Of a stretch of DNA of 64,000 bases, positions 1 through 64,000 are shown piece by piece (position 1 is the first letter of the stretch; every line of letters begins with the position of its first letter). The DNA lies in assembly GCA_020631215.1 (NCBI GenBank), contig JAHDHS010000002.1, positions 1-64,000 on the forward strand, in the 5' to 3' direction. A program made the translations under genes and the position numbers. The notes under the pieces are model-generated. The model was not told the origin of the DNA and did no database searches. It saw nothing but the letters and a program-made list of their open reading frames with translations. Source of the stretch: Hellea sp. (lineage in GTDB: Bacteria > Pseudomonadota > Alphaproteobacteria > Caulobacterales > Maricaulaceae).

Positions 1-2
1 CA

Positions 3-800
3 TTAATCACCACGACCGAGCGCCTGTATCCTTATCAGACAATTTATAATTTCCGCGATTTCGGTGGTTATGCAGGGACAGGGGGCAGACCTGTGAAAAC
101 GGGTCATTTATTTCGCTCCGCACATCTGAATAATCTAAGCGATAAAGATCTGGATTCCATCGCTGCGCTGGATATCGGTTTGATTGTTGATCTGCGTCAT
201 GCACCGGAACGCCAGCGCCAGCCTTCACGCCTATATGATCCTGCACCGTCTATTTTCGAATACCCTGACGCGCCTGAAACTGCCGGGGATAAAGTAGCCC
301 CACATGAAGCCTTCATGCAGCATGAGCTTAACACAGCGCAAGATAGTCATGACTATATGATGCGCTCCTACAGCGCGCGTCCAAATGATGAGGGCTTTCA
401 GGCCATCTTTGGAAACACGATCCGGCACCTGATTTCTGATAAAGAAGATCATCGAAATGGTGTCTTGGTGCATTGCGCAGCGGGTAAGGACCGGACGGGC
501 ACGCTGGTGGCTTTGGTTCAAGGGCTGCTGGGTATGTCAGAGGATGACATTATGGCCGATTACATGTTGACGATGGAAGCCGTGGATATTGATTCCATTA
601 TCGGACCGGCTTCCCAAATGTTCACCAAACGCTATGGCCGAGAGATCGATGCGGAGGCGTTGCGGCCCATGTTTGGCGTGACACCTGAATTTCTTGAGGC
701 GGCGCTTGAGACAATGGGCGACATGCAGCTATATGCAAAAAATGTCCTGAAGCTTTCGCCTCAGGACATTGATAAATTGCAGGCGAGATATCTCGCTTGA
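3..800 (+). CDS. Tyrosine-phosphatase-like protein (Y_phosphatase3 type), 5'-truncated by window edge
   Basis: The frame is open from base 3 to the stop at 798-800, so the gene begins outside the window. The GTG at 93 is not the start, because the family's N-terminal signature NFRDFGGY is encoded just upstream at 48-71. The P-loop HCAAGKDRTG at 471-500 carries the Cys nucleophile and phosphate-binding Arg of the C-x5-R phosphatases, in the form seen in MptpB-like Tyr/Ser phosphatases. It should hydrolyse phosphoester bonds in the cytoplasm; the natural substrate cannot be told. Its stop lies 11 bases from the end of the opposing TadG-like gene, so the two are convergent and probably unrelated in function. 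Confidence 0.85.
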   Translation, partial: LITTTERLYPYQTIYNFRDFGGYAGTGGRPVKTGHLFRSAHLNNLSDKDLDSIAALDIGLIVDLRHAPERQRQPSRLYDPAPSIFEYPDAPETAGDKVAPHEAFMQHELNTAQDSHDYMMRSYSARPNDEGFQAIFGNTIRHLISDKEDHRNGVLVHCAAGKDRTGTLVALVQGLLGMSEDDIMADYMLTMEAVDIDSIIGPASQMFTKRYGREIDAEALRPMFGVTPEFLEAALETMGDMQLYAKNVLKLSPQDIDKLQARYLA

Positions 801-811
801 GATTTAGTGCC

Positions 812-1477
812 TTAGTTGGCTGATCCGCCGCATACGACATTGTTTTCTGTCGAAGCCGAGCATGAAATCTCTGTGCCAATCGCATCGCCAATATCAACAC
901 GGGCTGATTTGCGCGGTTTTAGCAAAAAATTCTCACGCAGCGTAAAGTTCGATTTGAAATATTTTACCTTAATCGGTTCAAAATCATAAGCAATTCGCGC
1001 GACGACAACACCGGAGTTTTCGTTCAGAATACGGGAGTCCAGTGAAGCCGGATCAAAATGTTTAAATTGCTGAGGCCCGTCATTCATCAGAGCTTTACCG
1101 ACCAGGCGGGGGTTGCCGTTCTGATCCAGATCATAGCTCGCAATTTCCAATTTAATGTCTGATACATTGTCAACACTCAACACTTTCAAGGTGGCTGTCA
1201 TGATTTCAGTCATGTCATCGGCCGTTATCTGCGAAACTTGCGTGGCGAGATCGCCGGCAACGTTGGTCGAGTGCGAGATCTTACGATCGAAAGAGATCGC
1301 ATAGGCGACTTCAGCGAGGCCAAAATACATCATGATCATGATTGGGGCGATGAGGGCGAACTCGATCGCAGCTACGCCATCTTCGTTAGATTTCAGCTTT
1401 CGCCGCTGATCTTGGATATGACCCATACCCAGTGCGCAGCTGTTCAGTAAGGCTGTTTTCATACGGTTTAACATCAC
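812..1477 (-). CDS. TadE/TadG-like pilus pseudopilin
   Basis: 221 aa. Near the N-terminus a short basic stretch is followed by a type IV prepilin-like site: Gly34, then VAAIEF with Glu39 at +5, then a hydrophobic helix to about residue 60. That is the layout of TadE-like minor pilins processed by the CpaA/TadV peptidase. The rest is an extracytoplasmic domain ending in two Cys that could pair. It lies 15 bases downstream of a second TadE-like gene on the same strand, so the two are probably co-transcribed. They point away from the main cpa operon but clearly belong to the same Tad pilus system. TadE and TadG are hard to tell apart here; at 221 aa it is much shorter than long TadG proteins. 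Confidence 0.8.
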   Translation of the reverse strand: MMLNRMKTALLNSCALGMGHIQDQRRKLKSNEDGVAAIEFALIAPIMIMMYFGLAEVAYAISFDRKISHSTNVAGDLATQVSQITADDMTEIMTATLKVLSVDNVSDIKLEIASYDLDQNGNPRLVGKALMNDGPQQFKHFDPASLDSRILNENSGVVVARIAYDFEPIKVKYFKSNFTLRENFLLKPRKSARVDIGDAIGTEISCSASTENNVVCGGSAN

Positions 1478-1492
1478 AAATCCTATTCTTAA

Positions 1493-2041
1493 TTAACCCG
1501 GACAAGAACCTGGCGCCGGGAAAGGTTCGTTTCGGAATGCCGTCGAGCTTTCCAGAATGCGATACCCTGATCCTTGATGCGTTTCCATGCGCGTTAAGGC
1601 GGCTGGCATTGCAAGCTGATAATAAAACAGAGCTCGGATAACCACCGGATCGCCAGCATTTGTGTTTGCGTAATTACCGGGTTGTAGATTTTCTTCCGGG
1701 TCTGGCATGTTGATATCTTTGAACTTTGGCTGGCTCAAAACATCAATTCTGATGTTGTTTTGACAATCCATCATATTGTCCATTTCGGAGCAGACCAGTT
1801 CTTTGAATTTTGCCGCGCCGCCGCAAGCTTGAAAATTGCCTGTGCGGATTTGACGACCGGCCTCAGACACAGCGTGAGTCATAGCCGAGTTCAAAAAGAA
1901 AATGACCGCAAGCTCAATAATGCCAAATAGCAACATAAAGAATGGCAAAGCCACGATTGCAAATTCGACGGCTGCGACGCCTTCCTTGTCTTTTCGGTAT
2001 TGTCTCGCCCGTTTCAACAGACGTTTGTAATAGCCCAACAT
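1493..2041 (-). CDS. TadE-like pilus pseudopilin
   Basis: 182 aa. A basic N-terminus (residues 1-20) precedes Gly21 and VAAVEF with Glu26 at +5, then a hydrophobic helix to about residue 52. This is the prepilin cleavage and assembly signature of TadE-family minor pilins. Four Cys lie in the mature domain, including CGG at the start of the globular part and one just before the C-terminus, suggesting disulfides outside the cytoplasm. It is the first of two TadE-like genes in a minus-strand pair (15-base gap to the next). In the Tad system such pseudopilins are needed for surface assembly of Flp fibres. Family assignment is firm; the distinct role of each copy is not known. Confidence 0.85.
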   Translation of the reverse strand: MLGYYKRLLKRARQYRKDKEGVAAVEFAIVALPFFMLLFGIIELAVIFFLNSAMTHAVSEAGRQIRTGNFQACGGAAKFKELVCSEMDNMMDCQNNIRIDVLSQPKFKDINMPDPEENLQPGNYANTNAGDPVVIRALFYYQLAMPAALTRMETHQGSGYRILESSTAFRNEPFPAPGSCPG

Positions 2042-2165
2042 ATCCCACTCCTGTCTGGCATTGTGCTCAGAGAGGAAATTACCTACTCATTAGGTATTAA
2101 TATTCGGGTAAGGAACGGGCTTAACAAATGGTGAATCTGGTTATTCCACTCGTCGATAGGCAGTC

Positions 2166-2708
2166 CTAATTAGGACCGCCATTAAACGACCCGCCACCAG
2201 CCGGAGAGGCTGGCTGTGACGAGGAAGAATTATTAGATGTCATATTTTGTGTCGCGGCTCTGAATAAGGCCGTCAGAGGATCAATGGGTTCGCTTGGCGT
2301 TGTATTTGCTTCGATAAAGTCCGGACTGTCACCTAGAACTGGCGCTGGCTGGCAATAGGGTTGACAATTATATGACTCCCGGGATTTAGCATTGAAGACC
2401 CGAACGCCTTCATGGGGTGTCGTTTGTCTGACGCGTACATCCGCATTCATCATGATCTGGCCGTCCGCATCTAAAACGATCAAATTGGTTTCACCAAAGC
2501 CGCGTCCAACGACGAACAGCGTGTCAGCTGCGTGAACCGAAACATCGGCAATATCGGAGTTCCCAATGACCACAGCGCTGGCGGCAGAAGGAAGTTGGAT
2601 GATTTCTGTTTTATTCAAATCGACTAAATAGCCATTATTTCCCGCCAAAGCCGTAGTGCTGGCCAGACAAGTTGTTCCAAGGGTCGTTAAAAAAGTCAAA
2701 AATCGCAT
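2166..2708 (-). CDS. Stand-alone secretin N-terminal (pilus assembly N) domain protein
   Basis: 180 aa with a signal peptide of about 22 residues ending TALA. Residues 28-95 match in pattern the N-terminal region of the CpaC secretin encoded at 5105-6607: a short strand ending in LP, then the VVIGNSDIADV and FVVGRGFGETNLIVLD segments correspond to VIVSNPEIVEA and VLIGKNAGQTNAFFY in CpaC. There is no secretin barrel. The tail after residue 110 has a CQPYCQP pair and a Ser/Asn/Gly-rich low-complexity end. Likely a periplasmic Tad accessory protein that docks on or competes with the secretin ring. It sits 124 bases upstream of the tadE pair on the same strand. The domain call is good; the role is inference. 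Confidence 0.7.
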   Translation of the reverse strand: MRFLTFLTTLGTTCLASTTALAGNNGYLVDLNKTEIIQLPSAASAVVIGNSDIADVSVHAADTLFVVGRGFGETNLIVLDADGQIMMNADVRVRQTTPHEGVRVFNAKSRESYNCQPYCQPAPVLGDSPDFIEANTTPSEPIDPLTALFRAATQNMTSNNSSSSQPASPAGGGSFNGGPN

Positions 2709-2929
2709 CAGACACTCCGCGTTACACAGAGCTTCTTAGGCAGATGTAGTGAACGAAGGGTTTACAAAATCGATGTTATATTATGGCCGGGGCATCAGGG
2801 ACATTTAGGCCTATTATAGAGTTGTTCCGCCTTTTCAGTTTAATTTCTTCGTATTCAGTAGAAATTTACCTGAAATTTACCGTGTCTTCTAACCGAATGG
2901 TAATTCGCCCCCCCTATAAGCGGTCTCAA

Positions 2930-2959
2930 CAGGGATGACCCTGTAGGAGGATTGTCCTC
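2930..2959 (+). promoter_or_regulatory. Two small hairpins in the leader of the first pilin gene, the second covering a strong SD
   Basis: CAGGG-ATGA-CCCTG (2930-2943) and GAGGA-TTG-TCCTC (2947-2959) are perfect inverted repeats placed back to back. The second contains most of the AGGAGG at 2945-2950, the best Shine-Dalgarno for an ATG at 2963. The ATG at 2990 has its own GGGAG (2978-2982). The pairing is seen in the sequence; a regulatory role is inference. Confidence 0.4.
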
Positions 2960-2989
2960 ATAATGACTAGCATACGTGGGAGTATTGTT

Positions 2990-3157
2990 ATGCAAAATCT
3001 AGTAACTCGTTTCATTAAAGACGAATCAGGTGCGACAGCTATTGAATATGGTCTGATCGCAACACTTATCGCTGTTGCCATGATCGGCGGCGCGACAGCT
3101 CTTGGTGGAAACATCAATACACGCTTTGTAGGCTTATCTGGCACTATGGGTGAGTAA
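2990..3157 (+). CDS. Flp/Fap-type major pilin (first copy)
   Basis: 55 aa from ATG 2990. Residues 1-14 form the leader ending in Gly14, followed by ATAIEY with Glu+5 and Tyr+6, the diagnostic Flp prepilin cleavage motif, then one hydrophobic helix. The product is cleaved by the prepilin peptidase (gene at 3533) and polymerises into the thin Tad pilus. An in-frame ATG at 2963 would add nine residues. I prefer 2990 because it gives the usual Flp leader length and has GGGAG seven bases upstream, while the AGGAGG serving 2963 is inside a hairpin. A strong terminator follows at 3184-3213, so this pilin is probably made from its own abundant short transcript. Confidence 0.9.
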   Translation: MQNLVTRFIKDESGATAIEYGLIATLIAVAMIGGATALGGNINTRFVGLSGTMGE

Positions 3158-3183
3158 TAAGCTGATCTAAGTTAATAGCTGAG

Positions 3184-3213
3184 AATAGGTCACTTTTGTG
3201 ACCTATTTTTTTT
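3184..3213 (+). terminator. Rho-independent terminator after the first pilin
   Basis: AATAGGTCAC (3184-3193), loop TTTT, perfect complement GTGACCTATT (3198-3207), then an uninterrupted T tract to 3213. A ten-base-pair stem with a U tract is a textbook intrinsic terminator. It separates the two pilin genes. Confidence 0.93.
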
Positions 3214-3282
3214 GCCTAACTTTATGAATTTTAACGTTTATTTTACCTAGCGGCCGTAATAAGATTCAACGTGGAGTGGGAT

Positions 3283-3444
3283 ATGAAAAAGCTTTTGAAA
3301 AAATATTTAAATGACGATTCAGGCGCAACGGCCATTGAATATGGTCTCATCGCGGGATTGATAGCAGCAGCTATGATATTGGGCGCTACGGCTTTGGGGC
3401 AATCTACAAGCACCTTATATGAGGATGCTGCAAACTCTTTTTAG
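3283..3444 (+). CDS. Flp/Fap-type pilin (second copy, 53 aa)
   Basis: Short gene with ATG at 3283 preceded by GGAGTGGG, and stop TAG at 3442-3444. The leader is Lys-rich and ends at Gly14, followed by ATAIEY and a hydrophobic helix closely similar to the first pilin. The mature C-terminus differs (acidic, ending NSF, against GTMGE in the first). It is beyond the terminator at 3184-3213, so it needs its own promoter or read-through. Two pilins may be alternative subunits or major and minor forms. Motif and position make the call firm. Confidence 0.88.
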   Translation: MKKLLKKYLNDDSGATAIEYGLIAGLIAAAMILGATALGQSTSTLYEDAANSF

Positions 3445-3532
3445 GCGGGCTCAAGCCAAAACTTTGCCAATTGCATCAACCGCCTATTAATCTAATTACG
3501 TTAGCTCAAGTGACTAGCTTAAGGAATGTCAC

Positions 3533-4039
3533 ATGATCATAGCCATTATATCGCTATTCGCATTTTCAATACTTATGATCTTTGCTGCCTTGAAAGATGC
3601 AGCAACCATGACCATCCCGAACTGGATTAGCCTTGCTATTATAGCCGCTTATTTTGTGGCTTTGCCCTTCACATGGCAGGGCGGTGCGGTTTTCCTGGAA
3701 CATTTATCCGTTGGTCTTGTATTCTTTCTGGCTGGATTTGCCATGTTTGCCTTTGGCTGGCTCGGAGGCGGCGACGCAAAACTAATGGCCGCGACGGCTC
3801 TCTGGTGGACCTGGCCTGATGCTTTGAATTACATATTCTACACTGCACTTGCTGGCGGAGCCTTGGGTTTGTTTTTGTTGGCAGGACGTCAATATATCCC
3901 GGTAAAGGTTTTGACCTCGCCATGGGCCTATAAAATGTTAAAAGACGAGAAAAAAATGCCATATGGCATCGCTTTAGCCATTGGCGGTGTGCTGACACTG
4001 ATTCAGAGCGATATCTACCGGACAGTCCTCGGCGGCTAA
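3533..4039 (+). CDS. cpaA: Prepilin peptidase CpaA/TadV
   Basis: 168 aa, almost wholly hydrophobic with about five to six membrane segments: the short A24-type peptidase lacking the N-methylation domain. The two catalytic aspartates of the family are visible as Asp22 (in KDAATMTIPNW) and Asp81 (in GGGDAKL). It cleaves the Flp and TadE-type leaders (after Gly, before xxxxE[Y/F]) at the inner membrane. It follows the second pilin gene by 88 bases, and its position between pilins and cpaB matches the cpa gene order known from Caulobacter. Confidence 0.92.
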   Translation: MIIAIISLFAFSILMIFAALKDAATMTIPNWISLAIIAAYFVALPFTWQGGAVFLEHLSVGLVFFLAGFAMFAFGWLGGGDAKLMAATALWWTWPDALNYIFYTALAGGALGLFLLAGRQYIPVKVLTSPWAYKMLKDEKKMPYGIALAIGGVLTLIQSDIYRTVLGG

Positions 4040-4188
4040 ATTTTATCAAATTTCTGTCGACTTAACGGGTTATTTGGGCCCGCTATGTTGGTTTGTGGTC
4101 GATGATTGAGTCAATCTCTGCAATATTTCAGAAATAATAGGTTTTTCTCATTATCGTTAACCCTTTCTTTGCCCTCATTTTCTACGCG

Positions 4189-4203
4189 TTAACCATGCTT
4201 TAG
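4189..4203 (+). promoter_or_regulatory. CtrA-like box upstream of cpaB
   Basis: TTAA-CCATGCT-TTAG: two half-sites seven bases apart, seven of eight half-site bases matching the TTAA-N7-TTAA consensus of the cell-cycle regulator CtrA. It lies 46 bases before the cpaB start. CtrA control of cpa genes is known in Caulobacter; a single near-consensus site in AT-rich DNA may still be chance. Confidence 0.4.
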
Positions 4204-4249
4204 AACGTCTCGGCCTATGCCTTAGGTCTGAACGGCTCTGTGAGGGGAT

Positions 4250-5101
4250 ATGGATAAGAGAAAAATAATCTTGATTGCTGTGATGGCCATATTGGCATTT
4301 GGTATCTTCAATGTTGTCAAAAAACTTGGCACGCCGCCGCCTCAGACCGTACAGGCACCTGAAACCATTGTAGAAAAAGTCAAATATGTCGGGGTCTTGG
4401 CCGCGGCAAAAGATATGCCCCTGGGGTCACGCATTTCCGATAGTAGTCTTTCATGGATTGATTGGCCCGCAGAGGCTGTCACGCCTGCTCTGATTACTGA
4501 AGACAATCGGCCTGACGCAAAAGCAGAGCTGGAAAACTCTATTGTTCGTTCGCCGATCGTAGAGGGCGAGCCGATTAATCCGGTTAAACTTGTCTCGGCC
4601 GGCGACAGTGGCGTCATGGCCGCTCTCCTAAGCCCTGGTATGCGGGCCGTGACTACGCGCATTAGTGTCGATACCGCTGCGGGCGGCTTTATTCAGCCTG
4701 GTGATCGTGTTGACGTGATTTTACGTGAGTCATTTCGCATTGAAGACAATGATGAGAACAAAAATCAAGCCCAGCTGAAACGGGAGCGTGTCTTTATGGC
4801 AAGAACTTTGTTCGAGAACGTCAAGGTGCTCGCGATTGATCAAACTTATGCTACGACCTCTGAAGATGGAGCAACTGTCATCGGGTCGACAGCAACTTTT
4901 GAGCTCAACCAAAATGACGCTGAGTTATTACAGGAGGCTGAGGGCGCAGGGGACATATATCTGACTCTTCGTGGAATTACCCGTTCCAGCGCAAGAGGCG
5001 TGAGCGCTGCCAGCGTTTCCCGTAATAAAACCGGATCAGAACAAAGTTCGCTCACAATTTACCGCTCGGGGCAGCCGACACGTGTTGCTATTCAGGATTA
5101 A
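4250..5101 (+). CDS. cpaB: Tad pilus assembly protein CpaB (RcpC)
   Basis: 283 aa. One N-terminal membrane anchor (about residues 5-22), then a periplasmic SAF-type domain (about 48-115, containing VLAAAKDMPLGSRISDSSL) and the RcpC/CpaB domain (about 120-265). CpaB is a periplasmic partner of the CpaC secretin and needed for pilus export. The start has TGAGGGG just upstream. It opens a tight plus-strand operon: cpaC begins three bases after its stop. Length and domain order are normal for the family. Confidence 0.9.
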   Translation: MDKRKIILIAVMAILAFGIFNVVKKLGTPPPQTVQAPETIVEKVKYVGVLAAAKDMPLGSRISDSSLSWIDWPAEAVTPALITEDNRPDAKAELENSIVRSPIVEGEPINPVKLVSAGDSGVMAALLSPGMRAVTTRISVDTAAGGFIQPGDRVDVILRESFRIEDNDENKNQAQLKRERVFMARTLFENVKVLAIDQTYATTSEDGATVIGSTATFELNQNDAELLQEAEGAGDIYLTLRGITRSSARGVSAASVSRNKTGSEQSSLTIYRSGQPTRVAIQD

Positions 5102-5104
5102 AAG

Positions 5105-6607
5105 ATGATGTTGAAACGAATTTCTTCTCTATTACTGACCAGTTCAGCGGCATTTGTTCTCATGGCAGGCGTAAGCCTCGATGCGGATGCCGGCACACGG
5201 TCTTATTCTCATATCCAGAATGCGCAAAGCAGTGGTGATATCCGTATTCAATCCCCCGGCGAGGGCGCAACAAACCGTTCGATTGTCCTGCCTTATAGTA
5301 AGTCCAGCGTCGTCGAATTGCCGGAAAATGTCATGGACGTGATTGTTTCTAATCCTGAAATAGTTGAGGCGGTCGTTCATACATCAAAACGGACAGTTTT
5401 GATTGGCAAGAATGCCGGACAGACGAATGCATTTTTCTACAGTCATGATGGCCGGGAATTATTGAATTTGGACATCAGAGTTGAGAAAGATATCAATGGC
5501 TTAATAGAACTTATCCGGAAAAACACGCCGAATGCCAATGTGGAAGTGACGGCCATTAATGACAAGATATTGTTGACGGGTTCAGTCCCGAATTCAGCGA
5601 CAGCCGACGCTGTTGAAAAGCTGGCGCGTATGTGGAGTTACTCAGCTGGTTCTGGCGGATTTTTTGGATCACGAAGCAGCGGCGGTGAAGCCGAGGACAT
5701 TGTCAATCTGATGTCAATCGAAGGCAAAGACCAGGTCATGCTAAAAGTGCGCATCGTTGAGATGCAGCGCTCTATAACCAAGCAGCTGGGGTTTGATCTA
5801 AGCGTAGGGGCCAGACTTGGTGACGCGACTGTCAGTCTTGTGAATAATGTGACACCGGATATGGATGGCGGCATGACATTGGGTGCGGCATTTACCAGTG
5901 CAGGCGGCGCGATAAGGAGTTTTGCTCCGCGACTACAGGCCCTAGAACGTGTTGGTTTGATCAGAACATTGGCAGAGCCAACTTTGACGGCTATTTCCGG
6001 AGAAACCGCCAACTTCCTGTCTGGTGGTGAACTGCCAATCCTGTCAGGGGTTTCAATCGATCCTCAAACAGGCGGTTTGATACGCGAATTTGAGTTTAAG
6101 CCTTACGGCGTATCTCTTGGCTTCACCCCGGTTGTCTTGTCAGAAGGCATGATTTCATTAAATATCTCTACTGAGGTGTCAGAGCCAACCGTTGAAAACG
6201 CTTTTGATACGATTGGCGGCGATATTTTAGGTATTCGTGTCCGTCGGGCCAATACGGTGGTCGAACTGCCTGCCGGCGGAAGCCTCGTAATCGCAGGTCT
6301 TATTCGAGAAGAGGCTAGAAACGCTGTCGAGGGCGTACCGGGTATGAAAGATATTCCGGGACTTGGAGCCTTATTTCGGGCGCGTGACGGATCAACTGTG
6401 CAAACGGAGTTGGTCGTCATTGTGACGCCCTATCTCGTGGATCCGACCCATCCGGATAATTTGCAAACGCCACTGGATGGATTTGTGCCTGAAAGTGACG
6501 GTGATAATTTCCTCTTGGGCCGTATCAACAAAGTTTACGCTGAAAACGGACAGCCAAAGATTTCGACTGAGACATTAGATGGTCCATTTGGTCACGTGGT
6601 CGATTAA
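5105..6607 (+). CDS. cpaC: Tad secretin CpaC (RcpA)
   Basis: 500 aa outer-membrane secretin forming the pilus exit channel. Signal peptide of about 29 residues; N-terminal pilus-assembly domain (about 55-125, with ELPENVMDVIVSNPEIVEAV); a BON-like region (about 128-175); secretin barrel (about 230-455) with the conserved VPGMKDIPGLGALFRA near residues 411-426 and ELVVIVTPYLV at its end. It follows cpaB by three bases and is followed by cpaD. The N-terminal domain is duplicated in the separate gene at 2166-2708. Confidence 0.93.
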   Translation: MMLKRISSLLLTSSAAFVLMAGVSLDADAGTRSYSHIQNAQSSGDIRIQSPGEGATNRSIVLPYSKSSVVELPENVMDVIVSNPEIVEAVVHTSKRTVLIGKNAGQTNAFFYSHDGRELLNLDIRVEKDINGLIELIRKNTPNANVEVTAINDKILLTGSVPNSATADAVEKLARMWSYSAGSGGFFGSRSSGGEAEDIVNLMSIEGKDQVMLKVRIVEMQRSITKQLGFDLSVGARLGDATVSLVNNVTPDMDGGMTLGAAFTSAGGAIRSFAPRLQALERVGLIRTLAEPTLTAISGETANFLSGGELPILSGVSIDPQTGGLIREFEFKPYGVSLGFTPVVLSEGMISLNISTEVSEPTVENAFDTIGGDILGIRVRRANTVVELPAGGSLVIAGLIREEARNAVEGVPGMKDIPGLGALFRARDGSTVQTELVVIVTPYLVDPTHPDNLQTPLDGFVPESDGDNFLLGRINKVYAENGQPKISTETLDGPFGHVVD

Positions 6608-6617
6608 GGGGAAAAAG

Positions 6618-7292
6618 ATGCATAATTCATTCAAGAAATCAGCCCTTATTAGCGCGACGCTCGCAGCGATCGTACTTGGCGCATGTTCAACGCCGACGCC
6701 ATCACTTCCGCCGACTGATTTGCGCAATCCTATTCAAGTTGCCGAGTCAATTGAACGTTTAGAGCTCTATGCACGGCCAAATGGGTTAGAGCTTTCCGCA
6801 CGGGACAAATTGGCGGTTGCGCAATTTTTGGATGGTTACCGCAATGGTGGTGACGGGCCTTTATACATGAACAAGCCAGCCGGCGCGCAAGGCGGCATTG
6901 GAACCCGACAAGCCGAAGCGGTCATTCGCGGCCTTATGGCTGAAGGCGGTATTAATCCTATGGCTTTACAAAGCGGGCAATATCAATCGCCGCCGAATGC
7001 ACCGGCACCCGTTGTTGTGTCTTACCGAACGCTGAAAGCGATTCCGCAAAAATGTGGTCGTCTGGGTAGTCTCAGTGATACATATAATAATCAGCCCTAT
7101 GACAATTTTGGATGTTTCCAATCAGCGAATATCGCCGCGATGATCAGCGACCCTCGCCAATTGCTTGAACCATATACTCAGGGCAACCCAAATGCGCAGC
7201 GCAGGCAAGTAGTTTATGACAAATATATCAAAGGCGAATTAAGCGCCTCGGAATTTCCGACTCGTCAGCTCCTGACAGCGGATGATGATTAA
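6618..7292 (+). CDS. cpaD: Tad pilus lipoprotein CpaD
   Basis: 224 aa from ATG 6618, chosen over the in-frame start at 6579 because AAGGGGA lies at 6605-6611 and the protein then begins with a clean lipoprotein signal (basic start, hydrophobic core, lipobox LGAC). The C-terminal half holds the CpaD signature: a CGR motif, a second Cys in NFGCFQSANIAAMISDPRQLL. CpaD lipoproteins sit at the outer membrane and help secretin assembly. The original longer frame overlaps cpaC's end; with the chosen start the genes are ten bases apart. Confidence 0.9.
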   Translation: MHNSFKKSALISATLAAIVLGACSTPTPSLPPTDLRNPIQVAESIERLELYARPNGLELSARDKLAVAQFLDGYRNGGDGPLYMNKPAGAQGGIGTRQAEAVIRGLMAEGGINPMALQSGQYQSPPNAPAPVVVSYRTLKAIPQKCGRLGSLSDTYNNQPYDNFGCFQSANIAAMISDPRQLLEPYTQGNPNAQRRQVVYDKYIKGELSASEFPTRQLLTADDD

Positions 7293-7310
7293 GATTGTGG
7301 ACCAAACCGG

Positions 7311-8906
7311 ATGACCGTTATGAACCAACCACTTACGCCCAGACCAACAGCTCCGGCTCAACAGGTTGCGGCCGCGCCAAGACCGATTATGCCGCAGCCT
7401 GTGCCTATGCCGGCTATGCCCGCGCCCGTCGCTATGCCCAGTGCCCAGCCTATGCCGCAAATGCCGCCCGCTGTTCCAATGCAAGGCCATCAGGCCCCAA
7501 TGCAAGCGCAACCGGTTTCGCAAGTACCCGCACAATCCATGCCGCCAGCAACTCAGCAGCATATTCCAGCGCCACAGGCGGCACCGCTGCCAATCGCAGG
7601 AGCGGTTATCGATGAGGCTCAAGCTAGAGAAGGCGGAGAGCGCGCTCTTCCGCAAATCTCAATCCAAGCCTTTTGTGACCGCCAAGAAACAGCGCAGTGT
7701 ATCAATGAGACCACGCGTGATTGGCGCATGAAGCGCACGAATATGAAAATATATATGGGCGGTTTAACTGCGGCGATCGAGTATTATCATAAAGAAAATA
7801 CGCCGAATTTAATTTTGATTGAATCCGGTATGCGCGGCGCAGAATTGTTCAATCAGCTCGAAGAACTGGCGTCAGTTTGTGACGCAGGCACAAAAGTTGT
7901 GATTATCGGGGCGACAAATGATATTCGTCTCTATCGTCAATTAATGGAAAAAGGCGTATCTGAGTATCTAGTGCCTCCGCTGCATCCACTCAATGTCATC
8001 CGGTCGATCAGCGATCTTTATGTAGATCCAGAGCAGCCTTTTACGGGTCGCGTATCCGCGTTCTTCGGCGCCAAAGGCGGCGTTGGGTCTTCAACTCTTG
8101 CCCATAATATCGCATGGATATTGGCTGAGCAATTAGGTCAGGAAACGGCTCTGGTCGACTTGGACGCATCATGGGGAACAACAGGTCTAGATTTTGCCTA
8201 TGATAGCACTTCAGGCCTAGAAGAGGCCTTGGCTGAACCTGACCGATTAGACGAGACCTTATTGGATCGGATCATGATCCGGCATACTGATAAGTTATCT
8301 ATCCTGCCGACAGCCGGTTCCTTAAACATGAAGCCTGTCATGGATTCTGGAGCCTATGAGGCTGTGGTCAATGCTGTTCGGGGAATCAGCCCATTGGCAA
8401 TTTTGGATTTACCGCATTACTGGACGGATTGGACGACTAATGTTCTGTCATCTGTGGATGATATCGTGATCACGGCGACGCCCGATCTCGCCAATCTACG
8501 GAACACAAAAAACTTAATTGATTTCCTGAAATCACAGCGGCCTAACGACCCTGACCCCGTCTTTATCTTAAACAAAACCGGTATATCGAAAACCGGAGAA
8601 ATAGCTGTCAAAGAATTTGCTTCAGCAGTTGGTTTAGAACCTGCATTGGTTGTTGGGTTTGACCCGGATAGTTTCTTTGAGGTTACCAATGAAGGTAAAA
8701 TGCTTTCGGATGTCAAAGCTGCGGCCCAGACTGTTCAAGGGCTGTCCTACATCGCAAACCGTTTAAAAACCGGCTCTTTCGAACTCAGCAACAAAGCCAA
8801 AGCGGCCACACCAACGAAAAGTCGCTTCAAGCTTGGTGGCGGCGGTGGAGATAAGCCAGCCAAAGACTCAAAACCACTTTTTTCTTTCATGAAGAAAAAG
8901 GGATAA
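7311..8906 (+). CDS. cpaE: Pilus assembly protein CpaE/TadZ (receiver-like plus ParA-type ATPase)
   Basis: 531 aa. Residues about 10-90 are a Pro/Met/Ala/Gln-rich low-complexity linker, unusually long. A receiver-like fold follows (about 108-230), then a MinD/ParA ATPase domain with deviant Walker A GAKGGVGSST at about 252-261 and DLDASWGTTGLDF following. The C-terminal tail is basic and Gly/Lys-rich. TadZ/CpaE proteins localise the Tad machine, often at a cell pole. A second in-frame ATG at 7320 is possible; neither has a strong ribosome site. cpaF begins five bases after its stop. Confidence 0.9.
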   Translation: MTVMNQPLTPRPTAPAQQVAAAPRPIMPQPVPMPAMPAPVAMPSAQPMPQMPPAVPMQGHQAPMQAQPVSQVPAQSMPPATQQHIPAPQAAPLPIAGAVIDEAQAREGGERALPQISIQAFCDRQETAQCINETTRDWRMKRTNMKIYMGGLTAAIEYYHKENTPNLILIESGMRGAELFNQLEELASVCDAGTKVVIIGATNDIRLYRQLMEKGVSEYLVPPLHPLNVIRSISDLYVDPEQPFTGRVSAFFGAKGGVGSSTLAHNIAWILAEQLGQETALVDLDASWGTTGLDFAYDSTSGLEEALAEPDRLDETLLDRIMIRHTDKLSILPTAGSLNMKPVMDSGAYEAVVNAVRGISPLAILDLPHYWTDWTTNVLSSVDDIVITATPDLANLRNTKNLIDFLKSQRPNDPDPVFILNKTGISKTGEIAVKEFASAVGLEPALVVGFDPDSFFEVTNEGKMLSDVKAAAQTVQGLSYIANRLKTGSFELSNKAKAATPTKSRFKLGGGGGDKPAKDSKPLFSFMKKKG

Positions 8907-8911
8907 GATAA

Positions 8912-10327
8912 ATGTTTGGAAAGCGCAGCGAAGCATCAGCGGCCTTACAAAAGCCCGTCGCCGCGGCAGCGGAGGCAGCCCCTAAGCCGACACCTAAAGC
9001 GACAGCTGTCCCGGCAAATACGGGGCAAGCCCCAGCGCGCCGAAATGAGCCTTCAGAAGAATATTACGAAACCAAGGCGACGATCTTCAACGCCTTGTTT
9101 GAAACGATTGATGTTTCCGCATTGGCGGGTATGCAGCCGGACCGGGCACGAGATGAAATTCGTACAATTGTCGATGAAATTATCGCCATTCGGAATGTCC
9201 GGCTTTCAGTTTCCGAGCAAAGCCAGCTGATTGGTGAGATTTGTGATGATATTTTGGGCTATGGTCCGCTAGAGCCACTGCTCGCGCGCGATGATATTGC
9301 CGATATCATGGTCAATGGCGCGAAGCATGTCTTTATCGAAACCAATGGTAAGATGCAGAAGACGAATATTCGTTTTCGCGACAACACACAATTGATGAAT
9401 ATCTGTCAGCGCATCGTGTCCCAAGTGGGCCGCCGCGTGGATGAAGCCAGCCCGATTTGTGACGCCCGCCTATTGGACGGGTCTCGTGTCAACGTGATTG
9501 CACCGCCTCTGGCGATTGACGGTCCCGCTTTGACCATTCGGAAATTTAAGAAAGACAAGCTGACATTACAAAACCTTGTCGAATTTAAATCAATATCTCC
9601 GGCCGGTGCGAAGGTGCTACAGATCATTGGGGCTTGCCAATGTAACGTCGTTATTTCCGGCGGTACGGGTTCCGGTAAAACGACATTGCTTAACTGTCTG
9701 ACCGGATTTATTCACCCGGATGAGCGTATCATTACCTGCGAAGATGCCGCCGAACTGCAATTGCAGCAGCCTCATGTGGTTCGTCTTGAAACCCGCCCGC
9801 CAAACTTGGAGGGCAAGGGTAAAATTACCATGTCAGACCTCGTGAAAAACTGTCTGCGGATGCGCCCGGAACGGATTATTGTGGGTGAGGTGCGTGGCCC
9901 TGAAGCTTTCGATTTGTTGCAAGCCATGAACACGGGCCATGATGGTTCCATGGGAACGCTTCACGCCAACTCCCCCCGCGAAGCCCTCTCTCGTCTGGAA
10001 TCTATGATTACCATGGGCGGATTTTCGCTGCCCGCTAAAACCATCCGTGAGATGATTGTTGGGTCTGTTGATGTAATCGTTCAGGCCTCACGCTTACGGG
10101 ACGGTTCACGCCGCATCATGAAAATCACCGAAGTTATCGGCATGGAAGGCGATGTTATCGTCACGCAGGATTTGCTCGTTTATGAAATGGACGGCGAAGA
10201 TGCGGATGGCAAAATCATCGGTGAACACAAGTCTACAGGTATTGCGCGCCCTGCCTTTTGGGACAGAGCACGCTATTTCAATCTGGAAAAAGAACTGGCT
10301 GAAGCCTTGGATGCGGCAGGCGGCTAA
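8912..10327 (+). CDS. cpaF: Tad pilus ATPase CpaF (TadA)
   Basis: 471 aa cytoplasmic hexameric ATPase that powers Flp pilus assembly. An Ala/Pro-rich N-terminal extension (1-45) precedes the N-terminal domain (about 50-220). Walker [10 protein letters not shown] lies at about 250-258, an Asp box at [11 protein letters not shown], Walker B at [11 protein letters not shown], and a His box at [11 protein letters not shown]. All match the type II/IV secretion ATPase family, CpaF branch. The stop abuts the tadB start (TAAATG), so the genes are likely translationally linked. Confidence 0.95.
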
Positions 10328-11314
10328 ATGGATCCTCAAACACTCATAGCATTAATGGCAGCCGGCATGGTTTTCTGTGTAGGCCTGTTGTTTATGGGCG
10401 GCGGAAATACTGCCTCTAACTCTAAACGAGTGAAGAAAATAAGCGGCAAGCAGACAGTCGGCGATGGCATTCTAAATAAGCTTAAGGTCGAAGATCAGGG
10501 TAGCCGCCGGAAGCAGATCGAGGAAAGCCTCGGTAAAATTGAAGAGCGCCAGAAATCAAAAAAGAAGAAATCCAAATCATTGCAGCAACGTCTTGTGCAG
10601 GCAGATGTGAGCATGCAGCCTCAAACTTTTTTAATCATCTCTGCGGTTTTGGCTGTCATATTTGGTGGTCTGCCTTTTGCTATGGGCGTTCCTCCGTTAT
10701 TTTGTGCCGGTCTTGCCATCGCAATGGGATTTGGCTTTCCGCGTTTTGTGCTCGGCTTTCTGATTGGGCGGCGGCAAAAGAAATTTACGGCTCACTTTGC
10801 CGACGCGATGGACATTATTGTTCGCGGCGTTCGAACTGGACTGCCTTTGAATGATTGTCTCAAGATCATCGCTCATGAAAGCCCGGATCCGTTGGGTGCA
10901 GAATTTCGGCGCGTTGTAGAAGGTGAAAGCTTGGGCATACCTATCGAAGTATGTCTCGAACAGCTTTATGAAAGAATGCCTATTTCTGAGGTAAACTTCT
11001 TCTCCACTGTTTTGAACATTCAAAAAACATCAGGCGGTAATCTAGGAGAATCGCTTGCAAATTTGTCTGGAGTTTTGCGGGGGCGTAAAATTCTGCGAGA
11101 GAAAATTAAGGCGTTATCTGCCGAAGCAAAGATGAGCGCGATCATTATCGGGGCGCTGCCGATTGTTGTGATGATACTTGTGACCATTATCAGTCCGGAA
11201 TATATGAATGAATTATACTTCACGCCGACGGGACACCGGAATCTGATGATTGGCGCCGGGATGATGATCACTGGCGGTCTGGTCATGCGCAAAATGATGA
11301 ACTTTAAGGTATAG
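10328..11314 (+). CDS. tadB: Tad inner-membrane platform protein TadB
   Basis: 328 aa. One N-terminal membrane segment (about 5-23), a Lys-rich cytoplasmic stretch (35-95), a membrane pair near 97-145, the T2SSF/GspF-type domain (about 155-285, starting near FADAMDIIVRGVRTGLPLNDCL), then C-terminal membrane segments. TadB and TadC together form the platform on which CpaF acts. The gene begins directly after the cpaF stop and is followed by tadC after nine bases. Confidence 0.92.
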   Translation: MDPQTLIALMAAGMVFCVGLLFMGGGNTASNSKRVKKISGKQTVGDGILNKLKVEDQGSRRKQIEESLGKIEERQKSKKKKSKSLQQRLVQADVSMQPQTFLIISAVLAVIFGGLPFAMGVPPLFCAGLAIAMGFGFPRFVLGFLIGRRQKKFTAHFADAMDIIVRGVRTGLPLNDCLKIIAHESPDPLGAEFRRVVEGESLGIPIEVCLEQLYERMPISEVNFFSTVLNIQKTSGGNLGESLANLSGVLRGRKILREKIKALSAEAKMSAIIIGALPIVVMILVTIISPEYMNELYFTPTGHRNLMIGAGMMITGGLVMRKMMNFKV

Positions 11315-11323
11315 GAGCGCGAT

Positions 11324-12289
11324 ATGGATCCCCAGTCAGTTGCTCTTTTCCAAAATGCGGCTTATTTGATCGTAACTTTACTGGTTGTTGCTACGATCTA
11401 CACAATCGTTGCCCCTATACTCGAGGGTGATAAGCTTAAAAAGCGTATGGACTCTGTCGCTAATGCCCGTGAAGGGATGCGCAAGGAACGCATGGCAAAT
11501 CTAAACGCGCAGACATCTCTGCGCAAAAATGATCAGGGTCTGGCAAAAAATTTGGTCAACAGGTTCAGCCTTGAAAAATTATTAGAGGCATCTGACTTGA
11601 AAGACAAGCTGGCCCAGGCGGGTCTGCGCGGGCAGAAGCCGATTTACACATTCTATGCTTTTAGATTGGCTCTTCCATTGATTATGGGCTTCATAGGCTT
11701 GGTCTTATTTGTGGGCATAAACCCATGGGATTGGCGTATGATGCAGCGGATCACGGGCGCCATATTCATGCTCGCGATCGGTTATTATTTGCCGGGTATG
11801 TATGTGAAAAACTTGGCGAGTAAGCGCATGGCCTCTATCATGCCGGTTTTCCCGGATGCCTTGGACCTGCTATTAATTTGTGTTGAATCGGGTATGTCCG
11901 CCGAAGCGGCTTTTGCACGCGTGGCGAAAGAATTAGAGGAGAGCTCTGTTGAACTTGCCGAAGAGTTCTCGTTAACAACAGCGGAGCTGTCCTACCTATC
12001 ATCCCGCCGCTTAGCCTATGAAAATTTGGCGCGCAGGAACAACCATGTCGGTATTCGGGCGGTTTCAACTGCCCTTATTCAGGCAGAGCGATATGGTACG
12101 CCTTTGGGGGACACACTCCGGACAATGGCAAATGAAAACCGCCAAATGCGGGTCATGGCCGCAGAAAAGAAAGCGGCCGCTCTGCCGGCGAAATTGACAG
12201 TTCCAATGATTTTGTTCTTCCTGCCAGTGCTCTTCATTATCATCCTGACACCGGCCGGTATGCGTATGTCTTCTGCGCTCGGACTTTAA
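11324..12289 (+). CDS. tadC: Tad inner-membrane platform protein TadC
   Basis: 321 aa, start preceded by AGGAGCG. An N-terminal membrane segment (about 12-32), a charged cytoplasmic region, two membrane segments (about 108-165), a GspF-type domain with FPDALDLLLICVESGMSAEAAF, and a last membrane segment near the C-terminus. It is the second platform protein of the Tad machine and the last gene of the cpaB-tadC operon. The TadD-like gene that follows is on the other strand. Confidence 0.92.
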   Translation: MDPQSVALFQNAAYLIVTLLVVATIYTIVAPILEGDKLKKRMDSVANAREGMRKERMANLNAQTSLRKNDQGLAKNLVNRFSLEKLLEASDLKDKLAQAGLRGQKPIYTFYAFRLALPLIMGFIGLVLFVGINPWDWRMMQRITGAIFMLAIGYYLPGMYVKNLASKRMASIMPVFPDALDLLLICVESGMSAEAAFARVAKELEESSVELAEEFSLTTAELSYLSSRRLAYENLARRNNHVGIRAVSTALIQAERYGTPLGDTLRTMANENRQMRVMAAEKKAAALPAKLTVPMILFFLPVLFIIILTPAGMRMSSALGL

Positions 12290-12374
12290 ACCGGAAGAAT
12301 CTTTAAAAACTTCGTTTGAAAAACAACGGCGCGTCGAGCGATAGATATGTGAGTATCGCGCGCGGTGAGTTAAA

Positions 12375-13502
12375 CTAGCGACGACGGCGTGCGGTGCTGT
12401 TATTATAAGCTGGTGGCTGCGTTTGTGGATATCCACCAGATTGCGGATAAGATTGTTTCGAGAATTGAGGCGTGGCTTGAGTTGGCGGGTTTCCGTTCCT
12501 CAGACTTGCAAGGACTTCTTGCTGGGCGCGCAATTGTTCGGCTGAGGTGACTTGCTGTTGATTGCGCTGCGCGGCGCGTTGAGCGGCATGCCTGGCGGCG
12601 TCTGAACTGGATTTATATTGTCCATTTGTATGCATCGTCGCCCTTGGCGTATTGGAAAAAGATGGCTGGCTTGAGGCCGGAGACGCTGGCCTTAAAACGG
12701 GACGAGTCGCAGCGGGGGCTGAATAAGAGGGGCTCATTTGAGGTTTCGGAGAAAAAGCGGGCCGGGTTTGAGATGCGGCTGATGCCCGTTTGTCATATTG
12801 ACCAGCCTCTTCGCTTTTGCCTTGTAACTTTAATACAAGCGCCAGATTTTGCTGCACGGCTGGACCTGCGCCGGGCATAGCGGCGGCCCGGCGGAGCCAA
12901 CCTTCAGCGGCTGCCGCGTCTCCGGCCAAAGCGTGGCTAAGACCGATATTTGTCAAAATATTCGGATCATGCGGTGTGATTTGCAGGGCGCGGGCATAAT
13001 GCTTGCGCGCCAAATCGTAATTCTCCATCTGATCTAGCGCGGCGCCTTTGAGTGACCACAATCGGGCATATCCGGGCGCAATCCGTAGCATTTCATCTAA
13101 AACAGGCGAGGCTTCAGCGGCGCGTTCGGCAGAAATTAAAGCCGCGCCATATTCTGCACCCAGATAAGGGTCGCGGGGATAAAGGGCCCGTCCCATTTGT
13201 GTGATCTCAACGGCGCGCTCAGGATTACCAAGCTTGCGCACGGATGATGCCAGCTTGATTGTAGCTTCCAGGTCTGACGGGTTTAGGTCATATTCGCGTG
13301 ACCAGAAGGCGGCTTGGGCGAAGAGTTCCTGCGTTTCGATATTATCCCGCATGGTGCGGCTGGCGGGCATATAGCTAGAGCTATCCAGGCTATCTTTCAG
13401 CTCAGTTTCCTGTTCTGTCATAGTCGGAGCGGCCATACAGCCTGCGAAAAGCACAGTACTGCCCAGCATAGCGGCTAAGGTGAGAGGTTTAATCGCAAAC
13501 AT
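12375..13502 (-). CDS. TadD-like TPR lipoprotein
   Basis: 375 aa. The signal sequence ends in a lipobox FAGC (Cys22). Residues about 50-220 form several tetratricopeptide repeats, with repeat cores such as GAALDQMENYDLARKHYARALQ and IGLSHALAGDAAAAEGWLRRA. The C-terminal 150 residues are Gln/Pro/Ser/Ala-rich and end in four Arg. TadD proteins are outer-membrane-associated TPR lipoproteins needed for Tad pili. Here it converges on tadC with an 85-base gap. The long low-complexity tail is unusual. It could be a general TPR lipoprotein, but its position favours TadD. Confidence 0.8.
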   Translation of the reverse strand: MFAIKPLTLAAMLGSTVLFAGCMAAPTMTEQETELKDSLDSSSYMPASRTMRDNIETQELFAQAAFWSREYDLNPSDLEATIKLASSVRKLGNPERAVEITQMGRALYPRDPYLGAEYGAALISAERAAEASPVLDEMLRIAPGYARLWSLKGAALDQMENYDLARKHYARALQITPHDPNILTNIGLSHALAGDAAAAEGWLRRAAAMPGAGPAVQQNLALVLKLQGKSEEAGQYDKRASAASQTRPAFSPKPQMSPSYSAPAATRPVLRPASPASSQPSFSNTPRATMHTNGQYKSSSDAARHAAQRAAQRNQQQVTSAEQLRAQQEVLASLRNGNPPTQATPQFSKQSYPQSGGYPQTQPPAYNNSTARRRR

Positions 13503-13581
13503 ATAGGCTCCAAGACATGAATAACCGCCGCAAATTCTTGCGTTAAAAAGCTATTTCGTTAACAAACGTAAACAGAGACAG

Positions 13582-13596
13582 TTAACGAGACGTTAG
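13582..13596 (+). promoter_or_regulatory. CtrA-like box between the TadD-like gene and the aminopeptidase
   Basis: TTAA-CGAGACG-TTAG, seven-base spacing, seven of eight half-site bases of TTAA-N7-TTAA. It lies 24 bases before the aminopeptidase start in a divergent promoter region that contains further GTTAAC words. Suggestive only. Confidence 0.35.
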
Positions 13597-13619
13597 CAAT
13601 TGAGAGAGTTAGGATAAGA

Positions 13620-15032
13620 ATGACAGTTCTTTATGAGATCGCCGCAGATTTACCGACGCGTGAGCGCATCATTCCTGTGTCTGTTTTACGGCCCAAGGTC
13701 TGGGAAGGCTTCAAAGACTCCCTGACAGACGCGCAAAGAAATTTTGCCAAGGCCAGGGGCTTTTCCGCCGAAGCCGGACAGAGACTGCGTTTGCCAAATG
13801 CTGAGGGCGAAACTGACCATGTTTTGTTTGGCTGTGGCCCTGAAGACAAAGACGATATGGGCGCAATGCGATTGGGTTCATTGGGCGGGAGTCTACCCGA
13901 AGGCCATTATCAACTTGTCAATCTGCCCGTGGAGTTTTCCCCCAGACTGGCTGCGATCGCATGGGGTATGGGGAGTTATAAATTTACAGAATATCTGAAT
14001 GACGAGATCACGCCGCCTACACTCGTTCTAGAAGATGATGTGGACCTCATCGAGATTAAAGCTGCCGTGGAAGCCACAGCATTATGCCGGGATTTGATCA
14101 ATATGCCCGCCGGCGATATGGGGCCGGTGGCGCTGGAGGCGGCTGCGCGGGGCCTGGCAGAAGAATTTGAGGCCGAGGTGACATCCGTCGTGGGTGAAGA
14201 CTTGCTGAGCGAAAACTATCCCATGATTCATGCGGTCGGCCGCGCGGCGCATGAGGCGCCGCGTTTGGTAGAATTTATCTGGGGTAATCCTGATCATCCC
14301 CGCTTGGCTTTGATAGGTAAGGGAATCACCTTTGACACAGGCGGCGTGAATATGAAGAGCGCGAGCGGGGCGAGGCTGATGAAGAAAGATATGGGCGGCG
14401 CAGCGCACGCTTTGGCTTTGTCCAGAATGATCATGGCAACGAATTTGCCAATACATCTTCATTGTCTGATTGCGGTGGCTGAAAATGCCGTCTCAGCCGG
14501 GGCTTACAGACCGGGGGATATTTTAAGATCGAGAGAAGGGCTGACGGTCGAAATAGATAATACAGATGCGGAAGGGCGCTTGGTGTTAGGAGACGCGCTT
14601 TGTAAGGCTGCCGAAGCTGAACCCGCCCTCATGATTGACTTTGCGACACTAACCGGGGCTGCACGTGTCGCGCTTGGCCCGCATCTGCCGCCTTTCTTTT
14701 CCAACCGGGAAGCTCCTGTTTCGGCAGTGATGCACCAAGCCAGCCGTGAAGGCGATCCCATTTGGCATATGCCACTCTGGCAGCCTTATAACTCGATGTT
14801 ATCCTCACCGATCGCGGATATGAAAAATGCGGGTGGTGCTTTTGCGGGCTCTGTGACCGCCGCCCTGTTTCTGGAACGGTTTGTTAAAGGCCGTCCATGG
14901 ATGCATTTCGATACTTATGGCTGGAACCCGGCGGCCCGTCCGTCTCACCCCAAAGGCGGGGATATGTATGGCGTGAGAGCGCTCTATGCTTGGTTAAAGT
15001 CAGGGGGCTTGAATGGCGGGTTTTCTGCTTAA
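13620..15032 (+). CDS. Leucyl aminopeptidase family protein (M17)
   Basis: 470 aa, cytosolic dizinc/dimanganese exopeptidase removing N-terminal residues from peptides. The M17 metal and catalytic motifs are present: KGITFDTGGVNMK, then MKKDMGGAA, and the hallmark NTDAEGRLVLGDAL. The N-terminal domain is shorter and diverged from E. coli PepA, as usual in alphaproteobacteria. Its 3' end overlaps the opposing acyltransferase gene by 33 bases. In many alphaproteobacteria this gene is followed by an NlpC/P60 gene; here that gene is 1.7 kb further on. Confidence 0.9.
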   Translation: MTVLYEIAADLPTRERIIPVSVLRPKVWEGFKDSLTDAQRNFAKARGFSAEAGQRLRLPNAEGETDHVLFGCGPEDKDDMGAMRLGSLGGSLPEGHYQLVNLPVEFSPRLAAIAWGMGSYKFTEYLNDEITPPTLVLEDDVDLIEIKAAVEATALCRDLINMPAGDMGPVALEAAARGLAEEFEAEVTSVVGEDLLSENYPMIHAVGRAAHEAPRLVEFIWGNPDHPRLALIGKGITFDTGGVNMKSASGARLMKKDMGGAAHALALSRMIMATNLPIHLHCLIAVAENAVSAGAYRPGDILRSREGLTVEIDNTDAEGRLVLGDALCKAAEAEPALMIDFATLTGAARVALGPHLPPFFSNREAPVSAVMHQASREGDPIWHMPLWQPYNSMLSSPIADMKNAGGAFAGSVTAALFLERFVKGRPWMHFDTYGWNPAARPSHPKGGDMYGVRALYAWLKSGGLNGGFSA

Positions 15033-16148
15033 AAGACTCTGCCTGATCGCGTTCCAGCTCATAAGTAAAGTGTAGGCCAAAGCTAAAGACACGGTCAGGG
15101 TTGAGATAATGACCATGCCAACTGACATATTTGGAAAGGCGAGCGTAAATATTTGCGCCAGCGGCCACACCCCTAAAAATGTCGCCAGAACCAGATTGGC
15201 CCAATCTTTTAAGATTGCGGCCGATTTTTGCAGACCCAAAGTGGCGAGATAGCAGAATAGAGCTGTCGCCAAAATTTCAATAGCAGGTGTCCAGGGTAGA
15301 AACAGAAAGTTTACAGTCGCTAATGTGGCCAAGCTTGCCAAAATGGCTGACTGTAAAATATTGTGTTTTGGCAGATGATGTCTCCAAGCATAAGCAGCCA
15401 TACCGCAAACATATATATAACCCAGCCGCAAAGGAGCCAGAAACGGTTCAAGACTGGTCACGCTTGCCTTCACAGCTATATTTTGAGTGACCCCGTAAAG
15501 CAGTATGGACAGGACTGCTGCTGCCAAGAGGACATGTTTGTTCCTGAGGATTCTAATTGAGCCAAAAATAGCCGTTCCAATGTAGAGAACTGCGCCCCAG
15601 CGCAAAGTCCATATCGCGCCCTGCGCCAGACACATATATTTTGCATCATCCATCAGGCCGGGTAAGGGCTGACTGGGTTTGATTAAAAACACGGTCTCGA
15701 AGAAATATTTCGCCAATTTTGGCGCTGCAGAAATTGATCTAGCTTCCGGGCTGCATAGTGCAGGATAAATAATCAAGATTACGGCAGCGGTATAGAGCCC
15801 AAGAAGCGGTATAACCCGCCGAATACGGGATTTCAAAAATGTCCATCCGCGCCTCCCTTCGGACAGGCTACGCATAGCCATTAATCCTGATAAGAAAAAC
15901 ATTATCTGGATTGCAAACCAACTTGGATCATGACCCCATATATGACCCCATTCCATATTGCCGGGGCCCCGCGGCATTGTTGAGGCATAGCCCATTCCCA
16001 TTATGAGAATAGTCAACAGGCGCACAGCATTTAGCTGAGACAGATGAAAGACAGGGCCTGACTTCATCGGGTTTATGGTCCTTGAAACACTCATATCAGC
16101 TAGTTTTAACATCAAATGTCTTAAAAAATTTCCTTCATTTTGAATCAT
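15000..16148 (-). CDS. Acyltransferase 3 family membrane protein
   Basis: 382 aa with about ten membrane segments. The order of helices, the early FFLSGLMAMRSL segment and the following Arg-rich loop (RRGWTFLKSRIRRVIPLLGLY) match the acyltransferase 3 family that O-acylates cell-surface sugars. The usual early catalytic His/Arg region is weakly conserved (IMGMGYASTMPRGPGNMEW), so activity is uncertain. It overlaps the end of the aminopeptidase gene tail to tail by 33 bases and is divergent from the MarR regulator. The codon choice is more AT-rich than that of the flanking peptidase genes. Acceptor and donor cannot be told. Confidence 0.72.
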   Translation of the reverse strand: MIQNEGNFLRHLMLKLADMSVSRTINPMKSGPVFHLSQLNAVRLLTILIMGMGYASTMPRGPGNMEWGHIWGHDPSWFAIQIMFFLSGLMAMRSLSEGRRGWTFLKSRIRRVIPLLGLYTAAVILIIYPALCSPEARSISAAPKLAKYFFETVFLIKPSQPLPGLMDDAKYMCLAQGAIWTLRWGAVLYIGTAIFGSIRILRNKHVLLAAAVLSILLYGVTQNIAVKASVTSLEPFLAPLRLGYIYVCGMAAYAWRHHLPKHNILQSAILASLATLATVNFLFLPWTPAIEILATALFCYLATLGLQKSAAILKDWANLVLATFLGVWPLAQIFTLAFPNMSVGMVIISTLTVSLALAYTLLMSWNAIRQSLLSRKPAIQAP

Positions 16149-16251
16149 TTACCGTTTCATTTCGGGTCAGAAACAAATGCCGCCTTGACCAAAGAATCAC
16201 TACTATGCGAATCATGTGCTAAGTGATTTGCTCAGAATGAGGTTGATAACT

Positions 16252-16680
16252 ATGTACACCGCCGCTCAGACCGTCTCTGGAGGATGTCTTGTCCGGCACG
16301 AAGGCGGCTTTGCCGGAGGCGATCCCAGCACACCACCATCCCTTTCAAGAACAGATAGCCTCTCACTTTGGTATCGCGTCACATTAGGCAGTGTCTTAAA
16401 CAATGCGCCGGATCTGACAGCGCGGCAACTCGCTGTGATGATGAGTGTCTATCTTGAGGCCGGACCGCATACGGTCAGATCGCTGGCAAAAAAGCTAAAT
16501 GTTACAAAAGCGGTTATCACCCGTGCCGCTAACCGGCTTTGCAAACTTAATTACATCCAACGCGCGCCGGACCACCGGGACAAGCGCTCCATTATATTGA
16601 CCCGCACGCCGAACGGAATTCATTATTTGCGCGACTTTGCTGACATAATTCAGACAGAATTTCCTCTCAAGCTAAGCTGA
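16252..16680 (+). CDS. MarR-family transcriptional regulator
   Basis: 142 aa from ATG 16252. A GTG at 16216 would add twelve residues, but AATGAGG (16236-16242) is well placed for 16252. The winged helix-turn-helix spans about residues 60-125: LTARQLAVMMSVYLEAGPHTVRSLAKKLNVTK, recognition helix AVITRAANRLCKL, then the wing with DHRDKRSIILTRT. The N-terminal 40 residues are Gly/Ser-rich and not typical. MarR proteins are dimeric repressors responding to small ligands. It may control the divergent acyltransferase or the downstream peptidase; nothing in the sequence decides this. Confidence 0.78.
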   Translation: MYTAAQTVSGGCLVRHEGGFAGGDPSTPPSLSRTDSLSLWYRVTLGSVLNNAPDLTARQLAVMMSVYLEAGPHTVRSLAKKLNVTKAVITRAANRLCKLNYIQRAPDHRDKRSIILTRTPNGIHYLRDFADIIQTEFPLKLS

Positions 16681-16711
16681 GTCAACATACCTTGGGGGCA
16701 ATGACGTTATT

Positions 16712-17509
16712 ATGGATCGTCGATTTACGCTTTTGAATAACGCGCGGGTTTGTCTGTATCGAGGGCGGGTTATCGCGTCTCATGTGGCCTTGCGCGATGG
16801 TCCGAAGGCTTCGGCATCTATGGATACAGAGCTGCTTTACGGGCAGGGCTTTGATGTTCATGCGGAAGTCGGTCAAAGGCTCTACGGACGGGCCAGGCCT
16901 CTGATTGCAGGCGCGCGCCGCCGCGGCTATGTAGGCTATATATCCCGCAAAGCTTTTTCGTCAGAACCAGTCCGCGCCACACATGTTGTGACTGCGCTCT
17001 CCGCGCCTCTATTCAAAAAGTCGGACATCAAAAGCGGTATCAAAACCACCTTGCCGATGAATGCTCAAATTCAGGCTGTTGCCCATACGGAGCACCTTTT
17101 GGAGGTTGCGGGTAAAGGGTTCATTCACCGCGCTCATATCCGGCGCGTTAGCCTAGATGCTCCGCAGGACTATGCTGAGGTCGCAGGCAGATTCTTAGGG
17201 CGGCCCTATATCTGGGGCGGCACCGGAGCTGCAGGCGTGGATTGTTCGGGGCTAGTGCAAATGGCGCTTGCAGCTTGTGATATTGATGCGCCAAGAGATG
17301 CGGACCAGCAGGAGAAAAAACTGGGCAAGCTCGTCGATCAGGCCTCTTTGCGGCGCGGTGATTTAGTGTTCTGGCCGGGGCATGTCGGTATTATGGAAAC
17401 AAAATCCCGTCTTCTCCATGCCAATGCACATCATATGGTGGTCGCTCGGGAACCCCTTAAAAAAGCGATCCAGAGAATTGGCTCTCCGCGCAGCATCAAA
17501 AGACTATAA
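16712..17509 (+). CDS. NlpC/P60 (C40) cell-wall peptidase
   Basis: 265 aa. The C-terminal NlpC/P60 domain (about 150-262) has the catalytic Cys in VDCSGLVQ, the His in PGHVGIME, and the polar third residue region at HANAHHM. The YIWGGTGAAG lead-in is typical. The N-terminal half carries SH3-like segments (TELLYGQGFDVHAEVG, then RGYVGYISRKAF). No signal peptide is visible, as often in alphaproteobacterial members beside an M17 aminopeptidase. It should cleave peptide cross-links or recycled muropeptides, probably between D-Glu and diaminopimelate. Confidence 0.87.
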   Translation: MDRRFTLLNNARVCLYRGRVIASHVALRDGPKASASMDTELLYGQGFDVHAEVGQRLYGRARPLIAGARRRGYVGYISRKAFSSEPVRATHVVTALSAPLFKKSDIKSGIKTTLPMNAQIQAVAHTEHLLEVAGKGFIHRAHIRRVSLDAPQDYAEVAGRFLGRPYIWGGTGAAGVDCSGLVQMALAACDIDAPRDADQQEKKLGKLVDQASLRRGDLVFWPGHVGIMETKSRLLHANAHHMVVAREPLKKAIQRIGSPRSIKRL

Positions 17510-17571
17510 ATTCCCGCTGAGCCACGTTTTGTAGTTCTGTGGTGACATATTCTCGCGTGAAGTATCGATCA

Positions 17572-19666
<2,095 letters not shown>

Positions 19667-19736
19667 GTAGGTCTCGTATTTCAATTCGCGCGCGGCTTAG
19701 ACCATTCTATGTGGAAAGGCCAGTGCGAATTACAAG

Positions 19737-21245
19737 TCATGTTATAGAGTTTTTATTATGAATTCTATCAATTAATTCTTGATGCGTTGGTAATTTAGAA
19801 AGCCCTAGTTTGACAGGATGAGAAATATTGGGAGGTTTTTTAGAGGTGAAGGGCAAGTTAGTGGGCTTGAACCCCATTCCGTAAAGAATATATTCATAGC
19901 TCGTGACGGGAAATAAATGATTATTGGATCCAAAATCAGCTTGGGAAACAGGCTTGACCTTCCAAAGAGCTAGCTTGTCTCGCAGTTCGCTTAAAATGTG
20001 CTCACTCTTTTGAACATCGACCCAAAAATCAGTGTCATCTCTGTTTGTTAAACAGTAGTGTAAGTTTAAATATTCGACGACCTCGTCATAAAGCCGATTC
20101 ATTCTTTTGTTGAAACTTTTCGACAATGCGGAATATCCTCCGGAAGAATAAGGAATATATTCTGTTAAAAACTTAGCTGCGCATTCAACAAAATATAATC
20201 CGGAAGACTCAAGAGGTTCCAAGAAGCCACCAGATAAACCAATTGCGACGCAGTTTTTGGTCCAGAATGCATTACTACGATGACTGTTAAATTTTATGTG
20301 GTTTACTGGTAGCTCCGAAGCATGGTTTCCTTCATGTTTACGGAGTTCGCTTTCGGCAGAGTTCGCGTCTTGGTGTGCACTGCTGTAGACATAACCAAGT
20401 CCTCGCCTGTTTTGTAAGACTATATCCCATTTCCAACCAGCTGACATAGCAATTGCTCTTGTGTAAGGATTGAGTTTCTGAGGTTTATATTTTGTATAAT
20501 CAACGTTCATGGAAACAGCGCTGTCACATAGTAGATATTGTGAATAATCATAAAATCCAACAGACATTGTCTTTGATAAAAGACGGGATGCCATGCCGGT
20601 ACAATCAATGTATAAATCAGCTGTAAGTGTAACGTCTTTGTTTGTTCTTATAGACTTGATATATCCGTTTTGATCCAACTCCGCATTAATCATAGTTGAA
20701 ATTAAATGATTTATACCTCTACTCACTCCAATAGACGATAAATACTGTGAAACTTTAATGGCATCAAAGTGATAGGCATAAGATATTGGAGACTTGAAAT
20801 GCTCCATATCATACTGCTTTGGAGCCATATTATGATTAGCGAAGTGGGTGAGTAATGAAAATGCTTCCGAAAACTCATTTGAGTCGGTAGCGTTTTGGTT
20901 TTTTAGCAACCAAGCCTTCACCCCGGCTATCGTATTCGCAGGATCTGCTCGGTCAAAAGGATGGTCATAATAGGAGTTTTTGCGCCATCCTTCAAAGCGG
21001 ATCATTGTTTTGAAAGTGGCATCAGTATGCCTCATGAACTCCCACTCATCCAAACCAATATCATATAAAGTCTGGCGAATGTGTGGAACTGTAGCCTCAC
21101 CTACACCTACTTTGGGTATGTTAGGTGACTCTAAAACCGTGATCTCGACGTTCTTTTTTTCTTGGCTATTTAATTTTGAATTCAGTAAATTTGCTGTAAT
21201 CCACCCTGCGCTCCCGCCGCCAACTATAAGTATTGACTTAATCAT
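19737..21245 (-). CDS. Flavin-dependent tryptophan halogenase-like protein
   Basis: 502 aa. N-terminal FAD site GGGSAG (about 9-14) and VGVGEATVPHIR match the tryptophan halogenase family. Lys79 (in ATFKTMIRF) and Glu346 (in EPLESSG) fall at the positions of the catalytic Lys79 and Glu346 known for PrnA. The WxWxIP halogenase motif reads WKWDIV at about 271-276, so the Pro is replaced by Val. Such proteins form hypohalous acid from FADH2, O2 and halide and halogenate an aromatic substrate; the substrate here is unknown and no flavin reductase is nearby. The start overlaps the thiG stop by one base (TAATG). Its base composition is visibly more AT-rich than its neighbours, which suggests transfer into a housekeeping operon. 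Confidence 0.82.
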   Translation of the reverse strand: MIKSILIVGGGSAGWITANLLNSKLNSQEKKNVEITVLESPNIPKVGVGEATVPHIRQTLYDIGLDEWEFMRHTDATFKTMIRFEGWRKNSYYDHPFDRADPANTIAGVKAWLLKNQNATDSNEFSEAFSLLTHFANHNMAPKQYDMEHFKSPISYAYHFDAIKVSQYLSSIGVSRGINHLISTMINAELDQNGYIKSIRTNKDVTLTADLYIDCTGMASRLLSKTMSVGFYDYSQYLLCDSAVSMNVDYTKYKPQKLNPYTRAIAMSAGWKWDIVLQNRRGLGYVYSSAHQDANSAESELRKHEGNHASELPVNHIKFNSHRSNAFWTKNCVAIGLSGGFLEPLESSGLYFVECAAKFLTEYIPYSSGGYSALSKSFNKRMNRLYDEVVEYLNLHYCLTNRDDTDFWVDVQKSEHILSELRDKLALWKVKPVSQADFGSNNHLFPVTSYEYILYGMGFKPTNLPFTSKKPPNISHPVKLGLSKLPTHQELIDRIHNKNSIT

Positions 21246-22018
21246 TATATCAGCCCCGCCAAAGGTGAGCTTGGGTCGGCGTATTTTTTTCGCGGCATCC
21301 GCCCCGCAAGATAAGCTTCCCGCCCTGCGATCACAGCATGTTTCATCGCGCGCGCCATTTGGATCGGGTCTTTGGCTTCGGCGATGGCCGTATTCATCAG
21401 CACCCCGTCGCAGCCAAGCTCCATAGCCACGGTCGCATCAGAGGCCGTCCCGACTCCGGCATCGACAATGACGGGCACTTTGGTCTGCTCGACGATCAGC
21501 CTGATATTGACGGGGTTTTGGATGCCAAGCCCAGACCCAATCGGCGCGCCCAGTGGCATAATCGCGGCGCAGCCCATATCTTCGAGCTTGCGGGCAAAAA
21601 CGGGATCATCACTGCAATAAACCATGACATCAAATCCGTCATCAATCAGAAGTTTGGCTGCCCGCAGCGTTTCTTCCATATCCGGATAGAGATGTTTCGG
21701 GTCGGATAACACTTCGAGTTTCACGAGATTCCAGCCGCCCACCTCTTTGGCCAGACGAAGCGTACGAACCGCGTCTTCGCCGGTAAAACATCCGGCTGTG
21801 TTGGGCAGGTAAGTCACCTTGGCCGGGTCAATGAAATCCATCAGCATAGGCTCATCCGGCTTGCTGATATTGACCCGGCGAACGGCGACTGTCACCATAT
21901 CCGCGCCGGAGGCTTCCAGCGCCGCCGCATTTTGTGCGTAGTCCTTGTATTTTCCGGTGCCGATGATCAGGCGGGAGCTAAATTCCCGTCCAGCGACGAT
22001 AAGTTTGTCAGATGCCAT
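21245..22018 (-). CDS. thiG: Thiazole synthase ThiG
   Basis: 257 aa TIM-barrel enzyme that builds the thiazole phosphate of thiamin from deoxyxylulose phosphate, dehydroglycine and ThiS thiocarboxylate. The family's opening [15 protein letters not shown], the Schiff-base Lys region NLVKLEVL, and the phosphate-binding [12 protein letters not shown] are all visible. The start overlaps the thiS stop by one base, and its own stop overlaps the halogenase start the same way, so three genes are translationally chained. No other thiamin gene is in the window. Confidence 0.95.
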
Positions 22019-22221
22019 TAGCCGCCTCCGATAAAATGGATGATTTCGAGCCTGTCGCCGTCTGACAACAATGCTTTACCAAAGGTGGATTTTGGCACGA
22101 CTTGCAAATTGCGCTCAACCGCGATTTTTCGCTCCGGCAAGTTCAGATGCTTCAGCAAAGCCGCCACCGTCAAGCCGGCAGGCAATCCTGTATGCTCTTC
22201 GCCGTTAATGACTAAATTCAT
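22018..22221 (-). CDS. thiS: Sulfur-carrier protein ThiS
   Basis: 67 aa ubiquitin-like sulfur carrier. It starts [10 protein letters not shown] and ends in GGG, providing the C-terminal Gly-Gly that is adenylated and thiocarboxylated. The frame can be extended upstream to 22707, but that part is antisense to aroQ and not coding. The stop overlaps the thiG start (TAATG). It is divergent from aroQ across 72 bases, a gap too short for a complete TPP riboswitch; I see none. Confidence 0.9.
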
Positions 22222-22293
22222 GAAAAATCCGTCCAAATTACAGGCTTGTCGCCTTTCCCGCGGCTCGTTACCATAGGCCAAACGAGAGATACA

Positions 22294-22734
22294 ATGTCTA
22301 AAACCATATATATAATCAACGGACCGAATCTCAACCTTTTGGGCACAAGAGAGCCTGAAATTTACGGTTCTGAGACGCTGGCAAATATTGAGGCCGCCTG
22401 CGCGAAGGCCGCGAAAGATGAAGGTTATAAGATCGCGTTTCAGCAGAGCAATATTGAAGGCGAAATTGTTGATATGATCCAAGAGGCCGGACGCAAAGGC
22501 GCCGCTTTGATCATCAATCCGGCCGCCTATACGCATACATCGGTGGCCTTGCATGACGCCCTGAAAGCCATCGATATTCCTGCCATCGAAGTGCATCTGT
22601 CCCAGCCTGCCAAACGGGAAAGCTTCCGCCAGATTAGCTATGTCGGGCAGGCAGTACATGGAACGATTTCGGGATTTGGGGCGAATTCTTATCATTTGGG
22701 GCTGCAAGCCGTGATAAATCTGTTAAAGACGTAA
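22294..22734 (+). CDS. aroQ: Type II 3-dehydroquinate dehydratase
   Basis: 146 aa from the Met of MSKTIYIINGPNLNLLG. An upstream in-frame start at 22246 was rejected because the family begins here and a GAGAGA lies just before. It catalyses the third shikimate step. Catalytic Arg19 and Tyr24 (GTREPEIYG), His81 (AYTHTSVAL) and His101 (EVHLS) are all present. The order aroQ-accB-accC is conserved in alphaproteobacteria; accB starts 38 bases on. Confidence 0.95.
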   Translation: MSKTIYIINGPNLNLLGTREPEIYGSETLANIEAACAKAAKDEGYKIAFQQSNIEGEIVDMIQEAGRKGAALIINPAAYTHTSVALHDALKAIDIPAIEVHLSQPAKRESFRQISYVGQAVHGTISGFGANSYHLGLQAVINLLKT

Positions 22735-22772
22735 TTTACTGACTCGGACACATAACCAAGAGAGACGAGCCA

Positions 22773-23267
22773 ATGGCAACAAAACCTAAATCCACTGTGA
22801 CTTCTGACACCAAGCTTGTGCGCGAGCTCGCTAAGATTTTGAATGATACGGATCTCAATGAGATTGAGATGAAAAAAGGCGATTTGAAAATCCGTGTATC
22901 CAAAGGCGGCGGTCAAATTGTTCAAACCATGGCGGCTGCGCCTGCCGCGCCCGTGGCTTCTGCCGCCGCGCCTCAAAGCCAGCCCGTGGCTGCCCCGTCC
23001 GCCCCTACGGAGAAACAAGATGCCGGGTCTCATCCCGGTGCGGTCAAGTCGCCTATGGTTGGCACGGCCTATATCCGTCCGTCGCCTGATGCAGAGCCCT
23101 TTGTCAAAATCGGCGATAAGGTCAAAGAAGGCGATACCGTCATGCTCGTCGAAGCGATGAAGACGTTCAACCCGATCACCGCCCCCAAATCCGGAAAGAT
23201 CGAAGAAATTCTCGTGCAAGATGCTCAGCCTGTCGAATTTGGCGAAGCGCTCTTCATCATCGTCTAG
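22773..23267 (+). CDS. accB: Biotin carboxyl carrier protein of acetyl-CoA carboxylase
   Basis: 164 aa. An N-terminal helical part (about 10-45), an Ala/Pro-rich linker (55-85), and the C-terminal biotinyl domain (about 88-164) with the biotin-accepting Lys130 in VEAMKTFNP. It carries the carboxybiotin between AccC and the AccAD carboxyltransferase for malonyl-CoA formation. accC follows 15 bases later. Confidence 0.95.
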   Translation: MATKPKSTVTSDTKLVRELAKILNDTDLNEIEMKKGDLKIRVSKGGGQIVQTMAAAPAAPVASAAAPQSQPVAAPSAPTEKQDAGSHPGAVKSPMVGTAYIRPSPDAEPFVKIGDKVKEGDTVMLVEAMKTFNPITAPKSGKIEEILVQDAQPVEFGEALFIIV

Positions 23268-23282
23268 GCGGATATCTATTCC

Positions 23283-24641
23283 ATGTCCCGCGCTGATACC
23301 TTCAAGAAAGTTCTGATTGCCAATCGCGGTGAAATCGCCTTGCGTATTCACCGGGCCTGTAAGGAAATGGGCATTAGTACGGTCGCTGTTTATTCCGAAG
23401 CGGACCGTGATGCTATGCATGTCCGCCTTGCCGATGAAAGCGTCTGTATCGGCCCGAACAGTGCCACAGATTCTTATCTAAACATCCCGGCCATCATTAG
23501 CGCCTGTGAAATCACCGACGCGGACGCCGTCCATCCCGGCTATGGTTTTCTGTCCGAAAATGCCCGTTTCGCCGAAATTGTCGAAGCCCATGACATGGCT
23601 TTTATCGGCCCGACCGCGGAACATATCCGTATCATGGGGGATAAAATCACCGCCAAAGATACGGTGAAAGCTGCAGGCATTCCCGTTGTGCCGGGCTCTG
23701 ACGGGGCGGTCGACAATTATGAAGACGCCAAGAAAGTCGCCAAAGATGTCGGCTTTCCATTGCTCGTCAAAGCGGCGGCGGGCGGCGGCGGGCGCGGTAT
23801 GCGTCTGGCGGAAACCCCGGAAAAACTTGAAGAGGCTCTCTCTGCCGCGCAGCAAGAGGCCATCGCCGCCTTTGGCAATGGCGAGGTCTATCTGGAGCGT
23901 TATTTGACCGGCCCGCGCCATATTGAGATCCAAGTCTTGGCCGACACGCATGGCAATGTTGTCCATCTGGGAGAGCGGGACTGCTCGCTCCAGCGCCGGA
24001 ACCAAAAAGTTCTGGAGGAAGCGCCGTCTCCGACCTTGACCGCCAAAGAACGCGAGAAGATCGGCAAAATCGTCTCCAAAGCCATCAAGAAAATCGGTTA
24101 TCGCGGAGCGGGCACGATTGAGTTCCTCTATGAAAAAGGCGAGTTCTTCTTCATTGAAATGAACACCCGCCTGCAAGTGGAACATCCCGTCACGGAGGAA
24201 ATCACCGGCATCGATTTGGTGCGGGAGCAAATCCGCGTCGCCGCAGGCCTGCCGCTGAATTACTCCCAAAAGGACGTGACCTTTAACGGCCATTCCATTG
24301 AGTGCCGGATCAATGCCGAACATCCCAAAACCTTTGCGCCGAGCCCTGGCAAAGTCACGGACTTCCACGCACCGGGCGGTATGAATACGCGGTTCGACTC
24401 CGGCCTCTATTCCGGCTATTCCATCCCGCCCTATTATGACAGCCTGATCGGCAAGCTGATCGTCTGGGGCAATACGCGCGAAGGTGCCATCCTCCGCCTG
24501 CGCCGCGCCCTAGGCGAAATGGTCATTAACGGCATTGAGACCACCAAACCTCTCCACGAAGCTCTGCTGGACAATGAAGATTTCCAGAAAGGCGATTACA
24601 ACATCCACTGGCTGGAGAAGTGGTTAGAGGGGCAGGGGTGA
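23283..24641 (+). CDS. accC: Biotin carboxylase subunit of acetyl-CoA carboxylase
   Basis: 452 aa, full length for the family. ATP-grasp fold with [14 protein letters not shown] at the start, the Gly-rich loop [11 protein letters not shown], the [16 protein letters not shown] active-site segment and the C-terminal domain from about 330. It carboxylates the biotin on AccB using ATP and bicarbonate. In many relatives the next gene is aat (leucyl/phenylalanyl-tRNA transferase); here it is an unrelated AT-rich orphan three bases downstream. Confidence 0.96.
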
Positions 24642-24644
24642 ACC

Positions 24645-25250
24645 ATGCCTTTCTTTAAAAGAATTTTTAGCAAGAGGAGCATTACTCCCGTTTCTTTGGA
24701 AGAACAAATCAGCACTCTTGCTGAGACTGGTATAGTTTTAAATGAAGGAGTAGGTGTAGGAGATTTCTTGATTTCATTTGATCGAGAAAGCTACGAACAA
24801 AACCCTTATAATTTGACGCTTCAAACATATGGATTTGAAATCGAGGAAGAACCATGGGGGCGTTACTTTTCTGATTGTGCCTGGAACTTGGATACTGAGT
24901 GTATTGAAGGTTCTGGTAGTTACGCAGAAGTTATGGAAAATATTGTTAGGATCACAGGCGGCGACATAGTTTTGACCGATGTTGTTGACGATTTTGATTT
25001 TGACAAGCCTGCTGCAAACCTAACCTATTCATTGGGAGGACTCCAAAAAGAATATACCCTAAAGGTCGATAATGATTGGATTGACCCAAATTTTGTGAAA
25101 ACGTTTTTAGACCAAGTGACAGGTATAATTGCTGACGGCAGAGGGTTTTGGTCTATCGATAATGGACAGGCGTTAATTCTATTCTTTATTTCTAATAAAG
25201 TCGCCCAGAACTTAAATAAACTAGCTGATCGGCAATTGAAGCAGTTGTAA
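24645..25250 (+). CDS. Orphan protein, AT-rich, unknown function
   Basis: 201 aa, not recognised. The first 14 residues are basic and hydrophobic (PFFKRIFSKR), too short for a signal peptide. The rest looks like a soluble, acidic alpha/beta protein with no Cys pair, no membrane helix and no catalytic motif I know. Its pattern is somewhat reminiscent of small immunity-type proteins, but this is only an impression. It starts three bases after accC and ends one base before the opposing crtB stop, so it may be read from the acc transcript. Codons are visibly more AT-rich than those of accC, pointing to recent acquisition. Confidence 0.6.
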   Translation: MPFFKRIFSKRSITPVSLEEQISTLAETGIVLNEGVGVGDFLISFDRESYEQNPYNLTLQTYGFEIEEEPWGRYFSDCAWNLDTECIEGSGSYAEVMENIVRITGGDIVLTDVVDDFDFDKPAANLTYSLGGLQKEYTLKVDNDWIDPNFVKTFLDQVTGIIADGRGFWSIDNGQALILFFISNKVAQNLNKLADRQLKQL

Positions 25251-25251
25251 G

Positions 25252-26175
25252 TCAACTCCTTTCATAGAAACCCACCCTCGGTGTAATGCCGACTTGCTTC
25301 CGCGTCATCGCTGGACCGGCGGCGCTAAGCGCAAGTGCGATCTTACCGGCCTTACCTGCTGACACTCGTCCCGCCCAAGCGTCGGGGCCACCTGCGCGCA
25401 ATCTCTCCCCGATTTCGCGATAGACTTTCAGCGCGGCGCTGATCGCCCAGGCGCAGCGGAAGTCGAGTTCTTTGATGCCGACACGCGCGCTGTCATAATA
25501 TTGCTCGGCGATATCTAATTGCTCACAGGCGGCGGCATGGGCGGCGGGCCAATTTTCACGCTTGGCGAGCTCTTCGGCTCCCGTCGGCGCGCCATGTTTT
25601 TGCAGCAATTCTTTCGGCACAAAAACCCGTCCGGCCTTGGCGTCATCCACCACGTCCCGCGCGATATTGGTCAGTTGAAAAGCGAGGCCCAAATCGCTCG
25701 CCCGGTCGAGAGTCGCCTCATCTCTAACGCCCATAATATTGGCCATCATCACACCGACAACGCCCGCCACATGATAGGAATAATCCAGCACATCGTAGGT
25801 GGTCTCATAGACCCGATCTTCGGCGTCCATCTGAAAGCCTTTGAGCAAATCAAAAGGGTGGCGGTGATCGATATCATGGGTTTTCACGACCCGCACCAGA
25901 CCCGCAAAAACGGGATTGTCCATAGGCTTGCCAGCCAGCGCATTGGACGTATCCGCGCGCAATTCATCGAGTCGTTCGGCCTGTCCGGTCTTATAATCGG
26001 CGATCTGGCCATGGCCCATTTCCTGCCCGTCAATCACATCATCGCAATAGCGGCACCACGCATAAAGCATAGAGGCATCATCGCGTAAGGCAGGCGGCAA
26101 GACACGGCTGGCCAGCGCGAAAGACTTGCTCCCACGTTTGATACTGTCATGTCCAAATTGTGTGACGGAATCCAT
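25252..26175 (-). CDS. crtB: Squalene/phytoene synthase family protein
   Basis: 307 aa from the Met of MDSVTQFGHDSIKRGSKSF. The longer frame back to 26322 runs into repeat DNA and was rejected. Two Asp-rich prenyl-diphosphate sites are present: YCDDVIDG (Asp45, Asp46, Asp49) and NIARDVVDDA (about 173-182). It condenses two C20 (or C15) prenyl diphosphates head to head; phytoene synthase for carotenoids is the likeliest role. No other carotenoid gene is close, so hopanoid/squalene type cannot be excluded. Convergent with the orphan gene. Confidence 0.85.
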   Translation of the reverse strand: MDSVTQFGHDSIKRGSKSFALASRVLPPALRDDASMLYAWCRYCDDVIDGQEMGHGQIADYKTGQAERLDELRADTSNALAGKPMDNPVFAGLVRVVKTHDIDHRHPFDLLKGFQMDAEDRVYETTYDVLDYSYHVAGVVGVMMANIMGVRDEATLDRASDLGLAFQLTNIARDVVDDAKAGRVFVPKELLQKHGAPTGAEELAKRENWPAAHAAACEQLDIAEQYYDSARVGIKELDFRCAWAISAALKVYREIGERLRAGGPDAWAGRVSAGKAGKIALALSAAGPAMTRKQVGITPRVGFYERS

Positions 26176-26257
26176 GGCCTCTCTTAGCTCGCACCTCTCA
26201 TGTGGCAACTCTAAACTGAAGCCGGGTTTGTTTTGCGATCGGCAATTTTTATTTCCA

Positions 26258-26284
26258 ATCACAGCCAACAGAGTTGGCTGTGAT
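26258..26284. repeat. Hairpin with 12-bp stem, 3-base loop
   Basis: ATCACAGCCAAC and its perfect complement GTTGGCTGTGAT around the loop AGA. There is no T tract on either side, so it is not a classical terminator. It lies about 80 bases upstream of the crtB start and might be an operator or leader hairpin. Confidence 0.6.
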
Positions 26285-26301
26285 ATCGCGGCACCAGCCC
26301 A

Positions 26302-26356
26302 CTCCCCCTCCCGACCACCCAATCAGTTTACCCTTGTGGGTGGTCGGGTGGGGGAG
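26302..26356. repeat. Inverted repeat with 20-base arms
   Basis: Arms at 26302-26321 and 26337-26356 (cores CCGACCACCCA and TGGGTGGTCGG) pair with one mismatch around a 15-base loop. The C-rich/G-rich arms resemble dispersed intergenic palindromes of alphaproteobacteria. Confidence 0.65.
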
Positions 26357-26398
26357 AGGGCCGGAGATGCATGCCGCGTCCAGCCGTATATGTTACCT

Positions 26399-26414
26399 GC
26401 GCAGGCGCCTGCGC
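26399..26414. repeat. Perfect 16-base palindrome
   Basis: GCGCAGGCGCCTGCGC is identical on both strands. It stands between the inverted repeat and the group II-like fragment. Function unknown; possibly part of a repeat family. Confidence 0.6.
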
Positions 26415-26437
26415 GGCATATAGATGAAGCGGAACTG

Positions 26438-26720
26438 CCCGCGAGCCCCGGTCTCCGTGACGGACACCGTGGGTTAAAATCATATTTTACACGCAAACCA
26501 AGGCTCGCGGCGGTGCGTTTTCTACTGGCGGCCCAAGGTTACCTCGCAGTCGTGGCAAGTGGGGCTCTCGCCAGCAGGCCCGGCACAGCCGAATGTGTCA
26601 CCACCCGGCGCTCAACCCGCACCGTCCTCTGATCCAGAACCCGACGCGTTCCTGTCCCTGATCAAAAGAACAAGTCTAAAATACTACGATTGCTGAGAGT
26701 GAGGATTTAAATATGTGATT
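26438..26720 (-). mobile_element. Dispersed repeat copy A, resembling the 5' domain of a group II intron plus flank
   Basis: About 280 bases shared in inverted orientation with 36812-37090. Read on the minus strand from 26622 it begins GTGCGGGTTGAG, then GCGAGAGCCCC, GCGAGGTAACC and GGTGTCCGTC, in the order of landmarks in domain I of bacterial group II introns (5' GTGYG, GTGAGAGTCC, GTAAC, GGTGTCC). CCGCGAGCC (26439-26447) pairs with GGCTCGCGG (26502-26510), and copy B keeps the stem with a compensating change. No reverse transcriptase frame and no domain V are seen, so it would be a truncated remnant. The shared nature is certain; the intron identity is inference. Confidence 0.5.
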
Positions 26721-26783
26721 GTTTTATAAGCAGTTGAAACTAAGCAGGAAAATTTGGGGGTAATGGCGGATTTAAATACTTAT

Positions 26784-26943
26784 CTCCTCCCCCGTTCACG
26801 GGGGAGGTGCCCCGTAGGGGCGGAGAGGGGAGCGGTAATTAAGGATTTACCGTTTTTGCATTCCATCTTTCCGGCTGGTTTCTGTAGCTCCCCCCATCCC
26901 CCGCCAAGCGGCGGGTACTTCCCCCGTGAACGGGGGAAGAGAG
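26784..26943. mobile_element. MITE-like element with palindromic terminal inverted repeats
   Basis: Both ends carry a palindrome (26786-26807 with centre CCCCCGTTCACGGGGG, and 26918-26939), and the wider ends are imperfect inverted copies of each other over roughly 45 bases. The interior of about 60 bases is AT-richer and encodes nothing. This is the form of a small non-autonomous transposable element or dispersed intergenic repeat. No target-site duplication is obvious. Confidence 0.65.
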
Positions 26944-27004
26944 TTATATGGGTTCAGACGGCAAACAAATGGGCGACGTCTCGAAGGGTCATTCGCTTAT
27001 TGGA

Positions 27005-29035
27005 TCACACATCCACGTCATCGACGAATTGGGCGTGTTCCTGGATATACTCATAGCGCAATTCGGATTTCTTGCCCATCAAGGTTTCGACCAGAGATTC
27101 TGTGGTCAGCAGGTCATCGGGATCGATGGTGATACGGGCGAGCTGCCGCGTTTTCGGATCCATGGTTGTGACCTTTAACTGGGCGGGGTTCATTTCGCCC
27201 AGGCCCTTAAAGCGGCCAATCTCGACCTTGCCCTTGCCAGTAAAGACCGTTTGCATCAGCTCTTCGCGGTGGGCATCGTCAATGGCATATTCGATCTTGC
27301 TGCCTTGGGTCATTTTATAGAGCGGCGGCATCGCCATATAGAGCCGTCCCGCCTCGATCAGGCCCGGTGTGTAGCGATAGAAAAATGTAATCAGCAAAGC
27401 GGCGATATGCGCCCCGTCAACATCGGCGTCGGTCATGATCACGACGCGCTCATAGCGCAGATCATCCAAATCAAATTTCTTGCCAAGCCCCACACCCAAT
27501 GCCACCGAGAGGTCATTGATTTCGGCATTGCGCTGTATCTTATCCATGGTGGCGGATTCGACATTGAGGATTTTACCCTTCAGCGGGAGGATCGCTTGCG
27601 TTTCGCGGTTGCGGGCCTGTTTGGCGGAGCCGCCCGCAGAATCGCCCTCAACGATAAACAGCTCTGTGTCTTCACTGTTTTTGCGGGAACAATCGGCCAG
27701 CTTGCCGGGCAGGCGGAGTTTCTTGGTCGCGGATTTGCGGCGCACGTCACGGGCCTTGCGGCGCTTGACCCGCTCATCGGCGCGTTCAATCGCCCATTCC
27801 ATAAGTTTCTGAGCGTCCTTAGGCGAGCTGGCCAGATAATGATCGAACGGGTCGCGCACGGCATTTTCCACAAGACGCGCGGCCTCATTATTGGAGAGGC
27901 GGTCTTTGGTCTGGCCCTGAAATTCCGGGGATTTGATAAAGACCGAGACAAGCGCGCCTGCGCCGAACATGACATCATCCGGCGTGACATGGCTGAACTT
28001 TTTACCCATGCCTGTAATGTCGGCATAGGCGCGCAGGCCCTTGGTGATGGCCGCTCGCAGCCCGGCTTCGTGAGTGCCGCCGCCGGGGGTCGGAACGGTG
28101 TTACAATAAGACCGGACAAAACTATCCGCTTCGCCGTAACCCGCCGGGCTCCAGGTGACCGCCCATTCCACCCGGCCATGCCCGCTGTCTTTTTTGGAGC
28201 GGCCAGCAAAGATCTCCGACACGATGGTGGCTTTGGGACCCATTTCATTGGACAGATAATCGGCCAGCCCGCCCGGGAAATGGAAGGTCGCCGTTTCCGG
28301 AATATCCGGCGTGTTTTTCAGTTTCTCTGGCGCGCATTTCCAGCGGATTTCCACGCCGGGCTGTAGATAGGCCTTGGCGCGGGTCATCTGGAAAAGTTTC
28401 GGGGCGCGGAAGGCAGCTTTGGGGCCAAAGATTTCAGGATCGGGATGGAAGCGGACCTTCGTTCCTCGGCGGTTATTGATCGCGCCCATATTCTTGATCT
28501 TGCCGACCGGTTTGCCCTGCGAGAATTGCATTTTGTGCAGTTCTTTATCGCGGGCCACTTCGACTTCGAGGAAATCAGACAGCGCGTTCACCACCGAGAC
28601 ACCAACCCCGTGCAGGCCGCCGGAGGTCTCATAGGCTTTGTTGGAAAATTTCCCGCCGGAATGCAGCTCTGTCATAATGACTTCCAGCGCGGATTTTTTG
28701 GGATATTTCGGATGCGGCCCAATGGGAATACCGCGCCCATTATCCATGATCGACAGAAACCCTTCTGCGTCCAGTTCAACCTCGATCCGGCTGGCATGAC
28801 CGGCCACGGCTTCGTCCATGGAGTTGTCGATCACTTCGGCAAAAAGGTGATGCAGGGCGCGGTCATCCGTGCCGCCAATATACATGCCCGGACGCAGGCG
28901 AACGGGCTCCAGACCTTCCAAGACTTCGATGTCCTTGGCGGAATAAGAGGCACTGTCGGGGCCTTTTGCGCCGCCCTTTTTGCCTTCAAACAGGTCCTTC
29001 TTTTTTGTCGATGCCATAATGTCCTTAAGGGCCAA
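27005..29035 (-). CDS. parE: DNA topoisomerase IV subunit B
   Basis: 676 aa. N-terminal GHKL ATPase with VIDNSMDEAVAGHA, DNGRGIP and the lid segment GGLHGVGVSVVNAL; transducer domain; C-terminal TOPRIM with EGDSAGGSAKQARN and the metal-binding MTDADVDGAHI. With ParC it decatenates daughter chromosomes. The ending QLKVTTMDPKTRQLARI and absence of the GyrB insert favour ParE over GyrB. A Met at residue 7 is an equally possible start. The gene ends against repeat DNA. Confidence 0.93.
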   Translation of the reverse strand: MALKDIMASTKKKDLFEGKKGGAKGPDSASYSAKDIEVLEGLEPVRLRPGMYIGGTDDRALHHLFAEVIDNSMDEAVAGHASRIEVELDAEGFLSIMDNGRGIPIGPHPKYPKKSALEVIMTELHSGGKFSNKAYETSGGLHGVGVSVVNALSDFLEVEVARDKELHKMQFSQGKPVGKIKNMGAINNRRGTKVRFHPDPEIFGPKAAFRAPKLFQMTRAKAYLQPGVEIRWKCAPEKLKNTPDIPETATFHFPGGLADYLSNEMGPKATIVSEIFAGRSKKDSGHGRVEWAVTWSPAGYGEADSFVRSYCNTVPTPGGGTHEAGLRAAITKGLRAYADITGMGKKFSHVTPDDVMFGAGALVSVFIKSPEFQGQTKDRLSNNEAARLVENAVRDPFDHYLASSPKDAQKLMEWAIERADERVKRRKARDVRRKSATKKLRLPGKLADCSRKNSEDTELFIVEGDSAGGSAKQARNRETQAILPLKGKILNVESATMDKIQRNAEINDLSVALGVGLGKKFDLDDLRYERVVIMTDADVDGAHIAALLITFFYRYTPGLIEAGRLYMAMPPLYKMTQGSKIEYAIDDAHREELMQTVFTGKGKVEIGRFKGLGEMNPAQLKVTTMDPKTRQLARITIDPDDLLTTESLVETLMGKKSELRYEYIQEHAQFVDDVDV

Positions 29036-29105
29036 TTTGTGGGGCCAAACAGTGAATCAGATGACACTATGAATCCGCTGCGGGCAGGGGGCAAGGCTTT
29101 TATCG

Positions 29106-31706
29106 TTAACGCCAGAGAATAGGTTTCTCGCTGTAATGAGCGGGCAGGGTCAAATGGCCGAACAGGGCGTCCAGACGTTTATTGGCGCGTTTTTCATGGG
29201 CTTTGACGGCCTTGATGAAGGCGGCGGGTTTGCCGCTTAACATTTGGCTTTTAAAGCTCTCCGGTATCTGGCTGATAGGCTGGCCTGTCAGGCCGAGCAG
29301 GCGCTCCCAGATTTGTATATCGCTCCAGAATGTGATGGCGGGGGTTAAGTCCTGCGAGTCTTCACCGAGCAGCTTTAGGCATGCATCCAGATATTCCGCC
29401 TGCATGAGCCCGCCCGTACGAAGTTTGGCATCAATGATGTCGGCTTTGCGATCATTGATACGTTGATCGGCCAGCCGCGACCACATCAGCTTGGCATCCA
29501 TTAGGCATTGATCGCGGTCGCGCGGGCGGGTCAGGATCTCTGCCCGAATTGCCTCGACTTGTTGGCCTAAAGTCTCATCGCCTGCCACGATACGGGAATG
29601 GATCAGCGCAATATGTTCCCAGGTTCTGGCGCGGGTCATGTGATGTTCGCGCAGGCTGGAAAGCTTGACGGCAGGCGGGCCGGACCGCCCCGATGGGCGC
29701 AGCCGCATATCCAGCTCATAGGCAATGCCTTCACGTAAGGGTGTTGTGATGGCCGTGCGCAGGCGGCGCACGACTTTTGCGGCCAGTTCACTCTCAATGC
29801 TGTCATCAAAGATAAATATCAAATCCAGGTCGGATTGGGGCGCCATCCGCGCCGTGCCCATTTTGCCAAGCCCCAGCACGGTCATGGGCAGGGTATCCAG
29901 CGACAGATCATGGCGCACAATCTCTATGGCGGCGCTGATGGCCATTTCCGCCAGCCGGGTCAGATTCTTGTGCAACGTAGAGAGCCCGTCATCACCCTGC
30001 AGAAATAGATGATAATATTGAAATAGATATTCATTCACGAAACGGCGTAACCGCTCCAGCCGCGTTTCATAATCCTCATCCGCGAATATGAAATCCGTCC
30101 GGGGGGCGGGATTGCCTGAATTAACGGGACTTTGCGGGTCTAGAAATGTATCGATTATATGGGGGGATTGCTCCAGCAATACCGTCATATGCGGCGAATA
30201 TAGCAGGGGCAATATCAAGGCATCCAGCAGTTTCGGATTGCGCTGTAAAAGATGGAAATATTGCTCCGAGCGGGAGAGGGTGGACAGGAACCGGTCGATC
30301 CGGATTAACGCGTTATCTGAGGCGGCGGAAGAGGACAATACACGCTGCATAAGCACTTGCCCAAAGGGCTGAAATTCCTGCAATTTATTCCGTCTGACGC
30401 CATGATGATCAAACCCGTTCAGCCAGCTTTGCGCAATGTTCTGCCCATTGGGCGAGAGGTCATTAAACAGCGGAATATCATCATTGTCGTTTTGGTCTTC
30501 CGCTTGAAACAAGGTGTTGAAGATTTTATTGACGGTTTGCCTAAGCGTATAAATCTCTTGGCTGAGCGCGGGCCATGCGGCGCCGAGTAAATCCGCGATG
30601 CCGGTTTGAATTTCGGGACTGTCCGGAACGATATGAGTTTGGTCATTCCACAGCATCTGTATGGCATTTTCGAGCTGCCTTAGGGTGATATAAGCCTGCC
30701 TGAGGCGGCTCGCATCCTTCTCGGTTATGTGGCCCAAATCACGCAGCGTGCTAAGCGCCGTGAGTGTATGGGTCGTCCGAAGAGCATATTCTTTGCCGCC
30801 CCAGACAAGCTGCTGTGCATTGACGATGAACTCTATCTCACGGATTCCGCCGCGACCTAGCTTGACATTAAATCCTGATGGATCTTGTGCAATCGGGCTG
30901 TCGGCGACCCGCTCGGCCTGTAGGCCCGGATGTTCCAGATTAATCCGGGTTTTCAGATGGGCCAATTCATCCAGCGCGCGGTAATCCAAATTTTGCCGCC
31001 ATATAAAAGGCGTCAGCTCTTTGAAAAAGGCTTCGCCGATTTCTCTGTCACCGGCAATGACGCGGGCTTTCATCAAAGCGAGGCGGTGCCAGGGCAGAGC
31101 CCGGAAGAAGTAAAAATTACTGGCCTCATCCACTGCCATGGCCAAACCACCCGCCGAGCTTTCGGGCCGCAGCCGCCAATCCACCCGCCAGACAAAGTCA
31201 GGCTTATGATTGGGTTTTAAAATACGGGTCAGGCGTTGCAGGACTTTGTTGATGATATATTTCTGCCCCTTATTTTCGGATATAGGCAGCGTTTGCGGGT
31301 CGTAATAGGCGATCAAATCCACATCGGATGAGAAGTTCAGATCATATCCACCCAGCTTTCCGAGACCGAGAATAAAGAGCCCGGATAGGGGGGTAGGCTT
31401 GATGCGCTGGGCGGTGAGTTCCTGATACCAGGCGGCGTGCAGAGCTTTGTCGATAGAGTGTCCTGCAAAATCACTGCGCAATCGGCCATGTTCAGCGAAA
31501 TCAACTTTGCCAGATAAGGCTTCTGCTGCCCAGGCCAGATCAAATTTTGATTTCAAGGTTTGTAAGGTTTCAGCGAACCCATCTGCCTTGACATCAAGCT
31601 CGCGGAGCGTCGCCAGAAGCTCTAATGCGTCCCCAGGCTGGGGGACGCCAAATTGTTCAAGAAGCCCGGATAAATAAGGGCTGGCAGAAAGCTGGTTGGC
31701 TGTCAC
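29106..31706 (-). CDS. glnE: Glutamine-synthetase adenylyltransferase GlnE
   Basis: 866 aa, about a tenth shorter than typical. Two nucleotidyltransferase domains in tandem: the first with LGKLGGYDLNFSSDVDLI, the second with LGLGKMGTARMAPQSDLDLIF. Each holds the G-x-G and D-x-D motifs. One adds AMP to glutamine synthetase and the other removes it, under control of PII. The protein is cytoplasmic. It lies five bases downstream of the autotransporter gene on the same strand and 70 bases before parE, so a common transcript is possible although functions differ. The shorter N-terminus is the only oddity. Confidence 0.93.
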   Translation of the reverse strand: MTANQLSASPYLSGLLEQFGVPQPGDALELLATLRELDVKADGFAETLQTLKSKFDLAWAAEALSGKVDFAEHGRLRSDFAGHSIDKALHAAWYQELTAQRIKPTPLSGLFILGLGKLGGYDLNFSSDVDLIAYYDPQTLPISENKGQKYIINKVLQRLTRILKPNHKPDFVWRVDWRLRPESSAGGLAMAVDEASNFYFFRALPWHRLALMKARVIAGDREIGEAFFKELTPFIWRQNLDYRALDELAHLKTRINLEHPGLQAERVADSPIAQDPSGFNVKLGRGGIREIEFIVNAQQLVWGGKEYALRTTHTLTALSTLRDLGHITEKDASRLRQAYITLRQLENAIQMLWNDQTHIVPDSPEIQTGIADLLGAAWPALSQEIYTLRQTVNKIFNTLFQAEDQNDNDDIPLFNDLSPNGQNIAQSWLNGFDHHGVRRNKLQEFQPFGQVLMQRVLSSSAASDNALIRIDRFLSTLSRSEQYFHLLQRNPKLLDALILPLLYSPHMTVLLEQSPHIIDTFLDPQSPVNSGNPAPRTDFIFADEDYETRLERLRRFVNEYLFQYYHLFLQGDDGLSTLHKNLTRLAEMAISAAIEIVRHDLSLDTLPMTVLGLGKMGTARMAPQSDLDLIFIFDDSIESELAAKVVRRLRTAITTPLREGIAYELDMRLRPSGRSGPPAVKLSSLREHHMTRARTWEHIALIHSRIVAGDETLGQQVEAIRAEILTRPRDRDQCLMDAKLMWSRLADQRINDRKADIIDAKLRTGGLMQAEYLDACLKLLGEDSQDLTPAITFWSDIQIWERLLGLTGQPISQIPESFKSQMLSGKPAAFIKAVKAHEKRANKRLDALFGHLTLPAHYSEKPILWR

Positions 31707-31711
31707 GCCTG

Positions 31712-34700
31712 CTAGAATAGCAGGCGAACCACGACGCGTCCGGTGTGACGGATGAACCCATCCCGGATATCACTGTCGAAATCAAATCCGATCGATGAAT
31801 AGGCTGAGCCTGCCGCGATTGAGAAACCGACCAAGATCGCCTGATCCGGGAATAGAATAGACTCCAGCTGTGCGCGCTGGCTGTCAAAAATACCGCCGCC
31901 ATTCTCAAGTCCGATATAACGGTAATTAGTCAAAACCGGATCATTGATAAATTCATTGCGATAACCCACACGAACGCTTGGCCTGATCCAGGTGCGCTTG
32001 CCTTGGAATTTCGCGCCCAGATTTATCATGCCTGTGACAGCGCCTGACTCAGTTGTGCGCTTGTCAACGGCGACGGCGATGCCGGATGTGCCGGTTTCTG
32101 TGTAGGCATTCTCTGACAGGCGGAGGTAATCCAGTGACACTGTAGGTCGCAGCCAGAACTTTTCTGACAGAGCTACGTCATACCCAGCCCGCAAGGATCC
32201 ATTGACGTGATACCCGGTCCACTCACCGGAGGCGTCACCGCTAAATTCATTGATGACCACGCGGCGTTCTTGTTCAAACCGGTTATAACCGCCGCCGGCA
32301 TAGGCCTCAACGCCCAGAGCTCCGGATCCCCAACCTGCATAAGCGCCGCCTTGCAAGGTAAAGACATCCAGCGGGTCGTCAACGCCGACCACATCTTCGA
32401 TTTCGGTGCTGGCAAAGCCGAAATTCAAACCGACTGTGTGAAACGGTCCAAGCGCCGTGTCAAAGCCGCCGGTCAGACCAAAGCCGGAACCGCGATATTG
32501 CTCTGCAAGGCCCGCGCGGTCACGGTCTGCAAAATAGGCATATTGTTGCAGCCAGGCTCCGCCCGGCTTTTCAGGGGAGCGGCGGGCATTATCCAGATGC
32601 GTTCCGACGGCCCCGGTCGCGCCGTCAACATTGGCGATGACGAATTGCATCGGCGCCGCTGCGAATTCCGGCAGGATTTGATTATAGGCATTGTTGAACT
32701 CAGTCGCGCTGGTGATATTGGCAATGGCATTGCCAAGGGCATTATTGGCTCCCATTGCCTCGAAAGCGGCGCCAAAGGCATCTTGCTGGACTTGATCCAG
32801 CCCTAAACCCCCCTCGGCCAATGTGGCCGTTGGATCACGCAGATCCAGCGTAACAACCAATGTGTTGGAGTCAGTGGGGGAAATGCTGAAATTCGTATCA
32901 TAAAGGAAAGGCGATGCGCCCAAAGACAAAGCCGCCAGATTTTCAATCGTCAAATTCGCGGCATTGGCGATTGTGTAAACTTGATTGGGTGCCCCCACAA
33001 TATTGGTCAGAACTGGCGCAATTGCCGCGCCATCCGCAAAGGTGATATCGCCGCTGGCGATAAGGGAGGAGGCTGATTGAGCGTCCCCATCGATTACCGG
33101 GCTAAAGGTGGATGTGCCGTCAAAAGTGGCATCCGCGACATTAATAGGTGTACCGCTGCCCAAGGTCAGGGTGGAATTATCCGTAACGCTCATGGTCAAA
33201 GCGCCATCATTGATCACGTCAGCTGTGACGGACGAGCCGCCCGACAGAGTCAGGGTGTCATTGCCAGCGCCAAAATCGATTGTATCGCCTGTGATCGTGC
33301 CGGCATTAACAATCAAAGAGTCATCGCCGCCGCCCATAAGGATGCTGCCCCGTATTCTTGGATCAGCCGGTGTCACATCGTCATCAGGGTCCTCATCCAC
33401 GGCGCGGGATTGGGTTAAGGTGAAGCCGTTCATATTGGCGGATACGTCAATCGCTATGAGTGTGAGGTCTGTATCTGCCTGGCCTGTGGCGTCGGAATTA
33501 GTTCCGGTTGCCTGTATGAATCCGGTGTTGTCGATCGCCGTAATCGTGCCGGAGGCATCCTGAATGGCGACTGCCCGGCCCTCCCGGGCTATAATATTTG
33601 CAGTAATGCCGCCTGTATTGGTTATCGTGTCCGATGTTGCATCAGCGCCGATGTCAATCGCGATAGCGGTCACGTCACGCGGTGCGAGTGGGTTGGCGGC
33701 ATCTGCATAGACAGCATCAATGGCTTCGGAGGCAGACGCAAAAATAACGCCGCTATTATTAATCTCATTTGCTACCGCCTGATCGCCTAAAACGATGACG
33801 CGAGCGGTGCCAGTTCCCCGGGGTGTATCCAGTTCAGTTGGGGAGCGGAAAGTGACTGATGTCATGGTGCCTGTATTGCTGATACCGCCGTCTAAATTGG
33901 CTTCCGATACGGACAAAGCCGTAGCATCAAAATCATCATAGATGCCTTGTGCACTCAGGAAACCTTCATTTATGAAGGCGTATTGCAGGGCAGGATCGTA
34001 ATCAGTATCTGCCGGGTTCGTTGTTGGGGCAACAATGCCGATGGAAAGTATAGTCCCGTCCCCGTCGAGCAAGACTGCCGGGGCTGACCCGAGTTGTGTC
34101 ACAGAACTGGATCCGACAACATCAAAAATTGGGTTGCCATCATCATCCAAAACCGGATCACCATTCGCATCTACTCGAGCTTGCCGGCGTTGTTGTAGAA
34201 ATATGCCATTATCCACATCTCCGCTGATCCGGATGGCGGAGCTTGCTTGAAGTAAATCTTCTTCGGATAGGTCATCTCGGCCTGTGCCAATTGAGTTAAG
34301 AGGAGGTCGTCTGGCAAAGCGATATCCAGTGGCCAAAATAGACCCAGAATTTGCAAACCCGCCCTGTACATCCCCTGAAATATTGTATCCGGTCGAGCCG
34401 GTACCTAATACATTGATGTCACCCCTGTTTTCCAAATCGCCGGTCACATTTCCGGCAACATTTATGCCTACGCTGTTGTCGCCGGTGATATTAATGGCCC
34501 CGGACGTCGTCATGTTCCCGGTCAGGCCATCTACCATCATAGGCGTATTTGCCAAATTGATACCGAAACTGTCATTGCCCTCAACGTTAATGCTCGAACC
34601 TGATGCCAGTTCAATATTCCCTTGGAAAGGGGAAGCCCCTGAGATCAAAATACCAGTCCGACCTGTGCCTTCTGCAAAGGGACCATCGGAGAAAGGATCA

Positions 34701-35098
34701 GAATCTGTATCGGTCGGGAGTGTGAAATCCTCAGTCACACTAATTGCGCCTGATTGCGTGTAATTGCGGTCCGCGCCGCCTTCGAGGCTGACGCCCGTGG
34801 CACCATCGACATTTTCAATTTCAACTGTTCCGGCTATTGAAAGATCATTATCCGAGTCCAGAACCACTGCCGGGCCTGCATCATCTGTCAAAGTCACGCT
34901 GCCGCCTGAGGCAATGGTCACATCTGCCGGAACGCCGCCATCGCCCGCCGTAGAGGTGTTGACCGGGGCCGTGCGGGCATCTTCAATCGTGACAGGGTCG
35001 ACCTGCGCAAATGCACAGACCGACAGGCCCATCGCCAGAACCATCCCGGCTGTACTGCCCATCAAACGCTTTTTATAAGGCGCGGAGATAATATGCAT
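31712..35098 (-). CDS. Large autotransporter (type Va) with beta-barrel domain
   Basis: 1128 aa from Met13 of the longer frame (MHIISAPYKKRLM), which gives a normal signal peptide ending CAFAQ; a start at 35134 would add twelve residues. The passenger (about 30-850) is low in Cys and rich in Asn, Thr, Gly and Asp, with recurring NSG-, NTGxI- and GDNSVGIN-type units typical of a beta-helix; an Asp-rich stretch near residues 330-345 could bind calcium. The barrel (about last 270 residues) opens GAWLQQYAYFADRDRAG and ends in Phe, as BAM substrates do. The passenger should be displayed on or released from the surface; adhesion is the usual role but no ligand motif is visible. Confidence 0.88.
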   Translation of the reverse strand: MHIISAPYKKRLMGSTAGMVLAMGLSVCAFAQVDPVTIEDARTAPVNTSTAGDGGVPADVTIASGGSVTLTDDAGPAVVLDSDNDLSIAGTVEIENVDGATGVSLEGGADRNYTQSGAISVTEDFTLPTDTDSDPFSDGPFAEGTGRTGILISGASPFQGNIELASGSSINVEGNDSFGINLANTPMMVDGLTGNMTTSGAINITGDNSVGINVAGNVTGDLENRGDINVLGTGSTGYNISGDVQGGFANSGSILATGYRFARRPPLNSIGTGRDDLSEEDLLQASSAIRISGDVDNGIFLQQRRQARVDANGDPVLDDDGNPIFDVVGSSSVTQLGSAPAVLLDGDGTILSIGIVAPTTNPADTDYDPALQYAFINEGFLSAQGIYDDFDATALSVSEANLDGGISNTGTMTSVTFRSPTELDTPRGTGTARVIVLGDQAVANEINNSGVIFASASEAIDAVYADAANPLAPRDVTAIAIDIGADATSDTITNTGGITANIIAREGRAVAIQDASGTITAIDNTGFIQATGTNSDATGQADTDLTLIAIDVSANMNGFTLTQSRAVDEDPDDDVTPADPRIRGSILMGGGDDSLIVNAGTITGDTIDFGAGNDTLTLSGGSSVTADVINDGALTMSVTDNSTLTLGSGTPINVADATFDGTSTFSPVIDGDAQSASSLIASGDITFADGAAIAPVLTNIVGAPNQVYTIANAANLTIENLAALSLGASPFLYDTNFSISPTDSNTLVVTLDLRDPTATLAEGGLGLDQVQQDAFGAAFEAMGANNALGNAIANITSATEFNNAYNQILPEFAAAPMQFVIANVDGATGAVGTHLDNARRSPEKPGGAWLQQYAYFADRDRAGLAEQYRGSGFGLTGGFDTALGPFHTVGLNFGFASTEIEDVVGVDDPLDVFTLQGGAYAGWGSGALGVEAYAGGGYNRFEQERRVVINEFSGDASGEWTGYHVNGSLRAGYDVALSEKFWLRPTVSLDYLRLSENAYTETGTSGIAVAVDKRTTESGAVTGMINLGAKFQGKRTWIRPSVRVGYRNEFINDPVLTNYRYIGLENGGGIFDSQRAQLESILFPDQAILVGFSIAAGSAYSSIGFDFDSDIRDGFIRHTGRVVVRLLF

Positions 35099-35269
35099 AT
35101 CGCAATCCCAGTTTACTTTATTTGCAGGTATCATGGAGTGCCTGCGTGAGTCTTGATAACGTGCTTCTAACGACTATCTGGCGTTTCGCCAATGAAAACA
35201 TGGTTACTTTTACAGTGTTTTACACATTGGCGGATTGCTAATATTCCCGCTTCATGGCAGGGGCGGCTC

Positions 35270-35821
35270 ATGACTGAAATCGGGACTAAAACCACACGCA
35301 AGGACTGGGCGCTATTCGGGCTGGCCGTGCCGGCTGTTACAGTTGTACTGGATCAATTGACCAAATGGTGGGCGACCCGCTTTTTCAATGTCCCGATGAA
35401 TATATGCGAGCTGAACCCGCGGCCGGGCTTTGATGTGGATTTTTGGGCGGTCATGGATCTGGCATTGGTCTGCAATCAGGGGATCAGCTGGGGGCTTTTG
35501 CAGGGGGACAGCCCGGTCAAGCGCTGGGCGTTGACAGCTTTCGCCTTCTTTATGTGCGCAGTTTTATATTATGTGCTGGGCCGAAGCCGGGATGTGTTAA
35601 CGCGCCTGTCGCTCGGACTGGTGATTGGCGGGGCGATTGGCAATGGCATTGACCGGGCGCTCTTTGGGGCGGTGACAGATTTCATCGATTTTGGCGATAT
35701 TGGCTTTCATTGGGTGTTTAATGTCGCCGATAGTGCCATTACAGTCGGGGTTATCGGCCTGATATTGGCCAGTTTTATACAGGATAAGCGTGAAAAAGCG
35801 GCCAAATCCGCTGCGAACTAA
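35270..35821 (+). CDS. lspA: Lipoprotein signal peptidase
   Basis: 183 aa from ATG 35270, chosen over 35192 because AGGGG (35260-35264) precedes it and the extra N-terminal part is not family-like. Four membrane segments. The two catalytic-Asp motifs are GNGIDRALFGAVTDFIDF and FNVADSAITVG. It cleaves prolipoproteins before the lipid-modified Cys, so it would process CpaD, the TadD-like protein and the DUF3035 lipoprotein of this window. The DUF3035 gene follows 90 bases on, a common alphaproteobacterial pairing. Confidence 0.93.
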   Translation: MTEIGTKTTRKDWALFGLAVPAVTVVLDQLTKWWATRFFNVPMNICELNPRPGFDVDFWAVMDLALVCNQGISWGLLQGDSPVKRWALTAFAFFMCAVLYYVLGRSRDVLTRLSLGLVIGGAIGNGIDRALFGAVTDFIDFGDIGFHWVFNVADSAITVGVIGLILASFIQDKREKAAKSAAN

Positions 35822-35911
35822 CAAAATGCTCACTTGGCGGATGGGTTAAGATTGGCTAGACCCTGCTCCAAGTAATGAACAAAGCAAGTAATCAAACAAA
35901 GAGACTCTCTT

Positions 35912-36454
35912 ATGACACGTATGATTTCAGTCTTGGCCGCGACCGCCTTACTTGGAACAGCTTTATCAGGCTGCACGACCGCGTCCAAAGCCTTGGGCCT
36001 GACCAAAGAGGCACCTAACGAGTTTAACATCCTGACCAAAGCGCCCCTAGTGGTGCCACCGGAATATAACCTCCGCCCGCCGCGCGTGGGGGAAAGCAGC
36101 GCAGAGAATAATTACTCCCAAAAAGCTGCCCGCGAAGCCCTAATTGGCAATGTCGATGATGCTGAACCAACCCGCGGTGAGGTCGTTCTCATGACCAAAG
36201 CCGGTGTTGGGCGCTCAGATCAGGAAATCCGCCTGAAAATTGACGGTCAGAACTCGGTTGAGCGCAAAAGTGAAGGTCTAGCCTCCCGAATTTTGTTCTG
36301 GCAAAACGGACAAATCGTTGATGAGCAAGGCAATCCAGTCCCTCTCAATGCCGAAGATGAAGCGAGGCGCTTGAAGTCTATCCAGGCGGCAACAGGCGGC
36401 GGACAGGTCGAAATCACAAAACGCCCCTCCGGCCCCAAACTGCCGGGACTTTAG
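35912..36454 (+). CDS. DUF3035 lipoprotein (BamF-type)
   Basis: 180 aa. Signal peptide with lipobox LSGC (Cys21). The conserved core reads FNILTKAPLVVPPEYNLRPPR (about 38-58), the hallmark of DUF3035 in alphaproteobacteria. Members of this family have been placed in the outer-membrane barrel-assembly complex as BamF; that role here is by family. The C-terminal part is charged and probably helical. Downstream is a 947-base non-coding repeat region. Confidence 0.82.
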   Translation: MTRMISVLAATALLGTALSGCTTASKALGLTKEAPNEFNILTKAPLVVPPEYNLRPPRVGESSAENNYSQKAAREALIGNVDDAEPTRGEVVLMTKAGVGRSDQEIRLKIDGQNSVERKSEGLASRILFWQNGQIVDEQGNPVPLNAEDEARRLKSIQAATGGGQVEITKRPSGPKLPGL

Positions 36455-36520
36455 AGCTATTCCTCAGGGTAAGGGATATACATTCTGCGTAATAAACCCT
36501 CATCCTTCCCAGCTTACCGT

Positions 36521-36542
36521 TCATCCCCGCGCAGGCGGGGAT
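36521..36542. repeat. REP-like palindrome, orientation 1
   Basis: ATCCCCGC-GCAG-GCGGGGAT, an eight-base stem with a GCAG loop, preceded by TC. It recurs in opposite orientation at 36700-36721. Such short GC-rich palindromes are common dispersed repeats in alphaproteobacterial intergenic DNA. Confidence 0.7.
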
Positions 36543-36590
36543 AAGGGGATATTCTGTGTGTTCGAATAAAGCTTAACCGTGTCGGACATT

Positions 36591-36632
36591 AGATTTGGCC
36601 AACTGATTGAAAGATTTGGCCAACTGATTGAA
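36591..36632. repeat. 21-base perfect tandem duplication
   Basis: The unit AGATTTGGCCAACTGATTGAA occurs twice without gap (36591-36611 and 36612-36632). TTGGCCAA inside each unit is itself palindromic. A slippage product or a double binding site. Confidence 0.75.
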
Positions 36633-36699
36633 CATTCTTTCCTGATCAGTGATGATAAAGTTCAGGTCATTTCTTTTCATCGAGTTTTGCGCCCTCCCT

Positions 36700-36721
36700 A
36701 TCCCCGCCTGCGCGGGGATGA
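36700..36721. repeat. REP-like palindrome, orientation 2
   Basis: ATCCCCGC-CTGC-GCGGGGAT followed by GA: the reverse complement of the element at 36521-36542 including its loop. The two enclose about 160 bases with the tandem duplication. Confidence 0.7.
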
Positions 36722-36811
36722 GCGGGGTATGGGTGATTGAGTCCTCGTCTTTCCCAAATCCTGCTGGCTCTATGCCCTTGGTTTCATTCCCAAACCCAAA
36801 ATAATCCCACA

Positions 36812-37090
36812 TTTGAATCCTCACTCTCAGCAACCGTAGTATTTTAGAATTGTTCTTTTGGTCGCGGGACGGGTGAGACGTCACTTACCTGATCAGAGGA
36901 CGGTGCGGGTTGAGCGCCGGGTGGTGACACATTCGGTTGTGCCGGGCCTGCTGGTGAGAGCCCCACTTGCCACGACTGCGAGGTAACCTTGGGCCGCCAG
37001 TATAAAACGCATCGCCGCGAACCTTGGCGTTCGTGTAAAATATGATTCTAACCCAATGGTGTCCATCATGAACGCCAGGGTTCGCGGGCT
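36812..37090 (+). mobile_element. Dispersed repeat copy B, resembling the 5' domain of a group II intron plus flank
   Basis: Plus-strand counterpart of 26438-26720. GTGCGGGTTGAG begins at 36903, followed by GGTGAGAGCCCC, GCGAGGTAACC and GGTGTCC (37058-37064). CCGCGAACC (37015-37023) pairs with GGTTCGCGG (37079-37087): against copy A a G-C pair has become A-T on both sides. An extra inner stem GGCGTTC/GAACGCC is present only here. A stretch at 37121-37160 (GAGTCCG to GCGGAAC around a GAAAA turn) is a weak candidate for a decayed domain V. No reverse transcriptase frame is present. The ~90 bases before GTGCG are also shared with copy A, except about 30 bases in the middle. Confidence 0.5.
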
Positions 37091-37165
37091 GTCCTTAACC
37101 AAGGATTTAACCCAAAGGCTGAGTCCGTGATGGCCGCAGGAGAAAACGCATGGGCGGAACAATAT

Positions 37166-37245
37166 CGTAGGGCGGATTAGACCGTTAGGTCGTAATCCGC
37201 CAATTCCGCAAAACGGCAGGTTACGCTGCGCTAACCTGCCCTACG
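37166..37245. repeat. 80-base double-hairpin dispersed repeat
   Basis: CGTAGGGCGGATTA opens and TAACCTGCCCTACG closes the element, near-perfect inverted ends. Inside, GGCGGATTA pairs with TAATCCGCC and GGCAGGTTA with TAACCTGCC, giving two hairpins. This form is a widespread bacterial intergenic repeat, probably a non-autonomous mobile element. It begins five bases after the end of the copy B region. Confidence 0.72.
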
Positions 37246-37285
37246 GATATCGGCGCAAAGCGCCTCCTCCGGGATGGCTTACCTT

Positions 37286-37311
37286 TTAATATGGCCGCTT
37301 AATATGGCCGC
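37286..37311. repeat. 13-base tandem duplication
   Basis: TTAATATGGCCGC occurs twice in direct succession (37286-37298, 37299-37311), each with a GGCC core. About 90 bases before the start of the YghU-type gene. Confidence 0.7.
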
Positions 37312-37401
37312 AGCATCAACATTTGCGATTAGCGCCTCACAAATCTGTCACTACCCCCGCCCGTAAAAACCCGTTAGACGTCTCCAAAACAGGAGAGAAT
37401 T

Positions 37402-38259
37402 ATGGCTCAAGAGCTTTCAGATTATACCCCGCCTAAAGTCTGGGAATGGGATGGCGGCGCGGATGGGAATAAATTTGCCAGTATCAACCGCCCCACCGCC
37501 GGTGCGCGCGAAGAAAAAGACCTGCCTGTCGGGAAACATCCCTTACAGCTATATTCCCTCGGCACGCCTAATGGCGTCAAAGTCACAATCATGCTTGAAG
37601 AGCTTTTAGCCGCAGGTCACACAGGCGCGGAATATGATGCCTGGCTGATTAATATTATGGATGGCGATCAATTTGGCAGCGGTTTTGTGGCCGCCAACCC
37701 CAATTCCAAGATCCCGGCTTTGATGGACCATAGCGTAAAAGGCGGGCCGCAGCGGGTTTTTGAAAGCGGGGCGATCCTGTTTTATCTGGCGGAGAAATTT
37801 GATGCCTTTCTGCCGAAAGACAATGCCGCCCGGGCGGCGACGATGTCATGGCTGATGTGGCAAATGGGCAGCGCGCCCTATCTGGGCGGAGGGTTTGGTC
37901 ATTTCTATGCCTATGCACCGGTCAAGATCGAATATGCGATTAACCGCTTTGCCATGGAGGTGAAGCGTGAAATGGATGTGCTGGATAAGCAGCTGGCGGA
38001 GCATGAGTTTATTGCCGGGGACGAATTGACGATTGCCGATTTTGCGATTTACCCATGGTATGGCGGTCTGGCGCGCGGGCTGCTTTATGACGCTAAAGAG
38101 TTTTTACAGGTCGAATCCTATGAGCATGTCGGTCGTTGGGCTAAGCAGCTTTCCGAGCGTAAAGCTTTCCAGCGCGGGCAAGTTGTCAACCGGCCCTGGG
38201 ACGAAGAAAAAGGCCTAAAAGAACGGCATGATGCCTCTGATTTTGACGGGAAGGTTTAA
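37402..38259 (+). CDS. yghU: YghU-type glutathione S-transferase / disulfide-bond oxidoreductase
   Basis: 285 aa, preceded by AGGAGAG. The N-terminal extension and thioredoxin-like domain read KVWEWDGG, then NRPTAGAREEKDLPVGKHPLQLYSLGTPNGVKV, then NPNSKIPAL, closely following E. coli YghU. The C-terminal helical GST domain spans about 135-270. YghU uses two glutathiones as a disulfide reductase and has some peroxidase activity. Cytoplasmic. Its stop overlaps the opposing desaturase-like gene by four bases. Confidence 0.9.
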   Translation: MAQELSDYTPPKVWEWDGGADGNKFASINRPTAGAREEKDLPVGKHPLQLYSLGTPNGVKVTIMLEELLAAGHTGAEYDAWLINIMDGDQFGSGFVAANPNSKIPALMDHSVKGGPQRVFESGAILFYLAEKFDAFLPKDNAARAATMSWLMWQMGSAPYLGGGFGHFYAYAPVKIEYAINRFAMEVKREMDVLDKQLAEHEFIAGDELTIADFAIYPWYGGLARGLLYDAKEFLQVESYEHVGRWAKQLSERKAFQRGQVVNRPWDEEKGLKERHDASDFDGKV

Positions 38260-39080
38260 GGCGGGTCAGCCGGTTTTTTGATCGCTTTAAACGGCAAGAG
38301 GAGCGACCATAAGAGTGAAGACGGTTCACGGGATTGATACTCAGGCAGGCCGATGACCATGGCCTCATGTCCGGCTTTGGGCTGGGCGCGGTAAGTGCCA
38401 AAGAGGTGATCCCACAGGCTGATGCTGAAGCCGAAATTACTGTGGGTTTCCTCGGGACGGACGGAGTGGTGAACCCGGTGCATATCTGGCGTGACGATGA
38501 ATTTTCGAAGAACATGATCGATGACTTTAGGCAAGCGAAGATTGGCATGGTTGAACATGGCGCAGCCATTTAGGATAATCTCAAATAAAATCACGGCTAA
38601 GACGGGCGCGCCCAACATCATCACAAGGGCGATTTTATAAATCATGGAGAGGAGAATTTCTAACGGATGAAAGCGGCTGCCCGTTGTTACATCGATATCC
38701 CGGTCTGTGTGATGCACTTTATGTAGCCGCCACAAGATGGGGATTTTATGCGTTGCCACATGCTGCCAATACAAAGCCAGGTCCAGCAGGATCATGGCCA
38801 GAGTAACTTCCAGCCAAGCGGGCAGGGCGGTCTGATAAAACAGGCCCCAGCCCCGGCTTTGGGCATAAATCGCAGCCCCGGCGGCCAGGACGGGTAAGGC
38901 GAGACGGAGCGTGACTGTGTCGATGATGACGAGGGAGAGATTGGCCAACCAGCGGCGGGGCCTGGGTTGAGACCGGGCTTTGCGGGGAAAGATTGCCTCG
39001 GCCACTATGAGCAACAACAGAGCTGCGGCAAATATGCCAAGGCGTAGCGCGGTCTCATGGGTCAGGATAAACTCGCTCAT
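38256..39080 (-). CDS. Sterol desaturase / fatty acid hydroxylase family membrane protein
   Basis: 274 aa with about four membrane segments (near 10-28, 45-68, 80-100, 155-172). The di-iron His boxes of the superfamily are present: HVATH (about 108-112), HKVHHTD (about 120-126), a further His in FNHANLRLP, and HRVHHS (about 209-214), then THSNFG. It would hydroxylate or desaturate a lipid or terpenoid at the membrane using O2. Carotenoid or hopanoid-like lipid is possible given crtB in the window, but the substrate cannot be read. Convergent with yghU. Confidence 0.85.
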   Translation of the reverse strand: MSEFILTHETALRLGIFAAALLLLIVAEAIFPRKARSQPRPRRWLANLSLVIIDTVTLRLALPVLAAGAAIYAQSRGWGLFYQTALPAWLEVTLAMILLDLALYWQHVATHKIPILWRLHKVHHTDRDIDVTTGSRFHPLEILLSMIYKIALVMMLGAPVLAVILFEIILNGCAMFNHANLRLPKVIDHVLRKFIVTPDMHRVHHSVRPEETHSNFGFSISLWDHLFGTYRAQPKAGHEAMVIGLPEYQSREPSSLLWSLLLPFKAIKKPADPP

Positions 39081-39179
39081 AAGCGCTTATCGACGAAACG
39101 GATCAAAGCCGCAATCAGTATCAGGACACGATCGCGTGACATATCTTGCGGGCCGGTCAGACTTTGATAAAGTGAAATA

Positions 39180-39986
39180 ATGTTACCAATAGACCGTTTA
39201 ATCACACACCGCTTTCGGGGATTTGCCCCGCAAGAAAATACGCTGGCAGGGCTTCAGGCGGCACTGGATTTTGGGACGCAATATCTAGAATTTGATATCC
39301 GCGTCGCCAAATGCGGCACGCCCATGATTTATCATGATGCTTATGCCGGGGACGCGAAAGGTCGCGTTCATTTTTTATGTGATGTCATGGCGGATGATTT
39401 TGCAGCGCTTGGCGGAACCTTCTCGCATATGCCAAGCGCGGAGGCCTTGTTTGAAATGGCCGGGCGGCATGACAATAAGACGGCGAAGCTACTCGTCGAT
39501 ATCAAAGATGCCGGGTTTGAAACTGAGATCGTCTCATTGGTTCATTTACATGGTCTTCAGGATCGGGTGGTCTATGTGTCCTGGGTGCCGGAGGCTTTAT
39601 ATGCCATTCATGAGATGAGCCCGGAGGCGGAGCTGTGTTTGTCTCATTGGTGCCAAAAGCCAAACAATATGATCCGGGCGAAGCATAAAGTCTTCGAGGC
39701 GAAGTCCGGTCATATACCGAAATCCGGCCGCGGCTATATTCACGGTGAGACGTCGGGTTGGTTTGTGGACGGGCCTCTGAAAGGACGGATGCGGGAGATT
39801 GTCAGTTCGGTTTGTGTGCCGCAGGACATGGCCACAGCCGGGCTCGTGGCTGATTACCATGCCAGCGGAATTCAGGTCAGCACGTTTTCCTATATCGTTT
39901 GGGATCATATCATGGATCACGATGACAGTATGAAAATCGATCTTTACTTCATTGACGACAAGCGCGTCTTTGACCGGCTTCATTAG
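39180..39986 (+). CDS. Glycerophosphodiester phosphodiesterase-like protein
   Basis: 268 aa TIM-barrel protein of the GDPD family, without a signal peptide. The N-terminal motif reads HRFRGFAPQENTLAG where the family usually has HRG..., so two residues separate HR from the Gly; downstream EFDIR (about 38-42) and YHDAY keep the metal-binding Glu, Asp and HD positions. A later PKSGRGYIHGE loop is unlike classic UgpQ. It probably cleaves a glycerophosphodiester or similar phosphodiester in the cytoplasm, but the altered first motif makes activity uncertain. A methyltransferase gene follows on the same strand 61 bases on. Confidence 0.75.
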   Translation: MLPIDRLITHRFRGFAPQENTLAGLQAALDFGTQYLEFDIRVAKCGTPMIYHDAYAGDAKGRVHFLCDVMADDFAALGGTFSHMPSAEALFEMAGRHDNKTAKLLVDIKDAGFETEIVSLVHLHGLQDRVVYVSWVPEALYAIHEMSPEAELCLSHWCQKPNNMIRAKHKVFEAKSGHIPKSGRGYIHGETSGWFVDGPLKGRMREIVSSVCVPQDMATAGLVADYHASGIQVSTFSYIVWDHIMDHDDSMKIDLYFIDDKRVFDRLH

Positions 39987-40047
39987 CGTCAGCGGACTTT
40001 AACATAAGCTATAATCGAGTCATATCGCCCTTGGGAGAGATGGGACC

Positions 40048-40686
40048 ATGCCGCATAGCCGCAATGAAATATTAGAAAAAGTCTATTCGGCGCAAACGGA
40101 TCATGAGCGGCGTGATGCCTATGACAAATGGGCGGATAGCTATGACAGGGATGTCACCGGGTTTGGTATACAGCTGCCTTATGTAAGCGCGGCGGTCTTT
40201 GCCCGGCATGTTCCGTTGGGAACCGAACCCGTCTTAGACGCCGCTTGCGGCACAGGTATGCATACGCTTCCATTAGCGTTGATGGGTTATACAGGCTTTC
40301 ACGGGATCGATATCTCTGCGGCTATGTTGGCACAGGCGGAAGCCAAACAAATCTATGATGATCTGAGCCCGATGGCTTTAGGTCGACCCCTAAACTTGCC
40401 GGACAATCATTTTGAGGTGACCTATTGTATTGGCGCGCTCGCCCATGGCCATGCCCCGCCAGAAAGTTTGGATGAGCTTATTAGGGTAACAAAACCGGAC
40501 GGGTTGATCATCTGGTCGACCCATGCCCATAGAAATGAGCGCACAAAGGTTTTTCATGACTATCGGCAGAGCTTGTCAAAGGCTGGTTCATGGGAGCCGG
40601 TCTTTGAGACAGAGTCCTTTATTTCCATGCCCGATGGTGATCCGGGTATTCAGCATGCGATCTATGTCCATCGCGTGATTTCATAG
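40048..40686 (+). CDS. Class I SAM-dependent methyltransferase
   Basis: 212 aa. The SAM-binding motif I is VLDAACGTGMHTLPLA (about 63-78), followed by HGIDISAAML (acidic end of strand 2) and LPDNHFEVTYCIGALAH. An N-terminal cap contains YDKWADSYDRD, which is typical of small-molecule methyltransferases acting on amines, quinones or tetrapyrroles. The acceptor is unknown. It lies between the GDPD-like gene and metY on the same strand. Confidence 0.82.
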   Translation: MPHSRNEILEKVYSAQTDHERRDAYDKWADSYDRDVTGFGIQLPYVSAAVFARHVPLGTEPVLDAACGTGMHTLPLALMGYTGFHGIDISAAMLAQAEAKQIYDDLSPMALGRPLNLPDNHFEVTYCIGALAHGHAPPESLDELIRVTKPDGLIIWSTHAHRNERTKVFHDYRQSLSKAGSWEPVFETESFISMPDGDPGIQHAIYVHRVIS

Positions 40687-40729
40687 TTTTAGACATTGGA
40701 TTTTCTCACATTAAATTTTAAAGACCCTC

Positions 40730-42019
40730 ATGACCAAATCTTCCTATTTCAAACCTGCCACCATCGCGCTACATACGGGCTATACGCCAGAGAGTGATCA
40801 TGGTGCGCGGGCCGTGCCTATATACCAAACAACGTCCTATGCGTTTGATTCTGTCGAAGGGGCATCGTCTTTGTTTAATGTCGAGCAAGGCGGGCATATA
40901 TATTCGCGTATCTCCAACCCAACCGTTGCAGTGTTGGAACAGCGTCTTGCCGCACTCGAAGGCGGAACGGGCGCGATCTGCACGGCGTCAGGCATGTCAG
41001 CATTATTTGCGACATTTATCACGCTGTGTTCTGCCGGAGATCACATCGTCAGTTCGGAACAAATCTATGGGTCGACGGCGACGACATTGCGCTATACTTT
41101 GAAACGCTTTGGTATCACGACTGACTTCGTTGATATCAATGATCCCAAGGCGCTGAAAGCCGCGATCAAACCCAATACGAAATTGGTTTTTTGTGAGTCG
41201 ATCTCAAACCCCGGTATGCAGGTGTCTAACCTGCCGGAGATATCGAAGATTGCCAATGAGGCGGGCGTTCCGGTCGTTGTTGACGCAACCTTTGCCACGC
41301 CGGCCCTTAACCGCCCGATTGAGCATGGCGCGAATATCGTCGTGCATTCCATCACCAAATGGATTGGCGGTCATGGCGCGGCGATTGGCGGCTGTATCGT
41401 TGATGGAGGAAACTTCAATTGGGGGAATGGCAAATTCCCTGAAATGACCGAGCCTTACGCCCCGTTTCATGGTATGAAATTTTGGGAAGAATTTGGCCCG
41501 ACAGCCTTCGTCATGAAAATCCGAAGTGAGGCTATGCGAGACCTCGGCGCGGCACTATCGCCGCATAATGCGTTTCTAATCTTACAAGGGGTGGAAACTT
41601 TAAACTTGCGTATGCAGAAACACGTTTCCAATACGGCGACCTTAAGAGACTGGCTGGCGCAGCAAGACGGCGTGACATGGGTGCGCCATCCTGAAGATGA
41701 CGCAAAACCATTCGTTGCGGAAATGTTCCCGGACGGGGCCGGCTCTATGCTTTGCTTTGGGGTCGCAGGCGGACGAGAGGGCGGCGCAGCCTTTATCAAA
41801 ACGGTAAGCCTTGCCAGCCATTTGGCCAATGTCGGAGACAGCCGGACGCTGGTTCTGCACCCCGGCAGCACTACCCATTCACGCTTGACAAAAACTGATA
41901 TGGAAGCCGCAGGCATCAATGAAGATCTGATCCGGGTTTCTGTCGGGCTGGAAGACATCAAAGATATACAGGCGGATTTTGCCAAAGGCCTAAAAGCCGC
42001 AATACGGGCAGCAGGATAA
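40730..42019 (+). CDS. metY: O-acetylhomoserine sulfhydrylase family enzyme (Cys/Met metabolism PLP enzyme)
   Basis: 429 aa. The PLP-binding Lys is in [13 protein letters not shown]. The opening [27 protein letters not shown] and the long insert before [19 protein letters not shown] are typical of MetY. It makes homocysteine (or methionine from methanethiol) from O-acetylhomoserine. Its stop overlaps the start of the next gene by one base (TAATG), tying it to the catabolic operon downstream, so it could capture a sulfur or methylthiol product there; this is inference. No SAM riboswitch is visible in the 43-base gap before it. Confidence 0.9.
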
Positions 42020-42825
42020 TGGAACTGACGATCAACAATGCACCGGTCTATGTGGCCACGGGCGGCAAAGACTTTAATCCGAAACTGCCGACAGTGCTAT
42101 TTCTACATGGCAGCGGCGGGGATCACCGAACATGGGCACTGCAAACGCGCTGGTTTGCCTATCATGGCTATTCTGTCCTGGCGCCGGATTTGCCGGGCCA
42201 TAGTTTGTCCGGAGGCGAGGCCTTTACCTCAATCGAGCAAAGCGGGCCATGGCTCTCAGACTTTATGGAAGCAGTCGGGGTGAAATCCGCTCATGTCGTG
42301 GGCCATAGCCAAGGTTTCCTATCAGCGCTTGAACTCGCCAGGACAGCGCCAGAAAAATTGATGTCCATCACGGCGATTGGTACGGCGGCAGCTATTCCGG
42401 TCAATCAGGCTTTGATTGATACTGCGAAGGCCAATTCAGATAAGGCGGCACAGATGATGTGTAATTGGGGGTTTGGCCCGGACGCGCATTTGGGCAATAG
42501 CTCTGTGCCGGGCATGCAGCCCATCGCCATATCCCGCGCCATCATGAGCCGCAATCCATTGGCCGCGGATTTACAAGCTTGCGCAGATTATAAAGGCGGG
42601 GCCGATGTGGTCGCATCTTTAAGCGTACCAGCACATTGTATTCTCGCAAGCGCTGACAAAATGACACCCGTAAAAGCCGGTATGGCCTTGGCGGAAAGTC
42701 TGGGCGTTACGCCAACTATCATTAAAGGCTATGGCCACATGTTACCCTTAGAGGCCCCGAAACAAACCCTGACCGCTTTGCGGGCATTTATCGAGATGGT
42801 TCAAACGAAGAGAGCAGCCGCATGA
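42019..42825 (+). CDS. Alpha/beta-fold hydrolase
   Basis: 268 aa. Oxyanion region LHGSGGDHRTWA (about 29-40), nucleophile elbow GHSQG with Ser97, acid candidate in CILASADKMTPVKAG, and His in GYGHMLPLEAP. It is a serine esterase, thioesterase or lactonase of the general alpha/beta-hydrolase family; specificity is not visible. Start overlaps the metY stop by one base and its stop overlaps the next gene by four (ATGA), so it is made together with a beta-oxidation set and may hydrolyse a CoA thioester or ester intermediate. Confidence 0.82.
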   Translation: MELTINNAPVYVATGGKDFNPKLPTVLFLHGSGGDHRTWALQTRWFAYHGYSVLAPDLPGHSLSGGEAFTSIEQSGPWLSDFMEAVGVKSAHVVGHSQGFLSALELARTAPEKLMSITAIGTAAAIPVNQALIDTAKANSDKAAQMMCNWGFGPDAHLGNSSVPGMQPIAISRAIMSRNPLAADLQACADYKGGADVVASLSVPAHCILASADKMTPVKAGMALAESLGVTPTIIKGYGHMLPLEAPKQTLTALRAFIEMVQTKRAAA

Positions 42826-45110
42826 GCATTAAAAGAGTTGCCGTTATTGGCGCAGGTACTATGGGCGCTGGCATAGCCGGGCAGGCCGCCAATGCTGGCT
42901 GCGATGTCTTATTGCTAGACCTGCCAAGTGAGGGTCCGGATGTGGACGCATTGGCGCAAAAGGGATTGGACCGGATTTCCAACCCCGGCAATCCCGGTAT
43001 CCTATCACTGGATATTGCAGATCGGATCACAGTCGGCAATATCCGGGATGATTTTGATAAGCTGTCTGATTGCGACTGGGTTGCGGAGGCTATTTTAGAA
43101 CGGCTTGATTTAAAGAAAGACCTCTACAAGAAATTGGATTCTGTCTGCAAAGACGATGCAATTATTTCATCCAATACCTCGACGATCCCGATTAAATTAT
43201 TGGTCGAGGATATGCCTCTGGAATTCCGTAAACGTTTCGCCATTACGCATTTCTTTAATCCGGTTCGGTTTATGCCATTGCTGGAACTTGTCGCGGGTGA
43301 TGATACGGATCCGGATATCATGAACCTGCTTCACCGCTTTTGTGATGAGCAGCTGGGTAAGGGCGTCGTGGTGTGCCGGGACACGCCCGGATTTTTGGGT
43401 AACCGCGTCGGTTGCTACGCCATCCAAGCGGCCCTTCACACGGCCAATGATATGGGCTTGAGCCCGCAGGAAGCAGACGCAATTTTTGGCCGTCCGATGG
43501 GAATCCCGAAGACGGGTGTATTTGGCCTTTATGATTTAATTGGCATTGATCTGATGTCCGACGTGGCCAGTAGTTTGGTGTCTATATTGCCGGATGGGGA
43601 TGCGTTTCATGAGGTAGGCACCAAATTGGCCCTCATGGAAAATATGATAGCCAATGGACAAAAAGGCCGAAAAACGGGTGCTGGTTTTTACCGAATTCAT
43701 GATGGCGGGAAAGAGGTTATAAATCTTGAAACGGGCGAATATGAGCCCGTCCAAAACCTTCAAATTCCTGTGGTCCTGAAAGCCGAGAAGGAGGGCATTA
43801 TCCATGTCCTCGAAGATAAGACGAAATATGGGGACTATGCTTGGAAAGTCATGTCCAATGTCCTGTCTTATGCGGCGTCGCTCGTGCCCGAAGTCGGGGA
43901 CAATCCAGTTGCGATAGATGACGCTATGAAGATGGGCTATAATTGGATCAAAGGCCCGTTTGAGCTAATCGACGAGATTGGCGCAGATTATCTAATCGGG
44001 CGGTTGGAATCAGAGCAACGTCCTATCCCGGAATATCTGCGGCAGGCTGCAGGTTCATCTTTCTATAATGGCTTAAAGGTGTCTGTCTTTGGTGGTGGTT
44101 GGCAGGCTATACAGCGCCCAGACGGCACCTTACGATTTAATGATCGAAAGAAAGAATTATCCGCATCAGAGTCCAATTCGGAGGCCAGTTGGTATGATGT
44201 CGAGGGTGTGGCAGTAGTCGAATTTCACTCCAAGGCAAATGCGCTTGGTGCGGGCTCCATGCAGATATTGGAAGCGGCTTTAAGAGCTGTCAAATCAAAT
44301 AAGATGCGCGGTTTGATTGTTCATAATGATGCGCAGCATTTTTCATGCGGGGTGAATTTAAATGCCGTTCGGGCGTTTTTCGAAGCCGGGGACTGGGACG
44401 GTTTGGATGCATTTTTGAATCATTTCCAGCAGACTGTGCACAGCATGGCTTCCGCCGAGTTTCCAGTGGTCGTCGCGCCAGTGGGTTTATCTCTAGGCGG
44501 GGGCTTTGAGGTGGTCTTACATGGCAAGCATGTGATTTGCCATGCGAATTCTAATATGGGTCTGGTCGAGTCCGGTGTCGGGGTCATCCCGGCGGGCGGA
44601 GGCTGTAAAGAAACGCTTTACCGATGGATCGAGAAAAAAGATGGAGACGTCACGGCTGCGGCCTGGGAAGCCTTTATGTCGCTGGGCTATGGCAAGACGG
44701 CCAGCTCTCCGCTTTTAGCACGCGATTTAGCCATGTTACGTCCGAATGATCGGTTTGAGAACAACCGGGATCGTTTATTTTCAGAAGCCATGGTGGCCAT
44801 TGCTGAAGGCTCTGAGCAAATGTCATTTACACGCGATCCTATCGCCATGGCAGGCCGCGAAGAATATCGTAAAATGATTGCCTGGGCTGAGGACATGCAG
44901 TCAAAAGGCAAGCTCTACCCCCATGATGTCTTTGTTTCGACTCAGATTGCTGAGATCGTAACGGGCGGCGATATTGACCCCGGGACCGAGTGGAGTGAAC
45001 AGGATTTGTATGATGCGGAACGGCGTGCCTTTTTGCGTTTGGTGAAAACAGAGGCGACGCAAGAGCGTATCCGCACGCTACTGGATGACGGGAAAGCTGT
45101 GAGGAACTAA
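42822..45110 (+). CDS. FadN-like 3-hydroxyacyl-CoA dehydrogenase / enoyl-CoA hydratase fusion
   Basis: 762 aa. The N-terminal NAD domain (about 3-190) opens VAVIGAGTMGAGIAGQAA. The 3HCDH C-terminal domain follows (about 195-410), with a CRDTPGFLGNRV link. A crotonase domain comes last (about 455-680), containing HFSCGVNLNAV and SLGGGFEVVLHGKHV. This order (dehydrogenase first, hydratase second) matches Bacillus FadN and is the reverse of E. coli FadB. In the crotonase part an acidic Glu lies in GLVESGVGVIPAGGG. It should oxidise and hydrate acyl-CoA intermediates. A carnitine-like beta-hydroxy substrate is also conceivable. Overlaps its neighbours by four and one bases. Confidence 0.88.
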   Translation: MSIKRVAVIGAGTMGAGIAGQAANAGCDVLLLDLPSEGPDVDALAQKGLDRISNPGNPGILSLDIADRITVGNIRDDFDKLSDCDWVAEAILERLDLKKDLYKKLDSVCKDDAIISSNTSTIPIKLLVEDMPLEFRKRFAITHFFNPVRFMPLLELVAGDDTDPDIMNLLHRFCDEQLGKGVVVCRDTPGFLGNRVGCYAIQAALHTANDMGLSPQEADAIFGRPMGIPKTGVFGLYDLIGIDLMSDVASSLVSILPDGDAFHEVGTKLALMENMIANGQKGRKTGAGFYRIHDGGKEVINLETGEYEPVQNLQIPVVLKAEKEGIIHVLEDKTKYGDYAWKVMSNVLSYAASLVPEVGDNPVAIDDAMKMGYNWIKGPFELIDEIGADYLIGRLESEQRPIPEYLRQAAGSSFYNGLKVSVFGGGWQAIQRPDGTLRFNDRKKELSASESNSEASWYDVEGVAVVEFHSKANALGAGSMQILEAALRAVKSNKMRGLIVHNDAQHFSCGVNLNAVRAFFEAGDWDGLDAFLNHFQQTVHSMASAEFPVVVAPVGLSLGGGFEVVLHGKHVICHANSNMGLVESGVGVIPAGGGCKETLYRWIEKKDGDVTAAAWEAFMSLGYGKTASSPLLARDLAMLRPNDRFENNRDRLFSEAMVAIAEGSEQMSFTRDPIAMAGREEYRKMIAWAEDMQSKGKLYPHDVFVSTQIAEIVTGGDIDPGTEWSEQDLYDAERRAFLRLVKTEATQERIRTLLDDGKAVRN

Positions 45111-46735
45111 TGACGGTAGCATATGATCAACTTCCGAAAACCGACGCAAATTACGTTCCCTTATCGGTCGCGAGCTTTCTAGATCGAGCGGCCAATATCT
45201 ATCCGCATCGCGAAGCGCTGGTCTATGAAGATCGTAAGTATAATTGGTCAGAGGTTAGAGGGCGATGCCGTCAACTCGCATCGGCCCTGAATGCGCGCGG
45301 CCTAGGAAAGAATGATACGGTATCGGTGTTGCTGCACAACACATCTGAGATGTTTGAATGTCAGTTTGCCGTGCCAATGGCGGGCTGCGTCCTTAACTCG
45401 ATAAATACCCGTCTGGATGCTGATACAATCGCCTATATTATTGATCATGGCGAAAGCCGGTTGATGATTGTTGATCGTGAACTTTATCCCGTCGCCGTCG
45501 CTGCGCTTGAAATTAGCGAGTTGAACCCGGATGTAATCATTGTCGATGACAGTTACGCTGATACTAAGCCGGATGTGCCTGCGAATGTTCTGACCTATGA
45601 AGCTTTTATCGCGGATCAAAGCCCTGATTATGAGCCGGAGCCCTTAAAAGATGAGTGGCAGGCCATGGCGCTGAATTACACATCCGGGACAACAGGCCGA
45701 CCCAAAGGCGTGGTTTACCACCACCGCGGGGCTTATCTGATGGCGATGGGAACGGTGGCCAGCTGGGCTTTGCCCATGCATCCGCGTTACCTTTACACGG
45801 TGCCGATGTTTCACTGTAATGGCTGGGGCCATGCCTGGACGATGACCCTGATGGCGGGCACAATTATTTGTCTACGCCATTTCTCCGCTGAGAAATTTTT
45901 TGAACAGGCCGGCCTGCACAATATAACTCATTTTGGCGGAGCTCCGATCATTATGAATATGCTCGCCAATGCACCGGATGCGGTTAAACCTGATTTTGAT
46001 CATACCGTCAAAGCGATGACGGCTGGTGCGCCGCCGCCTGCCAGCGTGCTCGAAGCCATGGCCAATATGGGATATGAAATCATGCATGTTTACGGCCTGA
46101 CCGAGACTTATGGCCATGTCTTACAAGCTGCTCCGCAAGAAAGCTGGGCAGCGGAATCGATTTCGAGGCAAGCCGAGCTTAATGCGCGTCAGGGCGTTGT
46201 TTTTACAAATCTGGAAGAGGCAAAGGTCATAGGAGAGGATGGTCAGCCTGTCCCGCATGACGGAGAGAGCATGGGAGAAATTGTCATGCGCGGCAATGTC
46301 GTCATGAAAGGCTATCTGAAAGACATGGCAGCCACGGACGCAGCATTCAAAGATGGATGGTTCCAGTCGGGCGATCTAGGTGTGGTCTATCCGGATAGCT
46401 ATATCCAGCTCAAAGACCGGGCGAAGGACATCATAATTTCAGGCGGTGAAAATATCTCCTCGGTTGAAGTCGAGAACACACTTTACAAACATGACGCGGT
46501 CGGCGAGGCGGCGGTCGTCGCCATGCCGGATGAGAAATGGGGCGAAGTGCCTTGCGCCTTTGTCGAGCTTAAAGGCGAAGCGACAGAGGACGAGCTGATC
46601 CATTTCTGCACCGAGAATATGGCACGGTTCAAGCGGCCGAAAAAAATTGTCTTCGGGGAATTGCCTAAAACGGCCACGGGCAAAATTCAGAAAAAGGTCC
46701 TACGCGAACAGGCCAAAGAGCTGGGCTCAGATTGA
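45110..46735 (+). CDS. Acyl-CoA synthetase (AMP-forming ligase)
   Basis: 541 aa. ANL-superfamily motifs: P-loop YTSGTTGRPKGV (about 188-199), MHVYGLTETYG (A5), FQSGDLGVVYPD (A7), the hinge KDRAKDIIISGGENIS (A8), and the C-terminal catalytic Lys in TATGKIQKK (A10). It activates a carboxylic acid to its CoA thioester via an acyl-AMP. It resembles medium-chain or DmdB-type ligases; the acid is not known. It begins within the stop of the FadN-like gene and lies in an operon with two hydratase activities, so it probably starts CoA-dependent breakdown of the substrate side chain. Confidence 0.9.
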   Translation: MTVAYDQLPKTDANYVPLSVASFLDRAANIYPHREALVYEDRKYNWSEVRGRCRQLASALNARGLGKNDTVSVLLHNTSEMFECQFAVPMAGCVLNSINTRLDADTIAYIIDHGESRLMIVDRELYPVAVAALEISELNPDVIIVDDSYADTKPDVPANVLTYEAFIADQSPDYEPEPLKDEWQAMALNYTSGTTGRPKGVVYHHRGAYLMAMGTVASWALPMHPRYLYTVPMFHCNGWGHAWTMTLMAGTIICLRHFSAEKFFEQAGLHNITHFGGAPIIMNMLANAPDAVKPDFDHTVKAMTAGAPPPASVLEAMANMGYEIMHVYGLTETYGHVLQAAPQESWAAESISRQAELNARQGVVFTNLEEAKVIGEDGQPVPHDGESMGEIVMRGNVVMKGYLKDMAATDAAFKDGWFQSGDLGVVYPDSYIQLKDRAKDIIISGGENISSVEVENTLYKHDAVGEAAVVAMPDEKWGEVPCAFVELKGEATEDELIHFCTENMARFKRPKKIVFGELPKTATGKIQKKVLREQAKELGSD

Positions 46736-46747
46736 TAGGATATAGAC

Positions 46748-47551
46748 ATGCCTGAGACGCGCGAATTACTATCGATAGAACGGGTTGATCCGGGCATTTT
46801 ACGGCTTACGCTCAATGATATCGGACGCCGCAATGCGTTATCCGAAGCGATGCTGACACAAATTCACAGCGCTATCACAGAGGCAGCCGATAATACCGAT
46901 ATACGCGTTATTATCATTGCAGCGAATGGTCCGGCTTTCTCCGCTGGGCATGATTTGAAGGAACTGTCGCGCGCTCGTGAGAACGCAGATGGCGGGCGGG
47001 CCTATTTTGCGCTCATTATGGGAAAATGCTCACAGCTCATGCAGGCTATGGTCAATTGTCCAAAACCAGTGATCGCCGAAGTTGATGGTGTAGCCACAGC
47101 CGCCGGATGCCAATTGGTGGCCAGCTGCGATTTGGCAATCGCGTCTACTGAGGCGCAATTCAGCACTCCGGGCGTAAATATCGGTTTGTTTTGTTCGACA
47201 CCCATGGTGGCGCTTTCCAGAAATGTTGCACGCAAACACGCCATGGAGATGTTGTTAACTGGCGATATGATGTCCGCTGAGCATGCTGCTGAAATCGGCC
47301 TGATAAACCGGGCTGTCCCTTTAAAAGATCTGACTGAGACCGCCACGAACTTGGCTCAGAAAATTGCAAGCAAATCTTCCATGACCCTCTCGACAGGTAA
47401 GCGCGCTTTTTACAGCCAAGCCGAGATGTCACTCGCGCAAGCCTATGATTACACGGCCCAAGTGATGGTAGAAAATATGTTAGCCCATGACGCGAAGGAG
47501 GGTATTGGCGCCTTTATCGAAAAGCGGCAGCCTGTTTGGAAAGATGAGTAA
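46748..47551 (+). CDS. Enoyl-CoA hydratase/isomerase family protein
   Basis: 267 aa crotonase fold. First oxyanion segment FSAGHDLKELSR (about 64-75), second ATAAGCQLVASCDLAIAS (about 117-134). At the catalytic Glu positions of classic hydratases I see GVNIGLFCSTPM, so one Glu is not obvious, as in ECHDC3-like members. It is the last gene of the five-gene metY-linked operon, 12 bases after the ligase. It ends nine bases before the opposing HD gene. Confidence 0.85.
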   Translation: MPETRELLSIERVDPGILRLTLNDIGRRNALSEAMLTQIHSAITEAADNTDIRVIIIAANGPAFSAGHDLKELSRARENADGGRAYFALIMGKCSQLMQAMVNCPKPVIAEVDGVATAAGCQLVASCDLAIASTEAQFSTPGVNIGLFCSTPMVALSRNVARKHAMEMLLTGDMMSAEHAAEIGLINRAVPLKDLTETATNLAQKIASKSSMTLSTGKRAFYSQAEMSLAQAYDYTAQVMVENMLAHDAKEGIGAFIEKRQPVWKDE

Positions 47552-47560
47552 AGCTAAGGT

Positions 47561-48145
47561 TTAGGTTCGTTTACCAGGCGGATGAATGACAGCTTCATCC
47601 CAAGCCGGGCGGCGGAAAACCTCCTCTAGGACAGGCCTGAAATGCTCAAGCGGGAGTGTATCATAATCTGGATCAAAGCTGGTTTGATCCCAATCTCGGC
47701 AAAACTTCTCGGCCACATCAAAATGAGGGCTGTCTTTGTATTTTTGCCGTTCTTCCGGATTCAAGCCAATCTTATCGGCATAGTATTTATATTGGAAAAT
47801 CCCGTGATGTTGCACCGTCCATGAACATTCCTCGCGCACATAGGGCTTGATGATGGCTGCGGCAAGGCTGTCATGATTGTAAGGCGCGAGGTCGTCGCCG
47901 AGGTCATGAATTAAGGCGGCAACAATCCAGTCCGCATCGGCGCCGTCCCTTTCTGCGCGGGTCGCGGTTTGCAGGCTGTGTTCAAGCCGGTCAATTTTAT
48001 ACCCGGCCAATGAATCGCGCAGCCCTTCCAATCGCGCCATAATGCGGTTGGGTAGATCATGGGCAAACTCACGCTCATGCTTGTCTAAAAAGGCATAATC
48101 TTCGGCCGTGCCATCTTCCATGCGGGTAAAGGAGACTGTTTTCAT
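47561..48145 (-). CDS. HD-domain protein resembling PhnZ/TmpB-type di-iron oxygenases
   Basis: 194 aa. His56, then His80-Asp81 (in ALIHDLGDDLAP) with the same 24-residue spacing as His34/His58-Asp59 in PhnZ; further candidates His91 (YNHDSL), His113/His114 (VQHHGIFQ) and Asp151 (FCRDWDQTSFDP). The number and order of these residues fit a di-iron site rather than a plain phosphohydrolase. It starts exactly where the BBOX-like gene stops, so the pair are co-translated. The TmpA/TmpB pair, which hydroxylates and then cleaves 2-trimethylaminoethylphosphonate to glycine betaine, has this make-up. The alternative is a general HD hydrolase. Substrate assignment is inference. Confidence 0.7.
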   Translation of the reverse strand: MKTVSFTRMEDGTAEDYAFLDKHEREFAHDLPNRIMARLEGLRDSLAGYKIDRLEHSLQTATRAERDGADADWIVAALIHDLGDDLAPYNHDSLAAAIIKPYVREECSWTVQHHGIFQYKYYADKIGLNPEERQKYKDSPHFDVAEKFCRDWDQTSFDPDYDTLPLEHFRPVLEEVFRRPAWDEAVIHPPGKRT

Positions 48146-49294
48146 TTACTCTTCCCGAATGACCCAAGTGGTTTGACCATCCCGCGCGAGCAGGCGGTAA
48201 AGACAATCCGGTCCGTCGTGATCAATATAGCAGCCCTGTAAATGCCTATGTCCTTGCTTCCCGTTAAAGGCTGTGCGGCCATGAAGCAGACGATAATTAT
48301 CCATCATCAGTAATGTACCGGCCCGAAATGGGAAGTTGATTTGAAATTCTGTAGAGCTCGCCATTTGATGCAAACGCCGCCGCCCTGAATAGAAGAGTGC
48401 CAATGTCTCGGGGTCCAGAGCGGGTACATAATCAACCCGCGAACTTAGCCGTATATGACGGATCAGGCCTGTATGGTCCCGTTCAATAAGCGGACCGTAA
48501 TGCTCTAATATGGCTGAGGGACCTTCATAGCGAAATCTGACAATCACTTCTTCCAAGACCTGTGCTTCATTGGGCGCATCTCTGTGCAGTTGTTCGGCTA
48601 TGGCCATACCGTCGACAAGTGTAGACAATCCACCCGCCACTTCATTTCTCAGGCAATGTAAGAATTGTATGCCGGGCACAGGGTCACGGTAAGGATTGTC
48701 AGTATGGGATGCTAAAGCGGCATCCGTATAAGCTATGTCAGTTGGGTCTGGTTTGGTTTCAACGTTGAATAACTCCCCAAAATTTGTTTCTCGAAGGTAG
48801 CCGAAACGTCTCGCCAGCATTTTTAATGCATCTTTGTGGGTCGGCGTGTTTTGCATCACGCAATAGCCATTCTTGAAGTAACTGTTTAGAAGTGCCTTCA
48901 TGGCTTGTGGGTCATCCAAAGTCTCCCAATCAAACTCTTGTTTTTCGTTTGTCCGGGTCGTCCAGCTTTTGGGTAGAGGGGGGCTTTCTGGGTTTTTTTG
49001 CCAGCCCAATTCCTTTTTGACATCCCCCAAGATGATCTGTGACTCATGGCCATCACTAAAGATCAGATTGACGGCATCCAATCCAGACGCATTAATTTTG
49101 GTCACACGTAAATCATCTGGAAAATCGGAGTGCTCATAAAGTCTCTGATGGCTGATAGGATCAAAGTCATTAGGGCCATTCGCGCGTTCTCGAAGCCATA
49201 GGGGATGCAATTTTATTGATTTGTCCGGCTTGTCAAATAGACAAATGCCGCCGGTTTCATGGTCAATCTCTATGTTATTTTGCAGAGTGGCCAT
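48146..49294 (-). CDS. Gamma-butyrobetaine-hydroxylase-like 2-oxoglutarate dioxygenase (BBOX/TmpA type)
   Basis: 382 aa. The N-terminal domain (about 5-95) follows the GBBH-like N pattern (LHPLWLRERA) but lacks the Cys cluster that binds zinc in human BBOX. The TauD/TfdA catalytic domain has His197-x-Asp199 (SHTDNPY) and His338 (DNYRLLHGRTAF) as iron ligands and Arg350 near the end for 2-oxoglutarate. Members hydroxylate trimethylammonium compounds: gamma-butyrobetaine, trimethyllysine or trimethylaminoethylphosphonate. Directly coupled to the HD gene, in a cluster with a BCCT transporter and an MttB-like methyltransferase, which supports a quaternary amine substrate. Confidence 0.83.
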   Translation of the reverse strand: MATLQNNIEIDHETGGICLFDKPDKSIKLHPLWLRERANGPNDFDPISHQRLYEHSDFPDDLRVTKINASGLDAVNLIFSDGHESQIILGDVKKELGWQKNPESPPLPKSWTTRTNEKQEFDWETLDDPQAMKALLNSYFKNGYCVMQNTPTHKDALKMLARRFGYLRETNFGELFNVETKPDPTDIAYTDAALASHTDNPYRDPVPGIQFLHCLRNEVAGGLSTLVDGMAIAEQLHRDAPNEAQVLEEVIVRFRYEGPSAILEHYGPLIERDHTGLIRHIRLSSRVDYVPALDPETLALFYSGRRRLHQMASSTEFQINFPFRAGTLLMMDNYRLLHGRTAFNGKQGHRHLQGCYIDHDGPDCLYRLLARDGQTTWVIREE

Positions 49295-49408
49295 ATGCTT
49301 GCTCCATCAATCGGTCGGGTCAAACATTGCAAATTATCCTCGTTCTGCAAGTCTAAAACGCCTCAATAAGAAAAATGGAGAATTTGCAGAAGCAAGTGTA
49401 ATGACGCT

Positions 49409-51469
49409 TCAAATATCTTTCATTAAGCGCAGAGCGTCATAGATAGCGGCATGCGTATTGCGCGCTGAGACAGCGTCGCCGATACGAAAGAGTTGAAATA
49501 GCCCGTCAGGGTTCTTTTGGATAGCTTGCGGTTTACCGAATATGAGCGCGTCATAATCCACTTCACCAAGATTGATGGAATGGGGTTTTAAATCGAAATA
49601 TAAGTCTTCCATCGGGATGATGCCTTTATTGACAATAATCTGGTCGTAATTTTTCTCATATCGATGATTGGAATAATCAGTGCCAATGCTGGCTTTAAGA
49701 TGATTGCCGTCGCGGCTGACATTTATCAGGCGTCGCGTAACGGTAAAGGTGACGTGTTTATCCTGTAATGCCCGCATATAAGGCACAAGGTTCATGCCCA
49801 TCGTATCGGGCGCAAAACTACGGTCAGGCGTCAGGATTTCAAACCTTGCCCCGGTCATTGCCATCATCTCGGCGGCTTGCAGCGCCGTGTGGTCGCCGAC
49901 TTCGTCATATAGCAGGACATTTTCGCCCGGTTTTTGATCGCCGGATAGAATATCCCATGCGGATATAACCAGCTCTTCGCCATTTTCAATGATGCTGGTA
50001 TCAGGCAATCCGCCCGTGGCCACGATCACGATATCGGGCTGCTCAGCTATGACATCTTCGGCTTCGGCCCAGCTATTATACCGAAATTCGACATCCCGGC
50101 ATTGCGCCAGCCGCCAATCGACGATTCCGATCATATCACGGCGGCGTGGTGACTGTGTGGTTAGGCGAATTTGTCCACCCGCATCGGGCGCGGCTTCGAA
50201 AACGATAACTTTATGACCGCGTTTAGACGCAATCCTTGCTGCTTCTAAGCCCGCCGGTCCGGCGCCTATGATGACGATTTTCTTTTGGTCATCCCCAGGT
50301 GCGATATTATGAGGCATGGTAAGCTCGCGCCCGGTCGCAGGGTTATGAATGCAGAGCGCCTCACCGCCCTGATAAATACGGTCAAGACAATAGGTGGCTC
50401 CAACGCAGGGACGGATATCCTCTTCGCGGCCCTCGATGATTTTGCGGACAATATGTGGATCGGCGATATGGGCGCGCGTCATCCCAACCATATCCAGCAG
50501 ACCTTCTGACACGGCGTGGCGCGCCGTGGCGACATCAGAAATCTTAGCTGCGTGGAAAGTTGGCAAGCCAATCTTGGCGCGCAGCTCTCCGGCGAAATCC
50601 AGATGCGGAGCGGAGCGCATGCCCTGCACAGGGATAACATCGGTTAAAGCGGCATCGGTGTGGATGCGCCCGCGAATAATGTTAAGAAAATCAATCTGTC
50701 CGCTCTCTTTCATCATGCGCGCGAGCGCGAGTCCATCTTCCCGGGTCAGGCCGCCTTTTTGAACCTCATCCGCAACCATTCGCGTGCCAACAATAAAGTC
50801 GGGTCCGACGCGATTACGAATCGCGGCTAGTAACTCAAAGAAAAATCTCGCCCGGTTTTCAAGACTGCCGCCATATTCATTCTCCAGTGTATTGGTCAAT
50901 GGTGACCAAAATTGGTCAATCAAATGCCCATAGGCTTCGATTTCGATACCGTCCATGCCCGCCGCTTTCATGCGTTCGGCAGCGTCGGCGAAATCATTAA
51001 TTATGCGCGCAATGTCCCAATCTTCAATTTGCTTGGATGCGTAGAGATGCGCCGGTTCGCGCTCATGCGTCGGGGCGAGGGAGGGCAGCCAATCGCCCTT
51101 ATCCCAACCTGTGCGGCGGCCCAGATGGGTCAGCTGGATCATCACGGCGCAGTCATGCTCATGGATTTCATCGGTCAGCCGTTTCAGCCAGGGGACGACT
51201 TCATCTTTATAGGCGAGAATATTGTTAAAAGCGGGCGGGCTATCTTTTGACACAGCGGCGGAGCCAGCCGTCATAGTCAAAGCAATACCTGCTCTGGCCC
51301 GCTCGACTTGATAGGCGCGGTAGCGGTCTTTGGGCAGGCCGTCCTCGGGATAGGCGGGTTCATGCGCAGTGATCATGATGCGGTTTTTTAAGGTGAGATG
51401 CTTAAGCTTATATGGCTGCAAAAGCGGGTCTTTGGCGTGCGATATGTCGAGCGGCTTACTCAATACCAA
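49409..51469 (-). CDS. TMADH/FadH-type FMN-FAD-iron-sulfur oxidoreductase
   Basis: 686 aa. An Old-Yellow-Enzyme TIM barrel (about 15-375, FMN) with IQLTHLGRRT and EIEAYGHLIDQFWSPLTN; an FAD/NAD-binding part with VIIGAGPAGLEAARIA near residue 395; C-terminal domain to 686. The 4Fe-4S Cys region reads Cys355-x5-Cys361-x11-Cys373, so one of the four family Cys (the second, normally C-x2-C-x3-C) is missing and one residue is deleted. Relatives are trimethylamine dehydrogenase, dienoyl-CoA reductase and N-methyl-amino-acid demethylases. The start overlaps the MttB-like stop by ten bases. An N-demethylating role fits the context. Confidence 0.85.
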   Translation of the reverse strand: MVLSKPLDISHAKDPLLQPYKLKHLTLKNRIMITAHEPAYPEDGLPKDRYRAYQVERARAGIALTMTAGSAAVSKDSPPAFNNILAYKDEVVPWLKRLTDEIHEHDCAVMIQLTHLGRRTGWDKGDWLPSLAPTHEREPAHLYASKQIEDWDIARIINDFADAAERMKAAGMDGIEIEAYGHLIDQFWSPLTNTLENEYGGSLENRARFFFELLAAIRNRVGPDFIVGTRMVADEVQKGGLTREDGLALARMMKESGQIDFLNIIRGRIHTDAALTDVIPVQGMRSAPHLDFAGELRAKIGLPTFHAAKISDVATARHAVSEGLLDMVGMTRAHIADPHIVRKIIEGREEDIRPCVGATYCLDRIYQGGEALCIHNPATGRELTMPHNIAPGDDQKKIVIIGAGPAGLEAARIASKRGHKVIVFEAAPDAGGQIRLTTQSPRRRDMIGIVDWRLAQCRDVEFRYNSWAEAEDVIAEQPDIVIVATGGLPDTSIIENGEELVISAWDILSGDQKPGENVLLYDEVGDHTALQAAEMMAMTGARFEILTPDRSFAPDTMGMNLVPYMRALQDKHVTFTVTRRLINVSRDGNHLKASIGTDYSNHRYEKNYDQIIVNKGIIPMEDLYFDLKPHSINLGEVDYDALIFGKPQAIQKNPDGLFQLFRIGDAVSARNTHAAIYDALRLMKDI

Positions 51470-52983
51470 CGATCCTCAATCTCGCTTTTACGCCGCGCTA
51501 TATAATCCAAAAGGGCCCCGTCTGTGTCATCATCCAGTGGCGGCGGTTCATAAGCCTCCAGCATTTGATTCCAGCGTTCAAAGGCGCGGCGTTCCGTATC
51601 CCGTGAGCCTTTTTCTTCCCATTGCTCAAAGCTTTCTGAGTCGCTCATGACCGCATCATAATAAGCGGTTTCATAATTGGTCATTGTGTGGGCAGAGCCA
51701 AGGAAATGACCGCCGGGCGGCACATCATCATAGGCCGTCTTGCCGAGATTATTATCGTCAATGGGCATGCCGCCGAGCATAACTTGATAAGCTCCAAGCC
51801 GGTCTGCGTCGATGATCAGTTTTTCATAACCCGTGCAAAGCCCGCCTTCGAGCCACCCCGCCGCATGCAAAACGAAATTGGCTCCCCCCATCACGGTGGA
51901 CAGCATACTATCCGCGCTTTCCGCCGCCGCTTGTGCGTCCGCGATCTTAGAGGCAGTCAAAGATCCGCCGCATCGTAGCGGGACGCCGAGCCGCCTTGCA
52001 AGTTGCCCGATAATCAAATTCGACATCACAGGTTCGGGCGTTCCAAAAGTAGGCGCGCCGGATTTCAGGCTCATGGAAGAGAGGAAGTTACCCAGTATGA
52101 AGGGGGCACCGGGCCGGACGAGTTGTGTGAAAGCGCAGCACATCATGGCTTCAGCGAAAGCTTGGGCGATAGAGGCCGCTGTCGTGACGGGGCCCATAGC
52201 GCCGCCTAAAATGAAGGGCGCAACGATCATGCCCTGATTGGCGGCGGAATAAACACGAATGGATTCGGTAACCACTCTGTCGACCACCAAAGGAGAGTTC
52301 GTGTTCACATTGCCCATGATCACACAGTTCTTTTCCATGAAGTCTGCGCCGTGGAGAATCCGTGCCATATCCACGCTGTCCTGCGCGCGGGACATTTCAG
52401 TGATCGCACCCAAATGTGGCTTGTCCGACCATTTCATATGCGCATAGACCATATCGAAATGGCGCTTGCTGACGGGGATATCGCAAGGCTCACAGGTCAC
52501 AAAACCGCTATGATGCAGGCTGGGCAGCATATAGCTTAGCTGAACCAATTTTTTGAAATCCTCGATGGTGCCGTAACGCCGGCCCTTTTCCAGATCGCGC
52601 ACAAAGGGCGGGCCATAAACAGGGGCAAAGACTTGGCTGGTACCGCCGATTTCTACATTGCGAGCCGGGTTACGGGAATGCTGTGTGAACTTTTGCGGGG
52701 CTGTCTGGCATAATTCCCGTATCATGCCCTTTGGGGCCCGCACGCGTGTGCCATCAACATCTGCCCCGGCGGATTTCCAAATTTCGAGAGCTTTGGGGTC
52801 TTCGCGAAACTCCAGACCAATCTCTTCTATGATCCAGTCGGCCTGATCTTCCAGTTTGACGAGGTTTTCTTCGTTTAAGAATTCATAGAAGGGAATTTGA
52901 CGGGTGATATAGGCGGGCGAGGCGATAGGAGCGGCGTAAGTTCCGCTTCGGCTGCGGCTGGCACGTTTGGTCCGTCTCGCCAT
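51460..52983 (-). CDS. MttB-family (trimethylamine methyltransferase-like) protein, non-pyrrolysine
   Basis: 507 aa TIM-barrel methyltransferase family protein; the frame contains no internal TAG, so it is a non-pyrrolysine member like the glycine-betaine enzyme MtgB. Recognisable stretches are FREDPKALEIWKSAGADV near the start, then APVYGPPFVRDLEKG, GNVNTNSPLVVDRV, and GGANFVLHAAGWLEGGL in the C-terminal half. Members remove a methyl group from a quaternary amine and pass it to a corrinoid protein. I see no corrinoid protein gene in the window, so a partner elsewhere or a different acceptor is needed. The first 15 residues are Arg/Ser-rich. Coupled by overlap to the flavoprotein gene. Confidence 0.88.
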   Translation of the reverse strand: MARRTKRASRSRSGTYAAPIASPAYITRQIPFYEFLNEENLVKLEDQADWIIEEIGLEFREDPKALEIWKSAGADVDGTRVRAPKGMIRELCQTAPQKFTQHSRNPARNVEIGGTSQVFAPVYGPPFVRDLEKGRRYGTIEDFKKLVQLSYMLPSLHHSGFVTCEPCDIPVSKRHFDMVYAHMKWSDKPHLGAITEMSRAQDSVDMARILHGADFMEKNCVIMGNVNTNSPLVVDRVVTESIRVYSAANQGMIVAPFILGGAMGPVTTAASIAQAFAEAMMCCAFTQLVRPGAPFILGNFLSSMSLKSGAPTFGTPEPVMSNLIIGQLARRLGVPLRCGGSLTASKIADAQAAAESADSMLSTVMGGANFVLHAAGWLEGGLCTGYEKLIIDADRLGAYQVMLGGMPIDDNNLGKTAYDDVPPGGHFLGSAHTMTNYETAYYDAVMSDSESFEQWEEKGSRDTERRAFERWNQMLEAYEPPPLDDDTDGALLDYIARRKSEIEDRWY

Positions 52984-53055
52984 AAACTCTCCCTGAATTT
53001 TCCATAATCATTCCGCCGAGATTGGGTCAATTGGCATTTGAGACATAAGAAAACT

Positions 53056-53793
53056 TTATTGCGCCGTATAACCCCCATCGACCGACAAGACCGTGCCCGT
53101 GATATGCCGTTCCCGCGCGAGGAAGAGGATGGCGCGGGCGATTTCCTGAGGCTCAGCCACCGCGCGGATAGGTATGCTATCCAAATTGCGCTCAATCGCC
53201 GTTTCCGCCATCGCCTTATCGTCATGCTTTGAGAATAACATGGGCGAATTAATAGCGCCCGGCGCGACGGCGTTGACGGTGATATTTCGCGGGGCCAGTT
53301 CCAGCGCCATGGTACGGGTCAGCTGATCCACTGCACCTTTGGACGCGCAATAAGCCGCAAGCCCTGCGGCGCCCACCTGTCCGCATGTAGATGAGACATT
53401 GACAATCGCGCCGCCGTCGATGTCCTGCTGCGCAAAGGCACGGGACGCGTTGAAAACTCCGGTCACATTTGTATCCATAACAGATGCCCACTCGGCATCG
53501 GATGTCTCCATAGCGGTTTTGCGCAAAATCGTGCCCGCATTATTGATCAGGATGTTTACGGTCTGGCTGAAGATGGCATTGACGGCTTTAGAATTCGTCA
53601 CATCACAAACGGCATATTGACAATCGTTGGAAATGTCTTGGCAAGCGGTCATTAACTTGGCCTCAGTGCGCCCGGTTATGATGACTTTCGCGCCCTCCGA
53701 AGCAAATAATTTGGCACATTCCAAACCCACACCGGAACCGCCGCCAGTGATTAAAACGGTCTTGTTTTCTAACGTTCTTGGACTGCCTGCCAT
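53056..53793 (-). CDS. Short-chain dehydrogenase/reductase
   Basis: 245 aa classical SDR. NAD(P) motif TGGGSGVG (about 16-23), NNAG (about 85-88), catalytic Ser in IVNVSSTCG and YxxxK in YCASKGAV (about 148-155). The C-terminal LSVDGGYTA is typical. It oxidises an alcohol or reduces a ketone; substrate unknown. One base separates it from the preceding SDR gene, which suggests successive steps of one pathway. Confidence 0.88.
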   Translation of the reverse strand: MAGSPRTLENKTVLITGGGSGVGLECAKLFASEGAKVIITGRTEAKLMTACQDISNDCQYAVCDVTNSKAVNAIFSQTVNILINNAGTILRKTAMETSDAEWASVMDTNVTGVFNASRAFAQQDIDGGAIVNVSSTCGQVGAAGLAAYCASKGAVDQLTRTMALELAPRNITVNAVAPGAINSPMLFSKHDDKAMAETAIERNLDSIPIRAVAEPQEIARAILFLARERHITGTVLSVDGGYTAQ

Positions 53794-53794
53794 A

Positions 53795-54538
53795 TCATAA
53801 ACTCGGTGTGGGTAGTTTGGTCATGCGTCCGCCAGCAACGACAATTTCTTGTCCCGTGATGAAACCTGCTTTTTCGCTGGCCAAATAGACGGCGGTATTT
53901 GCGATATCTTCGGGCAGACCGAGGCGGCCGACGGGATGCAGAGCTTTAATCTCAGCGTCAACTTTAGCGCGGTCAGGATATTGGTCCAAAAAGGCCTCGT
54001 TAAATGGCGTATTAATCCAGCCCGGCGCAATCGCATTACAGCGAATGCCGTGAGGCCCATATTCCAGTGCCGTATTATGTGTGAAGCTGGCAACCGCGCC
54101 TTTGGACGCGCCGTAAACAGAATGGTTGGGGTTCGCGCCCTGCCCTTCAATAGAGCTGATATTGACGATAGCTGGATTTTGCGAAACACCATTGGTCATC
54201 AGGGGAAACGCATATTTGGTCATTAAAAATACGCTGCGCACATTGACAGTCATGACTTTGTCCCAGTCATCAACGCTCATATCAGTGATGGGGGTTTCGA
54301 TGCAGATACCCGCATTATTGACCAAAACATCCAGCCTGCCGAAATCCTTTTCTACCATCGCGTAGAGAGATTGCACGCTGTCTTCATCCGCGACATTGGT
54401 TTTGTGAAATGAAAAAGAGCTATCATTTGGCGGATTGAGATCTGCGATAATCACGCGTGCGCCTTCGGCCTGAAATCCTCGGGCAATAGCAAGCCCGATA
54501 TTCTGAGATCCGCCTGTGACGATGACGACCCTAGTCAC
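53795..54538 (-). CDS. Short-chain dehydrogenase/reductase
   Basis: 247 aa from GTG 54538. The longer frame to 54571 would start inside the upstream gene; GTG gives VTRVVIVTGGSQNIG, the normal SDR opening, with an eight-base overlap with the FAH gene. TGGSQNIG cofactor loop, NNAG, catalytic Ser in IVNISSIEGQ, YGASKGAV (YxxxK), and INTPF after the PG motif. Probably NAD-linked oxidation of a hydroxyl group. Tightly packed in the eleven-gene array. Confidence 0.87.
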   Translation of the reverse strand: MTRVVIVTGGSQNIGLAIARGFQAEGARVIIADLNPPNDSSFSFHKTNVADEDSVQSLYAMVEKDFGRLDVLVNNAGICIETPITDMSVDDWDKVMTVNVRSVFLMTKYAFPLMTNGVSQNPAIVNISSIEGQGANPNHSVYGASKGAVASFTHNTALEYGPHGIRCNAIAPGWINTPFNEAFLDQYPDRAKVDAEIKALHPVGRLGLPEDIANTAVYLASEKAGFITGQEIVVAGGRMTKLPTPSL

Positions 54539-55376
54539 GATAGGTGACCACTTTATTTCGCAGGGCTCCAAGGCTTTCGATTTTCGGCTCCATCACATCT
54601 CCGGGTTTTAGGTAAAGCTGTGGTTTCATGCCATAGCCAACGCCGGGCGGCGTGCCAGTAAACATAAGATCGCCGGCCTCCCAGCGCACATAATTTGAGA
54701 TGTTGGAAATCAGTTCCGCGATCGAAAATACCATGTCGCCCGTATGACTGCGCTGGCGTTCTATGCCATTAATCGTGATTGAAATATCGAGTGCATTCGG
54801 GTTGGGAACATCTTCTTTGGTCACCAGCCAAGGCCCGAAAGGTTTCATCGTGTCAGCGCTTTTGCCCTTAGTCCATTGCGTGCCGCGTTCCAGCTGAAAC
54901 TGCCGCTCAGACACATCATTGCCCACGCAATAACCGGCAACGTGGTCCATGGCGTCTTCGACCGGGATATAAGCCCCGCCTTTACCCAGCACGACGACCA
55001 GTTCCGCTTCCCAATCCAGTTCGGTCCCGCCACGCGGGATCATAACATCATCAAAAGGCCCGTTTATGGCTGTGCGCGATGTCAGCATGAACATGGGCTC
55101 TTTGGGTGTTTCGAGGCCCGCTTCTTGCGCGTGTTTGCCATAAGTGAGGGCGCAGCCAATGATTTTGCCTACATTTCCTACGGGCGGGCCGAGGCGGATG
55201 GTATCGGATATTTCCGGGAATTTGGATATGTTATGGCCCGCCAATAAATCTGTAGCCTGTCCAATTGTTTGCCCTGTCCAATCTGGCACGACGGAGCTGA
55301 CGTCACGCCGAACGCCATCTTGATCTATAAGGCCTGCAACCTCTTTGCCTTTATCGCCAAACCTTATTAGCTTCAT
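54531..55376 (-). CDS. Fumarylacetoacetate hydrolase (FAH) family protein
   Basis: 281 aa. The C-terminal FAH fold (about 70-280) has the metal ligands in ELDWEAELVVVLG and the following GYCVGNDVSER, then FTGTPPGVGYG near the end. Family members are hydrolases, hydratases or decarboxylases of keto acids (for example 2-keto-4-pentenoate hydratase, acylpyruvase). The N-terminal 60 residues form the small extra domain found in many bacterial members. It probably splits or hydrates a diketo or keto acid produced by the two SDRs. Start overlaps the epimerase-like stop by four bases (ATGA). Confidence 0.87.
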   Translation of the reverse strand: MKLIRFGDKGKEVAGLIDQDGVRRDVSSVVPDWTGQTIGQATDLLAGHNISKFPEISDTIRLGPPVGNVGKIIGCALTYGKHAQEAGLETPKEPMFMLTSRTAINGPFDDVMIPRGGTELDWEAELVVVLGKGGAYIPVEDAMDHVAGYCVGNDVSERQFQLERGTQWTKGKSADTMKPFGPWLVTKEDVPNPNALDISITINGIERQRSHTGDMVFSIAELISNISNYVRWEAGDLMFTGTPPGVGYGMKPQLYLKPGDVMEPKIESLGALRNKVVTYRD

Positions 55377-56329
55377 GTGGTCAATCTCTCTGCCAGAGCT
55401 GGGATGTCGACGCCGCGCTTTTTGGCCTGCTTGAACATCAACAACGTATCTTCGATGCCTTGCTCCAATGAACGATAGGGCGAGGCGCCGATTAATTCGT
55501 CAAGCCGGCCATCATCGGGCTCTGCCGGAAAGGGCATGGGGTCGCCTGAAAAACTAATTTCGGCACTCACTTCGGTTTTCGCAGTGATCATGTCTAGAAT
55601 AGATGCCGTGTCAGCGGGTGTGCCGTTCATTTCAAAAACGGGCGCGCCTGTTTGGTCTTTGGAGACCGCGCCGATAAAACGGAGCGCGGCGTCTTCAACA
55701 TGGCAGAATGTCAGGGGGCCTGAAAAAGGTACGTTATAAGGTTTGCCCTCCAATGCGGCGAGCATTGCGACGCTTGGGGCGGCGCTCATGCCTTGGTCGC
55801 GGCCGGGGCCATATATGATGCCGGGGCGAATGCCAATGCTGGGCACTTGCCAGTCCTGCCAATACACGGCTGCCATCTGCTCGCCGCAAATCTTATGCGC
55901 CCCATAAAGTGTGGCAAGAAATTCATTGTCCCCCATGGCGGGCGCTGCGACTGAGCTGGCATAGGAAAGACGTTTGATCCCGGCTTGCCTGGCGGCCTCT
56001 AATATATTGATGCTGCCCATCACATTGACGCGGGTGCTGCCCACCGGGTCAGCTTTGCAAAACGGGACCTGCAACGCGGCAAGGTGAATAATGGCAGAGA
56101 TATCATATTGCGCGATAATCGCCGTCAGACGGTCATAATCGGTGATGTCTCCTGTCTCCCAAACCACATCCTCTGCGCCTTCCATGATCAGATCAAGACG
56201 CGCCCGATTATCAGTCAAATCATAGACGACCGGTTTTGCACCCATTTCGGTCAGGCATTTAACCGTCCATGCGCCTATGCAGCCGGCAGCACCGGTCACC
56301 AGAATGGATTTGCCTGCAAAATCAGTCAC
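55373..56329 (-). CDS. NAD-dependent epimerase/dehydratase family protein
   Basis: 318 aa extended SDR. NAD motif TGAAGCIG (about 12-19), DLTDNRARL with the Asp that prefers NAD, and the catalytic pair YGAHK (YxxxK, about 143-147). The middle PGIIYGPGRDQG is conserved. It acts on a nucleotide sugar or, as in many catabolic operons, oxidises a small hydroxy compound. The latter fits better here because no sugar pathway gene is near. Start overlaps the 2OG oxygenase stop by one base. Confidence 0.85.
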   Translation of the reverse strand: MTDFAGKSILVTGAAGCIGAWTVKCLTEMGAKPVVYDLTDNRARLDLIMEGAEDVVWETGDITDYDRLTAIIAQYDISAIIHLAALQVPFCKADPVGSTRVNVMGSINILEAARQAGIKRLSYASSVAAPAMGDNEFLATLYGAHKICGEQMAAVYWQDWQVPSIGIRPGIIYGPGRDQGMSAAPSVAMLAALEGKPYNVPFSGPLTFCHVEDAALRFIGAVSKDQTGAPVFEMNGTPADTASILDMITAKTEVSAEISFSGDPMPFPAEPDDGRLDELIGASPYRSLEQGIEDTLLMFKQAKKRGVDIPALAERLTT

Positions 56330-57315
56330 TATGCGCCGCCAATACGATCACGAAATTTCAACAGCGGCGCGAGGGCCGCATCGATCTGCGCACTCAGCGC
56401 TTCACCTTCATCATGTAGGCTGATCTTATCCACCAAAGCTTCCAATCTGGCCGAGGCCCGCCAAGCTTCATGACGCGCCAGCTCAGCCTTCAGGCCTGGA
56501 TCGTCCCATCCCGCCATGTTTACAGAATTGGTCGCATCCGCCGCATCAGCTTGTGCGACGACAAAGGACGGAATCACGGTGATACGTTCGGCCTTGTGTT
56601 TCATGCGGCAGGCGCGGTGAAAGATCATATTACCCTGCTGCATAAAACCATATCCACCGGTCGGGAACGGGACAGTGATAACGCGATCTGCGGGGAGGTC
56701 CGTATCCTTACCTTCTTCCCCGTCAATGCCCAACAATTTTTGCCCTTCCATTTTCGTGCCGTGAAAATACTGAAACTCTCCCCCCTCAAACTTTGTGGGA
56801 TCAGACAGCATCATCACAATATCAAAGGCAACTGAATCGACATGCCATGTGTCGACCGCTTTGGTGATGTCTTCGGGCGCGTAATTCACGCCGCAAGCGA
56901 CAGCGGGTACGGAATGGCGTGCCAGTTTCACGCTTGCAATTTTTGAGATATGCTCGGCAAGTTCAGGGCTGTCACAGAAATCTTTCATAAATTGCGAGCG
57001 ATAGCCCGCGCCCCGCACATATGACCCAAGACGGTTGACGCCAGTGCCGACACTGACATTGCGGTTGTCATACATTTTCAGGCAAATATCCCGCATGGCT
57101 GCGAGGCCTTCATCGGATAAAATGCGAAAGGCACTGCTTACGCCAAATTCTGACGGGCAGGCTTTGATGGTTTCTGCGTCGTAACCCAGCTCTGATAGTG
57201 ATGTCACTGCCTGCGGCATTTCTAGCGCCAGATGTCTGGCAGCGCTAAATTCCGGTTCATTTTCCAGCTTTAAATATTCCGGTGGTCTGTGATTTGGAAA
57301 AGGCAGGGTTTGCAT
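56329..57315 (-). CDS. 2-oxoglutarate/Fe(II)-type oxygenase
   Basis: 328 aa. A HxD...H facial triad is visible: His158 and Asp160 (DTWHVDSVAFD), His233 (NMIFHRACRM), with Arg244 (KAERITVIPS) as the 2-oxoglutarate carboxylate partner. The GGEFQYFHGTK strand between them is typical of cupin-like oxygenases. It probably hydroxylates the substrate or removes an alkyl group with O2. I do not recognise a named subfamily. It is the second such oxygenase of the cluster, besides the BBOX-like one. A 112-base gap separates it from the esterase gene upstream, the only sizeable gap in that half of the array. Confidence 0.75.
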   Translation of the reverse strand: MQTLPFPNHRPPEYLKLENEPEFSAARHLALEMPQAVTSLSELGYDAETIKACPSEFGVSSAFRILSDEGLAAMRDICLKMYDNRNVSVGTGVNRLGSYVRGAGYRSQFMKDFCDSPELAEHISKIASVKLARHSVPAVACGVNYAPEDITKAVDTWHVDSVAFDIVMMLSDPTKFEGGEFQYFHGTKMEGQKLLGIDGEEGKDTDLPADRVITVPFPTGGYGFMQQGNMIFHRACRMKHKAERITVIPSFVVAQADAADATNSVNMAGWDDPGLKAELARHEAWRASARLEALVDKISLHDEGEALSAQIDAALAPLLKFRDRIGGA

Positions 57316-57427
57316 AACGGCATCCTATTATGTGCAGGGAAACAGTCCGTCCGAACGAAGCCAATGTCAACGGGGCTTATAGCTTTGATAAGCGTTGTTG
57401 AAGTCAGCTATGGCAAAGCCTGATGAT

Positions 57428-58291
57428 TTACGCCAACAAAGCCGCGATCTGGCGTAAGGTTTTATGACGATCAGGCACGGGATAGAACATCCAGTAATGA
57501 CCATATTCGGGCTCTGAGATTAGGCTTCGAAGTTTGCCTTCGGCTTTGGCCTTACGTGCAAATTCCATGATTTCAGGATGCAGAATGTCTTGCGCGCCTG
57601 TTATGATATGCATCTTGGGCAAGCTGGAAATATCCGCCAGGGCGGGGCTGATCAGAGGGTCGGTTCTGGCCATATCTCCTGCAAAAACTGTGACGATAGG
57701 TTCTAATCCATATGGCGTGATGAGAGCCTCGTAATCATCATCCTTTGTGATCGGCTCGCGTCTCTCGGTCAGGTCCAGCCAGGGAGACCAGAGAATGAGA
57801 GGGTTGGTGATGGGCATTCGCCGCTCTGCCGCTTTTTGCGCCAGCATGAGCGCCAAATTACCGCCAGCGCTATCTCCGCCCAGATATATATTGTCCATCC
57901 CAAAAGTTTCAACGACCGAACGAAAATGACGATCCGTCCAATCATGAATTTCTGTCGCAACAGAACCAGGCGCAAGTGGATAGTCTGGTAGGATAATCGT
58001 CATATTTGCGTGATCACATAATTCAGTAAAGCTCATCCAATGGGCGGGCTGGAGTCCATACACAAAGCCGCCGCCATGTTGATGCACGTAAACTGTCTCT
58101 GTAGGCCCGCTAGTTGGGTGTATCGTCCAGATATTTTGTCCGTCAAATTTAGAGCGTTTAAAACGGGCCTTATATTTTCCTTTTGGTAAGCTATGGCGCG
58201 GATTGCCGCGTGCGGGGTCCTTGATCATATTGTTGCGATAGCGTGTTGACCGTAGGATGAATTGGACGGTTTTGTAACGAAAACTGCTCAT
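57428..58291 (-). CDS. HSL-family alpha/beta hydrolase (esterase)
   Basis: 287 aa. Oxyanion motif HGGG at about 72-75 (VHQHGGGFVYG), nucleophile Ser141 in GDSAGG, Asp candidate in ITGAQDILHPE and His in YGHYWMF. This is the hormone-sensitive-lipase branch of carboxylesterases, typically acting on short acyl or aryl esters or lactones. Its start shares one base with the stop of the Baeyer-Villiger-type monooxygenase, and such oxygenase-esterase pairs usually act in sequence: ketone to ester, then ester cleavage. Confidence 0.87.
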   Translation of the reverse strand: MSSFRYKTVQFILRSTRYRNNMIKDPARGNPRHSLPKGKYKARFKRSKFDGQNIWTIHPTSGPTETVYVHQHGGGFVYGLQPAHWMSFTELCDHANMTIILPDYPLAPGSVATEIHDWTDRHFRSVVETFGMDNIYLGGDSAGGNLALMLAQKAAERRMPITNPLILWSPWLDLTERREPITKDDDYEALITPYGLEPIVTVFAGDMARTDPLISPALADISSLPKMHIITGAQDILHPEIMEFARKAKAEGKLRSLISEPEYGHYWMFYPVPDRHKTLRQIAALLA

Positions 58292-59721
58292 CAGGTAATC
58301 TCGTAATCTGCCCAGATCGGGGTTTTCATGCGGCGTTTATATTCCAGCGTGGAGCCGGGCCAATTGCGGGTAATTTTATCACCGTCCTTATACCAGCTGG
58401 CATCGACCTTGTTCCAATTTAGCCGACTTAACCGCTGCTGCATTTCTCTGTCATATTCAATTTCGGCAGATGGTTTAACGCTGATAATGTTCGGCGTACT
58501 CCTTGTCATTAATTGTAGAATATAGCTTACTTGCTGCTCGATTTTGAAGACGATGGAAGTATGACCTGAATTTGTATTGGGGCCGTAAAGCATAAACATA
58601 TTTGGAAAGCCGGCCGTTATGACGCCATGATAAGCTTTGGCTCCGTTTTTCCAATGCCGATCCAGAGTAAGCCCGTTCTTGCCCCTAACAACAATGTCTT
58701 TCAGGAAGGGCCTAGTTTGAAACCCCGTCGCAAAAACAACAACATCATGCGCACGGTTTACGCCATCCGTCGTCTGAATGCCTGACGCGTTAAACCTGTC
58801 TATGGCTGCGGTGACATTCTCAACATTGTCGCGTGCAAGAGTAGGATAGATCTTATCCGAGAGCAGAATACGTTTGGCACCAATCGGATAAATTGGAGTC
58901 ATTTTCTTTCTGAGTTCAGGGTCTTTGATATATTTTTTGAGCGCGTATTGATTCCATGCTTTGGCAAAGCTGCTTGTGATTGGATTGCCTTTAATCGTTG
59001 GCCAGACAAAAAATTCACCTTGTGCCCAGAGGTTAAAGCGGGCGATTTGTGCGAGGAAGGGCAAGCGTCTGCCGAGCCATTTTTCCAATCTCGTATAGGC
59101 TCTGTCGGGTTTTGGTAAAATCCAATTGGCGCTGCGGTGATAGACTGTTAGTTTTTGGGAGATTTTCGCCAGTTCGGGGATGAGCTGTATCGCGCTGGCG
59201 GCATTGCCGATGACCGCAATGTTTTTATCTCTGAGTTCTACAGAATGATCCCATTGCGCGGAGTGAAAGGCTATGCCCTTAAAACAATCGCGGCCTTTGA
59301 ATTCAGGTGTCTTGGTATGGTGAAGCTGTCCCACTGCAGATACTAAAAATCGGCACTGTAAGTGGTCGCCATTTCGCAGTCCCACTTCCCAATGATCATG
59401 TTTCCAAGTTGCCGAAACCACGTCCGTTCTAAATCTTATTCGCCGCCGCAAATCAAAGGCGTCTGTGAAATCGTTCAGATAGTTTAGGATTTGCTTCTGT
59501 TTGGCCCATTTGAAATCCCAAGTCGGATTTGGCCAAAACGAATAAGAATAGTAAGCGCTGGCAATATCGCACTCCGCCCCCGGATAAGTATTTTCCCGCC
59601 ACGTACCGCCAACACTTTCGGCTTTTTCCAGAATGAGAAAATCATGGCGTTCCGCCATGGACAGTTTGGCCCCCATACACAAGCCGCCAAAACCTGTGCC
59701 GATAATTATCGTTTCAATCAT
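58291..59721 (-). CDS. Baeyer-Villiger-type flavin monooxygenase
   Basis: 476 aa. FAD site GTGFGGLCMG (about 8-17), GGTWRENTYPGAECD, the BVMO fingerprint F147-x-G149-x3-H153-x3-W157, second Rossmann motif IGNAASA, and a GFQTRPF near the C-terminal third. It inserts oxygen next to a carbonyl (or oxidises a heteroatom) with NADPH and O2. It is the first gene of the eleven-gene minus-strand array, and its 217-base upstream region is shared with the divergent BCCT transporter. Confidence 0.9.
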   Translation of the reverse strand: MIETIIIGTGFGGLCMGAKLSMAERHDFLILEKAESVGGTWRENTYPGAECDIASAYYSYSFWPNPTWDFKWAKQKQILNYLNDFTDAFDLRRRIRFRTDVVSATWKHDHWEVGLRNGDHLQCRFLVSAVGQLHHTKTPEFKGRDCFKGIAFHSAQWDHSVELRDKNIAVIGNAASAIQLIPELAKISQKLTVYHRSANWILPKPDRAYTRLEKWLGRRLPFLAQIARFNLWAQGEFFVWPTIKGNPITSSFAKAWNQYALKKYIKDPELRKKMTPIYPIGAKRILLSDKIYPTLARDNVENVTAAIDRFNASGIQTTDGVNRAHDVVVFATGFQTRPFLKDIVVRGKNGLTLDRHWKNGAKAYHGVITAGFPNMFMLYGPNTNSGHTSIVFKIEQQVSYILQLMTRSTPNIISVKPSAEIEYDREMQQRLSRLNWNKVDASWYKDGDKITRNWPGSTLEYKRRMKTPIWADYEIT

Positions 59722-59938
59722 GGAAGAAGCATAGGACAGTTTTTGACATTTAAAAGGCGTATGTCACGATGGTTACAAACTATGTGGTGCGAATGTCTGA
59801 ATAAGATAAGGCGGTTTAATAGTTCCATATAAATCTATTATTTCGAACTGAAATGCGGCTTTAATGCCTTCGCCAGCGGTGAAAACCATTTGATGCGGTC
59901 CTGCCAATCCCCCATAGATAAAAGAAAAAGGGGAATTC

Positions 59939-61534
59939 ATGTCATCTGAAGCTGCGCCAGAGACACTCAAGGTCAATCTGCAAAAATCGGGTTTCTATGA
60001 AGGGTTTAATCGCTTCGTAGCGCTGGGCGCAAAATTGTGCGTTGGCTTGCTGATTTTGGCAGCGGCGCTTTTCCCCAAGGAAGCGGGAGCCGTTTTGCTC
60101 GACTGGCAAAACTGGACAACCGGCGCGTTTGGCGGGTGGTATATCTATGTCACAGCCTTTTACCTGCTCGTTTGTTTGGGGATTGCCCTTTATCCGCGCA
60201 CAGGCCGAATTAAGCTTGGCGGGCCGGCCGAGACCCCGGAATTTTCAAGATTTTCATGGTTTTCCATGATGTTTGGGGCCGGCATTGGTGTGGGCATGTT
60301 GACCTATTCAACCGCAGAACCGATTTTTCATTTCGCCAATAACCCGGATGTGATCAAAGGCCTGTCTGAAGGCCAAAACGCGAATAATGTTCGCAATGCT
60401 TATAAATGGGCCTTTCTACATTATGGCCTGACGCCATGGGCCTGTTACGGCATCGTTGGCATGGCCTTGGGGTATTTTTCTTATAACCGTAAGCAGCCTT
60501 TATCATTCCGGTCTTCGCTGACACCCCTATTCGGTATCAAGACTATGCAAGGCCCGGTTGGGCATGTCGTCGACATCATTGCGATCCTCGCCACAATCGT
60601 CGGGGTCGGGGTGACCATTGGGTATGGCGTGTCGCAATTTGCATCTGGCGTATTCAATATTACAGGGTTTTCCTGGATTAGCGCAGAGAATGGTAAGCCG
60701 ACTCTGTTGGCTCAGTTATTGGCGCTGATTATTATTTTGACGGCTTCGGTCTGGTCTGCCCTGACCGGTGTCAGCAAAGGGATTAAGTGGCTGTCCAATA
60801 TCAATATGGGACTATCTTTTTTCTTGCTCTTTTTCTTTGCGGTGTTTGGGGCGACGTTATTCGCATTTAAGCAGTTCTTCGTCACGATTTATGATTATTT
60901 CGCCGCTTTGCCTGCCATGTCCTTCACGGTGTGGAAAGACGGCGATCTTGCCAATTGGCAGGGCGCGTGGACCATATTCTATTGGGCGTGGTGGATCGCT
61001 TTCGCGCCTTTTGTGGGCTTGTTCCTGGCGCGCGTCTCAAAAGGGCGATCAATCCGCGAATATGTATTGGGGGCCATATTTGTGCCGTCGGTTATGGGCT
61101 TGACGTGGTTTGTTTTGGTCGGCGGGACAGCGATAAGCCTAGAGCTATCAGGCGTAGCGAATGGGGCGATTGTCAATGCTGATATCTCGGCGCAGCTTTT
61201 TAAAACTATAAATCTGGTGCTTAGCCCGTTCTTTGCCAAGTTAATGTCTTTTGTCATTGTCGTGCTTTTGCTGACCTATTTGGTAACGTCGGCTGACTCG
61301 GCCATTCTGGTGATCAATACGATTACATCTGTCGGCAATCGTGCCAAGGCTCGTGCCAAACATATTATTGTTTGGGGCGTTATATATATGGCGATGGTTG
61401 CGGCATTATTGACTGCGGGCGGAATGGATGCCTTGCGCTCGGCTATGATTATCGGGGCTTTGCCATTTTCTTTTGTGATGGCGCTGATGGCGATCTCACT
61501 CTTGAAGTCACTCATTTTCGACTCAGAGAGGTAA
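59939..61534 (+). CDS. BCCT-family betaine/carnitine/choline transporter
   Basis: 531 aa with about twelve membrane segments, AAGGGGA just before the start. Family segments are clear: FSMMFGAGIGVGMLTYSTAEPIF (substrate-site Gly-rich helix), HYGLTPWACYGI, and the signature TIFYWAWWIAFAPFVGLFLARVSKGRSIREY. Members import quaternary ammonium compounds with Na+ or H+, or exchange them. The Gly-rich motif AGIGVGM differs from the MGIG of BetP, so sodium dependence cannot be assumed. It is divergent from the catabolic array and followed by a TonB-dependent receptor, which together would bring the substrate across both membranes. Confidence 0.92.
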   Translation: MSSEAAPETLKVNLQKSGFYEGFNRFVALGAKLCVGLLILAAALFPKEAGAVLLDWQNWTTGAFGGWYIYVTAFYLLVCLGIALYPRTGRIKLGGPAETPEFSRFSWFSMMFGAGIGVGMLTYSTAEPIFHFANNPDVIKGLSEGQNANNVRNAYKWAFLHYGLTPWACYGIVGMALGYFSYNRKQPLSFRSSLTPLFGIKTMQGPVGHVVDIIAILATIVGVGVTIGYGVSQFASGVFNITGFSWISAENGKPTLLAQLLALIIILTASVWSALTGVSKGIKWLSNINMGLSFFLLFFFAVFGATLFAFKQFFVTIYDYFAALPAMSFTVWKDGDLANWQGAWTIFYWAWWIAFAPFVGLFLARVSKGRSIREYVLGAIFVPSVMGLTWFVLVGGTAISLELSGVANGAIVNADISAQLFKTINLVLSPFFAKLMSFVIVVLLLTYLVTSADSAILVINTITSVGNRAKARAKHIIVWGVIYMAMVAALLTAGGMDALRSAMIIGALPFSFVMALMAISLLKSLIFDSER

Positions 61535-61702
61535 GTCTAGTGCGAAACTCCACTGAGTCGATAATTCGCGATAATGGGCTGGATTAGAAAAGATAATGTT
61601 AAGGGCGAAGGAGGGGGCTCGTGTGGTTAAAATGCAACATAATTCGATAAAATTAGTAAAAATCACATGATTTAAGGAATGCTACTGGTGCATATAATTG
61701 AA

Positions 61703-61736
61703 TTGACTAATAGTAATGTTACTACACATGTATAAA
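61703..61736 (+). promoter_or_regulatory. Candidate promoter/operator of the TonB-dependent receptor
   Basis: TTGACT (61703-61708) is a good -35 element; the best -10 word TATAAA (61731-61736) is 22 bases away, longer than ideal. Between them lies the inverted repeat TAGTAA-TG-TTACTA (61711-61724), a plausible regulator site inside the promoter. The receptor starts 37 bases further on, after AGGGGAAA. The 238-base region upstream is otherwise AT-rich and without a gene. Confidence 0.45.
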
Positions 61737-61772
61737 AATCAACGCCAACACGTCTCAAAACAGGGGAAATCA

Positions 61773-64000
61773 ATGAAGAAGCAAAACCTACTCAGCTGCA
61801 CGGCCATCTGCGCGATCGCAGCAACCGGTATGCCAAGCACAGCTTACGCGCAGCTTGAAGACGAAGTCATCGTAACAGCGACCAAGCGCGCTGAAAGCGC
61901 CGCCGATATTCCGATTGCTGTCTCTGCTTTGGGAGAAGATACGCTTGATGAGTTGCGCGTCGATGTCTTCACAGATTATTTGGTGCAGCTTCCCGGTGTC
62001 TCAGCGGGTGGTTCCGGCCCGGGTCAAAACACCATCTACATTCGTGGTCTGGCTTCCACAACGCCAACTTTGTCAGTTGCCGGTGTTGCTGGCTTAGCGC
62101 CAAACGTCGCTTTTTATCTTGATGAACAGCCGCTCGCTCAGCCGGGCCGTAACCTGGATGTATATGCGGCTGACTTAGAACGCGTTGAGGTTCTATCCGG
62201 CCCTCAAGGCACGCTGTTTGGCGCGTCATCTCAGGCTGGTACAGTTCGGATGATTACGAATAAGCCGAAAATTGGCGTTGAAGAAGCCAAGTTTAGCGCG
62301 GGGACATCTTTCACCGATGGCGGTGAGATGAGTTATAAAGCCGAGGCTGTCTATAATGTCCCTGTGACTGAAAATGCGGCGCTTCGTGCTGTCGTTTATT
62401 ACGATCATCAAGGGGGTTACGTTGATAACGTGCCGGGCACGATTGATATGAGTCAATCAGCTCGCTATCGTCAAGAGGGCACTGTGCGCTCAAATGGTGT
62501 GCCTGTGTCATCAGTGCGTGCCGGTTTCAGTACACTGTTTGACACAGATAATGACCCGACAACGCCAAATGTTTCCATTCCAGTGGATCTTTCGGGTATT
62601 ACCTTCTTGCAGAATGATAACTCCGACATTGCCGAAGATAACATTAATGACACAGATTATTTCGGTTTCCGTCTCTCCGGGCTTTATGAATTTACGGATG
62701 ATTGGTCTTTAAGTGTTGGTTACGCGCATCAGGAACTGGACTCTGACGGGGTTTTCTACTCAAATCCTGATCTCGGCGATTATAACGTCAATATCTATGA
62801 AGAATCATTCATTGAGGATGAGTTTGACAACGTAAACTGGACGTTGAAAGGCCGCCTTGGCATGCTGGACGCGCTATACACGGGTGCATTTACGAAGCGG
62901 AAGACGGATCAGCGCATTGATTACACAGACTATCTCTATGTGGCGCAGTATCTACCTTACTATATCTGTGATTATTACAATGCGTATTACACTAATGACA
63001 GTCAGGTGGATTACAGCGATCCAAACAATCCGGTTTACCGCCCGCAAGGTGGAACCTGTCAGGCACCAGCACTTTATGTGCCGTCCAGAAGCCGTACAGA
63101 GGTTCAGACACATGAATTGCGTTTCAACACACCGGCTGAAAAGCGCCTTCGCGCCACATTTGGCGGTTTCTATAGCGACTTGAAACTAAAAGAGCGCAAT
63201 GACTTCTCCTATGCGGGGGATGCCAATATCGCCTACGGCCCATTCCCGGATAACACATCCTTCCCGGATCAAGGTGATGGATTTTTCACTGACGCCGGGC
63301 CATACCCGGCAGATACACGCTTCCGGAATGATTTCCTACGGACAGATGAGCAGTTTGGTATCTTTGGTGAGGGTACATTTGATTTATCCGATCAATTCGC
63401 CTTGACGGTAGGTGCCCGTTATTATGACATCGAAGTGGATCTGAAAGGGACGGCGAACTCGTCATTCTGTAACCTCTTCTCAGGAATTGACCGGGATCGC
63501 TTTGGTACAGATGTAAATGATTTGTATGATGGCGATGGCAGCTACACATTTACACGTTCCTGTAATGATGCCGCTATTCAGACCTTCACATTGGATGACT
63601 CTCAACAAGACATTGAAAATGCGTTCTTGACGGCAGGTTTGGGTGCCAGCACGGCGGCAGCACAAGCCGCACGCGTATTTAATGAATTGCGTGCGCCTGA
63701 CACGGCAAATGCCAAAGGGACGATCTTCAAAGTCACGGGTACTTGGACGCCAAATGATGACATGTTGTTCTATGCAACATATTCACAGGGCTTCCGGCCT
63801 GGCTTGTTAAATCGTCCGGGAGGTGCAACGCAGGGTGACTTTACCGTCCCATTTGAACTTGACACAGATGATGTCGATAACTTTGAATTGGGTTGGAAGA
63901 CGACGCTGATGGATAATCAGTTGCGCTTCAACGGTAATGCCTTCTTCGTGGATATTAGCAAATTGCAGACCACAATTTTCGATCCGAGTATTGTGAACCT
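61773..64000 (+). CDS. TonB-dependent receptor, 3'-truncated by window edge
   Basis: The frame runs open from ATG 61773 to the window end (742 codons and more). Signal peptide to about residue 26 (TAYA), then a TonB-box-like DEVIVTATKR (about 30-39), the plug domain with QLPGVSAGG, TIYIRGLAS, DEQPL, and ERVEVLSGPQGTLFGASSQAGTVRMITNKP, followed by barrel strands alternating with loops. It resembles the large TonB receptors of Caulobacterales/Sphingomonadales that import diverse organic compounds rather than classic siderophore receptors. Placed after the BCCT gene, it is probably the outer-membrane route for the substrate of the catabolic cluster. Confidence 0.9.
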   Translation, partial: MKKQNLLSCTAICAIAATGMPSTAYAQLEDEVIVTATKRAESAADIPIAVSALGEDTLDELRVDVFTDYLVQLPGVSAGGSGPGQNTIYIRGLASTTPTLSVAGVAGLAPNVAFYLDEQPLAQPGRNLDVYAADLERVEVLSGPQGTLFGASSQAGTVRMITNKPKIGVEEAKFSAGTSFTDGGEMSYKAEAVYNVPVTENAALRAVVYYDHQGGYVDNVPGTIDMSQSARYRQEGTVRSNGVPVSSVRAGFSTLFDTDNDPTTPNVSIPVDLSGITFLQNDNSDIAEDNINDTDYFGFRLSGLYEFTDDWSLSVGYAHQELDSDGVFYSNPDLGDYNVNIYEESFIEDEFDNVNWTLKGRLGMLDALYTGAFTKRKTDQRIDYTDYLYVAQYLPYYICDYYNAYYTNDSQVDYSDPNNPVYRPQGGTCQAPALYVPSRSRTEVQTHELRFNTPAEKRLRATFGGFYSDLKLKERNDFSYAGDANIAYGPFPDNTSFPDQGDGFFTDAGPYPADTRFRNDFLRTDEQFGIFGEGTFDLSDQFALTVGARYYDIEVDLKGTANSSFCNLFSGIDRDRFGTDVNDLYDGDGSYTFTRSCNDAAIQTFTLDDSQQDIENAFLTAGLGASTAAAQAARVFNELRAPDTANAKGTIFKVTGTWTPNDDMLFYATYSQGFRPGLLNRPGGATQGDFTVPFELDTDDVDNFELGWKTTLMDNQLRFNGNAFFVDISKLQTTIFDPSIVN

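Follow-up and report, generated by a model that had tools for sequence, protein, structure and literature searches.

A region of the Hellea sp. contig JAHDHS010000002.1 is a gene island containing several separately inherited units. We read it, with moderate confidence, as a patchwork of modules feeding and using glycine betaine, in which separate feeders would converge on this compound and a corrinoid route would demethylate it. The island probably turns trimethylammonium compounds into glycine betaine and then strips the methyl groups.

Layout of the island

The window, the whole stretch of DNA analysed (64,000 nucleotides, positions 1 to 64,000 of the contig), contains these genes:

40048..40686, +: SAM-dependent methyltransferase-type gene (Pfam Methyltransf_11)
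40730..42019, +: OAHS-type PLP enzyme (O-acetylhomoserine sulfhydrylase), first gene of the OAHS-hydrolase-FadN-ligase module (TIGR01326, 563.5 bits, cut-off 495.1)
42019..42825, +: alpha/beta hydrolase, same module (PF12697, PF00561)
42822..45110, +: FadN-like 3-hydroxyacyl-CoA dehydrogenase/hydratase (NF052272, 474.9 bits, below cut-off 999)
45110..46735, +: acyl-CoA synthetase, AMP-dependent ligase (PRK08162, 788.1 bits, cut-off 677)
46748..47551, +: enoyl-CoA hydratase (PRK08139, 393.5 bits, cut-off 313)
47561..48145, −: HD-domain protein, PhnZ/TmpB type (scores far under both family cut-offs)
48146..49294, −: TmpA/BBOX-type Fe(II)/2OG oxygenase, D-type clade (NF049936, below cut-off; structure 6npb, 191.5 bits)
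49409..51469, −: OYE-type flavoenzyme, paired with MttB (PF00724)
51460..52983, −: MttB-superfamily methyltransferase (PF06253)
53056..53793, −: SDR1, last gene of the five-gene module, order conserved (PF13561)
53795..54571, −: SDR2, five-gene module, start codon uncertain (PF13561)
54531..55376, −: FAH-family hydrolase (NF053535, below cut-off; structure 8gsr)
55373..56329, −: extended SDR, epimerase/dehydratase-like (PF01370, 103.5 bits)
56329..57315, −: putative Fe(II)/2OG oxygenase, first gene of the five-gene module (PF23169, under cut-off)
57428..58291, −: esterase, paired with BVMO (PF07859)
58291..59721, −: Baeyer-Villiger-type monooxygenase, BVMO (PF13738, PF00743; PDB BVMOs up to 224 bits)
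59939..61534, +: BCCT transporter (PF02028, 489 bits)
61716..64000, +: TonB-dependent receptor, extending to contig position 64502 (PF07715, PF00593)

Open frames of the kinds named in the preliminary description lie where it placed them, and family matches back them. Two details of the layout were corrected. The plus-strand set begins earlier, with the OAHS-type gene, which overlaps the next gene, and the TonB receptor runs beyond the window. Sulfotransferase, Ldh_2, ALDH and M19 genes follow 3′ of the receptor. The minus-strand array is as tight as described, with 7 of 10 junctions overlapping or at most 2 bp apart. The other three (114, 72 and 112 bp) coincide with module borders found by genome comparison. 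The modules are BVMO+esterase, 2OG-epimerase-FAH-SDR-SDR, MttB+OYE, BBOX-like+HD and OAHS-hydrolase-FadN-ligase. Because modules keep their gene order in other genomes, the array is more than chance. The OAHS-hydrolase-FadN-ligase order is the same in relatives, where the enoyl-CoA hydratase (46748..47551) was not seen with this module. In four other genome copies of the five-gene module, homologues of the 40048..40686 methyltransferase (66–68%; L125, L130, L134, L135) are flanked by SDR1 and BCCT.

The BBOX-like/HD oxygenase pair

TmpA and TmpB make up an oxidative phosphonate pathway of Leisingera caerulea, as described in excerpts of PMC9296572, PMC8177086 and PMC10574752. By sequence, the island pair is a TmpA/TmpB-like yet unusual oxygenase pair. 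In both systems a BBOX-superfamily 2OG oxygenase gene adjoins a PhnZ-type HD oxygenase gene, and glycine betaine is the likely product predicted for the island pair. The two genes are adjacent in the host and in 17 of 21 other family neighbourhoods (same strand, 3–23 bp apart); BBOX is solo in four (G032, G136, G076 and G087). HD-family genes are often found without BBOX (109 of 385 class genomes), and among 40 sampled HD loci BBOX was adjacent on the same strand in four and divergent in one. A distant BBOX-HD pair (L094) occurs together with OpuAC betaine-ABC and GCV_T genes.

The pair could simply be TmpA/TmpB, hydroxylating 2-trimethylaminoethylphosphonate (TMAEP) and splitting its C-P bond to give glycine betaine and phosphate. 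Among characterised families and structures, TmpA gives the BBOX-like protein its highest scores (317.7 and 191.5 bits), with 116 of 335 aligned residues identical. The HD protein is nearest PhnZ and TmpB in sequence and also in a low-confidence predicted fold. Genes for glycine betaine demethylation lie nearby, and another distant pair (L083) lies 64 bp from a gene for a PstS-type phosphate-binding protein. However, both proteins fall below the curated cut-offs (NF049936, 400, for TmpA; NF049941, 33.3 against 300 bits, and TIGR03276, 40.4 against 214.6 bits, for TmpB/PhnZ). The phosphonate-binding residues of TmpA are given as N187, N287 and R288 in excerpts of PMC9296572. The BBOX-like protein has D186, S285 and R286 at these positions, so one of three is kept. 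The N187 position is Asp in 28 of 28 D-type proteins compared. Among 23 proteins, the N287 position is Ser in 14, Pro in 6 and Asn in 3, and the R288 position is Arg in 21 and Lys in 2. The anion pocket of the island enzyme thus carries Asp and Ser where TmpA has two Asn. The hallmarks of TmpB and PhnZ are an H...HD...H...H...D metal motif and a YxxE loop (excerpts of PMC8177086). The island HD protein keeps the diiron-type motif (conserved candidates H56, H80-D81, H91, H113/H114 and D153) but has L46-A-G-Y49 in place of the loop, a change shared by aligned relatives. No phosphonate ABC transporter was recognised among annotated neighbours in the family; BCCT or OpuAC is found instead, and the island pair is linked to BCCT and MttB genes. 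We therefore regard identity with TmpA/TmpB as unlikely.

Gamma-butyrobetaine dioxygenase and carnitine pathways share the oxygenase superfamily, a BCCT and a CoA-linked module with the island. They differ in score (TIGR02409, 237.3 bits, below the cut-off of 414.75), in the replaced pocket Asn and in the HD partner. The aromatic residues F172, F176 and Y189 are kept at what we take to be the cage positions of TmpA. The D-type pair might form a new C-C-cleaving route on a hydroxy-betaine such as carnitine, yielding glycine betaine and glyoxylate, although we rate this as decidedly improbable. Here the cage, new Asp and kept Arg would hold the trimethylammonium, hydroxyl and carboxylate groups respectively, the oxygenase would hydroxylate beside the carboxylate, and the HD enzyme would cleave the diol in the manner of myo-inositol oxygenase.

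The five-gene module and the demethylation genes

The label of 2OG oxygenase stands in part. The Pfam match of this protein (PF23169) is sub-threshold (24.2 vs 26), but the HxD...H...R residues (W157-H158-x-D160, H233 and R244) are invariant in the 22 aligned homologue rows reaching those columns. The epimerase adjoins 2OG in all 12 other module copies, and FAH, SDR2 and SDR1 are present in 11 (one contig ends). FAH is closest, across its whole length, to L-2,4-diketo-3-deoxyrhamnonate hydrolase (8gsr, 260 bits; next structure, 159), at 317.2 bits against the NF053535 cut-off of 500.

This likeness suggests that the module, with the LDH2 and ALDH, may degrade a sugar acid unrelated to betaines, along the lines of the non-phosphorylated routes for L-rhamnose or L-fucose. 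The ALDH is likewise nearest 2,5-dioxovalerate dehydrogenase (490 bits, under the cut-off of 750). The neighbourhood argues otherwise. In place of a recognisable sugar transporter, kinase or lactonase, the neighbours of FAH are BCCT, the 2OG oxygenase and betaine genes. Of the 12 other copies of the module, 7 have BCCT nearby and 4 have DMGDH/Sox/MtgE genes. At two of nine loci, a distant homologue of the 2OG protein is encoded next to MttB. Eleven of 12 module carriers also have BBOX. A sugar-acid role is, in our estimate, a doubtful explanation.

The demethylation part of the island is of a known kind. Corrinoid glycine betaine demethylation by MtgBCD, with DMG and sarcosine steps, is experimentally described in excerpts of Mausz 2025 (PMC12478193), which also note several MttB copies per genome, as seen here. 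The preliminary description knew of no described pathway with the island's combination of genes; the glycine betaine part is already covered by that work. MttB, MtgC-, MtgD-, MetF-, DMGDH- and Sox-like genes occur either in the host genome or close to BBOX in related genomes. In the host, a DMGDH-SoxB-SoxA-like set starts at contig position 73013, and contig C69 carries MttB2, MtgD-, MetF-, MtgC-, FTHFS- and SoxBDAG-like genes (SoxB/D/G labels assigned by size and order). The C69 MtgC-, MtgD- and MetF-like proteins are 93, 91 and 82% to relatives' proteins with Pfam domains assigned. RACo and DUF1638 reactivation genes were not found within a 20 kb stretch of C69.

The window MttB belongs to PF06253 (733 bits). 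Its matches to 4yyc (584 bits) and to the glycine betaine methyltransferase 9yce (331 bits) indicate kinship only, glycine betaine being a candidate substrate. It differs from the MtgBCD route in its pairing with an OYE-type flavoenzyme, not DMG dehydrogenase, and in the feeder modules, which excerpts of PMC12478193 do not describe. The earlier TMADH-like label for the flavoenzyme proved loose. Its closest solved structures are the 2-enoate-reductase-type 'NCR' (226 bits) and 2,4-dienoyl-CoA reductase (198 bits), ahead of histamine dehydrogenase (152 bits) and TMADH (146 bits). The second Cys of the TMADH-type four-Cys iron-sulphur motif is Ala in all four sequences covering it, host included.

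Co-occurrence and separation of the modules

We compared 137 genomes of the host's family. The BBOX-type gene is present in 22, host included. It accompanies FadN in 15 of 16 carriers (hypergeometric p 7e-14), 2OG in 11 of 12 (p 1e-9), the window-type BCCT in 19 of 23 (p 1e-16) and OYE in 5 of 6 (p 4e-4), statistics that ignore phylogeny, most carriers belonging to two genera (g12 and g19). MttB is found in 20 of the 22 BBOX genomes vs 25 of 137 overall. In the 21 other BBOX neighbourhoods, MttB lies nearby in 16, sarcosine-oxidase-type genes in 16 (a SoxA-like one in 15), MtgC/MtgD-like genes in 9, DMG-dehydrogenase-like genes in 7 and BCCT in 7. The methylated-amine theme first proposed is thus supported. 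Homologues that fail to co-occur elsewhere, named at the outset as evidence against the proposed island, were not what we saw for the FadN, 2OG, MttB and BCCT modules.

Common descent together with a shared marine-type lifestyle might alone produce this pattern, with unrelated module substrates, and the concentration of carriers in g12 and g19 fits such an account. We consider it quite improbable: the host alone among 18 genomes of its genus has BBOX, MttB, FadN and OYE, and many genomes show physical linkage between the modules.

Since 11 of the 22 BBOX genomes lack the five-gene module, no single obligate pathway unites the modules. The modules also separate, with different neighbours in other genomes, and none of the 21 other BBOX neighbourhoods, several cut short by contig ends, holds a 2OG, FAH or BVMO homologue. 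BVMO, present in 69 of 137 genomes, is unassociated with BBOX (9 of 22 with it vs 60 of 115 without). The esterase adjoins BVMO in all three same-genus loci examined, in genomes without BBOX, and two of these genomes also lack the 2OG, FadN, BCCT and MttB modules. BVMO+esterase looks like a passenger module, so the proposed ring or ketone oxidation finds no support. A single pathway that draws on all these genes, BVMO and esterase among them, to break down one ring- or ketone-bearing trimethylammonium compound is highly improbable on these counts, although the eleven genes are tightly packed in one orientation and most modules co-occur with BBOX.

Our preferred reading remains the patchwork around glycine betaine. 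From conserved module composition, co-occurrence and linkage, which were observed, we infer the following biochemical steps. BCCT, and perhaps the TonB receptor, would import zwitterionic trimethylammonium compounds (step 1). The D-type BBOX-like oxygenase would hydroxylate one of these compounds at the carbon beside its anionic group (step 2). Following the TmpA/TmpB scheme, the HD diiron-type oxygenase would then break the bond at this hydroxylated carbon, releasing glycine betaine and the removed group, which would be phosphate in the case of a phosphonate substrate (step 3). The five-gene module may form a 2,4-diketo acid and hydrolyse it to pyruvate and a carboxylic acid, perhaps again glycine betaine, and the FadN/ligase module would process another precursor by steps of the beta-oxidation type. 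MttB, with a corrinoid set encoded elsewhere, would remove methyl groups, followed by DMG-dehydrogenase- and sarcosine-oxidase-type enzymes (step 4). BVMO+esterase would be a separate ketone-degradation pair that landed between modules. The import and dismantling of trimethylammonium compounds originally proposed fits this scheme, though more than one substrate is likely.

Glycine betaine is a major osmolyte whose precursors in seawater are, to our knowledge, incompletely known. If our reading is true, two conserved modules flag new trimethylammonium substrates and allow direct assay. If the pair did cleave a C-C bond, it and the five-gene 2,4-diketo-acid module would between them open several routes, so far undescribed, into the metabolism of glycine betaine. 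The island also cautions that a tight operon-like array can contain unrelated modules. According to excerpts of PMC10574752, studies already arrive at conflicting counts of phnZ-type genes because the homologues do not all act on the same substrate. The Asp/Asn difference, if it holds, would separate TmpA-type genes from look-alikes and so bear on ocean phosphonate-gene counts.

Module borders and co-occurrence across the family

The preliminary description's gene list was borne out by open frames and family matches. It placed the start of the plus-strand set one gene too late; the first gene is:

40730-42019, plus strand, O-acetylhomoserine sulfhydrylase-type gene (OAHS), preceding the hydrolase, FadN and ligase genes

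The TonB receptor extends to contig position 64502. Sulfotransferase, Ldh_2, ALDH, M19 and further genes come after it, and from contig position 73013 there are DMG-dehydrogenase-, SoxB- and SoxA-like genes. The contig has 133,533 bases, in an assembly of 2.55 Mb that is 96% complete. G+C of the island region is ordinary relative to the rest of the window, and no tRNA was found within the 64,000 nucleotides. In G139 and G087 the receptor and the TPR-sulfotransferase gene after it (window 61716 to contig 66569) again lie together next to the BBOX-like oxygenase gene (BBOX), and the pair also turns up next to the five-gene module described below. Elsewhere in the window (31712-35134), a 1140-residue autotransporter adjoins a GlnE gene.

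Seven of the ten minus-strand junctions overlap or are at most 2 bp apart. The three wider ones (114, 72 and 112 bp) divide the array into HD-BBOX, OYE-MttB (OYE being the flavoenzyme paired with MttB), SDR1-SDR2-FAH-EPIM-2OG (EPIM, epimerase-like extended SDR; 2OG, putative Fe(II)/2OG oxygenase) and esterase-BVMO. These borders recur in other genomes. Homologues were counted in 137 genomes of the host's family, the host included, under unequal E-value limits. P-values for the co-occurrence ignore phylogeny, and the carriers belong mostly to two genera (g12 and g19).

Carriers of each gene among 137 family genomes, and carriers that also have BBOX
Gene; E-value limit; carriers; with BBOX
BBOX; 1e-100; 22; -
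FadN; 1e-200; 16; 15
2OG; 1e-20; 12; 11
BCCT; 1e-150; 23; 19
OYE; 1e-150; 6; 5
MttB; 0.001; 25; 20
BVMO (contrast); 1e-100; 69; 9 (of 22 BBOX genomes, vs 60 of 115 others)

Within the host's genus, none of the other 17 genomes has a BBOX homologue. Across all 18, MttB, FadN and OYE likewise occur only in the host, and BVMO occurs in 12. An esterase resembling that of the window follows BVMO in the three same-genus genomes looked at, one of which (G004) has the 2OG and BCCT modules elsewhere. A single-protein scan of named genomes gave a match only in Alphaproteobacterium BAL199.

We compared 21 BBOX neighbourhoods besides that of the host, several of which end early at contig ends. HD lies on the same strand, 3-23 bp from BBOX, in 17, and no adjoining HD was found in G032, G136, G076 and G087. 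Sixteen contain MttB and 16 contain sarcosine-oxidase-type genes; the counts for other genes are 11 for FadN or ligase, nine for MtgC/MtgD-like genes, seven each for DMGDH-like genes and BCCT, and four for OYE. Homologues of 2OG, FAH and BVMO are found in none of these 21, several of them truncated as noted. In G073 (L056:9000-16539), G068 and G074, BCCT-BBOX-HD adjoins a conserved block that encodes an alpha-galactosidase (GH36) and a sodium symporter.

The region had been read as one pathway that imports and dismantles a trimethylammonium compound by ring or ketone oxidation and beta-oxidation. The genes themselves are confirmed, and the one-pathway reading is only partly supported. A single pathway including BVMO is rejected, because BVMO is not associated with BBOX, is missing from the 21 neighbourhoods compared (several of them truncated) and forms a pair with the esterase elsewhere in the genus. 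A DMSP-type pathway, which OAHS and the ligase might suggest, is not favored: the ligase matches a general acyl-CoA synthetase family at 788 and 3-(methylthio)propionyl-CoA ligase at only 313 of 822.

The oxygenase and its HD partner

When the window oxygenase is aligned with TmpA, the oxygenase of the TmpA/TmpB phosphonate pair, 116 of 335 residues are identical; for human BBOX the figure is 67 of 221. According to PMC9296572, TmpA contacts the phosphonate through N187, N287 and R288. The window protein has D186, S285 and R286 at these positions, with an offset of six in the solved-structure chain numbering that we infer from the alignment and the matching BBOX residues N191 and N293. The first pocket position is Asp in all 23 aligned sequences (the family set, with one from outside the family); the second is Ser in 14, Pro in six and Asn in three, and the third is Arg in 21 and Lys in two. 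A 31-sequence tree sets 28 proteins with this Asp (D-type) apart from TmpA, human BBOX and the distant L085 protein with local support of 0.88; these three are all Asn-bearing, and two of them are partial. An HD partner is present for 24 of the 28.

The HD protein retains the H...HD...H...H...D pattern, the metal motif that PMC8177086 gives for PhnZ and TmpB. At the site of their YxxE loop, described in the same paper, it instead has L-A-G-Y. The same replacement occurs in HD relatives without BBOX, and therefore is no evidence on its own for a trimethylammonium substrate. The HD family is found in 109 of 385 class genomes (E up to 1e-20); among 40 loci (one or two per family label) BBOX is adjacent in four and divergent in one. 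Since the family is common without BBOX and carries the same change there, its role is probably wider than this pairing. Most rows of an alignment of the window gene (47561-48145) with relatives L077-L116 have G[YF] at the YxxE end, and their neighbors vary. The predicted HD structure is of low confidence (57.9); Foldseek placed PhnZ and TmpB at the top (probability 1.00, TM about 0.5) and MIOX far lower, which weakly supports kinship with PhnZ/TmpB.

The pair most likely produces glycine betaine, by a hydroxylation and an oxidative cleavage. The cleaved bond could be C-P or C-C, and neither is strongly preferred: kinship speaks for a phosphonate, unlike the pocket and the transporters. Neighbors of distant BBOX-HD pairs give mixed hints. 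Near one (L094) lie OpuAC betaine-transport and GCV_T genes, another (L083) has a PstS-type phosphate-binding gene 64 bp downstream (L083:6791-8605), and a third (L079) has only general genes.

Glycine betaine demethylation and the five-gene module

Genes near BBOX in relatives, annotated via representatives, include a RACo-type reactivase, MTHFR, DUF5981, DUF1638, FTHFS, FolD and SoxA, with pterin-binding MtgD, B12-binding MtgC, homocysteine S-methyltransferase (MtgE) and DMG-dehydrogenase types; SoxB, SoxD and SoxG were named from size and order only. In the host, another contig (L005:4206-15941) holds a second MttB with MtgD-, MetF-, MtgC-, FTHFS- and SoxBDAG-like genes; this stretch showed no RACo- or DUF1638-like genes. 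A formaldehyde-activating-type (GFA) gene lies beside this set. The set agrees with the glycine betaine route of Ruegeria pomeroyi as given in PMC12478193, which also remarks that where a genome has several MttB copies, these may act on other methylated compounds.

After the window-type MttB, relatives have either a DMG-dehydrogenase-type gene or OYE. This alternation suggests that OYE performs the second demethylation step. Against this role, its sequence is closer to enoate reductases, and the second motif Cys is Ala. This iron-sulphur Cys is Ala in all four MttB-paired OYE sequences that cover the site (window gene, 49409-51469), possibly reflecting loss of the cluster or another ligand.

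The five-gene module was compared in 12 other fetched copies, two of them from one genome. EPIM follows 2OG in all 12, and FAH, SDR2 and SDR1 are present in 11, the remaining copy ending at a contig end. Nearby are BCCT (seven copies), the receptor (five), DMGDH/Sox/MtgE genes (four) and a methyltransferase like that at window 40048-40686 (four). BBOX and the module share a contig, some 20-36 kb apart, in G028, G069 and G136. Class-wide, 2OG homologues occur in 10 of 385 genomes including the host (E up to 1e-40). The fetched stretches of nine distant loci have no EPIM or FAH homologue near 2OG; MttB lies beside it in two, one of them also with Sox- and DMGDH-like genes. The predicted 2OG structure was unusable (mean pLDDT 39.7), and SDR2 had no match among solved structures at 1e-55, an uninformative threshold. 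FAH is nearest to L-2,4-diketo-3-deoxyrhamnonate hydrolase, with a score under that curated family's cut-off. The products of that hydrolase are pyruvate and a carboxylic acid; for the FAH of the module, the acid released may be glycine betaine.

A search of open-licence literature found no prior description of the BBOX-HD/MttB combination. The demethylation core is already known, and both the D-type oxygenase with its HD partner and the module of five genes are novel forms of familiar types.
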